Below are positions 1-36,064 of a DNA stretch of 36,064 nt, one piece after another. The translations under genes and the position numbers were made by a program. Where the stretch lies: positions 1 through 36,064 of the forward strand of contig NZ_QNFZ01000279.1 in assembly GCF_003313395.1 (NCBI RefSeq). Direction: 5' to 3'. A model generated the notes under the pieces. That model was not told where the DNA came from. It searched no databases and saw nothing but the letters and a program-made list of their open reading frames with translations. Numbering within the stretch: the stretch's first letter is position 1; every line of letters begins with the position of its first letter. Origin of the DNA: Nonomuraea lactucae (GTDB lineage Bacteria > Actinomycetota > Actinomycetes > Streptosporangiales > Streptosporangiaceae).

Positions 1-2
1 GC

Positions 3-1040
3 CGCGCCGCCCCGGTGCACGTGTTCAGCGCGTCGCCGCGCCCGCCCGTCACGGGCAGGCCGACCGCCGACAGCCTCGACCCGGAGTCGCTGCTGCGCGG
101 CAGGCGCAACGCGCCGGCCAAGGGCTGGCGCCGCCTGATCTACAAGGCGTCGGGCGGGTGGATCAAGCCGGGCGAGCCCCCGGAGGCCCGCCGCCGCCGC
201 GAGCTGCTGGCCAGGGCACGCACCCCGGTCGCCACGGGCCACCACCGCGTGGCGGTGCTGAGCCTCAAGGGCGGGGTGGGCAAGACCACGACCACGGTCG
301 GCCTCGGCGCCACGCTCGCCCAGATGCGCGGCGACCGCGTCATAGCGGTCGACGCGAACCCCGACCGTGGCACGCTCTCCGACAAGCTCGTGCTGGAGAC
401 CTCGGCGACCGTACGCGACCTGCTGAACGAGCGCGACCAGGTCAAGAGGTACGTCGACATCAGGGCGTTCACCTCGCAGGCCCCGTCGCGGCTGGAGGTG
501 CTCGCCTCCGACCGTGACCCGTCGGTGTCGGAGGCGTTCAGCGGCGCCGACTACCAGGCCGTCTCCCAGGTGCTGGAGAACTTCTACTCGATCTGCATCA
601 CCGACTGCGGCACCGGGCTGCTCCACTCGGCCATGGGCGGGGTGCTCGGCCTGGCCGACCAGATCGTGCTGGTCAGCTCCCCGTCGGTGGACGGCGCCAG
701 GGCGGCCTCGGCGACGCTCGACTGGCTGGAGGCCCACCACTACGCCAACCTGGTGAAGGACGCGACCGTGGTGCTGTGCAGCGTCAGGCCGCGGTCGAAG
801 TCGGCGGTGGACATCAAGAAGCTGGAGGCCCACTTCGCGGCCAGGTGCCGCGCCGTGATCCGCGTGCCGTACGACCCGCATCTGGAGGAGGGCGCCGAGA
901 TCGACCTCGACCGGCTGCAGGAGGCGACCAGGGACGCCTACCTGCGACTGGCCGCGTCGGTCGGCGACGGCTTCGCGGGAAGCGCCGACGACGCCTTCGC
1001 CGACGGCCCGGTGGGCGGCCACGCCGCAAACCGGGAGTGA
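3..1040 (+). CDS. MinD/ParA-like ATPase, EspI-like (5' partial)
   Basis: P-loop ATPase of the SIMIBI MinD/ParA class. The deviant Walker A motif KGGVGKTTTT is visible about 85 residues after the first GTG (position 15), followed by AVDANPDRGTLS (the A' region) and ITDCGTG (Walker B-like). The reading frame stays open to the left edge of the window, so the true start is probably upstream. Before the ATPase core lies a basic linker containing GWRRLIYKASGG. A linker of this kind is known to me from actinobacterial MinD-like proteins related to EspI of type VII secretion, which carry long proline-rich N-termini; that family placement is recognition by eye. It would act in the cytoplasm, either in positioning or as a regulator of a secretion system. 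A chromosome-partition ParA is less likely because no parB follows. Confidence 0.8.
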   Translation, partial: RAAPVHVFSASPRPPVTGRPTADSLDPESLLRGRRNAPAKGWRRLIYKASGGWIKPGEPPEARRRRELLARARTPVATGHHRVAVLSLKGGVGKTTTTVGLGATLAQMRGDRVIAVDANPDRGTLSDKLVLETSATVRDLLNERDQVKRYVDIRAFTSQAPSRLEVLASDRDPSVSEAFSGADYQAVSQVLENFYSICITDCGTGLLHSAMGGVLGLADQIVLVSSPSVDGARAASATLDWLEAHHYANLVKDATVVLCSVRPRSKSAVDIKKLEAHFAARCRAVIRVPYDPHLEEGAEIDLDRLQEATRDAYLRLAASVGDGFAGSADDAFADGPVGGHAANRE

Positions 1041-1041
1041 G

Positions 1042-1128
1042 CGGAGGGTGTGGGATTCGAACCCACGAGGCCATCGCTGACCTGGCCGCTTTCAAGGCGG
1101 CTGCACTCGTCCACTATGCGAACCCTCC
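1042..1128 (-). tRNA. tRNA-Ser (anticodon UGA)
   Basis: Reading the minus strand, the acceptor stem GGAGGGT pairs with ACCCTCC, followed by discriminator G. The anticodon stem GCCGC/GCGGC encloses the loop CTTGAAA, giving anticodon TGA (plus-strand TCA at 1092-1094). A long variable arm typical of class II tRNA-Ser and a T-arm with GTTCGAATC are present. Length is 87 nt and CCA is not encoded. A TATGGT about 12 nt upstream could be the -10 box. Confidence 0.95.
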
Positions 1129-1217
1129 AGTGCGCACACCACCATAGCGGCTGCGGTGGCACGGGTGTACGTCCAGCGGTGTTCGCGTGCACCGGACGGT
1201 GACCCGGTCGCGGCGTG

Positions 1218-2063
1218 CTAGCCGTCGAGCTGGGAGAGCAGCCACCGCGGCCCCGCGGTCTCGGCCCCGAGGCGGGTGACGCGCTCCTTCAGCCCCCGGT
1301 CGGCCGTCACCACCAGCACCCGCTCCCAGGGGCGTGCCCGCCGCACGACCTCCGTGATCGCGTCGTCGCCGCTGCCGGTCGCGGCGACGACCTGGATGCC
1401 GGGCACGTCGGGCACCCTCTTGGCGGCGCCCTCCACGACCGCGACGATCCGCGGATACCATTGCGCGAGCACCGGATGCGTCAGCCGGAGCCCCGCCACG
1501 TCCTCCAGCAGCCGCGTCGCCGCCCCCAGCCGGTCGCGCCACCAGCCGTGCTCGGCGCGGGCGCCCACGATGTTAGCCACGTCCAGCACCAGCGTCTCGG
1601 GGGCCAGCTCCGGCTGGATCGTGCCCCACGTCTCGGCGAACCCCGGATGCAGCCTCCTCCCCGTGATCTCCGGCAGCGGCAGCCACCGCAGCTCGGCGCT
1701 CTCCCGGTTGGCGGGGGCGACGGCCAGCAGGCCGGGCGCCTCGGCGATCACGGTCTCGAACGCCCAACCGCCGTGGTCGTCCACGTAGACGCCTCGCACG
1801 CGCAGCTCGTCGCCGGGCAGGGCGGCTTCCTCGCGCGCCTCGCGCAGCGCTGACGTGACGGCGTCCTCGTGGCTGTCACGCGCGCCGCCGGGCAGCCCCC
1901 AGGTGCCGCCGTGGTGACTCCACCAGGACCGTTTCTGCATCAGCACGTGCGGCACCCCGGCCTCGTCATGGTGCACGGCCAGCAGCCCCGAGGCGCCGTG
2001 GATTCCCCAGTGCCTGTGGCCCCGCTCGCACTCCGCCCAACCGTCGCCGTCTTTCGCAGCCAT
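1218..2063 (-). CDS. Nudix hydrolase fused to a NYN/PIN-like domain
   Basis: The 281-residue protein has two parts. Residues about 20-150 form a Nudix fold: the Nudix box runs from G60 to L82, with the REAREE helix intact but the usual late Gly replaced by Ala. Near the N-terminus CERGHRHWG resembles a short metal or RNA-contact motif. Residues about 157-281 look like a YacP/NYN (PIN-like) nuclease domain: LDVANIVG (D161, N164), GSGDD (D233, D234) and VVTADRG (D255) supply the acidic residues expected in that fold. The Nudix half should hydrolyse a nucleoside diphosphate-linked substrate and the NYN half could cleave RNA. The natural substrate cannot be read. The ATG start has only a weak ribosome-binding site. 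Actinobacterial proteins of this build are usually labelled simply Nudix hydrolase. Confidence 0.85.
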   Translation of the reverse strand: MAAKDGDGWAECERGHRHWGIHGASGLLAVHHDEAGVPHVLMQKRSWWSHHGGTWGLPGGARDSHEDAVTSALREAREEAALPGDELRVRGVYVDDHGGWAFETVIAEAPGLLAVAPANRESAELRWLPLPEITGRRLHPGFAETWGTIQPELAPETLVLDVANIVGARAEHGWWRDRLGAATRLLEDVAGLRLTHPVLAQWYPRIVAVVEGAAKRVPDVPGIQVVAATGSGDDAITEVVRRARPWERVLVVTADRGLKERVTRLGAETAGPRWLLSQLDG

Positions 2064-2144
2064 GACTCAGATTCTCGCAGCCTCGCCCCCCGCCGCCCGC
2101 GGGTCGGCTCCCGGTCGCGGCGGGCGCGCGAGTGGCGCGTCCCG

Positions 2145-2765
2145 TCAGCCGCTCGTGCGGAGGATCGCGGACAGGCCGAACTCGAAGCGCTCGTCGAAGG
2201 ACCCGCCGAGGTGTTCGAGGACCCGGTGGAGCGCGGGGTGGGACGCGGGGGTGACCGCCCGGGCCAGCCGCCCGTCCAGGTCGTGTGGGGCCGCCTGCTC
2301 CTCCTGGGTGAGGCCGAGGGTGAAGTAGATGATCGTCCAGGCGTTCCAGGCGGCCTCGCGTCCGTCCATCCCGCTCTCCAGCAGCGTGCCGACCAGCGTC
2401 TCGGCGAAGCGGAGCGTGTGCGGCTCGGCGGGGTAGGTGCCGATGACCAGCGCGGCGCCGTCCCGGTGGGCGAGCAGCGCGCGCCGGTAGCGGCGGGTGA
2501 GGTCGCGGGCGCGCTCGTCCCAGGGGCCGGGCAGGCCGTCGAGCGGGATCTCGCCCATGACGGCGTCGGCCATGAGTTCGAGCAGGCGGCCCTTGGTCTT
2601 CACGTGCCACAGGACGGTGTTCATCCGCACGCCGAGCCGGTCGGCGACCGCCCGGCTGGAGACCGCCTCCAGTCCTTTCTCGTCCAGCAGGTCCAGCGCC
2701 GCGCGGACCACCGTGTCAGGCGTGAGCCGCCGGCTCCGGCCGTCGTTCCCTTGCGTCTTGGTCAC
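2145..2765 (-). CDS. TetR family repressor
   Basis: A 206-residue TetR regulator. The N-terminal helix-turn-helix lies at about residues 15-60 (LTPDTVVRAALDLL, then SSRAVADRLGV and NTVLWHVKTK). The all-helical C-terminus, with two GLTQEE/LDGRLARA-type helices, resembles the tetracycline-repressor C-terminal (TetR_C) class that senses drug-like ligands. It is divergent from the FAD monooxygenase. The start is GTG and has no Shine-Dalgarno, but a minus-strand CTGACC-16-TAAACT promoter (TAAACT at 2777-2772) would start transcription at about 2765, so the mRNA is probably leaderless. One of two matching palindromes overlaps this start, which suggests autoregulation plus control of the monooxygenase. 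The ligand is unknown. Confidence 0.88.
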   Translation of the reverse strand: MTKTQGNDGRSRRLTPDTVVRAALDLLDEKGLEAVSSRAVADRLGVRMNTVLWHVKTKGRLLELMADAVMGEIPLDGLPGPWDERARDLTRRYRRALLAHRDGAALVIGTYPAEPHTLRFAETLVGTLLESGMDGREAAWNAWTIIYFTLGLTQEEQAAPHDLDGRLARAVTPASHPALHRVLEHLGGSFDERFEFGLSAILRTSG

Positions 2766-2772
2766 TGACCTA
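2758..2772. promoter_or_regulatory. Operator 1 of the TetR/monooxygenase pair
   Basis: TTGGTC-ACT-GACCTA, a 15-base near-palindrome overlapping the start codon of the tetR gene. It has the same design as the site 20 bases further on. It lies between a possible -35 (TTGCGT, 2751) and -10 (TTTACT, 2774) for the rightward monooxygenase gene. Confidence 0.7.
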
Positions 2773-2791
2773 GTTTACTGCTTCCCAATGA

Positions 2792-2806
2792 TTGGTCAGC
2801 GACCAA
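2792..2806. promoter_or_regulatory. Operator 2 of the TetR/monooxygenase pair
   Basis: TTGGTC-AGC-GACCAA, a perfect 6+3+6 palindrome immediately before the AAGGAGG ribosome-binding site of the monooxygenase. It shares TTGGTC-N3-GACC with operator 1. Binding here would block the rightward transcript near its start. Confidence 0.75.
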
Positions 2807-2815
2807 GGAGGAACG

Positions 2816-4270
2816 ATGGAGCAGCAGGTCGTCATCGCGGGAGGCGGTCCGGTCGGGCTCTGGCTGGCCGCGGAGCTGCGGCTGGGCGGAGTGTCCGTCA
2901 CCGTCATCGAGGAGCGCACGGAGCCCGACCCCCGCTCCAAGGCGCTCACCGTTCACCCGCGCACCATCGAGATCCTGGCGTCGCGCGGCGTCCATCAGCC
3001 GTTCCTCGACGAGGGCGTGCCCATCCCGGGCGGCCACTTCGGGCTGCTCGACACCCGGCTCGACTTCCGCGTGCTGGACACCCCGTTCCCGTTCACCCTC
3101 GCGCTGCCCCAGGCTCGAACAGAGGAGCTGCTCGAACAGCACGCGCTCGCGCTGGGCGCGCGGATCCGCCGGGGGCACCGCGTCACCGGCCTCGCCGAGC
3201 GCCCCGGGTCCGTGAACGTGCGGGCCGAGGGGCCTGACGGTCCGTACGACCTGGAGGCCGCGTACGTCGTGGGCTGCGACGGCGTCCGGAGCACCGTGCG
3301 CGTCGCCGCCGGGATCGGGTTTCCCGGCACGCCGTCCACCGTTCTGGGCTGGCTCTGCGATGCCGTCCTCGACGACCCGCCGCCGCTCGGATTCAGCAGG
3401 TTCGGGGCCGACGGGACGTTGCTGGTGGCGCCGCTGCCCGGCGGGCTGCACCGGCTGGTCGGCATCGTGCCCGAGGACGTCCGCGCTGACTGGCCCGGCG
3501 ACCTCACCCTGGACGACGTACGCGCCAGGGCCGTCGCCGTCGCCGGCCGCGACTTCGGCATGCGCGACCCCGTGTGGCTCTCGCGCTTCGGCAACGCCAC
3601 CCGGCTGGCCGAGCGCTATCGCAGCGGGCGGGTGCTCCTCGCCGGGGACGCGGCTCACCAGCACTTCCCGGCCGGGGGCGTGGGCATGAACGTGGGCATC
3701 CAGGACGCGGCCAACCTCGGCTGGAAGCTCGCCGCAACCGTCCGCGGGCGGGCCCGAGGCGATCTGCTGGACACCTACGAGGCCGAGCGGCATCCCGTCG
3801 GCGCCGATCTCATCGAGGGGAGCCGCGCCCAGGTGACCCTGATGACCGGCTTCTCGCCGGACGGCCTCGCCCTGCGCTCGCTGCTCGGCGGGGCGATCGC
3901 CACCCAGCCGGCCTTCTCCAGGCATCTGGCCGAGCGCGTCACCGGGCTCGCCGTCTGCTACCCGCCGGCGGATCCGGCGGCCCACCCGCTCACCGGGAGC
4001 CGCGCCCCCGACCTGGCCTTCGACGGCTCCGGGGAGAGCCTGTTCTCCCTGCTCCGTCCGGCCCGGCACGTGCTGCTCGACCTCATGGGACGACCTGGTG
4101 GCCCGCCCCCGGGGCCCGAGCTCACCGTGCACTCCGGGGCGCCTGCCGGGCATCTGGACGGCTGGTCGGGGGTGGGAGCGGCGCTCATCCGGCCGGACGG
4201 CCACGTCGCCTGGGCCGGCGCCGAGCCGGACGCCGCCGCGGTCGCAGCCGTTCTCGGCCACCGGCCCTGA
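2816..4270 (+). CDS. FAD-dependent aromatic monooxygenase, Rox-like
   Basis: Class A flavoprotein hydroxylase of 484 residues. It shows the dinucleotide motif GGGPVG near residue 9, the DG motif GCDGVRSTVR at about 152-161, and the FAD-ribityl GD motif GRVLLAGDAAH at about 271-281 followed by GGVGMNVGIQDAANLGWKLA. WLSRFGNATRLAERYR and the C-terminal LIRPDGHVAWAG closely recall rifampicin monooxygenase Rox and polyketide hydroxylases. It would use NAD(P)H and O2 to hydroxylate an aromatic substrate in the cytosol. The ATG start is set by a strong AAGGAGG 5 nt upstream. The divergent TetR repressor with twin operators fits induction by a drug-like compound. Rifamycin or tetracycline inactivation is possible, but a catabolic or biosynthetic aromatic substrate is equally open. 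Confidence 0.88.
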   Translation: MEQQVVIAGGGPVGLWLAAELRLGGVSVTVIEERTEPDPRSKALTVHPRTIEILASRGVHQPFLDEGVPIPGGHFGLLDTRLDFRVLDTPFPFTLALPQARTEELLEQHALALGARIRRGHRVTGLAERPGSVNVRAEGPDGPYDLEAAYVVGCDGVRSTVRVAAGIGFPGTPSTVLGWLCDAVLDDPPPLGFSRFGADGTLLVAPLPGGLHRLVGIVPEDVRADWPGDLTLDDVRARAVAVAGRDFGMRDPVWLSRFGNATRLAERYRSGRVLLAGDAAHQHFPAGGVGMNVGIQDAANLGWKLAATVRGRARGDLLDTYEAERHPVGADLIEGSRAQVTLMTGFSPDGLALRSLLGGAIATQPAFSRHLAERVTGLAVCYPPADPAAHPLTGSRAPDLAFDGSGESLFSLLRPARHVLLDLMGRPGGPPPGPELTVHSGAPAGHLDGWSGVGAALIRPDGHVAWAGAEPDAAAVAAVLGHRP

Positions 4271-4292
4271 CGCGGTTCGGGGGCCACCCGGG

Positions 4293-4865
4293 TCAGTGGC
4301 TGTGCGGCGAGGGGGCCGCGATCACGATCAGCACGGTCGCCGGGCGGGAGCACCTCATGCGGTGCGCCTGCTCGCCCCGGAAGTGCGCCGCGTCACCCGC
4401 GTCGAGGGAGTGCCGGGACGTGCCGAGCTCCAGCGTCACGACACCGGAGAGCACGTAGACCCATTCCTCGCCCGGGTGGCTCTTCGTCGTCACCTTGCCG
4501 GCCTCGGGATCGAGATCGAGCCTGATCACCTCCAGCGCGCCGTCCTCCAGCCTGCCCGACAGGCTGGCGAACAGGCCCTCCGGCCGCCGGTGCGCCTGGG
4601 CCGCCGCGCCCCGCACGATGACGGGGTCGCCGTCGTCCTCGGCGAGGAGGTCGGCCAGCGTGGCGCCGAGTGCCCGGGCCAGGAGGACCAGCGTGCCGAT
4701 GCTCGGCTGCCTCGCCCCGCTCTCGATCCGCGAGAGGTGGCCGGGAGAGAGACCCGCCTGCTGGGCGACCTCGGCCAGGGTCAGCCCCTTGGACCTCCGC
4801 AGCCCGCGCATCCGCTCGGCGATGCGCCGTTCGACTTCGATCTCCTCGGCGGTGCTCACGCGCAC
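4293..4865 (-). CDS. XRE-cupin transcriptional regulator
   Basis: A 190-residue regulator. An N-terminal lambda-repressor-type HTH (about residues 15-70: LRRSKGLTLAEVAQQAGLSPGHLSRIE, given here in part) is joined to a C-terminal cupin (about 110-185: HPGEEWVYVLSG, LDAGDAAHF, AHRMR). In this class (PuuR/SutR-like) the cupin senses a small metabolite. It is divergent from the aldolase-hydrolase-RidA operon and almost abuts the monooxygenase gene tail to tail. A perfect palindrome between the divergent starts is its likely operator. The start is GTG; a second in-frame GTG two codons on is also possible. Confidence 0.9.
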   Translation of the reverse strand: MRVSTAEEIEVERRIAERMRGLRRSKGLTLAEVAQQAGLSPGHLSRIESGARQPSIGTLVLLARALGATLADLLAEDDGDPVIVRGAAAQAHRRPEGLFASLSGRLEDGALEVIRLDLDPEAGKVTTKSHPGEEWVYVLSGVVTLELGTSRHSLDAGDAAHFRGEQAHRMRCSRPATVLIVIAAPSPHSH

Positions 4866-4875
4866 AGCCTAACCG

Positions 4876-4894
4876 GTTTGCCTATAAGGCAAAC
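4876..4894. promoter_or_regulatory. Palindromic operator for the XRE-cupin regulator
   Basis: GTTTGCC-TATAA-GGCAAAC, a perfect 7-base inverted repeat with a 5-base AT-rich centre, between the divergent regulator and aldolase operon. It is one of the few AT-rich spots in the region. A TTGACT at 4911-4916 could be the -35 of the rightward operon. A second weaker repeat GTTCG-GAAG-CGAAC lies at 4924-4937. Confidence 0.75.
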
Positions 4895-4968
4895 TTCATG
4901 CCTCAGAGGCTTGACTCCGTAGCGTTCGGAAGCGAACACTTGGGGCCACCCGTACGAAGGAGTCACGC

Positions 4969-5730
4969 ATGAGCCTGACGTTTCCGGCCGCGCCGGTCTT
5001 CTCCTCCGTGGAAGAGGAGCGTCGCCATCGCAAGCAGCGGCTGGCCGCCGCACTGAGGATCTTCGGCAAGTACGGGTACGACGAGGGCGGCGCGGGACAC
5101 GTCACCGTCCGCGACCCCGAACGCCCCGACTGGTTCTGGGTCAACCCGTTCGGCCGGGCCTTCTCCCAGACGCGGGTCGCGGACCTGCTCCTCGTCGACG
5201 AGAAGGGCGACGTCGTCGAAGGGAGCCGGCCGGTCAACCGGGGCGCGTTCGTCATCCACTCGGCCATCCACGACCTGCGCCCGGACGTGGTCGCGGCCGC
5301 GCACGCGCACTCGGTCCACGGCCGGGCGCTCGCCGCGCTGGGCGGGCCGCTGCGCCCCGTGGTCCAGGAGGCCTGCGCCTTCCACGGCGACCACGCGATC
5401 TACGACGAATACAACGGGCTCGCCCTGGAGGCCGAGGAGGGGCGGCGGATGGCCGCCAGGCTCGGCGCGGGCAAGGCCGTCATCCTGCAGCACCACGGCG
5501 TGATCACCGTGGGGAGCAGCGTCGACGAGGCCGCCTACTGGTTCGTCAGCTTCGACCGCTGCGCGCAGATCCAGCTCCTGGCGGACGCCGCGGGGGGCGC
5601 GCGCGAGCTGCCCGCGGGCGAGGCGGAGATCGCGCACCGCCAGTTCGGCAGCCCGAAGATGGGCCACCTCGGGTTCCAGACCCTCTTCGACGACATCGTC
5701 CACGCCGAGCCCGAGCTGCTGGAGGAGTAG
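4969..5730 (+). CDS. Class II aldolase/adducin family protein
   Basis: Zinc-dependent class II aldolase fold, 253 residues, the usual length. The likely metal ligands are in AHAHSVHG (H112, H114) and in LQHHGVITVG (H175/H176). GHVTVRDPE and VNPFG near the N-terminus form the phosphate or carboxylate pocket of the family. Members cleave or epimerise hydroxylated aldehydes or keto acids, or act as decarboxylases; the substrate here is not evident. It is the first gene of an operon with an alpha/beta hydrolase and a RidA protein. The start is supported by GAAGGAG 6 nt upstream. Together with the XRE-cupin regulator the set looks like a small-molecule catabolic unit. Confidence 0.88.
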   Translation: MSLTFPAAPVFSSVEEERRHRKQRLAAALRIFGKYGYDEGGAGHVTVRDPERPDWFWVNPFGRAFSQTRVADLLLVDEKGDVVEGSRPVNRGAFVIHSAIHDLRPDVVAAAHAHSVHGRALAALGGPLRPVVQEACAFHGDHAIYDEYNGLALEAEEGRRMAARLGAGKAVILQHHGVITVGSSVDEAAYWFVSFDRCAQIQLLADAAGGARELPAGEAEIAHRQFGSPKMGHLGFQTLFDDIVHAEPELLEE

Positions 5731-5733
5731 ACC

Positions 5734-6420
5734 ATGGCCACCTACCTCCTCGTCCACGGGTCCTTCGCGGGCGGCTGGATCTGGTCGGGCGTACGCGACC
5801 TGCTCCAGGACGGCGGGCACCAGGTGCGGACCCCGACCCTCACCGGCCTCGGCGAGCGCGCGCACGAGGCTGAGCGCACGACCGGGCTCTCCACCCACGT
5901 CGACGACGTCACCCGGGTGCTGCGCGGCCTGGACGACGTCATCCTGGTGGGCCACAGCTACGGCGGCATGGTGATCAGCGGCGTCGCCGAGCGCGAGCCG
6001 CGGCGGATCCGCTCGCTGGTCTACCTCGACGCGTTCGTGCCGGAGCGGGGACAGAGCTGCTTCGACATCCTGCCCTGGCTGCGTGAGGCCCTCGCACCCG
6101 GCGAGACGGACTACCTCATGCCCCCACCGCCGCCGGAACTGCTCGGCGTCGAGGAGCCGAGGTTCACGCCCATGCCGCTCGGCACCCACACCGAGCCGAG
6201 CGCCGCGGGCTTCCCCGAGCTCCCCAGCGTCTACGTGCACTGCACGGGGCAGCCGTTCTTCGCCGAGGTGGCCGCGGCGCTGGCGGTACGCATGCCCGTG
6301 CGCACCCTCGACACGGGCCACCTGCCCATGCTCACCGCCCCGGCGGCGACCGCCGCCCTGCTGGCCGGACTCGAACCCCACGCCGAAACTCCCCAGCGGA
6401 AGGAGCACCGGACGCCATGA
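5734..6420 (+). CDS. Alpha/beta hydrolase (EstC/salicylate-esterase-like)
   Basis: A compact 228-residue alpha/beta hydrolase. The N-terminus YLLVHGSFAGGWIW carries the oxyanion HG motif, GHSYGG at about 73-78 supplies nucleophile Ser75, and DTGHLPML supplies the catalytic His at about 196. LTGLGER and STHVDDV are characteristic of the plant methyl-salicylate esterase, pyrethroid hydrolase and EstC group, which act on small esters. It begins 3 nt after the aldolase gene stops and overlaps the next gene by ATGA, so the three genes are one operon. It probably de-esterifies or opens the substrate of the pathway; the exact compound is unknown. Confidence 0.87.
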   Translation: MATYLLVHGSFAGGWIWSGVRDLLQDGGHQVRTPTLTGLGERAHEAERTTGLSTHVDDVTRVLRGLDDVILVGHSYGGMVISGVAEREPRRIRSLVYLDAFVPERGQSCFDILPWLREALAPGETDYLMPPPPPELLGVEEPRFTPMPLGTHTEPSAAGFPELPSVYVHCTGQPFFAEVAAALAVRMPVRTLDTGHLPMLTAPAATAALLAGLEPHAETPQRKEHRTP

Positions 6421-6854
6421 CCCTGACCCGGCACAACCCCCCCGGCCTGTTCCACCCCGCCGCCCTCAACCCGCCCGGCATCGACCTTCCCGGCGGCCTC
6501 ATCGCCCAGGCCGTCACCGCCTCGGGAGCCAGGACCGTGTACGTGTCCGGTCAGGTGGCGCTGGGCCCCGACGGCGCCTTCCACGGAGAGGGCGACCACG
6601 CCGCGCAGGCCGCGCGGGCTTTCGCGAACCTCAAGACCGCCCTGGAGGCCGCCGGAGCACGTGGCGCGGACGTCGCCAGGATGACCATCTACGTGGTGGA
6701 TCACCGTCCCGAGCTGGTCGCCCCGATCTTCGCCGCCGGGCTGGCGGTCTTCGGGGACGACTGGCCGGTCACGGCGAGCGCGCTGCTCGGGGTGGCCACG
6801 CTCGGCCTGCCGCACTGGCTCATCGAGATCGACGCCGTCGCCGTGCTGCCCTGA
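6417..6854 (+). CDS. RidA/YjgF family protein
   Basis: A 145-residue member of the RidA (YjgF/YER057c/UK114) family. The visible family features are VYVSGQVALGPDG, AAQAARAFANLKTALEAAG, VARMTIYVVDH and the C-terminal IEIDAVAVLP. True RidA deaminates reactive enamines and imines and has an essential Arg near residue 105. Here the matching region reads TASALLGVATLG without an obvious Arg, so this is more likely one of the pathway-specific Rid subfamilies. It overlaps the hydrolase gene by 4 nt (ATGA). Its stop codon lies in the first copy of a 12-bp tandem repeat. Confidence 0.87.
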   Translation: MTLTRHNPPGLFHPAALNPPGIDLPGGLIAQAVTASGARTVYVSGQVALGPDGAFHGEGDHAAQAARAFANLKTALEAAGARGADVARMTIYVVDHRPELVAPIFAAGLAVFGDDWPVTASALLGVATLGLPHWLIEIDAVAVLP

Positions 6855-6892
6855 CCGCTGCCCTGACGGCTGCCCTGACCGCTGCCCTGACC
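6845..6892. repeat. Four tandem copies of a 12-bp repeat
   Basis: GCTGCCCTGACC is repeated four times head to tail with a single mismatch (the second copy ends in G). The TGA stop of the RidA-like gene is in copy one. Each copy carries an in-frame TGA, so readthrough would meet repeated stops. Confidence 0.9.
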
Positions 6893-6896
6893 GGGT

Positions 6897-6916
6897 CCTG
6901 GGCGCCGGCGCTCAGG
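6897..6916. terminator. Possible bidirectional terminator
   Basis: CCTGGGCG-CCGG-CGCTCAGG forms an 8-bp stem with one G-U pair, between the convergent RidA-like and membrane-protein genes. It has no T tract and overlaps the last codons of the leftward gene. Confidence 0.35.
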
Positions 6917-7526
6917 CCTGGACCAGGGTGATGACCCCGGCTGCGACGAGGGCGGCGGCCCACATGCGGTCCACGTTGAACCAGGCGCGGCGCAGGATGG
7001 TCAGCCCGGCGAGTTCGTAGACGATGACGGCGACGACGCCGGCCACGGCGAACATCGCCAGCGTGTGCAGCACCGCCAGTCCCAGGCTCCCGTACAGGGC
7101 ATGCCCGGCATGCCCAGCATGCCCGGTGTGCATGCCGGTGAACAGCGGGATGAGCATGAGTCCCGCGCCGTGCGCCGAGGACATCAGGAAGGACCAGGCG
7201 GCGAGCTGGGGCAGCGACAGCCGCATGCCGACCCAGCGGAAGTGCCGCTTGGACAGCAACCGCCACAGGCCGAATCCGACCAGCACCGCTCCACCGGCGA
7301 TCGCCACGGTTCTGGCCGTGGTGAGCGAGCCGGTCGCGCTGATCACGATGGCGACCAGCGCGACGGAGGCCAGGTGGCCGGCGGCGATCGCGGGCAGTGA
7401 GGCGAGCAGCTTGGCCCGGCTGCGTTCCTGCAGGCCGCGGGCGACGGCGAACAGCCAGCCCATGGCCGGGTTCAGCCCGTGGAAGGCGCCCAGCAGGAGC
7501 GCGGCCGTGACGCCGGTAGCGGTCAC
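6912..7526 (-). CDS. His-rich polytopic membrane protein linked to SBP56
   Basis: A 204-residue integral membrane protein with about six hydrophobic segments. Histidines sit in or next to membrane segments (H16 in GAFHGLNPAMGW, H51, H119 in SSAHGAG, H154), and a loop reads HTGHAGHAGH at residues 133-142. This pattern suggests metal binding or transport, in the manner of NicO/HupE/UreH-like permeases, but no named family was recognised with certainty. The start is GTG at 7526, chosen because it overlaps the stop of the upstream selenium-binding-protein gene as GTGA, which implies translational coupling. SBP56 enzymes of the methanethiol oxidase type need copper, so supply of metal to that enzyme is a reasonable but unproven role. 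Confidence 0.75.
   Translation of the reverse strand: MTATGVTAALLLGAFHGLNPAMGWLFAVARGLQERSRAKLLASLPAIAAGHLASVALVAIVISATGSLTTARTVAIAGGAVLVGFGLWRLLSKRHFRWVGMRLSLPQLAAWSFLMSSAHGAGLMLIPLFTGMHTGHAGHAGHALYGSLGLAVLHTLAMFAVAGVVAVIVYELAGLTILRRAWFNVDRMWAAALVAAGVITLVQA
7101..7130 (-). repeat. Short coding repeat giving a HxGHAGHAGH loop
   Basis: Three near-identical 9-bp units (GCATGCCCG-like on the plus strand) encode the repeated His-Ala-Gly tripeptide of the membrane protein loop. Such slippage-prone units can vary in number between strains. Confidence 0.6.
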
Positions 7527-8914
7527 GGGTAGCAGTAGGAGTCGGAGGAGGCGTCGCCGCCCTGCAGCCGCACCTGGTGCGGGCGCAGGCCGCGGAAGTC
7601 GTCGCCGTGCGGGAAGAACCGCTCGTCGAAGGTGAAGGTATCCGTGTCGATCTTGGCCATCCAGGCACCGACGCCGTCGGGGTAGAACTGGTCGTCCCAC
7701 GATCCGTACAGGGAGTTGGTGAGGAAGACGCGCCGGCCGTCCCTGCTCACCTCGACCATCTGCGGCCCGCCGCGCAGGGCCAGGTCGGGCGCCGCCGGGT
7801 GAGGTTGGTTGCGGACGATCCCGCCGGCGCGCAGGGATCCGATCTCGACGGGATTGAACGGGTCGCTGACGTCGTACTGCTTGATCTCGCCGGTGCCCCA
7901 GCAGGAGACGTACAGCCGCTGGTCGTCCACGGACAGGTCGATGTCGGTCACCAGCGGCGGCACCGCGCCGAACGGCTTGAGCACGTCGGGCAGATCGTCG
8001 GGGTCGCCGGGCTCGGCGGGGATCTGGATGACCTTGCGCGCCTGCCACCCGCCGTTGTCGCGGTACCAGGTCCACACCGAGGCCGACAGATCCTCCACGC
8101 TGACGACGACGCCGGCGAAGCCGTAGGTCTTGGTCGGGTCGTGGGCCGGGCGTAGTTCGAGCGTCATCTGGTGCTGGTCACCGAGGTCGACCTCCTGCAG
8201 GTGGCGGCGCTTGCGCAGGTCCCAGAAGTGCAGCCGGTGCCCGTACTTGCGGCCCAGCAGCAGCTCGCCGACCACCCCGTCCTCGATCATGGACGGGGTG
8301 CCCCATTCCGAGCTGACCAGCACGTCGTGGTTGATGTGCCACCAGAAGTCGTAGGCCAGGTACTGCGGGCCCCGGTCTTGCTCCCACCGGCCGAGCACCT
8401 CGAACGACTGGTGGTCCAGGATCGCGATGCCTCCCGGCCCGTCCTGGCCGTTCGCGCCGCCGAGCGCCGAGACGTACAGGCCGTCGGGGCCGCAGTGCAC
8501 GGTGTGCGGCCGGGAGTAGCCGGCTCGTTCCGCCAGCTCCTGCGGCTCGATCACCTTGACGACCTCCGGGCTGATCCGGTCCTTGGTGTCCAGGATGTAG
8601 ATGCGCGAGGAACGCAGCCCCGGCACCACCAGGTAGCGCCGTTCGATGTGCGGGTGCGGTGCGTTGGGGCACAGTGCGCTGCTACAGGCGTTCCACCCGA
8701 AATGGTGTAGCTCGTCACCGATGTAGGGCAGGTCTGTCCAGCCCGCCACCCCGCCGTAACCCGGCGAGGACGGATCGACATCGAGCACCGCGATCGCATC
8801 CGGACGGGCCGCCTGCCGATCGAACGCCACGACATAGGCGTACCGCTCGGCCGGCGCCGCGGCGGCATCACGCGGAGAGGGGTAGAACGTGGGATCCGGC
8901 GTCCAAAGTGTCAT
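7523..8914 (-). CDS. SBP56 family selenium-binding protein / methanethiol oxidase
   Basis: A full-length 463-residue SBP56 protein (beta-propeller). Family hallmarks are DELHHFGWNACSS near residue 68, YSRPHTVHCGPDG, HINHDVLVSSEWG, DLSVDDQRLYVSCWG, and the C-terminal GLRPHQVRLQGGDASSDSYC. Bacterial and human members oxidise methanethiol with O2 to formaldehyde, H2S and H2O2, and the bacterial enzyme needs copper. That reaction is family knowledge and not proven here. The enzyme has no signal peptide, so it is cytosolic, unlike periplasmic MtoX forms. It is coupled downstream to a His-rich membrane protein. The ATG start lacks a clear Shine-Dalgarno. A minus-strand TTGACT about 60 nt upstream may belong to its promoter. 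Confidence 0.9.
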   Translation of the reverse strand: MTLWTPDPTFYPSPRDAAAAPAERYAYVVAFDRQAARPDAIAVLDVDPSSPGYGGVAGWTDLPYIGDELHHFGWNACSSALCPNAPHPHIERRYLVVPGLRSSRIYILDTKDRISPEVVKVIEPQELAERAGYSRPHTVHCGPDGLYVSALGGANGQDGPGGIAILDHQSFEVLGRWEQDRGPQYLAYDFWWHINHDVLVSSEWGTPSMIEDGVVGELLLGRKYGHRLHFWDLRKRRHLQEVDLGDQHQMTLELRPAHDPTKTYGFAGVVVSVEDLSASVWTWYRDNGGWQARKVIQIPAEPGDPDDLPDVLKPFGAVPPLVTDIDLSVDDQRLYVSCWGTGEIKQYDVSDPFNPVEIGSLRAGGIVRNQPHPAAPDLALRGGPQMVEVSRDGRRVFLTNSLYGSWDDQFYPDGVGAWMAKIDTDTFTFDERFFPHGDDFRGLRPHQVRLQGGDASSDSYCYP

Positions 8915-8998
8915 GCTTTCATGCTCTACGTAGCACCCAAACAGTCAGTCAATAGGTGGCCCCGGGTTTAGGCACGATTTCGCTATATAGCCGTCGAG

Positions 8999-9286
8999 TC
9001 ACCAGGGACCGTGGTAGGCGAGGCCTACGGCTAGAGCGCCCACCGCCAGCGAGAAGTACACGGCCCAGGCGCCGAAATGGTAGTCACGGGCCCGTAGGTG
9101 GGCGCCGAAAGCACCGAGAAAGTACAGCACGAGACCAGCGGCTGCCAGCGTTCCCAGTGTCGGCACGGCTAGTCCGGCCAGCAACCCCAGCGCGCCCGCC
9201 GCCAGCAGCGCGCCGAGCGGGAGCGTCCAGGACCGGGGCAAGCCCATCTTGTCGGCCTGGCTCTTGGGGGCCTCGCGCAGTGACAA
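8999..9286 (-). pseudogene. 5'-truncated DoxX-like membrane protein
   Basis: The frame encodes LPLGALLAAGALGLLAGL, then a segment ending VLYFLGAFGAHLRARD, then VYFSLAVGALAVGLA: three membrane segments of the small DoxX-like family. Full members have an extra N-terminal membrane helix followed by a KL.G loop. Here the only starts are a TTG or an internal ATG, and an in-frame TGA at 9299-9301 cuts off any N-terminal extension. I read it as a decapitated remnant, though a short functional protein cannot be excluded. It lies between SBP56 and the AI-2E gene on the same strand. Confidence 0.5.
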
Positions 9287-9325
9287 CCCCTGGCCTTCTC
9301 AGGGGGCTGCTCGAACCCGCGTCAG

Positions 9326-10540
9326 TCAGCTGTCGCTCTCGCGCGGCACCGTGTCCCCGGCGTCCCCGGCGGCCTGCTGAGGTGGCGACGGGCCATCAGG
9401 TCGTGCCGCGTCCCGCTCGGCAGGCGGCGCCCGTCCGGCGTCGGCGTCCACGGACTGGTCCAGTTCGTGGCGGGTGGCGTACGTCTCGACGAGCGAGAGC
9501 AGCATGGCCATCACCGGAACGGCCAGCAGCGCCCCCACCACACCGAACAGCGACGCCCCGAGGATCACGCCCGCGAAGGCGACCGCGGGATGGATGTCCA
9601 CCGCCCGCGCGCTGATCTTCGGCTCCAGCGTCAGGTTCTCGACCTGCTGGTACAGCACCCCCCAGGCGAGCACCGCGATCCCGACCCACGGCCGGGGCGA
9701 GGCCAGGCCCACCACCACCGGCAGGGCGATGGAGATGTAGGTGCCGATCGTGGGCACGAACTGGGCGGCCACCCCGGTCCACACCCCGAGCGCCAGCCAG
9801 GACGGCAGGCCGAGCAGCAGGAACACCAGGGTCGACGTGGTGCTGTTGATCGTGGCCAGGATGAGCCTGGACGAGACGTACCCGCCGGTCTTCGCCATGG
9901 ACACGTCCCACACGCTGATGAAGACCTGCTGCCCCCGGCCGGGCAGAAGGCGCGCGATCCACAACCGCAGCCGCGGTCCGTCCGCGGAGATGTAGAACGT
10001 CAGGAGCAGCATGCCGAACATGGTGAACACCGCTCCCACCACCGTCCCCAGCACCCCGAGCACGCCGTTGAGCACGTCCTGCGCGTACCCGGCCGCCTGC
10101 TGAGGGCTCAGCTTGATGGAGGAGAGGATGTCGGCCACCTGATATCTCGTGCCGAGGCGGGCGTTGAGCCACTCGACGGCGCTGGTGACAACCCCCGGCA
10201 GCGCCCGCAGCAGCATCGCGGCCTGCTGCACGAACAGGCCGCCGAACAGGATGAGGAAGATGAGGATGACCAGCACGAACAGCGTCATCACCACAAGCGA
10301 GGCCGTGGCGCGCCGCATGCGCCTGGACAGGCGGCGCACGGCGGGCTCCATCGCCAGCGAGATGAACCAGGCCACCACCAGCATGACGATCAGAGAGCCC
10401 GCGTCGACCAGCACGAAGCGTATGAAGAGCGCCAGCGCGACGAGGGCCGCGATGACGAGTCCGGCCCGCCAGACGTTCGCGGGCGAGAACAGCACCCGCA
10501 CCGAATGCGCCTCGTCGCGCAACTCCGTCAGCTTCTTCAT
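9326..10540 (-). CDS. AI-2E family transporter (TqsA/PerM type)
   Basis: A polytopic membrane protein of 404 residues. The layout is a short basic N-terminus, two close hydrophobic helices (AGLVIAALVALALFIRFVL, LIVMLVVAWFISLAM), a further pair, a soluble middle domain (about residues 140-200), then the conserved C-terminal block with QFVPTIGTYISIALPV, QQVENLTLEPKI and VVGALLAVPVMAML, which identifies the family. A low-complexity acidic tail follows. Family members are permeases of uncertain substrate (autoinducer-2 export, Na+/H+ exchange). The start chosen is the ATG preceded by a G-rich ribosome-binding site (GGGGGCGGG); an in-frame ATG at 10648 inside a hairpin is less likely. Confidence 0.85.
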   Translation of the reverse strand: MKKLTELRDEAHSVRVLFSPANVWRAGLVIAALVALALFIRFVLVDAGSLIVMLVVAWFISLAMEPAVRRLSRRMRRATASLVVMTLFVLVILIFLILFGGLFVQQAAMLLRALPGVVTSAVEWLNARLGTRYQVADILSSIKLSPQQAAGYAQDVLNGVLGVLGTVVGAVFTMFGMLLLTFYISADGPRLRLWIARLLPGRGQQVFISVWDVSMAKTGGYVSSRLILATINSTTSTLVFLLLGLPSWLALGVWTGVAAQFVPTIGTYISIALPVVVGLASPRPWVGIAVLAWGVLYQQVENLTLEPKISARAVDIHPAVAFAGVILGASLFGVVGALLAVPVMAMLLSLVETYATRHELDQSVDADAGRAPPAERDAARPDGPSPPQQAAGDAGDTVPRESDS

Positions 10541-10629
10541 GGCCCGCCCCCGATCCGCCAAGGTGCGTACATGCTCCGCGACGGGAGTTCCCCACGCCAT
10601 CAGCCTTCCCGGGTGAAAAGACAAATCCC

Positions 10630-10666
10630 CACTGACCTGCCAGAACATTGTTCTGGCAGGTCAGTG
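10630..10666 (-). terminator. Strong hairpin terminator
   Basis: A perfect 17-bp inverted repeat (CACTGACCTGCCAGAAC and its complement) with a 3-base loop. On the minus strand it is followed by GGGGATTTGTCTTTT, a late T-rich run, so it probably ends the transcript of the secreted beta-trefoil-like gene and insulates the AI-2E gene. Confidence 0.6.
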
Positions 10667-10758
10667 AAGGGCGTCGACGGGTTCCTAGGCATCCAGTGAG
10701 GGCCCGGCATGGCTGGATTGACGTGCCAGCGACGCCGGGTGACCTACCAGGGCGGCTG

Positions 10759-11343
10759 TCACCACTTGTAATCGCCCTTCTGCTGCCCGAACCGCCACTG
10801 CTCATTGACGGGCGAATGATTCTTCTCCCATATGGGCTTGCAGTCGGCCATCCCGGTCCTGTTCCCGTAATGCGCGAGCTGCCTGCACTTGTTGCCGGCC
10901 ATCGTGAAAACGTTCCAGTGGTAGTAACCGTTCACGTTGCCGTCCGGTACGGTGTACCAGAGCTGCCCCTTGTCCGCCCGGTTCCTGTCGCACTTGCTCA
11001 TGTAGGTTTTCGAGATTTGGTCGGTGTCCAGGCACCAGGTGCCCCCGCCGACGGGATCCACGGTCTTTCCGTCTCCGTAGACGAGCAACCGGGCGTCGAT
11101 GGTGTGCTCATCCTTGGACGGCACCACGACTTCCCGCCACAGCCAGTAACCTTCCTTGCACGGGAGCACGATCACATCTCGGCCGCGCGGGACGAGGCAG
11201 TGACCGGTGGCGGACTTCAGTTGGTGCCCGTCGGCGGTGGTCCGCGTGCCGGCCGCGGCCTGTGCCGGTAGGGCGGCGACCGCGGGCAGCACGGCCGCCG
11301 CTATGGCACACCCCGCGAGGATGCTCGTATGTCTGCGTATCAT
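10759..11343 (-). CDS. Secreted ricin-type beta-trefoil-like protein
   Basis: A 194-residue exported protein. A Sec signal peptide (MIRRHTSILAGCAIAAAV, cleavage near LPAQA-A at residue 29) precedes a mature domain with three similar blocks. Each block has a Cys pair (C49-C62, C104-C118, C153-C168) and a W-containing turn (GYWLW, GQLWYT, NEQWRF). This threefold pattern is that of a single ricin B-like beta-trefoil, usually a carbohydrate-binding module. No catalytic domain is attached, so it would be a free secreted lectin. The start is supported by GGAGG 7 nt upstream. No named homologue was recognised. Confidence 0.75.
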   Translation of the reverse strand: MIRRHTSILAGCAIAAAVLPAVAALPAQAAAGTRTTADGHQLKSATGHCLVPRGRDVIVLPCKEGYWLWREVVVPSKDEHTIDARLLVYGDGKTVDPVGGGTWCLDTDQISKTYMSKCDRNRADKGQLWYTVPDGNVNGYYHWNVFTMAGNKCRQLAHYGNRTGMADCKPIWEKNHSPVNEQWRFGQQKGDYKW

Positions 11344-11570
11344 CGAATTCCTCCAAAGCAGCCGAGCCCGTATGAGAGAAAGCCCAGCTGAGACCAGAGA
11401 CTACGAGCGCAGAACATACTCGGGGTTCCTAGCCAGTTCCCTGCCCATTTCCTGTCCACTGTGCTCGTTCGCCGGTCGGCCCGGCTCGCGCGGCGCCCGC
11501 CGGCGCGCACGGTCGACGCCGCGGGAAACCCCGGAGACGTCGAGAGACAGCGGTGACCCCGCGCGGGCTC

Positions 11571-12269
11571 TCAGCCGCCCGATTTCGAGAAGTGCTGGTA
11601 GTCCTTGGTGCCTGACCAGTAGCCGCCCCATTCCCAGCCGACGGCGGCGAAGGTGCGTACGACCTTGTCGCCCGGGTTGATGACGCCCTTGCCGCGCATC
11701 GGCCGCTTGGTGAACTGCTTGGCGTTCTGGTGGGCGGTGCCGCCGTCGGCCGTGACGTACGGGTTCTCGCGGGGGTTGATGTCCACGGCCTCCCCGTAGG
11801 CGTGGTTGGACCAGTTGCTGGAGCCGGTCGCGGCGCGGCAGTTGAAGGCCGAGGTGTTGTCCGCGTCGATCGAGTCGAAGTCGTCGCCCCTGTAGACGTC
11901 GACGAGCTCCATGCGCCTGATCGGGTAGCGCATGTCGTACAGCTTTCTGAAGGCGGTGACGATGTCGTCGGAGACGGTCTCGCGGACGACCAGCTCGCCG
12001 GTGTGCGCCTGGCCGTCGAAGCCCCAGTAGGTCATCGTGATGAGCCGCAGGTCCTTGTGGTGGACCGGGCAGCCGGGGCGCCAGGAGTGCGGGAGGCGGT
12101 CGCGGGCGATCCTGGTGACCTCGGCGGTGAACGACGGCGCGACCGTCTTCTCCGGGGCGGGTGGGGTGGGCGTCTTGACCGGTGACGGGGCCGAGGACGC
12201 GGCCGGGCTCTGGGTGGCGCAGGAAATGGAGGCGAGCACCACGATCGCCATGGTGGCAGCACACTTCAT
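11571..12269 (-). CDS. M15 family D-Ala-D-Ala carboxypeptidase-like lipoprotein
   Basis: A 232-residue exported peptidase. The lipobox-like LASISC places the lipidated Cys at residue 17, followed by a Ser/Pro/Thr-rich linker to about residue 45. The M15C (VanY/L-alanyl-D-glutamate peptidase) zinc motif is complete: SNHAYGEAVD gives H156 and D163, and the C-terminal YQHFS gives H226. It would cut peptidoglycan peptides at the outer face of the membrane. The region 11344-11570 downstream, before the beta-trefoil gene, holds no recognisable gene, only that gene's GGAGG and GC-rich spacer. Confidence 0.9.
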   Translation of the reverse strand: MKCAATMAIVVLASISCATQSPAASSAPSPVKTPTPPAPEKTVAPSFTAEVTRIARDRLPHSWRPGCPVHHKDLRLITMTYWGFDGQAHTGELVVRETVSDDIVTAFRKLYDMRYPIRRMELVDVYRGDDFDSIDADNTSAFNCRAATGSSNWSNHAYGEAVDINPRENPYVTADGGTAHQNAKQFTKRPMRGKGVINPGDKVVRTFAAVGWEWGGYWSGTKDYQHFSKSGG

Positions 12270-12299
12270 CCGCCCACCATATGCGAACGTCTTGCCTGG

Positions 12300-13982
12300 T
12301 CAGGGCATATGAGATCCCGTGGTGAGCTCCTCCGTGCGCGGTGCCTTCGGCGGTGGGTCGGCGTCGCGGAGGGGGAGTTCTCTCAGGAGGAGTACGGCGA
12401 CGAAACCCAGGAGGGCGATCGGTACTCCGACCAGGAAGACCGTCTCCAGGCCACGGGTGAACGACTCCAGCACGATGCTCCTGATCGGCTCGGGCAGGGC
12501 CTGGATGGCGCCGGGGCTGCCCAGTTCGGGGGCGCCGCCGGGGAGCGTGATGCGCGCGGCGCGCAGCCGGTCGGCCATCTCGGCGTCGAGCCGATTGACG
12601 AGGATCGCGCCGAACGCCGCCACGCCGATGGCGCCGCCGAGCGAGCGGAAGAACGTGGCGCCGGAGGTGCTGGCGGCCATGTCCCGGGGTTCGGCGCCGT
12701 TCTGCGCGGCCAGGATGAGCATCTGCATGGTCAGCCCCAGCCCGATGCCCAGCACTCCCACGTAGAGGCCGATCAGCCACTCGCCGGCGTTCATGCCCAG
12801 CCGCGACAGCAGGTACTGCCCCGTGGCCACGATGAGCAGGCCCGCCGCGGGGAAGAGCTTCCAGCGGCCGGTACGGCTGGCGATCCGGCCGGAGACGACG
12901 GCGGAGACGAACAGCGCGAGCACCATGGGCAGCGTCATCAGGCCGGAGTGGGCCGGGCTGAGCCCCTTGACGATCTGCAGGTACTGCGGCAGGTAGATCA
13001 TCGCGCCGAACATCGCCATGCCGACGAACAGTGAGGCGACGCCGGTGAGCACGAAGGTTCGGTTCCTGAAGAGCCTGGGTGGCAGGATGGGGGCCCGCGC
13101 CGCGCGTTCCGCGACCACGGCGAGGGCCAGCATGACGAGGCCGGCGGCGCCGAGGGCGTACGTCCAGGGGGAGTTCCAGGGGAACTGCCGCCCGCCGAGT
13201 GTCAGGAGCAGCATCAGCGCCGTGGCGGCGCCGGTGATGGTGGTCGCGCCCCAGATGTCGATCGAGGTGTCGCGCTTGACCCTGGGCAGCCTCAGCACCC
13301 GCTGGACGACGGCGAACGCGATGGCCGCGAACGGGACGACGACGTAGAAGCACCAGCGCCAGCCGAGCCCGTCCGCGTCCACCAGGAATCCGCCGAGCAG
13401 CGGCCCCGCCACGGTGGCGATGCCGAAGACCGCGCCCATGTAACCGGAGTAGCGTCCCCGCTCACGTGGCGAGACGATGTCACCGAGGATCACCTGGGCG
13501 AGCGCCGACAGGCCGCCCACACCCAGCCCCTGTACGGCACGCGCCGCGATGAGCTGCCCCATGTCCTGCGACAGGCCTGCCACGAGCGACGCCGCGACGA
13601 ACAGCCCCAGGGCGGTCTGGAACATCGGCTTGCGGCCGAAGAGGTCGGAGAGCTTGCCCCAGACGGGTGTGGACACCGTCATCGTCAGCATGGTGGCCGA
13701 GGCGACCCACGAGTAGTGCTCCTGGCCGCCGAGCTCTCCCACGATCGTCGGCAGCGCCGTGGTCACGACAGAGGTGGAGATCATCGAGGTCAGCATGGCC
13801 AGCATGAGCCCGGACATCACCTCGAGGATCTCGCGGTGGGAGTAGTACTGGCGCGGGCCTTCCCGCGAGTCCTGGCGGGGGTCTTCCCGTGAGTCCTGAC
13901 GCGAGCCTTCCTGCGAGTCCTGTCGCGCGTGCCGCGAGCCCCGTCGTGAAAACTGCCGCACCTGGGCCATGAGCCGCCGCAC
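12300..13982 (-). CDS. DHA2 (EmrB/QacA) family MFS efflux transporter
   Basis: A 560-residue 14-helix drug:H+ antiporter. The motif A loop GKLSDLFGRKPMF follows helix 2, motif C-like VFGIATVAGPLLGG is in helix 5, and SWVASATMLTMTVSTPVWG is the classic helix 2 entry of the family. Before helix 1 is an unusual hydrophilic N-terminus with three copies of an 8-residue RQDSxExx repeat (residues 20-43). The start is GTG; an in-frame ATG four codons on is almost as likely. A 20-bp near-palindrome covers its -10 box. No regulator gene is adjacent, so control is from elsewhere. The substrate is unknown. Confidence 0.9.
   Translation of the reverse strand: MRRLMAQVRQFSRRGSRHARQDSQEGSRQDSREDPRQDSREGPRQYYSHREILEVMSGLMLAMLTSMISTSVVTTALPTIVGELGGQEHYSWVASATMLTMTVSTPVWGKLSDLFGRKPMFQTALGLFVAASLVAGLSQDMGQLIAARAVQGLGVGGLSALAQVILGDIVSPRERGRYSGYMGAVFGIATVAGPLLGGFLVDADGLGWRWCFYVVVPFAAIAFAVVQRVLRLPRVKRDTSIDIWGATTITGAATALMLLLTLGGRQFPWNSPWTYALGAAGLVMLALAVVAERAARAPILPPRLFRNRTFVLTGVASLFVGMAMFGAMIYLPQYLQIVKGLSPAHSGLMTLPMVLALFVSAVVSGRIASRTGRWKLFPAAGLLIVATGQYLLSRLGMNAGEWLIGLYVGVLGIGLGLTMQMLILAAQNGAEPRDMAASTSGATFFRSLGGAIGVAAFGAILVNRLDAEMADRLRAARITLPGGAPELGSPGAIQALPEPIRSIVLESFTRGLETVFLVGVPIALLGFVAVLLLRELPLRDADPPPKAPRTEELTTGSHMP
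13854..13925 (-). repeat. Three 24-bp coding repeats in the MFS gene
   Basis: Three tandem 24-bp units encode RQDSQEGS, RQDSREDP and RQDSREGP before the first transmembrane helix. The DNA copies differ at scattered positions, so the repeat is moderately old. Confidence 0.8.
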
Positions 13983-14007
13983 CCCCTGGGGATTCGCCTG
14001 ATCGGCT

Positions 14008-14027
14008 TAGTATACGCTTGTTTACTA
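14008..14027. promoter_or_regulatory. Promoter/operator of the MFS efflux gene
   Basis: TAGTATACGCTTGTTTACTA is a 20-bp pseudo-palindrome, TAGTA.AC....GT.TACTA, in an AT-rich patch. On the minus strand TATACT (14014-14009) is a good -10 box and TTGCCG (14039-14034) a possible -35, spacing 19. A TetR-type repressor would be expected, but none is adjacent and the site is unlike TTGGTC-N3-GACC above. Confidence 0.65.
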
Positions 14028-14064
14028 GCCGGGCGGCAAGTGGCAGGGGCGGGAGGCACGCGAA

Positions 14065-14096
14065 AGGCAGCGGCGCTCGGATCCGCGCCGCTGCCT
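14065..14096 (-). terminator. Terminator after the cupin gene
   Basis: A perfect 12-bp stem (AGGCAGCGGCGC and its complement) with loop of 8, then TTTCG on the minus strand. It ends the metallohydrolase-cupin operon. Confidence 0.6.
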
Positions 14097-14120
14097 CCGT
14101 GCGGGGGCTTCCGGTCCGGT

Positions 14121-14483
14121 CTAGGTGCCGCGCGCCTTGGCGTACTCCGCCGCTCCGCCCGCGAAGTCGAACACCACGGCCGACTCGTCGCCGACGACCC
14201 AGGCGTCGTGTCCCGGCGGGGCCACGAACACCTCGCCCGGCCCGATCTCCGCCTCGGTGCCGTCGTTCATCCGGATGCGGAGCCGGCCCTTGGCGATGAA
14301 GCCGTTGTGGTGAACCTCGCACGACTCCGTCCCCACGATCGGCTTGACGGAGGCCGACCAGCGCCATCCGGGTTCGAACGTGGCCACGCCGAAGGTCAGG
14401 CCCGTCAGGTTGCACACGTCGAGGTGCCCCATCGGGAAGTCGCGGCGTTCGTCGGGCTTGTCGATGCTCTTGACTTCGATCAT
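14121..14483 (-). CDS. Small cupin protein
   Basis: A 120-residue single-domain cupin. Cupin motif 1 is seen around ESCEVHHNGFIAKGRLRI and motif 2 in GEVFVAPPGHDAWVVGD. The N-terminal half reads FPMGHLDVCNLTGLTFG and FEPGWRWSASVKPI. A metal site could use the paired His of EVHHNG. The ATG start is preceded by AAGGGGG 5 nt upstream; an earlier in-frame ATG (14501) lacks a ribosome-binding site. It lies 35 nt after the metallohydrolase gene and is probably co-transcribed with it. It could be an isomerase, a dioxygenase or a sensor; the function is not known. Confidence 0.8.
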   Translation of the reverse strand: MIEVKSIDKPDERRDFPMGHLDVCNLTGLTFGVATFEPGWRWSASVKPIVGTESCEVHHNGFIAKGRLRIRMNDGTEAEIGPGEVFVAPPGHDAWVVGDESAVVFDFAGGAAEYAKARGT

Positions 14484-14518
14484 GACGTCCCCCTTCGTCA
14501 TATTCGGTCTAGCTCGTC

Positions 14519-16603
14519 CTATTGCTCCCGTTCTACCCAGTCTGGCATCCCGGTTTCGGGTCCCACAAGACGTGATCTTGGAAGGCGGGCCCGGTAGACC
14601 TGCCTGGCACGGGCGTACAGGGCCAGGTGGCCGGCGTGCTGCTCCTCGCAGTCGAAGCGGCCGGACTCCCGCAGCACGGCCTCCAGCCGGTCCAGCCAGT
14701 CCAGGCACCACCGCACGTCCGCCGGCCTGGCCACGTGCCCGCCCGCCACGTCCAGGTAGACCGGGCTGGTGTGCGCGTACGCGCCGGCGTGGTGGTGGGC
14801 GCGCGGGTGCGGCCCGCCGGCGGCGACGGCGACCACGTACGTCGGCTCGCCGACCACCAGCGACGCCGTCAGCCGTCCGGGCGGCCCCTGCGCCAGGACG
14901 CCGTCGCCGGTGCGGATCTCCAGCGTCTCCACCTCGGGCCCGATCGACCGGACCGAGATCTCCACCCGGTCGTCCGGCGCGAGGTCCAGCGTGTCGCCGG
15001 GCTCGTGGCCGTTCACGGTCAGCTCCAGCCACGGCCCTGTGGTGGCGAACGTCCGGCCCAGCAGGATCGCCTCGACGTAGGACTCGGCGGTGAGCGGGCC
15101 GCCGACGTGCGCGTACACCCTGGCCCAGCCGGGCGGGCCGGAGGCGGTGCCGCGGCGGAGGAAGGAGAGCACCACGTCGGTGCCGGCCGTGACCGCGAGC
15201 CTGTTGCCCGCCCCGATCAGGCGGCGGTAGACGGCGGCGGTCCCGGCGATCGAGGAGTGGTTGAGCACGTCGAGGGTGTCTATCAAGCCGAGCGCCGCGT
15301 CGGCGACGATCTCCCTGGCCGAGCAGTCGCGGCCGTGATCGAGCACGACGTCGGGCGGGTCGGTCTCGGAGAACGTCCTGTGGAACGGGTGGCCGTAGCC
15401 GGTCACCCCGCCGAGCGCCCGCAGTTCCTCGCACGCGGTCGCGTTGGGCGGCCAGTCGGCGGTGCCGGAGAAGCCCGAGTGGTAGCGGCCGGGCAGGCCG
15501 CGCACGCCGAACGCGGTGACGTGCCCGACGAGGTCGTTGCGGTACTCCACCCCGATCCTGGCCAGGTGCCTGCCGTCCGACCAGGGCAGGTCGGCGCCCG
15601 CCCAGTGCGTGAGCGCCTCCACGTCGTAGACCCGCTCGCTCGCGACGTTGCCCGCCACCAGGTTGAGCACGTGCAGGTCCTCCCCGTGCTGCGCGGCGGC
15701 GGCGAGCGCGGGCGGGGCGGGCTCCTCGCCCATCCAGTTCATGTGAACGTGCATGTCGCCGCCGTACCAGCCGTGCGCCGCCGCGTCGTAGAGTCGTTCG
15801 GGCGCCAGCTCGACCAGCGTCTCCTCGCCCGCCACGGGCGTCAGCGCGAGGTCCACCTCGGTGTACTCCATGCCACGGGTCACCACCACGGTGACCGGCT
15901 CGGCGGGCACCGCGACCACGAGGTCGTCACCGTGGAAGTACGGCCTGAGGTGCGCGTCCACCTTGTGCGGTGCGCCCGGCGGGTACCAGCCCTGCCCGTT
16001 GCCGCTGGTCACGCTCCACCGGCAGGAGAACCCGGCGCGCAGCCGCAGCGCGGCGGCGGGCGCCCGCCTGGCCAGGGGAGACAGGTCCACGGGCGCCCCG
16101 CCGGCCAGCGCCTCCCGCTCCACCTCGACCACCTTGGCGCCGCGCGGCGGCACCTCGTGCGCCGTGCCGTCCACCACCACCGTGACGGGCTCGTCCCGGC
16201 TGGAGTCGAGCAGCAACGCCGTAGGGGGGAACGGCTCCTCGCCGAGGACGATCCGGGTGTCGGCCTCCAGCGACACGCCTTCCGGGGTGAGCCGGAGCGC
16301 CGCCAGGTTGCCGAGCACGTCGCCGCCGAGCGCGTCGCGCACCACCCGGTCGACGTCCACCTCGCCGAGCCTGCCCTTCAGCTCCTCCCGGGAGGCGCCC
16401 GGATGGCGCTGGGCGAGCTGCCGGAAGCACACCTCCCGGTAGTCGTAGCGCTCGTCCAGGAACACGGTGGCGCGCGCCTGGACGACGTAGCCCAGGGGCG
16501 TCTCCCCCCAGCAGACCCCGTGGTGGTCGCGCAGGTCCCGGTAGTCGGCGAGGGCCCGCGCCACCGGCTCGGGGAGCAACACATGCAGCGGATCGTCACA
16601 CAT
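14519..16603 (-). CDS. CehA/McbA-like PHP-type metallohydrolase
   Basis: A large 694-residue protein. Its C-terminal half carries the metal-binding entry GDMHVHMNW at about residues 282-290, later GYGHPFHRTF, VLNHSSIAG and TAGTDVVLSF, the sequence of His/Asp sites found in PHP-like CehA/McbA carbaryl hydrolases and their many uncharacterised relatives. The N-terminal half is beta-rich without recognised motifs (LLLDSSRDEPVTVVVDG). There is no signal peptide. The start is the ATG after AGGGAG. It is followed by a cupin gene in the same operon. CehA and McbA hydrolyse carbamate esters, but most relatives have unknown substrates, so only a metal-dependent hydrolase can be claimed. Confidence 0.75.
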   Translation of the reverse strand: MCDDPLHVLLPEPVARALADYRDLRDHHGVCWGETPLGYVVQARATVFLDERYDYREVCFRQLAQRHPGASREELKGRLGEVDVDRVVRDALGGDVLGNLAALRLTPEGVSLEADTRIVLGEEPFPPTALLLDSSRDEPVTVVVDGTAHEVPPRGAKVVEVEREALAGGAPVDLSPLARRAPAAALRLRAGFSCRWSVTSGNGQGWYPPGAPHKVDAHLRPYFHGDDLVVAVPAEPVTVVVTRGMEYTEVDLALTPVAGEETLVELAPERLYDAAAHGWYGGDMHVHMNWMGEEPAPPALAAAAQHGEDLHVLNLVAGNVASERVYDVEALTHWAGADLPWSDGRHLARIGVEYRNDLVGHVTAFGVRGLPGRYHSGFSGTADWPPNATACEELRALGGVTGYGHPFHRTFSETDPPDVVLDHGRDCSAREIVADAALGLIDTLDVLNHSSIAGTAAVYRRLIGAGNRLAVTAGTDVVLSFLRRGTASGPPGWARVYAHVGGPLTAESYVEAILLGRTFATTGPWLELTVNGHEPGDTLDLAPDDRVEISVRSIGPEVETLEIRTGDGVLAQGPPGRLTASLVVGEPTYVVAVAAGGPHPRAHHHAGAYAHTSPVYLDVAGGHVARPADVRWCLDWLDRLEAVLRESGRFDCEEQHAGHLALYARARQVYRARLPRSRLVGPETGMPDWVEREQ

Positions 16604-16660
16604 CGGACACTCCCTGGATAGGCCGCGCGCCCGCCATCGTGACACGGATACCCGGTCACG

Positions 16661-18937
16661 TCAGTGTGATTCGAGCGCCCGTTCCAGCGGTGGCGGAGCG
16701 GGAGCGGCGGGCCCGCCGAACGTGCCCTCGCGGCGCACGGTGTGCCAGCGCAGCCGCACGCCCAGCACCGCCGTCGCCAGCGACTGGATCACCACGAGGT
16801 ACATGAGCTGGCGGTAGACGAACTGCTGCAACGGCAGCACCCAGAGCGCGGAGGCCCGTTCGCCGTCCAGCCGCAGCGCGTACCAGCCGGTCAGCGCCTG
16901 GACCACGACGAACCCCGCCCATACCGCCACGACCGGCAGGGGATCACCCACGGCGGTGCTGTAGACGGCCATGAGGTCCACCACGGGCGCGAGCAGCGGC
17001 AGCAGCACCTGGAACATTCCCAGGTAGCCGAGGCAGCGGCGGCCGAACGGCCCGCGCTCCAGCACGGCCCGCCGGTGCTTCCACATGGCCTGCATGGTGC
17101 CGTAGCACCAGCGGTAGCGCTGCTTCCAGAGCTGGCCGAGGGAGGTGGGGGCCTCGGTCCAGGCGAGGGCCTTCTCCTCGTAGACCACCCGCCAGCCGGC
17201 CCGGCACAGCGCCATCGTCAGGTCGGTGTCCTCGGCCAGCGTGTCGGTGCTCACCCCGCCCAGCGCCACCAGCGCCGAACGCCGGAAGGCGCCGATCGCG
17301 CCGGGCACGGTCGCCATGCAGTCGAGCAGTTCGAAGGCCCGCCTGTCGAGGTTGAACCCGATGACGTACTCGATGTGCTGCCAGCGCCCGATCATGCCGC
17401 GCCGGTTGCCGACCTTGGTGTTGCCGCTCACCGCGCCCACGGCCGGGTCGGCGAGCTGGCGTACCAAGTGGCCGATCGTGCCGGGCTCGAAGACGGTGTC
17501 GCCGTCCACCATGACGAGCAGTTCGTGCCTGGCCTCGGCGATGCCGGTGTTGAGCGCGGCCGGCTTGCCGCCGTTGCGCTGACGGATCACCCGTACGTCG
17601 ACGTATCCCAGGCCGGCGGCCAGCTCCGCCGTCCTGTCCGTGGAGCCGTCGTCGACGACGAGGATCTCCAGCTCCCCTTGGTAGTCGGTCTCGGCCAGCG
17701 AGCGCACGGTCGCCTGGATCCCGGCCTCCTCGTTGTAGGCGGGGACGATGACGGTGACCGGCGGGGGTGCGGGCCAGGCGGGCGCGCGGCCCTTGCGCCG
17801 CCTGCCGCCCCGGTTCCGGTGGGCGTGGGCCGCCGCGAGCACGGCGAAGAACGCGAGCCGGGCCAGGGTCAGCACCCCCGCGGCGAGCAGCACCCATGAC
17901 AAGACGCCGGTGATCGTCGCGGAGCCGCGCTGGGCCAGGTTCAGCGCGGAACCGGCGAACAGGTCCACGCCGTCTGCCCGCCGGTGCGCCGACGGCATCC
18001 CGAGCGCCCTGGACACCGTGACCGCCCGGTAGCCCTTGCCGGCGAGCTCCCGCAGCACGAGATCCACGGCCTCCACGGTCTGCCGCCGGTCGCCGCCCGA
18101 GTCGTGCATCATGACGATCGCGCCCTTGTCCCCCGCCGGGAGCGACGACGTGACGATCCGCCGGGTTCCGGGCCGGGCCCAGTCCTTGGTGTCGAGGTCG
18201 GTCAGCACGACGAGGTAACCCTCGGCACCCAGCGCCTTCAGGCTCTCCCACTGCGGGGCGGTGACGGCCTCGGGTGTGGACGAGTACGGCGGGCGGGCCA
18301 GCGTCGTGTGCAGGCCGGTGGCGCCCGCCAGCGCCTTCTGCGTGAGCGACAGCTCCAGCTTGAGGCGCCAGCCGGGCACCGTGGCGAGGTCGGCGTGCGC
18401 GTAGGTGTGGTTGCCCAGCTCGTGCCCCTCGGCCACGATCCGCCGAGCCAGCTCCGGGTGCTCGGCGACCTTGGAGCCGACGGTGAAGAACGTCGCCGTG
18501 GCGCCGTGCCGCTTGAGCGCGTCGAGCACCTTCGGGGTCCAGGCCGGATCGGGACCGTCGTCGAAGGTCAGGGCGACGGTCCGGGCGGGCAGGCGGGCGC
18601 TGGAGGGCTCGCCGGCGGTGAGGTTGAGCACGGGGCCGTCCCGCCGTGCCCGCTCGAGCTCGGGGGAGGGCCGGTCGGTGGCGGGGGGCGGCTGCGCGTG
18701 GGTCTCGCCGACGACGTTGGTCACGTACCCGTTGAGCAGCAGCGCGCCGCCGACCAGCAGGATGCCGACGGCGAGCAGGAACCAGTGGCCCCGAGGATCG
18801 GCCGGTTTCGCGACAGCCGTCACGGGCGGCGGCGGCGCGGTGGTGTCACCGCCGCGCCGCGCCGCGCTCGGGTCCTGCCAGGCCGGGACCGGTGCGGGCG
18901 GCCAGACCTGCCTGTCGTGGCCGGAGGGGTCGTTCAC
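16661..18937 (-). CDS. matB: MatB-like: polysaccharide deacetylase plus GT2 glycosyltransferase
   Basis: A 758-residue membrane enzyme in two parts. After a transmembrane helix at about 47-67 comes an extracellular NodB deacetylase: TFDDGPDPAW (about 122-131) and GNHTYAHADL (the His-x3-His zinc pair, about 170). After a second helix comes a cytosolic GT2 synthase: VIVPAYNEEAG, LVVDDGSTDRT, MVDGDTVFEPG, AEDTDLTM and QRYRW (the QxxRW motif, about 600), ending in several membrane helices. This domain order is that of Streptomyces MatB, which makes a poly-beta-1,6-N-acetylglucosamine-like extracellular matrix with MatA. The GTG start is fixed by the GTGA overlap with the upstream gene, which also matches the matA-matB layout. 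Confidence 0.88.
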   Translation of the reverse strand: MNDPSGHDRQVWPPAPVPAWQDPSAARRGGDTTAPPPPVTAVAKPADPRGHWFLLAVGILLVGGALLLNGYVTNVVGETHAQPPPATDRPSPELERARRDGPVLNLTAGEPSSARLPARTVALTFDDGPDPAWTPKVLDALKRHGATATFFTVGSKVAEHPELARRIVAEGHELGNHTYAHADLATVPGWRLKLELSLTQKALAGATGLHTTLARPPYSSTPEAVTAPQWESLKALGAEGYLVVLTDLDTKDWARPGTRRIVTSSLPAGDKGAIVMMHDSGGDRRQTVEAVDLVLRELAGKGYRAVTVSRALGMPSAHRRADGVDLFAGSALNLAQRGSATITGVLSWVLLAAGVLTLARLAFFAVLAAAHAHRNRGGRRRKGRAPAWPAPPPVTVIVPAYNEEAGIQATVRSLAETDYQGELEILVVDDGSTDRTAELAAGLGYVDVRVIRQRNGGKPAALNTGIAEARHELLVMVDGDTVFEPGTIGHLVRQLADPAVGAVSGNTKVGNRRGMIGRWQHIEYVIGFNLDRRAFELLDCMATVPGAIGAFRRSALVALGGVSTDTLAEDTDLTMALCRAGWRVVYEEKALAWTEAPTSLGQLWKQRYRWCYGTMQAMWKHRRAVLERGPFGRRCLGYLGMFQVLLPLLAPVVDLMAVYSTAVGDPLPVVAVWAGFVVVQALTGWYALRLDGERASALWVLPLQQFVYRQLMYLVVIQSLATAVLGVRLRWHTVRREGTFGGPAAPAPPPLERALESH

Positions 18938-19422
18938 TTCTTCGGCCCCTTCACCCGGTCGGGGTCGCGCCCAGGGGGAGTCCTGAGCTTGCCGGGCGGT
19001 GCGGTCTCGTCGACGGGGCCGGTCGATGGCTCGGTGCTCGGTTCTGTGCTCGGGGCCCGGGTGGGTGACGGCCGGCGCGACGCGGAGCGCACGGGCTCCG
19101 GCTGCCGCGAGGGTGTGGCGGTCCTCGTGGCGGCGGGCGTGGGAGGGGACGAGGTGAGCGTCACCGACGGCGTCGGCCGCCTGGACGGGCTCCTCCCGGG
19201 CGTCGGCGAGCGGTCGGGCGAGGCCGTGCCCACCGCGCCGGAGCGGTCGCCCGGCCACCCGTTCACCGAGAGCGTCGGGTCGGAGAACACACCGCCGATG
19301 ACGACGGCGAACAGGGCGAGGGTCAGCACGCTCGCCGCGATGGAGCCGACCATGACCAGCCGCCTGCGGCGACCGCTCTGGTCGACGAAGACGGCGGGGC
19401 CGCCGGGTTGCTCAGGGAACAC
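18934..19422 (-). CDS. matA: MatA-like membrane-anchored Pro/Ser/Thr-rich protein
   Basis: A 162-residue protein with one transmembrane helix (LVMVGSIAASVLTLALFAVV, about residues 22-41) after a short basic cytosolic N-terminus. An extracellular low-complexity tail follows, rich in Pro, Ser, Thr and Arg with a TEPSTEPSTGP repeat. Sequence alone would not name it. Its translational coupling (GTGA) to a MatB-like bifunctional enzyme is the reason for calling it MatA-like. The GTG start has only a weak ribosome-binding site. The 147-bp region upstream is shared with a divergent small gene and includes the AT-rich AGTTGTAACT palindrome. Confidence 0.6.
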   Translation of the reverse strand: MFPEQPGGPAVFVDQSGRRRRLVMVGSIAASVLTLALFAVVIGGVFSDPTLSVNGWPGDRSGAVGTASPDRSPTPGRSPSRRPTPSVTLTSSPPTPAATRTATPSRQPEPVRSASRRPSPTRAPSTEPSTEPSTGPVDETAPPGKLRTPPGRDPDRVKGPKK

Positions 19423-19569
19423 TCCCGAAATGCTAGTGACCAGTTACAACTTGTGGGGAAATTTGCGGCTTCTCTCGGCGTACCGTGACCGGCGCGGGGT
19501 GTCGGCAGCCGGACAGCCCGGCCTACGGTGGGAAGGAAGTGCGGCAGGCCGCTCTCTGAGGAGGAAGCC

Positions 19570-19818
19570 ATGGCGAGGTTCATGGACGTCCACCACGGCA
19601 TGGTGGGCATCACGCCCGAGGAGTTCCGCGAGGCGCACGACGCCGATCTCGCGATCCAGGACGAGGAGATGGTCAGCTTCGAGCACGCCTGGGCCGACCC
19701 GGACGAGGGCGTCGTCTACTGCCTGTCCGAGGCGCCGAGCGCGGAGGCGGTCCAGCGCATCCACCAGCGGGCCGGTCATCCGGCCGACGAGATCCACGCG
19801 GTGCCGCTGGACCTCTGA
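19570..19818 (+). CDS. DUF4242 / SCO4226-like nickel-binding protein
   Basis: An 82-residue ferredoxin-like protein. It starts ARFMDVHHGMVGITPEEFREAH and ends AVQRIHQRAGHPADEIHAVPL (both given in part), closely resembling Streptomyces SCO4226, described as a small nickel-binding dimer. The HH near residue 9 and the H residues of QRIHQRAGHPADEIH are the plausible ligands. It is monocistronic: GAGGAGG lies 6 nt before the ATG and a strong hairpin follows the stop. Its physiological role is not established. Confidence 0.88.
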   Translation: MARFMDVHHGMVGITPEEFREAHDADLAIQDEEMVSFEHAWADPDEGVVYCLSEAPSAEAVQRIHQRAGHPADEIHAVPLDL

Positions 19819-19833
19819 CCGCTCTCCGCCGTT

Positions 19834-19869
19834 CCCCCTGCGGGCACGGATCGCCGTGCCCGCAGGGGG
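19834..19869 (+). terminator. Hairpin terminator
   Basis: A perfect 16-bp GC-rich stem (CCCCCTGCGGGCACGG and its complement) with loop ATCG, 16 nt after the DUF4242 gene stop. No T tract follows, which is common in high-GC actinomycetes. Confidence 0.65.
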
Positions 19870-19941
19870 AGTGAGCATGTGCCCTGCCCTCTCGTACGCT
19901 GGCTAATCAGAAACCACACCCCAAGTCACCCCAAACCAGTC

Positions 19942-19970
19942 TTGACATCCGCATGCCCCACCCGCACTCT
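19942..19970 (+). promoter_or_regulatory. Promoter of the Rieske/formaldehyde operon
   Basis: TTGACA (19942-19947), 17-nt spacer, CACTCT (19965-19970). Transcription would begin within the adjoining operator. The arrangement TTGAC(A/T), 21-22 nt, CTGTT is also seen before purU and the aldehyde dehydrogenase gene. Confidence 0.55.
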
Positions 19971-19971
19971 G

Positions 19972-19986
19972 TTGCGTATAGCGCTA
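19972..19986 (+). promoter_or_regulatory. Operator site 1, probable IclR target
   Basis: TTGCG-TATAG-CGCTA, directly after the -10 box of the Rieske ferredoxin operon. It is one of the recurrent 15-base pseudo-palindromes in this island, and its position suits repression of transcription start. Confidence 0.7.
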
Positions 19987-20012
19987 GACGTTGCTCTTTG
20001 TGAAACCGGGGT

Positions 20013-20369
20013 GTGACGATGATCCCAGCGTGCCCTCTCGCGTCGTTGCCGCGAGGCGAGGCCCTCCGTCTCGACGTCGATCCGCCCATCGCCGTCTTCC
20101 ACACCGACGACGGCGACATCTTCGCGATCGACGACACCTGCACCCACCAGGACGCCTCGCTGGCGGACGGCTGGCTGGAGGGCTGCGAGATCGAGTGCCC
20201 CCTGCACGCCTCCCGGTTCGACCTGCGCACCGGCCAGGTTGACGCGCCTCCCGCCAAGCGGCCGGTCCGCACCCACCGGGTCGTGGTCGAGGACGGCGTC
20301 ATCTGCGTCGTGCCGTCCGACGCCCCGCCCAACCTGCCTCCGGGCGTCACCCTGAAGGGGCAGGCGTGA
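20013..20369 (+). CDS. Rieske [2Fe-2S] ferredoxin
   Basis: A small soluble Rieske protein of 118 residues. The cluster ligands are plain: CTHQDASL gives Cys and His, and CPLHASRFD the second Cys-x2-His pair. It lacks a catalytic domain, so it is an electron shuttle between the FAD reductase encoded next and the Rieske oxygenase later in the operon. The start is GTG at 20013 or ATG two codons later; neither has a good Shine-Dalgarno, GGGG being the best candidate. It is first in an apparent six-gene operon and overlaps the reductase gene by GTGA. Confidence 0.93.
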   Translation: MTMIPACPLASLPRGEALRLDVDPPIAVFHTDDGDIFAIDDTCTHQDASLADGWLEGCEIECPLHASRFDLRTGQVDAPPAKRPVRTHRVVVEDGVICVVPSDAPPNLPPGVTLKGQA

Positions 20370-21538
20370 AGACGGTCTGCGTGGTCGGCGCCTCGCTGGC
20401 CGGCCTGCTCACGGCGCGGGCCCTGCGCGGCCAGGGGTACGCGGGACGGCTCGTCGTCATCGGCGAGGAGACGCACCGGCCCTACGACCGGCCGCCGCTG
20501 TCCAAGGACTACCTCAAGGGCGTGATCGGCGAGGCCGACCTGGCGCTGGAGGGCGACGGCGAGGACCCGGCCATCGAGTGGCGCCTGGGCGTGGCCGCCA
20601 CCGGCCTGGACGCGGCCGCCCGCCGGATCACGCTCAGCGACGGCACCTCCATCGCGGCCGACGGCATCGTGATCGCCACCGGGGCCGCCGCGCGCAGGCT
20701 GCCGGGCACGGAGGGGCTGCGCGGCGTCCACACGCTGCGCACGCTGGACGACGCCCGCGCCCTCCGCGGCGACCTGGAGACCGCCGGGCGGCTCGTCGTG
20801 ATCGGCGGCGGCTTCATCGGCGCCGAGGTCGCCGCCACGGCCCGCGAGCTCGGCCTCGACGTCACGCTCGTGGAGTCGGGGGAGGCGCCGCTCGCCGGCG
20901 TCGTCGGCCTCACGATGGCCCACGCCCTCGCCGAGCTGCACGAGAAGCGCGGCGTCCGGCTGATCCGCGGCGCGTACGTCACCGAGGTAACCGGCACCGG
21001 CCGGGCCGACGGCGTACGGCTCGCGGACGGCACCCACCTGCCCGCCGACGTCGTGGTCGTCGGCATCGGCGCGACGCCCAGCACCGGCTGGCTGGAGGGC
21101 AGCGGCGTCGAGCTGGGCGACGGGGTCGTCTGCGACGAGGGCGGCGGCACGTCCGTGCCCGGGATCGTGGCCGTCGGCGACTGCGCGGCGTGGTTCGATC
21201 CCGCGCTGGGCCGCCACCACAGGATCGAGCACTGGACCGGCGCCCGCCAGCGGGCCACGGTCGCGGCGGCCACGCTGCTGTCCGGCGGCACCGCCCGCCC
21301 CGAGCCCGCCCGGCCGGCCTACTTCTGGTCCGACCAGTTCGACGTGAAGATCCAGTTCATCGGGCACGCCCGCGACGCCGACACGGTCACCGTGGAGGAG
21401 GGCGACCCCGCGCACAACAGCTTCCTCGCCGTCTACCGGCAAGGAGACCGGCCCGTGGCGGTGCTGGGCGTCAACCAGGTCCGGCTGTTCACCCGCTGGC
21501 GCCGCCATCTGGAGACCGCGCCCGCCCAGACCGGCTGA
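20366..21538 (+). CDS. FAD-dependent ferredoxin reductase (BphA4 type)
   Basis: A 390-residue pyridine nucleotide-disulfide-type oxidoreductase. VVGASLAGLLTARALR is the FAD Rossmann motif, RPPLSKDYLKG and VIATGAAARRLPG are family blocks, RLVVIGGGFIGAEVAATA is the NAD(P)H-binding motif, and VPGIVAVGDCAAW is the second FAD site. EHWTGARQRATVAAATLLSG and FWSDQFD near the C-terminus are typical of reductases of Rieske oxygenase systems. It should pass electrons from NAD(P)H to the Rieske ferredoxin. The start is GTG overlapping the ferredoxin stop as GTGA. Confidence 0.92.
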   Translation: MKTVCVVGASLAGLLTARALRGQGYAGRLVVIGEETHRPYDRPPLSKDYLKGVIGEADLALEGDGEDPAIEWRLGVAATGLDAAARRITLSDGTSIAADGIVIATGAAARRLPGTEGLRGVHTLRTLDDARALRGDLETAGRLVVIGGGFIGAEVAATARELGLDVTLVESGEAPLAGVVGLTMAHALAELHEKRGVRLIRGAYVTEVTGTGRADGVRLADGTHLPADVVVVGIGATPSTGWLEGSGVELGDGVVCDEGGGTSVPGIVAVGDCAAWFDPALGRHHRIEHWTGARQRATVAAATLLSGGTARPEPARPAYFWSDQFDVKIQFIGHARDADTVTVEEGDPAHNSFLAVYRQGDRPVAVLGVNQVRLFTRWRRHLETAPAQTG

Positions 21539-21586
21539 AGACCCGGGCTGAAAAGGCCGAAGCAGCCTGAAAACAGGAGTGAATCA

Positions 21587-22672
21587 ATGGCTCATGAAGT
21601 ACGCGGCGTGGTCGCGACGGGCAAGGGCAAGCCGGTCAGCCTCGAGACGATCCTGGTCCCGGACCCGGGTCCCGGCGAGGCGCTCGTGAAGGTGCAGGCG
21701 TGCGGTGTCTGCCACACCGACCTGCACTACCGCGAGGGCGGCATCAACGACGACTTCCCGTTCCTGCTCGGCCACGAGGCCGCCGGAGTGGTCGAGGCGG
21801 TCGGACCCGACGTCACGGACGTCGCCCCCGGCGACTTCGTGATCCTCAACTGGCGCGCGGTCTGCGGGTCGTGCCGCTCCTGCCTGCGGGGCCGCCCGCA
21901 GTACTGCTTCGCCACCCACAACGCCACCCAGAAGATGACGCTCACCGACGGCACGCCGCTCAGCCCCGCGCTCGGCATCGGCGCGTTCGCCGACAAGACG
22001 CTGGTCGCCGCCGGGCAGTGCACCAAGGTGGACCCGGCCGCCTCCCCGGCCGCCGCCGGGCTGCTGGGCTGCGGCGTGATGGCCGGACTCGGCGCGGCCG
22101 TGAACACCGGCGCGGTCAGCCGCGGCGACTCGGTCGCGGTCATCGGCTGCGGCGGCGTAGGCAACGCCGCCATCGCCGGGGCCAACCTGGTCGGCGCGAC
22201 CACGATCATCGCCGTGGACGTGGACGACCGGAAGCTGGAGTGGGCGCGCGGCTTCGGCGCCACGCACACCGTGAACGCCGGGCAGGCCGACCCCGTCGAC
22301 GCGGTCAGGGAGCTCACCGGCGGCAACGGCGCGGACGTGGTGATCGACGCCGTGGGCCGGCCGGAGACGTTCAGGCAGGCGTTCTACGCCCGCGACCTGG
22401 CCGGCACCGCCGTGCTCGTGGGCGTGCCCACCCCCGAGATGACGCTGGAGCTGCCGCTGCTCGACGTCTTCGGCCGGGGCGGCGCGCTGAAGTCCAGCTG
22501 GTACGGCGACTGCCTGCCGAGCCGCGACTTCCCCATGCTCGTCTCGCTCTACCTTCGGGGCCGGTTCGACCTGAACGCGTTCGTCACCGAGACCGTCGGA
22601 CTGGACGGTGTCGAGGACGCCTTCGCCAAGATGCACCGCGGCGAGGTGCTCCGTTCCGTGGTGGTGCTGTGA
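21587..22672 (+). CDS. mscR: S-(hydroxymethyl)mycothiol dehydrogenase (MscR)
   Basis: Zinc-dependent medium-chain alcohol dehydrogenase of 361 residues, strongly like Mycobacterium tuberculosis AdhE2/MscR (Rv2259). Catalytic zinc ligands are C42 (in CGVCHTD) and H63 (GHEAAG). The structural zinc cysteines are C93, C96, C99 and C107. The NAD fold shows [11 protein letters not shown] at about 180. Conserved blocks [36 protein letters not shown] (quoted in part) and [15 protein letters not shown] distinguish MscR from ordinary alcohol dehydrogenases. It oxidises the formaldehyde-mycothiol adduct to S-formylmycothiol with NAD+. In this operon the formaldehyde would come from the Rieske demethylase. 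The stop overlaps the next start as TGATG. An AGGAG lies 6 nt before the start. Confidence 0.93.
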
Positions 22673-23295
22673 TGCGCGTCGAGCGCCTGGTCACCTCGGG
22701 CACGTTCAGCCTGGACGGCGGGACGTGGGAGGTGGACAACAACGTCTGGCTGCTGGGCGACGACGACCAGGTCCTGGTCGTCGACGCGGCCCACGACGCC
22801 GACGCGATCGCGACGGCCGTGGGCGACCGCCGGGTCGTCGGGATCGCGTGCACGCACGCGCACGACGACCACGTGAACGCCGCGCCCGAGCTGGCCGCGC
22901 GCACGGGCGGTCCCGTGCTGCTGCACCCCGACGACGAGGTGCTGTGGAAGCTGGCGCACCGGTCGGCGGCCCCGGACCGCTCGCTGGCGAACGGGCAGAT
23001 CATCCGGGTCGGCGACTCGGCCGTGCACGTGCTGCACACCCCCGGGCACGCTCCCGGCGCGGTCTGCCTGTACGTGCCGGAGCTGGACGCGCTGTTCTCC
23101 GGAGACACGCTCTTCCAGGGCGGCCCGGGCGCCACGGGCAGGTCGTACAGCGATTTCCCCACCATCATCGCGTCGATCAGCCGGACCCTGCTCACGCTGC
23201 CCGCCGAGACCGTGGTGCACACGGGGCACGGCGACGACACCAGCATCGGAGCCGAGGCTCCGCATCTCGAGGACTGGATCCGCCGCGGCCACTGA
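22672..23295 (+). CDS. Metallo-beta-lactamase-fold hydrolase, partner of MscR
   Basis: A 207-residue MBL-fold protein of glyoxalase II type. Metal ligands: THAHDDH (H62, H64, D66, H67), H126 in HTPGHAPG, D145 in SGDTLF, H186 in HTGHG, the full binuclear set. It follows mscR with a TGATG overlap. The same adjacency is known from mycobacteria (Rv2259-Rv2260). By analogy with glyoxalase II acting on S-acylglutathione, a likely role is hydrolysis of S-formylmycothiol to formate and mycothiol; that is inference. The protein is cytosolic, with no signal peptide. There is no other S-formyl-thiol hydrolase in the operon. Confidence 0.88.
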   Translation: MRVERLVTSGTFSLDGGTWEVDNNVWLLGDDDQVLVVDAAHDADAIATAVGDRRVVGIACTHAHDDHVNAAPELAARTGGPVLLHPDDEVLWKLAHRSAAPDRSLANGQIIRVGDSAVHVLHTPGHAPGAVCLYVPELDALFSGDTLFQGGPGATGRSYSDFPTIIASISRTLLTLPAETVVHTGHGDDTSIGAEAPHLEDWIRRGH

Positions 23296-23337
23296 ACCCG
23301 GCCCTTCCACCCAGGCGTTACACAGAGGAGAAGTCCC

Positions 23338-24453
23338 GTGACCACCGCAACCACCTCCAGCGTGATTCCCACCCTGCCGGGCCGCTACTACACCGATCCG
23401 GAGCTCTTCGCGCTGGAGCAGAAGAACATCTTCGAGGCGATGTGGTTCTGCGCGGTTCGCTCGTCCGACCTGCCCAAGCCGGGCTCGTTCAAGACCGTGC
23501 AGGTCGGCGCCGAGAGCATCCTCATCACCCGGGCGCGCAACGGATCGGTGCGCGCGTTCTTCAACGTCTGCCGCCACCGCGGCGCGACCCTGTGCACGGA
23601 GGAGTCGGGCGAGGCCAAGCGGGCCTTCCAGTGCCCTTACCACGCCTGGACGTACGACTTCGACGGCAAGCTGATCGCGGCGCCCAACCTCACCAAGATG
23701 GCCGACCTGGACCGGGTGCGGTACGGCCTGGTCAAGGCGCACGCGCGGGAGTGGCTCGGCTACGTGTGGGTCTGCCTGGCCGACGAGCCGCCGTCGTTCG
23801 AGCAGGACGTGCAGGGCGCGGTGGCCGAGCGGCTGGGTGCGGTGGAGCTGATCGACAACTACGACATGGCCAACCTGTCGGTCGGGCGGCGGATCGTCTA
23901 CGACGTCAAGGCCAACTGGAAGCTCATCGTCGAGAACTTCATGGAGTGCTACCACTGCGCCACGATCCACCCCGAGCTGACCGAGGTGCTGCCGGAGTTC
24001 GCCGACGGGTACGCCGCGCAGTATTTCGTCGGCCACGGCGCGGAGTTCGGCGAGGAGGTGCAGGGCTTCACCGTCGACGGCTCGGCCGGGCTCGACCGCA
24101 TCCCGGGTGTCAGCGAGGACCAGGACCGGCGCTACTACGCCATCACCGTCAAGCCGCAGGTCTTCATCAACCTCGTGCCCGACCACGTTATCCTGCACCG
24201 CATGTTCCCTCTCGCCGTAGACCGCACGGTGGTCGAGTGTGACTGGCTCTACCTGCCCGACGTGGTGGCCGGCGGCAAGGATCTGGACAAGTCGGTGGAG
24301 CTGTTCCACCGGGTCAACGAGCAGGACTTCGACGCCTGCGAGCGCTGCCAGCCGGCGATGAGCTCGCGGACGTACCGCGACGGCGGGGTGCTGGTGCCGA
24401 GCGAGCACCACATCGGCGCCTTCCACGAGTGGGTTCAGGAGCGGATCGGGTAA
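23338..24453 (+). CDS. Rieske oxygenase, probable glycine betaine demethylase (GbcA-like)
   Basis: Oxygenase component of 371 residues. The Rieske domain has CRHRG (C78, H80) and CPYHAWTYD (C99, H102). The catalytic domain has the mononuclear iron motif ENFMECYHCATIHPEL with H206 and H211, the bridging acid E203, and a likely third ligand Asp in NEQDFD. The NWKxxxENFxECYHC pattern is shared with GbcA (glycine betaine) and Stc2 (stachydrine) N-demethylases more than with aromatic dioxygenases. Oxidative demethylation yields formaldehyde, which matches the mycothiol enzymes just upstream. Glycine betaine is the preferred substrate because choline oxidation and quaternary-amine uptake genes lie in the same regulon. 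Stachydrine or carnitine remain possible. An AGAGGAGAAG ribosome-binding site precedes the GTG start. Confidence 0.85.
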   Translation: MTTATTSSVIPTLPGRYYTDPELFALEQKNIFEAMWFCAVRSSDLPKPGSFKTVQVGAESILITRARNGSVRAFFNVCRHRGATLCTEESGEAKRAFQCPYHAWTYDFDGKLIAAPNLTKMADLDRVRYGLVKAHAREWLGYVWVCLADEPPSFEQDVQGAVAERLGAVELIDNYDMANLSVGRRIVYDVKANWKLIVENFMECYHCATIHPELTEVLPEFADGYAAQYFVGHGAEFGEEVQGFTVDGSAGLDRIPGVSEDQDRRYYAITVKPQVFINLVPDHVILHRMFPLAVDRTVVECDWLYLPDVVAGGKDLDKSVELFHRVNEQDFDACERCQPAMSSRTYRDGGVLVPSEHHIGAFHEWVQERIG

Positions 24454-24455
24454 CG

Positions 24456-26741
24456 GTGAGCAACCAGGGCGAAGAGGACGAGGACGCGCGCCTGCGGGTC
24501 CGCCCGCCCAAGGACTGGGCGGGCGGGCTGCCCGCGGTGGGGCACGCGATGGAGATGGCCCATCGCCAGATGGGCGCCGCCCGCGGCGTGCGCGCGCTGC
24601 TGCGGGTCAACCAGAAGGACGGCTTCGACTGCCCCGGCTGCGCCTGGCCGGAGGGCGATCATCGCAGCCCGGCCGAGTTCTGCGAGAACGGCGCGAAGGC
24701 CGTGGCCGAGGAGGCCACCACGCGCCGGGTCACGCGCGAGTTCTTCGCCGCGCACCCGGTGGGGGATCTGGCCGTCCGCAGCGACCACTGGCTCGGCGGC
24801 CAGGGCCGGCTGACCGAGCCGATGCACAAGCCAGCGGGCGCCGACCACTACGTGCCGGTCACCTGGGCCAAGGCGTTCGAGATCATCGCCAGGGAGCTGC
24901 GCGCCCTCGGCGGCCCCGACGAGGCCGTCTTCTACACCTCCGGCCGCACCTCCAACGAGGCGGCCTTCGCCTACCAGCTGCTGGTGCGCCGGCTGGGCAC
25001 CAACAACCTGCCCGACTGCTCCAACATGTGCCACGAGTCCAGCGGCTCGGCGCTGACCGAGACGCTCGGCATCGGCAAGGGCACGGTCTCGCTGGACGAC
25101 CTGCACCGCGCCGAGCTGATCTTCGTGGTGGGCCAGAACCCCGGCACCAACCACCCCCGCATGCTGACCGCCCTGGAGCGGGCCAAGCGCGGCGGGGCGC
25201 GGATCATCGCCGTCAACCCGCTGCCCGAGGCCGGCCTGCTGCGTTTCAAGAACCCGCAGCGCCCCTCCGGGCTCGGCCGCGGCACCGCGCTCGCCGACCG
25301 GTTCCTGCAGATCCGGCTCAACGGGGACCTGGCGCTGTTCCAGGCGCTGTCCTCGCTGCTGCTCGACGGCGCCGGCGACGCCGGGCTCCCCGCCGCCGAC
25401 CGGGCGTTCATCGAGGAGCACACGCACGGGTTCGAGGCGTGGGAGAGGCACATCCGCGCCCTGGACTGGGAGAAGGTCCTCGCCGCGACCGGCCTGACCC
25501 GGGCCGAGGTGGAGGAGACCGCGGCCGAGGTCCGCGCGGCGGGCTCGGTCGTCGTCTGCTGGGCCATGGGCCTGACCCAGCACCGCAACTCCGTGGCGAC
25601 GATCCGCGAGGTGGTCAACTTCCTGCTGCTGCGCGGCAACGTGGGCCGTCCGGGCGCTGGGGTGTGCCCGGTGCGCGGCCACTCCAACGTGCAGGGCGAC
25701 CGGACCATGGGCATCTACGAGAAGCCCTCGGCCGCCTTCCTCGACGCGCTGGGCGCGGAGTTCGGCTTCGCGCCGCCGCGCCGTCACGGGCTCGACACGG
25801 TCGACGCGATCCGCGCCATGCGCGACGGCCAGGTGAAGGTCTTCTTCGGCATGGGCGGCAACTTCGTCCGGGCGACCCCCGACAGCGAGGTGACGGAGGC
25901 GGCGCTGCGCCGCACCCGGCTGACCGTGCAGGTGTCCACCAAGCTCAACCGGTCCCACGCGGTGTGCGGCGCGGAGGCGCTCATCCTGCCGACGCTGGGC
26001 CGCACGGAGCGCGACCCGGGCGGCTACGTGACCGTCGAGGACTCGATGGGTCTCGTGCACGCCTCCCGGGGCAGGCTCGGGCCGGCCTCGCCCCACCTGC
26101 TGCCGGAGGTGGCGATCGTCTGCCGGCTGGCGCGCGAGGTGCTCGGTGACGACCCGCACGTGCCGTGGGCGGAGTTCGAGCGCGACTACGGCGCCGTCAG
26201 GGATCGCATCGCGCGCGTCGTCCCCGGGTTCGAGGACTTCAACGCGCGGGCGCCCGCGGGCTTCGCGCTGCCCAACGCGCCGAGGGACGAGCGGCGCTTC
26301 CCGACCGCCACGGGCCGGGCCAACTTCACCGTCAACGAGCTGGAGGTGCTGCGCGTCCCGCTGGGGCGGCTGCTGCTGCAGACGGTACGCAGCCACGACC
26401 AGTACAACACCACGGTCTACGGGCTCGACGACCGCTACCGCGGGGTCAAGGCGGGCCGCAGGGTGGTGTTCGTGCACCCGGACGACCTGGCCGAGCGGGA
26501 CCTGGCCGACGGCGACGTGGTGGACCTGGTCAGCGAGTGGCCCGACGGCGAGCGCGTGGCGGCGGGGTTCAGGGTGATCGCCTACCCCACGGCCCGCGGC
26601 TGCTGCGCGGCCTACTTCCCCGAGACGAACGTGCTGGTGCCGCTCGACTCGGTGGCCGAGACGTCCAACACCCCGACCTCGAAGAGCGTGGTGGTGCGCC
26701 TGGTCAGTACGACTTCCCCGCGTACCCCAGCCGCCGGCTGA
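24456..26741 (+). CDS. FdhF/YdeP family molybdopterin oxidoreductase
   Basis: A 761-residue molybdoenzyme alpha subunit of the FdhF/YdeP class. The N-terminal Fe-S site is CPGCAWPEGDHRSPAEFC (C59, C62, C76). SNMCHESSG at about 189-197 carries Cys192 at the position of the Mo-ligating Cys or Sec of formate dehydrogenases. VVGQNPGTNHPRML, VNFLLLRGNVGRPGAGVCPVRGH (in part), GGNFVRATPD and QLxxRSHDQYN-type blocks bind the two pterins. No electron-transfer subunit is nearby. YdeP-type enzymes are poorly understood. In this operon, after formaldehyde oxidation to formate, formate oxidation to CO2 is the natural proposal. The GTG start lies 3 nt after the oxygenase stop with AGGAG somewhat distant. 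The 3' end overlaps the convergent iclR gene by 38 bp. Confidence 0.88.
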   Translation: MSNQGEEDEDARLRVRPPKDWAGGLPAVGHAMEMAHRQMGAARGVRALLRVNQKDGFDCPGCAWPEGDHRSPAEFCENGAKAVAEEATTRRVTREFFAAHPVGDLAVRSDHWLGGQGRLTEPMHKPAGADHYVPVTWAKAFEIIARELRALGGPDEAVFYTSGRTSNEAAFAYQLLVRRLGTNNLPDCSNMCHESSGSALTETLGIGKGTVSLDDLHRAELIFVVGQNPGTNHPRMLTALERAKRGGARIIAVNPLPEAGLLRFKNPQRPSGLGRGTALADRFLQIRLNGDLALFQALSSLLLDGAGDAGLPAADRAFIEEHTHGFEAWERHIRALDWEKVLAATGLTRAEVEETAAEVRAAGSVVVCWAMGLTQHRNSVATIREVVNFLLLRGNVGRPGAGVCPVRGHSNVQGDRTMGIYEKPSAAFLDALGAEFGFAPPRRHGLDTVDAIRAMRDGQVKVFFGMGGNFVRATPDSEVTEAALRRTRLTVQVSTKLNRSHAVCGAEALILPTLGRTERDPGGYVTVEDSMGLVHASRGRLGPASPHLLPEVAIVCRLAREVLGDDPHVPWAEFERDYGAVRDRIARVVPGFEDFNARAPAGFALPNAPRDERRFPTATGRANFTVNELEVLRVPLGRLLLQTVRSHDQYNTTVYGLDDRYRGVKAGRRVVFVHPDDLAERDLADGDVVDLVSEWPDGERVAAGFRVIAYPTARGCCAAYFPETNVLVPLDSVAETSNTPTSKSVVVRLVSTTSPRTPAAG

Positions 26742-27483
26742 TCTCGTCCGCGCCCTCGATGAGGCGGGGGGCCAGCTCGTGGATGCGCTCGGCGCTGAAG
26801 CGGTAGGCGGGCCCGGACGCGCTGACCGCGGCGACGACCTCACCGAGGTAGGAGCGGATGGGCGCGGCCACGGCGTTCAGCCCCTCCTCCAGCTCCTCCA
26901 GGCAGAAGGCGTAGCCGGTCTCGCGGGTCTCGGCGAGCTGCAGCTGCAGAGCGTCGGCGTCGACGATCGTCTTGGGGGTGAAGCTCTCCAGACCACCCGC
27001 GAGCAGCCGGGCGCGCTCCCGCTCGTCGAGGTAGGCGATCAGGGCCTTGCCGCTGGAGGTGGCGTGCAGCGGGGTGATCTGCCCGACCCAGTTGTACGCG
27101 GTGACGGCCGAGGGGCCGCGTACCTGGTCGAGGTTGACCGCGTGGGCGGAGCGGAGCACGGCGACGTTGACCGTCTCGCCGATCTCCTCGGCCAGCCGCT
27201 GGCAGACCGGGCGGGCGCGGCCGATGATGTCCATCTGCGTGCTGACGCCGCCGGCCAGCCGGATGATGCCGAAGCCGAGGCGATACTTGCCGCGGTCCTC
27301 GGCCTGTTCCACCAGGCCGCGCGCCTCCAGCGCGCCGAGCAACCGGAAGGCCGTCGACTTGTGCACGTCGATCTCCGCCGCCACCTCGCTGACGCCGGCC
27401 TCGCCGCGCTGCGACAGGATCTCCAGCACGCTGATCGCCCTGTCGACGGACTGCACGCCCCCGCTGCCCGATTCGTTGCTCAT
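26704..27483 (-). CDS. IclR family regulator
   Basis: A 259-residue IclR protein. The N-terminal winged HTH is at about residues 10-70 (SVDRAISVLEILSQRGEAG, then VSEVAAEIDVHKSTAFRLLGAL in part), followed by the effector domain with HATSSGKALIAYL, ETGYAFCLEELEEGLNAVAAPI (in part) and VVAAVSASGPAYRF. Its genomic place, between the Rieske operon it meets tail to tail and the divergent choline dehydrogenase gene, makes it the obvious regulator of the island. The recurrent TTGCG-N5-CGC sites are its likely targets. The effector could be choline, betaine or a demethylation product. The ATG start has no clear Shine-Dalgarno. Confidence 0.93.
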   Translation of the reverse strand: MSNESGSGGVQSVDRAISVLEILSQRGEAGVSEVAAEIDVHKSTAFRLLGALEARGLVEQAEDRGKYRLGFGIIRLAGGVSTQMDIIGRARPVCQRLAEEIGETVNVAVLRSAHAVNLDQVRGPSAVTAYNWVGQITPLHATSSGKALIAYLDERERARLLAGGLESFTPKTIVDADALQLQLAETRETGYAFCLEELEEGLNAVAAPIRSYLGEVVAAVSASGPAYRFSAERIHELAPRLIEGADEISRRLGYAGKSY

Positions 27484-27561
27484 AGCGAAACTCTAAGTGC
27501 TCCAGGCAACCTAGTGCGAATGAAGGATTAAAAGATCTCCTGTTGCGAGTAGTGAAACGCA

Positions 27562-27576
27562 GTGCGTATAACGCTA
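27562..27576 (+). promoter_or_regulatory. Operator site 2, upstream of betA
   Basis: GTGCG-TATAA-CGCTA, 34 nt before the betA start. It matches the island consensus in 12 of 15 positions compared with site 1 or better. A CTGTTGCGAGTAG (27539-27551) just upstream looks like a second half-site. The site also lies in the divergent iclR promoter region, so autoregulation is possible. Confidence 0.6.
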
Positions 27577-27610
27577 CGATTCGGTGAAACGTACGATGAG
27601 ACGAGGCACC

Positions 27611-29248
27611 ATGACGTCACAGCAATACGACTTCGTCATCGTCGGAGGAGGCTCGGCGGGCTGCGCCCTGGCCAACCGGCTCTCCGCGGACCCCGACACG
27701 CGCGTGCTGGTCCTGGAGGCCGGCCGTCCCGACTATCCGTGGGACGTGTTCATCCACATGCCCGCGGCGCTGCCCTTCCCCATCGGCAATCGTTTCTACG
27801 ACTGGCGCTACGAGTCCGAGCCTGAGCCGCACATGAACGGCAGGCGCGTCTACCACGCCCGGGGCAAGGTGCTCGGCGGCTCCAGCAGCATCAACGGCAT
27901 GATCTTCCAGCGCGGCAACCCGCTCGACTACGAGCGCTGGGGCGCCGACCCGGGCATGAAGAACTGGGACTACGCGCACTGCCTGCCGTACTTCAAGCGG
28001 ATGGAAAACTGCCTGGCAGACCCGGGCACGCCGTTCCGCGGCCATGACGGGCCCCTGTCGCTGGAGCGCGGCGCCGCGAGCACCCCTCTCTTCGCGGCCT
28101 TCTTCGAGGCCGTCCAGCAGGCCGGCTACCCGCTGACCGACGACGTCAACGGCTACCGCCAGGAGGGCTTCGCCCGCTTCGACCGCAACATCCGGCGGGG
28201 CCGCCGGCTCAGCGCCGCCCGCGCCTACCTGCACCCGGTGATGAAGCGCCCCAACCTCACGGTCAGGACGCGGGCGTTCGTCTCCAGGGTGCTCTTCGAG
28301 GGCACGCGGGCGGTCGGCGTGGAGTACGACGGCGGGACCGTGCGCGCCAAGGAGGTCATCCTGAGCGGCGGCGCCATCAACTCGCCCCAGCTCCTCCAGC
28401 TCTCCGGCGTCGGCAACGCCCGCGAGCTGGGCGCGCTCGGCGTCGACGTGGTGCACGACCTGCCCGGCGTCGGCGAGCACCTCCAGGACCACCTGGAGGT
28501 CTACATCCAGCACGGCTGCCGTCAGCCCGTCTCCATGCAGCCCAACCTGCAGAAGTGGCGACACCCGTGGATCGGCGCGCAGTGGCTGTTCCTGCGCGGC
28601 GGCCCCGGGGCGACCAACCACTTCGAGGCCGGCGGGTTCGTGCGGAGCAACGACGACGTGGACTACCCCAACCTGATGTTCCACTTCCTGCCCATCGCCG
28701 TGCGCTACGACGGCTCGGCCCCCGCGGGCGGGCACGGCTACCAGGTGCACGTGGGGCCGATGTACTCGGACGCCCGCGGCTCGGTGAAGATCAAGAGCAC
28801 CGATCCGCGGCAGCACCCCGCCCTGCGCTTCAACTACCTGTCCACCGAGCAGGACCGGCGCGAGTGGGTGGAGGCCATCAGGGTGAGCCGCGACATCCTC
28901 GGCCAGCCGGCCCTGGCCGAGTTCAGCACCGGTGAGCTGTCGCCGGGCCCGTCCGTCGGGACCGACGAGGAGATCCTCGACTGGGTCGCCAGGGACGCGG
29001 AGACGGCCCTGCATCCTTCCTGCACGGCCCGGATGGGCGTCGACGAGATGTCGGTCGTGGACCCGGAGACCATGCGCGTGCACGGCGTCGACGGGCTGCG
29101 CGTGGTGGACGCCTCGGCCATGCCGTACGTCACCAACGGCAACATCTACGCGCCGGTCATGATGCTGGCGGAGAAGGCGGCCGACCTGATTCTCGGCAAC
29201 ACGCCGCTCGCGCCCGAGACGACCGAGTTCTACCGGCACCGGAAATGA
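27611..29248 (+). CDS. betA: Choline dehydrogenase (GMC oxidoreductase)
   Basis: A 545-residue FAD enzyme of the glucose-methanol-choline family. It has the dinucleotide motif [17 protein letters not shown] at the N-terminus, GMC signature 1 in [18 protein letters not shown], signature 2 in [18 protein letters not shown], and the catalytic His in [10 protein letters not shown], a block typical of BetA. The C-terminal [20 protein letters not shown] carries the active-site Asn. It would oxidise choline to betaine aldehyde, passing electrons to the respiratory chain. The start is ATG at 27611 with GACGAGG upstream; an earlier GTG (27584) and ATG (27596) lack this support. It is monocistronic, ending at a bidirectional hairpin. 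Related GMC alcohol dehydrogenases are the main alternative, but the neighbouring aldehyde dehydrogenase supports choline. Confidence 0.9.
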
Positions 29249-29253
29249 CGGAA

Positions 29254-29291
29254 GGAGGCGGTGGGGGCCGCCGCAGCACCCCACCGCCTCC
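29254..29291. terminator. Bidirectional terminator between betA and purU
   Basis: GGAGGCGGTGGGG and its exact complement form a 13-bp stem with a 12-base loop, 5 nt past the betA stop and before the convergent purU stop. Confidence 0.6.
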
Positions 29292-29300
29292 TGTCCGGTG

Positions 29301-29320
29301 CCCGCCCCGAAGAGGGCGGG
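29301..29320. terminator. Second hairpin, purU side
   Basis: CCCGCCC-CGAAGA-GGGCGGG, a 7-bp stem with a 6-base loop, 4 nt beyond the purU stop codon. It probably serves the leftward transcript. Confidence 0.45.
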
Positions 29321-29324
29321 GGCT

Positions 29325-30188
29325 CTATCGGAAGACGACCGTCCGGTCGCCGTTGAGCAGCACGCGCTGCTCGCTGTGCCACTTCACGGCCCGCGCCAGC
29401 ACCTGCGCCTCGACGTCGCGGCCCGCGGTGATCAGATCCTCGGGGTCGAGCTCGTGGTCCACCCTGACCACGTCCTGCTCGATGATCGGCCCCTCGTCCA
29501 GGTCGGCCGTCACGTAGTGCGCGGTCGCGCCGATCAGCTTCACCCCGCGCTCGTGGGCCTGGTGGTAGGGCTTGGCGCCCTTGAAGCCAGGCAGGAACGA
29601 GTGGTGGATGTTGATGGCACGCCCTTCGAGCCGCTTGCACATGTCGTCCGACAGGACCTGCATGTAGCGGGCGAGCACCACCAGGTCCGCCTCGTACTCG
29701 GCGACCAGCTCCAGCACCTTCGCCTCGGCCTCGGCCTTGGTCTGCGGGGTGACCGGCACATAGTGGTACGGCACGCCGTACGAGGCGGCGAGCGGCTCCA
29801 GGTCGGGGTGGTTGGAGACGATCGCGGGGATCTCGATGTTCAGCACGCCGCCCTGCCTGCGGAAGAGCAGGTCGTTCAGGCAGTGGCCGAACTTCGACAC
29901 CATGATGAGCGACCTGGTCGGAGTCGCGGCGTCCTTGAGCTGCCAGGTCATCTGGAAGGAGTCGGCGACGTAGGTGAAGCCCGCGCGCAGTTCCTCCAGC
30001 CCGTGCTGGGCCGCGAAGTGCACGCGCATGAAGAAGCCGCCGCCTCTGCGGTCGTTGAACTGCTTGCTCTGCAGCATGTTGCCGCCGTGCTGCACCAGGA
30101 AGCTGGTCACGGCGTAGACGATGCCGGGCTTGTCCGAGCAGGAGACCGTGAGGATGAACTCGCGTCCAGGGTCGGGCCGGGGAGACAT
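29325..30188 (-). CDS. purU: Formyltetrahydrofolate deformylase
   Basis: A 287-residue PurU. An N-terminal ACT domain (about 10-85: ILTVSCSDKPGIVYAVTSFL in part, NDRRGGGFFMR) precedes the formyltransferase-like hydrolase domain with LIMVSKFGHCLNDLL, IVSNHPDLEPLA, VVLARYMQVLSDDM, INIHHSFLPGFKGA (catalytic His) and GATAHYVTADLDEGPIIEQD (catalytic Asp). It hydrolyses 10-formyltetrahydrofolate to formate and tetrahydrofolate. In choline and betaine users this recycles folate loaded by methyl-group oxidation. The start is ATG with AGGAGG 6 nt upstream. Two island-type operator sites lie just upstream, so it belongs to the same regulon. Confidence 0.95.
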   Translation of the reverse strand: MSPRPDPGREFILTVSCSDKPGIVYAVTSFLVQHGGNMLQSKQFNDRRGGGFFMRVHFAAQHGLEELRAGFTYVADSFQMTWQLKDAATPTRSLIMVSKFGHCLNDLLFRRQGGVLNIEIPAIVSNHPDLEPLAASYGVPYHYVPVTPQTKAEAEAKVLELVAEYEADLVVLARYMQVLSDDMCKRLEGRAINIHHSFLPGFKGAKPYHQAHERGVKLIGATAHYVTADLDEGPIIEQDVVRVDHELDPEDLITAGRDVEAQVLARAVKWHSEQRVLLNGDRTVVFR

Positions 30189-30202
30189 CACACCTCCTAG
30201 CG

Positions 30203-30217
30203 TTGCGTATAGCGCAC
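30203..30217 (+). promoter_or_regulatory. Operator site 3a, purU leader
   Basis: TTGCG-TATAG-CGCAC, identical to site 1 in the first 13 bases. It lies 15 nt upstream of the purU start codon, inside the expected transcript leader. Confidence 0.7.
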
Positions 30218-30221
30218 AACG

Positions 30222-30236
30222 GTGATGTATACGCAA
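30222..30236 (-). promoter_or_regulatory. Operator site 3b, purU promoter
   Basis: On the minus strand TTGCG-TATAC-ATCAC. The left half matches perfectly and the right half is degenerate. It directly follows the CACCCT of the purU promoter, exactly as site 1 follows its own promoter. Confidence 0.6.
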
Positions 30237-30237
30237 C

Positions 30238-30267
30238 AGGGTGGACGGCAGGGGGCCGTCCAGTCAA
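30238..30267 (-). promoter_or_regulatory. purU promoter
   Basis: Minus-strand TTGACT (30267-30262), spacer 18, CACCCT (30243-30238). The spacer holds an inverted repeat GGACGGC-AGGGG-GCCGTCC (30243-30261), which could be a second regulator site. The layout parallels the Rieske operon promoter. Confidence 0.5.
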
Positions 30268-30331
30268 GGGGTGAGGTGCGTAGGTGAACAAATCACATGG
30301 AATGGAATCATTCGGTGATGCGGCCAAGGGC

Positions 30332-30360
30332 TTGACTTATCCAAGGGGGCAGGTCAATCC
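30332..30360 (+). promoter_or_regulatory. Promoter of the aldehyde dehydrogenase-transporter operon
   Basis: TTGACT (30332-30337), then 22 nt, CTGTT (30360-30364). The -10 is weak (CAATCC or AATCCT). The TTGAC-22-CTGTT spacing equals that of purU and is within one base of the Rieske operon promoter. Confidence 0.45.
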
Positions 30361-30381
30361 TGTTCCTCACTAAGCATTGCC

Positions 30382-30396
30382 TTGCGCGATACGCAA
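30382..30396 (+). promoter_or_regulatory. Operator site 4, upstream of the aldehyde dehydrogenase gene
   Basis: TTGCG-CGATA-CGCAA, the most symmetric copy, with perfect 5-base arms. Read on the minus strand the centre is TATCG, matching TAT of the other sites. It lies 17 nt before the start codon. Confidence 0.7.
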
Positions 30397-30413
30397 CGAT
30401 CAGAGGTGTGCCG

Positions 30414-31886
30414 ATGACCGATCTCTATATCGGCGGCACGTGGATCAAGCCAGCCGAGGGTGGGCAGCGGAGCATCGTCTCGCCCGCCGACGGCAGCCTC
30501 GTTACCACGGTCGCAGAAGCCTGCGCGACCGACACCGTGGCCGCGATCCGGGCGGCCAGGCAGGCGTTCGACCACGGATCCTGGCCCGCCACCCCGGCGC
30601 GCGTGCGCGGCGCCCTCCTGCACAGGGTAGCCGACATCCTGGAGCGCGATCGCGACGCCTTCGCGCGGGCCGAGTCGGGCGACACCGGCAAGCGGCTCGT
30701 GGAGAGCGAGTACGACATCGACGACTGCGCCGCGTGCCTGCGCTACTTCGCCGGTGTCGCGGGCACCGACGCGGGACGCGTGGTGGACACCGGCCGTGAC
30801 GACGCGATCAGCCGGATCGTCTATGAGCCGGTCGGCGTCTGCGGCCTCATCACGCCGTGGAACTACCCGCTGCTGCAGGCGACGTGGAAGGTGGCGCCCG
30901 CGCTGGCCGCCGGCAACACCTTCGTGCTCAAGCCCAGCGAGCTCACCCCCAGCACCGCGATCCTGCTGATGCGCGCGCTGGAGGAGGCCGGCCTGCCCGC
31001 GGGCGTGGCCAACCTGGTCCTGGGCGCCGGGGCGAGCGCCGGCGCGCCGCTCGCCGAACACCCCGACGTCGACCTGGTGTCGTTCACCGGCGGCGTGGAG
31101 ACCGGTCGGCGGATCATGGCCACGGCGTCCGCCACGGTCAAGCGCGTGGCGCTGGAGCTCGGCGGCAAGAACCCCAACGTCGTCTTCGCCGACGCCGACT
31201 TCGAGACGGCCGTGGACTTCGCGCTCACGGCCGTGTTCCTGCACTCCGGCCAGGTCTGCTCGGCCGGAGCCCGGCTGCTGGTGGAGGACTCGCTGCACGA
31301 CGCGTTCGTGGACGAGGTCGTACGGCGGGCCGAGCTGATCCGGCTCGGCGGCCCCTTCGACCCGGAGGCGCACACCGGCCCGCTCATCTCCGCCGCGCAC
31401 CTGGCCAAGGTCGAGGAGTACGTGGCGGCGGGCCTCGCCGAGGGCGCGGTGCTGCGCTGCGGCGGCCACCGCCCGGAGGGAGACGGCCTGGACGGCGGCT
31501 TCTTCTACCGCCCGACCGTGCTCGACGAGTGCAAGCAGGGCATGCGGGTGGTGCGCGAGGAGTCGTTCGGCCCGGTGCTCACCGTGGAGCGCTTCAGCGG
31601 CGAGGACGAGGCCGTCCGCCTGGCCAACGACACCGAGTACGGCCTGGCCGGCGCGGTCTGGACCCAGGACGCCGGAAAGGCGCAGCGGGTGGCGGGCCGG
31701 CTGCGTCACGGGACAGTATGGATCAACGACTACCACCCTTACGTGCCGCAGGCCGAATGGGGCGGTTTCAAGCAGTCAGGCAACGGCCGGGAGCTCGGAC
31801 CGACCGGCCTGGACGAATATCGCGAGATCAAGCATGTGTGGCAGAACACCCGCCCGCGCCCCCAGCGGTGGTTCCCAGCGAACTGA
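30414..31886 (+). CDS. betB: Betaine aldehyde dehydrogenase
   Basis: NAD(P)+-dependent aldehyde dehydrogenase of 490 residues. VGVCGLITPWNYPLLQATWK carries the Asn-linked oxyanion region, ALELGGKNPN the general base E248, and FLHSGQVCSAG the nucleophile C282. The C-terminal HPYVPQAEWGGFKQSG and YREIKHVW are the form seen in betaine aldehyde dehydrogenases (GbsA/BetB). It converts betaine aldehyde to glycine betaine after the choline dehydrogenase. The ATG is preceded by AGAGG 7 nt upstream; a GTG two codons earlier is less well placed. It begins a four-gene operon with the ABC transporter, 24 nt before the ATPase gene. A Cys next to the nucleophile or a potassium site cannot be judged here. 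Confidence 0.92.
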   Translation: MTDLYIGGTWIKPAEGGQRSIVSPADGSLVTTVAEACATDTVAAIRAARQAFDHGSWPATPARVRGALLHRVADILERDRDAFARAESGDTGKRLVESEYDIDDCAACLRYFAGVAGTDAGRVVDTGRDDAISRIVYEPVGVCGLITPWNYPLLQATWKVAPALAAGNTFVLKPSELTPSTAILLMRALEEAGLPAGVANLVLGAGASAGAPLAEHPDVDLVSFTGGVETGRRIMATASATVKRVALELGGKNPNVVFADADFETAVDFALTAVFLHSGQVCSAGARLLVEDSLHDAFVDEVVRRAELIRLGGPFDPEAHTGPLISAAHLAKVEEYVAAGLAEGAVLRCGGHRPEGDGLDGGFFYRPTVLDECKQGMRVVREESFGPVLTVERFSGEDEAVRLANDTEYGLAGAVWTQDAGKAQRVAGRLRHGTVWINDYHPYVPQAEWGGFKQSGNGRELGPTGLDEYREIKHVWQNTRPRPQRWFPAN

Positions 31887-31910
31887 CGCTCCGACGACCA
31901 AGAGGTCCTC

Positions 31911-32972
31911 ATGACTGTGCCGTCAGTGGCCGAACGTAGTGCAACCGACACCGACTCCCCGCCCGTCCTCGCCGTGCGCGGCCTGTGGAAGGTGTTCGGT
32001 CCCAAGGCCCAGAGCGTCGTCGGGAGCACGCTCACGCGCAAGGAGCTCAAGGAGCAGACGGGCTGCGTGGCCGCCGTCCGCGACGTCTCCTTCGACGTGC
32101 GCCGGGGCGAGGTGTTCGTCGTCATGGGCCTGTCCGGCTCGGGCAAGTCCACCCTGGTCCGCTGCCTGACCCGGCTGATCGAGCCCACGGCCGGCGAGGT
32201 CCTGCTGGACGGCGAGGACGTCCGCAAGGCCGACGACCGCAGGCTGCGCGAGCTGCGCAGGCACCGCATGGCCATGGTCTTCCAGCACTTCGGCCTGCTG
32301 CCGCACCGGTGCGTGCTCGACAACGTCGCGTTCGGGCTGGAGATCCGCGGGGTCTCCAAGCAGCAGCGCTACGCCAGGGCCCGCGAGGTGGTCGGGCTGG
32401 TCGGCCTCAACGGGTTCGAGAACTCCTACCCCGACCAGCTCTCCGGCGGCATGCAGCAGCGCGTCGGCCTGGCCAGGGCGCTCGCGGCCGACCCCGAGGT
32501 GCTGCTGTTCGACGAGCCGTTCTCCGCGCTGGACCCCCTGATCCGGCGCGAGATGCAGAACGAGGTCATCCGCCTGCACCACGAGGTCGGCAAGACGATG
32601 ATCTTCATCACGCACGACCTCAGCGAGGCGCTCAAGCTGGGCGACCGGATCCTCATCATGCGCGACGGCGAGCTCGTCCAGGTGGGCACGCCCGACCAGG
32701 TGGTGGGCGCGCCGGCCGACGACTACGTGCGGGACTTCGTCAGCGACATCCCGCGCTCGCACGTGCTGACGCTCCGCTGGATCATGCGCCCGCCCCAGCC
32801 GGGCGAGGCGCTCGACGGTCCGGCGCTCGGCCCCGACGTGGTCATCCGCGACGCCGTGCACGCCGTGCTCTCCGCCGACCGGCCGGTCCGGGTGATGGAC
32901 GGCGAGAGCCTGCTCGGCGTGGTCACCAGCGCGGAGATTCTCGAAGTGATCGCCGGAGGGCAGCACCAATGA
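31911..32972 (+). CDS. Glycine betaine/choline ABC transporter ATPase (ProV/OpuAA-like)
   Basis: A 353-residue ABC ATPase. Walker [10 protein letters not shown] at 73-81, Q-loop [11 protein letters not shown], signature [15 protein letters not shown], Walker [15 protein letters not shown], and switch His in ITHDLSEA. The N-terminal extension with a [17 protein letters not shown] helix and a short C-terminal CBS-like segment ([19 protein letters not shown]) are marks of the ProV/OpuA quaternary-amine importers. In those the CBS pair senses ionic strength. Here only about one CBS repeat remains, which points to a catabolic rather than osmotic uptake system. The stop overlaps the permease start as ATGA. 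Confidence 0.92.
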
Positions 32973-34969
32973 CAGCGGTCAACGTGGTCGCCTCGCGGGT
33001 CGCCGCCCGGCTGCCCGCCCGCAAGTACCTGCTCGTCGTGGTGATCGCGCTCTGGGTGGCGGGCTGGGCGCTGCTGCGCGGCCGTGACACCCTCCAGCTC
33101 GGCGGCGCCGAGCTGACCCCGCTCCACGTCTCCCTCAGCGAGGGCATGGACGCCGTCGACGACAGCCGCAACAGCAACCCGTTCTTCCTGTACTTCATCA
33201 ACTACATCCGGCTCTTCCTCGACGAGGCGGTGACGTTCGTCCAGGCGCTGATCAGCCAGCCGTCGTTCGGACGGCCGGTGCCCGTGCTCGGCTGGCTGGG
33301 CGTGGTGGGCGTGGCGACAGCCGTCGCCTTCCTGTACGGCAACCGGAAGGTCGCGCTGCTGACCGCCGCCGGGTTCCTCTCCTTCGGCGTGCTCGGCCTG
33401 TGGCAGGAGAGCATGGACACGCTGGCGCTGACGCTGACCGCCGTGGCGCTGTCGCTGGCCGTGGGCATCCCGCTCGGGGTGTGGGCCGGGCTGAGCGACC
33501 GCTTCCACCGGGTGGTCACCCCGGTGCTCGACTTCATGCAGACCATGCCGACGTTCGTCTACCTGGCGCCGCTCACGCTGTTCTTCCTCATCGGCCCGGC
33601 CAGCGCGACGGTCGCCACGATGATCTACGCGATCCCGCCCGCGATCCGGATCACCGCGCACGGCATCCGGCAGGTCTCGCACGAGACGCTGGAGGCGAGC
33701 ACCTCGCTCGGCGTCACCTCCGCGCAGGCGCTGCGCCACGTGCGGCTGCCGATGGCCAAGCAGACCATCATCGTCGGGGTGAACCAGACCATCATGGCCG
33801 CCCTGTCCATGGCCACCATCGCGGCGCTCATCGACGCCCCCGGCCTCGGCAAGACGGTCCTGAAGGCGCTGCAGACGCTCGACGTGGGCACCGCGTTCAA
33901 CGCCGGCCTGGCCATCGTCATCATGGCCGTCGTGCTCGACCGGGTGACCTCCGCGGCCAGCCGCCGCGTGGAGGCCGAGCGCCGGGCCGGCCGGCAGCGC
34001 ACCGTACTGGGACGCCGCCTGGAGGTCGCGGGCGTGCTCGGGGGCGTCGCCGTGCTCGGCTACCTGTCGTACACCTACGTGTGGGCCGCGGAGTTCCCCA
34101 TCGAGGCCAACCTCGGCTCGTACGTGCGCCGCGCCGCCGACGCCGCCAGCCTGTGGGTGCAGGACAGCCTGGTCACCTACACCGACGCGCTGAAGAACCT
34201 GCTCACCAACGGGCTGCTCAACCCGTTCGAGACGCTGCTGACCGACTCCCCGTGGTGGCTGGTCGCCGCCGCGGCCGTGGCCATCGCGCTGCTGGTGGGC
34301 AGCGTGCGGGCCGCGCTGGTCACCACGGCCGGGCTGCTCGTGCTGGTGCTGCTCGGGCTCTGGCAGGACAGCATGGTCACGCTGGCCTCCACGCTCGTCG
34401 CGACGATCCTCGTCATGGTGCTCGGCGTGATCATCGGGGTCTGGATGGGGCGCAGCGACCGGGCCGACACCGTGCTGCGGCCCCTGCTGGACGCCGGTCA
34501 GACCATGCCGGCGTTCGTCTACCTCGTGCCCATCCTCGGCCTCTTCGGGCCGACCCGGTTCACCGCGATCATCGCGGCCGTGGTGTTCGCCGCGCCGATC
34601 GCGATCAAGCTGGTCGCCGAGGGCATCAGGAGAGTCTCGGCCACCACCGTCGAGGCCGCCACCTCGGCCGGGGCGAACTCGTGGCAGCTCATCTCCAAGG
34701 TGCAGCTGCCGATGGCGCGCAGCGCTGTAACGCTGGCGGCGAGCCAAGGATTGATCTATGTGCTCTCCATGGTCGTCGTCGGGGGTCTGGTCGGCGCGGG
34801 AGCGCTCGGCTACGACGTCGTGGCCGGATTCTCGCAACACCAGTTGCGGGGCAAGGGGCTGGCCGCCGGGCTCGCGATCGTCGTGCTCGGTATAGTGCTC
34901 GACCGCGTCATGCGGGCCGCCACCGAGCGGGCCGACGCCGCGGCGCACGGGGGACTCCATGGCAGATGA
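32969..34969 (+). CDS. Double-domain quaternary-amine ABC permease (ProW-like)
   Basis: A 666-residue permease with two full BPD-type membrane domains in one chain. The first EAA loop reads [20 protein letters not shown] and the second [20 protein letters not shown]. Each is preceded by the matching [16 protein letters not shown] and [16 protein letters not shown] segments, so the halves are an internal duplication. Ordinary ProW has one such domain and works as a homodimer; here one chain would suffice. A periplasmic-type segment of about 60 residues precedes each half (for example [17 protein letters not shown] and [17 protein letters not shown]). It works with the ATPase encoded upstream and the lipoprotein encoded downstream. 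Confidence 0.92.
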
Positions 34970-35009
34970 ACCAGACCGGCCGGTGGCCGGAGAGATACAG
35001 GAGGACCAG

Positions 35010-35990
35010 GTGGCAGTAACCAGGAGTGGAAGGGTCCGGGCGGTCGTGCTCGTGACCGGCGCCGGTCTCCTGCTCACCGCGTGCGGAGGCGCGAAGGTCG
35101 GCGGCGCCGAGCCCGCCGCGAGCGGCGGTGGCAAGGCGGCCTGCGGCACCGTCAACCTCGCGATCAACCCGTGGGTGGGTTACGAGGCCAACGCGGCGGT
35201 GATCGCCCATGTGGCCGAGAAGCAACTCGGCTGCAAGGTGGTCAAGAAGGACCTCAAGGAGGAGGTGGCCTGGCAGGGCTTCGCCACGGGCGAGGTCGAC
35301 GCCGTCGTGGAGAACTGGGCGCACGACGACCTCAAGAAGAAGTACATCGAGGACCAGAAGGTCGCCGTGTCCGCCGGGACGACCGGCAACAAGGGCGTCA
35401 TCGGCTGGTACGTCGCCCCGTGGATGGCCAAGAAGTACCCGGACATCACCGACTGGAAGAACCTCAACAAGTACGCCTCGCTGTTCAAGACCTCCGAGTC
35501 CGGCGGCAAGGGCCAGCTCCTCGACGGCGACCCGTCGTTCGTCACCAACGACGCCGCGCTGGTGAAGAACCTCAAGCTCGACTACAAGGTCGTGTACGCG
35601 GGCAGCGAGACGGCGCTCATCACCGCCTTCCGCCAGTCGGAGAAGCAGCAGAAGCCGCTCATCGGCTACTTCTACGAGCCGCAGTGGTTCCTGTCGGAGC
35701 TGAAGCTGGTCAAGGTCAACCTGCCCGCCTACACCGCCGGCTGTGACGCCGACGCGGCCAAGGTGGCGTGCGACTACCCGCCGTACGAGCTCGACAAGAT
35801 CGTGAGCAAGAAGTTCGCCGACTCCGGCAGCCCGGCGTACACGCTGGTCAAGAACTTCACGTGGACCAACGACGACCAGAACCTCGTCGCCAAGTACATC
35901 TCCGAGGACAAGATGTCGGCCGATGAGGCCGCCGCCAAGTGGGTGGCCGACAACCCCGACAAGGTGAAGGCCTGGCTGCCCAGCAGCTGA
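35010..35990 (+). CDS. Quaternary-amine-binding lipoprotein (ProX/OpuAC-like)
   Basis: A 326-residue substrate-binding lipoprotein. Short basic N-terminus, hydrophobic core and lipobox LLTAC place the lipidated Cys at residue 25, before a Gly/Ala/Ser-rich linker. The binding fold shows aromatic residues expected for a cation-pi cage: W55 and Y58 in NPWVGYE, W103 in VENWAHDD, W133 and W138 in GWYVAPW. It should bind choline, glycine betaine or a similar trimethylammonium compound. The GTG start at 35010 is preferred because AGGAGG lies 5 nt upstream and the signal peptide then has normal length; an in-frame ATG at 34959 would overlap the permease gene and add 17 acidic residues. It is last in the operon. 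Confidence 0.92.
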   Translation: MAVTRSGRVRAVVLVTGAGLLLTACGGAKVGGAEPAASGGGKAACGTVNLAINPWVGYEANAAVIAHVAEKQLGCKVVKKDLKEEVAWQGFATGEVDAVVENWAHDDLKKKYIEDQKVAVSAGTTGNKGVIGWYVAPWMAKKYPDITDWKNLNKYASLFKTSESGGKGQLLDGDPSFVTNDAALVKNLKLDYKVVYAGSETALITAFRQSEKQQKPLIGYFYEPQWFLSELKLVKVNLPAYTAGCDADAAKVACDYPPYELDKIVSKKFADSGSPAYTLVKNFTWTNDDQNLVAKYISEDKMSADEAAAKWVADNPDKVKAWLPSS

Positions 35991-35998
35991 ATCCCGCC

Positions 35999-36041
35999 CG
36001 CGCCCGGCCCGGTCGATCCTGTCTCGACCGGGCCGGGCGCG
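35999..36041 (+). terminator. Terminator of the transporter operon
   Basis: A perfect 18-bp GC stem (36001-36016 shows CGCCCGGCCCGGTCGA) with a 7-base loop, 8 nt after the lipoprotein stop. A short TTCTT follows. Nothing else is seen in the last 23 bases of the window. Confidence 0.7.
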
Positions 36042-36064
36042 CGTGCGTTCTTGGACCGTTCCCA

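Follow-up and report, generated by a model that had tools for sequence, protein, structure and literature searches.

A gene cluster in Nonomuraea lactucae that looks like an actinomycete choline-to-pyruvate pathway, with a betaine-demethylating enzyme probably of a different kind

The window analysed here, a 36,064-nt stretch of Nonomuraea lactucae DNA (assembly GCF_003313395.1, contig NZ_QNFZ01000279.1, forward strand), holds a cluster of thirteen genes: fdx, fdr, mscR, mbl, a Rieske oxygenase gene, fdhF, iclR, betA, purU, betB, proV, proW and proX. An earlier sequence-only reading had named functions for uptake, choline and betaine-aldehyde oxidation, a Rieske enzyme, MscR, a metallo-beta-lactamase-fold (MBL) hydrolase, an FdhF/YdeP enzyme and PurU, and a gene map with family profile searches located every one of them at 20013-35990 (gene starts were placed by eye; genes lie on the plus strand unless marked minus). 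Three further genes accompany that list, encoding a Rieske-type [2Fe-2S] ferredoxin (fdx, 20019-20369; PF00355, 65 bits; PRK09965, 144 against 113), a ferredoxin reductase (fdr, 20366-21538) and an IclR-family regulator (iclR, 26704-27483, minus; PF01614/PF09339).

Choline and betaine would be brought in by an ABC transporter made up of the ATPase ProV (31911-32972; TIGR01186, 369 against 327), the duplicated, fused permease ProW (32969-34969; TIGR03416, 388 against 363, in two stretches) and the substrate-binding protein ProX (34959-35990). No NCBIfam model matched ProX at 1e-15; it resembles betaine-binding proteins with known structure, among them the betaine/proline-binding protein of PDB entry 4xz6 (E 1e-18). 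Glycine betaine would then be formed by the choline dehydrogenase BetA (27611-29248, with a possible alternative start at 27584; TIGR01810, 842 against a cut-off of 732) followed by a betaine aldehyde dehydrogenase-like protein, BetB (30408-31886; PF00171, 559 bits), which scores below the betaine aldehyde dehydrogenase cut-off (TIGR01804, 611 against 669) yet has that model at the top of the 25 listed.

At the centre of our interpretation is a group V Rieske oxygenase (23338-24453; PF00848/PF00355), a putative glycine betaine N-demethylase. It is not an orthologue of the known betaine enzyme GbcA, an assignment that we rejected because it scores 230 bits on the GbcA model NF058607, against a cut-off of 670; the same model gives 850 to a homologue from Halomonas and 495 to Stc2. 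In group V oxygenases acting on quaternary ammonium compounds, a bridging Glu precedes the Cys-Tyr-His of the iron site, according to the excerpted part of PMC7948474. The host enzyme carries this residue as E203, which is invariant in 28 of 28 aligned sequences and lies within a motif, ENFMECYHC, found in all 80 of the best related loci listed. The aromatic-ring enzymes HcaE and BenA have Asp in this column and rank lowest among eleven references scored against a profile of the host clade; on these grounds, and given the cluster context, an aromatic-ring substrate was rejected. Electrons would pass from NADH through Fdr, an FAD protein of HcaD/AndAa-like type (PF07992, 199 bits; PF14759; below the NF042949 cut-off, 265 against 450), and Fdx to the oxygenase, which would take one methyl group off betaine as free formaldehyde, leaving dimethylglycine.

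The genes of a probable formaldehyde-oxidizing arm lie around the oxygenase gene. MscR, S-(hydroxymethyl)mycothiol dehydrogenase (21587-22672; TIGR03451, 680 against a cut-off of 513), would convert the adduct of free formaldehyde with mycothiol to S-formylmycothiol, and the MBL-fold protein, whose start overlaps the mscR stop (22672-23295; PF00753, 92 bits; HAHDDH at residue 62), is a putative S-formylmycothiol hydrolase that would release formate. Formate may in turn be oxidized to CO2 by an FdhF/YdeP-type molybdopterin oxidoreductase (24456-26741; TIGR01701, 901 against 582), a predicted cytosolic formate dehydrogenase. The host genome also encodes MshC for mycothiol synthesis (559 against 485 bits) and FdhD, in agreement with the earlier proposal that MscR, the MBL hydrolase and FdhF lead from formaldehyde to CO2. 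A further gene, purU (29325-30191, minus; TIGR00655, 356 against 286), encodes a formyltetrahydrofolate deformylase, a family that works on 10-formyl-tetrahydrofolate.

The sequence-only reading had ended the route at dimethylglycine and regarded the dimethylglycine and sarcosine enzymes as absent, perhaps encoded elsewhere. Their apparent absence is an artefact, produced by the point at which the contig breaks off: the final 59 bp (36006-36064, plus strand) are identical to the end of another contig of the assembly, C798, and beyond this overlap C798 carries, in order, an operator, DMGO, glyA, soxB and soxD, followed by the first part of soxA. The dimethylglycine oxidase DMGO (positions 5558-3156 of the C798 locus, L093) matches the N,N-dimethylglycine oxidase of PDB entry 1pj5, from Arthrobacter globiformis, with 956 bits across residues 3-800 of 800; no NCBIfam model exceeded its cut-off for this protein, the best being a TMAO demethylase model (211 against 1100). 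It is followed by glyA (L093:3142-1886), soxB (L093:1886-656; TIGR01373, 632 against 529) and soxD (L093:647-369; TIGR01374, 134.5 against 116.5), and the soxA start is 80% identical over residues 4-113 of a Streptomyces SoxA, with the remainder beyond the contig. A SoxG model had no match in the host assembly, and its controls were silent too. Among nine close relatives selected, proX is followed by DMGO in nine, soxBDAG in seven and glyA in six; in some relatives a serine dehydratase gene comes next. With these genes adjoining the window, a pathway stopping at dimethylglycine was rejected, and the route therefore appears to continue to sarcosine, glycine and serine.

This continuation also alters the expected fate of the methyl groups. 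DMGO has an FAD domain and a folate-binding GCV_T domain (266 bits), and because of this domain and the activity of PurU on 10-formyl-tetrahydrofolate the earlier view that formaldehyde stays on mycothiol throughout is not supported, and mycothiol as carrier of all three methyls was rejected. Mycothiol should take only the methyl released by the Rieske oxygenase, while the second and third would be moved to tetrahydrofolate by dimethylglycine oxidase and the heterotetrameric sarcosine oxidase, yielding glycine, which GlyA would convert to serine. Passage of methyl groups through tetrahydrofolate would explain the presence of purU in the cluster, as excess 10-formyl-folate could be turned by PurU into formate.

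The genes share a 17-bp palindromic operator, GTTGC-N7-GCAAC, strong copies of which precede fdx, betA, purU and betB, and the same operator precedes dmgO on C798. By position weight matrix (PWM) score, sites occur as tandem pairs before fdx (19971-20006: 19971-19987, strong, 21.4 bits; 19990-20006, weak, 14.2 bits; a 19-bp step), betA (27542-27577: 27542-27558, weak, 12.3 bits; 27561-27577, strong, 21.3 bits) and purU (30202-30237: 30202-30218, 21.1 bits; 30221-30237, 17.6 bits), and singly before betB (30381-30397, 20.3 bits). An operator-like site (27475-27491, 16.1 bits) also lies over the iclR start codon, where it may allow autoregulation. The IclR protein scores below the cut-off of the BhcR model (NF045644, 204 against 350); it is the predicted ligand of these palindromes, and in response to a putative inducer would act at promoters that often carry two of them 19 bp apart. 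Searching the host genome for the motif gave eight matches (two exact, six with one mismatch), against seven for a reversed-pattern control; four are in the window and one is on C798, and those on C772, C960 and C989 were dropped, as the ORFs called on the stretches around them (none on C772) look unlike pathway genes by eye.

Conservation of the operator was assessed in the best 80 related loci among the matches listed, of which the seven nearest (L013-L019) were removed because the PWM was built from six host sites. In 72 of the remaining 73 an operator stands in front of cluster genes, and 293 of the 297 PWM matches at 14 bits or more fall in upstream windows that make up 17.4% of the sequence, whereas 40 column-permuted PWMs averaged 10.3 matches, with a maximum of 56. 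The operator-like motifs noticed from the window alone are thus borne out.

The gene set itself is also conserved. Across the same 80 loci (57 of them full length), and with identity thresholds set by us, iclR was found in 71, fdr in 69, fdx in 58, mscR in 45, betA and betB in 44 each, proV in 39, purU in 37, dmgo in 29 and fdhF in 18; by our estimate a single-copy gene falls in a 21-kb locus by chance about 0.2% of the time, and co-location exceeds chance. Clustering with demethylation genes is kept in loci from several actinomycete families; seven of the 80 have neither betA, DMGO or sox nor mscR, purU or fdhF, and in two loci, L032 and L063, the Rieske gene has none of the other sought genes beside it. 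A neighbourhood comparison across 200 Streptosporangiales genomes, suggested by the sequence-only reading as a check, found the Rieske gene (E<=1e-120) in 90 and DMGO (E<=1e-250) in 100, with both in 83 (Fisher p 6e-30). The two lie within 25 kb of each other in 66 of these 83, on different contigs in 15 (the host included) and far apart on one contig in two; seven of the 90 genomes with the Rieske gene show no DMGO at these thresholds.

Several other explanations deserve weighing. The oxygenase could resemble CntA or choline monooxygenase, cleaving a C-N bond to turn betaine into trimethylamine and glyoxylate, or oxidizing carnitine, choline or another trimethylammonium compound, with no N-demethylation of betaine. 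Its Phe201, at the CntA-203 position, fits the Tyr/Phe of group Va (CntA, choline monooxygenase and OxyBAC, acting on carnitine, choline and benzalkonium) where GbcA and Stc2 (group Vb) have Asn, but the residue is not specific, for our alignment shows Phe at the same place in HcaE, which acts on aromatic rings. A 17-row tree places the oxygenase as sister to E. coli YeaW (support 99/98) on long branches, and a 33-row tree nests YeaW and a Leisingera protein, both with very long branches, within the actinomycete group; against the clade profile, however, YeaW (172) does not score above GbcA (207) or Stc2 (192). A paralogue in Nonomuraea gerenzanensis (L099), 73% identical, has no cluster genes within 18 kb (two of its three neighbouring ORFs are without a Pfam match), which also speaks for such a reading. 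That the oxygenase gene both clusters and co-occurs with those for DMGO, sarcosine oxidase, MscR and PurU nevertheless fits formaldehyde and dimethylglycine as products rather than trimethylamine, no trimethylamine or glyoxylate enzyme is among the identified genes, and we consider a CntA-like reaction unlikely.

It is far less probable still that an osmoprotection cluster for choline uptake and betaine synthesis adjoins a formaldehyde-detoxification operon by accident. ProVWX, BetA and BetB would suffice to supply betaine as an osmolyte, but operators are common to fdx, betA, purU, betB and dmgO, and the clustering of demethylation genes is kept across families. A narrower doubt concerns the end of the one-carbon arm, since the FdhF/YdeP family includes YdeP, named only as a putative acid-resistance oxidoreductase, the host protein scores below the formate dehydrogenase alpha model (TIGR01591, 253 against 666), and fdhF is present in 18 of the 80 related loci. 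The protein does match formate dehydrogenases with known structure and, from its motif and an alignment with YjgC, has Cys192-His193 and Arg407 at what we take to be the catalytic (Sec/Cys)-His and Arg positions of formate dehydrogenases (YjgC itself has Gln in place of His193). Together with the presence of FdhD, this makes it less likely than not that the protein is no formate dehydrogenase and that the arm ends in formate, excreted or oxidized by another enzyme.

Overall, the locus looks, from its sequence, like an actinomycete cluster for catabolism of choline to pyruvate, taking up choline and removing its methyl groups for food. The common operator and the kept clustering agree with the earlier suggestion of a single co-regulated choline-catabolizing unit, and a choline and glycine betaine catabolic cluster under one IclR-type regulator, with a route on to glycine and serine, is in our judgement the best explanation, and a probable one. 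We lean, with less assurance, towards a more specific proposal: that the actinomycete betaine N-demethylase forms a separate group V clade in which an aromatic CntA-type residue binds trimethylammonium, served by its own Fdx and Fdr and linked, through conserved tandem IclR operators, to a mycothiol arm that would handle the first methyl group and to a folate arm for the remaining two.

The pathway chemistry is already known, and the Rieske enzyme is its variant part. The same sequence from choline through betaine, dimethylglycine, sarcosine and glycine to serine is used by Pseudomonas, Chromohalobacter and Vibrio (gbcAB, dgcAB, soxBDAG, glyA, purU), which likewise begin with a Rieske enzyme and have purU clustered. 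They differ in that GbcA is of another Rieske subfamily and works with the reductase GbcB in place of Fdx and Fdr, that DgcAB replaces the single-chain DMGO, and that P. aeruginosa relies on the AraC-type GbdR, and on SouR for sarcosine, where the host has an IclR-type regulator; to our knowledge, these bacteria are without mycothiol. The stachydrine demethylase Stc2 and the carnitine monooxygenase CntA/YeaW share with the host enzyme group V membership, the bridging Glu and quaternary ammonium substrates at about 30% identity, and the host enzyme differs in its actinomycete clade, its Phe at CntA-203 and in having separate genes for a ferredoxin and an FAD reductase next to its own. Our searches of an open-licence PMC library turned up no account of a Rieske enzyme that demethylates betaine in actinomycetes.

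Precedents for the clustering do exist, although the earlier reading knew of no well-described pathway in this exact arrangement. The excerpted part of PMC12093977 describes Vibrio betaine, dimethylglycine and sarcosine genes clustered with purU, soxBDAG and glyA, and in Vibrio penaeicida betIBA and proVWX/choVWX directly upstream of the betaine catabolism genes. Among actinomycetes, the portion of PMC3534580 consulted reports a glyA-soxBDAG-sdaA-purU cluster in Arthrobacter and cites Meskys 2001 and Suzuki 2005 for the Arthrobacter/Corynebacterium cluster and dimethylglycine oxidase. These are the same DMGO, SoxBDAG, GlyA, SdaA and PurU enzymes, to which the host cluster adds, joined by a common operator, a Rieske/Fdx/Fdr set, MscR and the bet genes; in that portion the step from betaine to dimethylglycine has no assigned enzyme, and an Arthrobacter strain grows on choline and betaine while the betaine pathway of the genome (Rue61a) was judged incomplete. 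The Rieske enzyme described here is a candidate for that step. Thiol-dependent formaldehyde oxidation is tied to choline growth in Paracoccus as well, where the excerpt of PMC4776306 describes a glutathione formaldehyde dehydrogenase controlled by FlhRS, in place of the mycothiol and IclR regulator of the host.

Both choline and betaine occur widely in soil and near plant roots. Judged by its sequence relationships, the actinomycete enzyme is probably a betaine-demethylating enzyme of another kind than the known one, and this has a bearing on how the trait is recognized: among 396 sampled Actinomycetota genomes, none exceeded the GbcA cut-off among the matches listed, where each genome had no more than four candidates with a score (nor did any of 14 control genomes), and ten contain the Rieske clade, which suggests that the trait would be overlooked if genomes were annotated by orthology to GbcA. 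The cluster supplies a conserved candidate for the enzyme of the first demethylation, together with its likely partners in electron transfer and a predicted regulator with its operator. If our proposal is true, a Rieske demethylase of a separate clade would fill the first step of betaine breakdown in soil actinomycetes, and its release of free formaldehyde ahead of the folate-linked steps would give a reason for needing two formaldehyde carriers, mycothiol and folate.

Gene calling by GC frame, followed by family assignment with profile searches, resolves the choline/betaine catabolic cluster into thirteen genes at 20019-35990. These comprise fdx, fdr, mscR, mbl, the Rieske oxygenase gene and fdhF/ydeP on the plus strand, iclR on the minus strand, betA on the plus strand, purU on the minus strand, and betB, proV, a fused proW and proX on the plus strand. 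Curated family cut-offs are exceeded by MscR, BetA, PurU, FdhF/YdeP, ProV and the permease; BetB, at 611, falls short of the 669 required by the BADH model. ProX was assigned through its match to solved betaine-binding proteins. Separate ferredoxin and FAD reductase genes, for electron transfer, adjoin the Rieske gene. Immediately 5' of the cluster lies a gene for an SCO4226-like nickel-responsive protein (19570-19818, plus strand, 91 bits). On the minus strand, 16661-19258 encodes a family 2 glycosyltransferase fused to a polysaccharide deacetylase, and the 708-residue product of 14519-16645 had no match in a Pfam search at 1e-5.

A scan of genome contigs recovered at least 589 relatives, from which the best 80 were kept, every title naming an actinomycete. 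Counted in these 80 at identity thresholds of our own choosing, the neighbors are iclR (71), fdr (69), fdx (58), mscR (45), betA and betB (44 each), proV (39), purU (37), mbl (31), the dimethylglycine oxidase gene dmgo (29), soxB (21), fdhF (18) and folD (12). At least one of betA, dmgo or sox occurs in 67 of the 80, one of mscR, purU or fdhF in 57, and a member of either set in 73; neither set was found in seven (L032, L063, L066, L067, L083, L085 and L091), and at L032 and L063 the Rieske gene stands alone, without any cluster gene sought. Two Arthrobacter loci and one Pseudarthrobacter locus (L060, L086 and L076, respectively) hold Rieske, fdx, fdr, betA, betB, proV and DMGO genes together. 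By eye from sequence, folD, sdaA, a BCCT transporter and a MetF-like gene are recurring extra neighbors at L074, L028, L051 and L078. A close Rieske homolog is present in 10 of 396 Actinomycetota genomes. Gene-neighborhood comparison across Streptosporangiales, proposed in the sequence-only reading, was run on 200 genomes (Rieske at E<=1e-120, DMGO at E<=1e-250): Rieske occurs in 90 and DMGO in 100, with both in 83, Rieske only in 7, DMGO only in 17 and neither in 93 (Fisher p 6e-30, a rough guide only because related genomes are not independent). The two genes lie within 25 kb in 66 of the 83, far apart on one contig in 2, and on different contigs in 15, the host included.

Words common to the intergenic regions resolve into a 17-bp palindrome, GTTGC-N7-GCAAC, with sites in the window at 19971 and 19990, 27475, 27542 and 27561, 30202 and 30221, and 30381. 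Three of the groups consist of two sites in tandem with a 19-bp step. A matrix built from six host sites gave 459 matches at 11 bits or more in the best 80 of the at least 589 loci, 427 of them near cluster-gene starts, while 20 permuted matrices on the same loci averaged 41 (range 12-136). Under stricter conditions, with the seven nearest loci left out (73 of those best 80 kept) and a threshold of 14 bits, 293 of 297 matches fell in upstream windows, which make up 17.4% of bases; 40 permuted matrices averaged 10.3 matches (largest 56). Exact 19-bp spacing was seen for 69 site pairs, compared with a permuted mean of 0.4 (largest 16). The shared operator-like motifs noticed from the sequence are thus borne out, with an upstream-window site in 72 of the 73 related loci, and the regulon is well supported. 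The IclR protein is predicted to be the natural ligand of this operator. At a 9-bit threshold the window holds two more matches, one within proW (34750, 9.3 bits) and one outside the cluster, TTTGCCTATAAGGCAAA at 4877-4893 (15.2 bits). The latter is probably a separate operator; it lies between two divergent genes named by eye, a regulator-like ORF (4293-4865, minus) and an aldolase II-like ORF (4969-5730, plus).

Searching the host genome with the operator motif and with the folate-binding GCV_T domain led both times to C798, a 5.7-kb contig whose end is identical to the final 59 bases of the window. On one strand it carries the operator GTTGCGATATATGCAAC, then genes for an 800-residue DMGO, glyA, soxB, soxD and the beginning of soxA. 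The full length of DMGO aligns with a solved structure, the N,N-dimethylglycine oxidase 1pj5 (956 bits), and no NCBIfam model in the family search scored DMGO above its cut-off. The enzymes for dimethylglycine and sarcosine had been described as absent and possibly elsewhere; these genes for them lie on the overlapping contig, and the pathway was incompletely seen because the window's contig ends there. The overlap predicts a proX-DMGO gap of about 196 bp in the host, and the gap is roughly 160-240 bp in close relatives. A search for DMGO in the host and seven relatives was positive in all eight genomes. Reading past proX in nine different close relatives (L120-L126, L128 and L129; L127 is the same contig as L126) shows DMGO downstream in 9/9, soxBDAG in 7/9 and glyA in 6/9, with sdaA further on in 3/9, one of these cut by the contig end; gene order differs in more distant loci.

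We predict that the Rieske enzyme catalyzes N-demethylation, and it is the genomic context that decides for this reaction over its main rival, C-N cleavage by the same enzyme. The closest solved structures are the stachydrine demethylase Stc2 (3vca, 4qup) and 3n0q, then the carnitine monooxygenase CntA (6y8j), and the protein scores far under the cut-off for the glycine betaine monooxygenase GbcA (230 vs 670). It has a bridging Glu (E203) and Phe201, and ENFMECYHC is kept in all of the best 80 of at least 589 loci; Phe201 is weakened as a marker because HcaE, an aromatic-ring enzyme with a bridging Asp, shares Phe in that alignment column. A 17-row tree places the clade beside E. coli YeaW, of the carnitine monooxygenase group (support 99/98, long branches), and in a 33-row tree YeaW falls among the actinomycete sequences, as does a Leisingera protein, both with very long branches. 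Clade-profile scores (Rhodococcus plasmid homolog 209, Paracoccus homolog 209, GbcA 207, Stc2 192, YeaW 172, HcaE 109, BenA 95) leave the nearest characterized enzyme unsettled by sequence alone. The GbcA model was passed by 0 of 396 Actinomycetota genomes, which does not prove absence because 0 of 14 controls were positive too and scoring covered few candidates in each genome. GbcA/Stc2-like proteins under that cut-off (376-418 bits) occur in 11 of the 396 (G214, G377, G504, G522 and seven others), and G214 and G377 also carry the actinomycete clade. Among same-genus genomes, Rieske homologs split into groups of 87-94% and 69-74% identity; no cluster genes lie within 18 kb of a Nonomuraea gerenzanensis paralog (L099:18001-19098, 73% identical). 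In both Streptomyces humidus (L044/L075) and S. cyaneochromogenes (L065/L070) the Rieske gene is present in two close copies separated by about 22 kb; one copy belongs to a bet/pro cluster and the other is near SoxA-like and glyA genes.

The Rieske step would release free formaldehyde, which MscR would handle on mycothiol; MshC is found in the host genome. The mbl gene overlaps the mscR stop, and its product is likely a thioester hydrolase. The sequence-only reading kept formaldehyde on mycothiol throughout, which does not fit the later steps: DMGO has a folate-binding domain and SoxA an aminomethyltransferase-like domain, so that their methyls are expected on tetrahydrofolate. The C-terminal half of DMGO also matches the SoxA model. 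PurU would then convert formyl-folate to formate, on which the mycothiol and folate arms would converge. With the formate dehydrogenase alpha model the FdhF/YdeP protein scores below the cut-off (253 vs 666); it shows the pattern of a Cys-His pair and an Arg that are catalytic in formate dehydrogenases. FdhD is found in the host genome. Elsewhere in the window, 7523-8914 (minus) encodes a full-length 56-kDa selenium-binding protein, SBP56 (611 bits), of a family that takes in methanethiol oxidases, which also release formaldehyde.

A form of the pathway that uses GbcAB and DgcAB is described, in the cited sections, from Pseudomonas, Chromohalobacter and Vibrio (PMC12093977; PMC12478193). The pathway is described in part from Arthrobacter, where a strain grew on betaine yet had its betaine pathway marked incomplete (PMC3534580). 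In the section cited, Paracoccus growing on choline shows a similar formaldehyde coupling, but with glutathione instead of mycothiol (PMC4776306). The sequence-only reading named no well-described pathway in this exact arrangement; the chemistry of the cluster is already known, and its Rieske clade is distinct.
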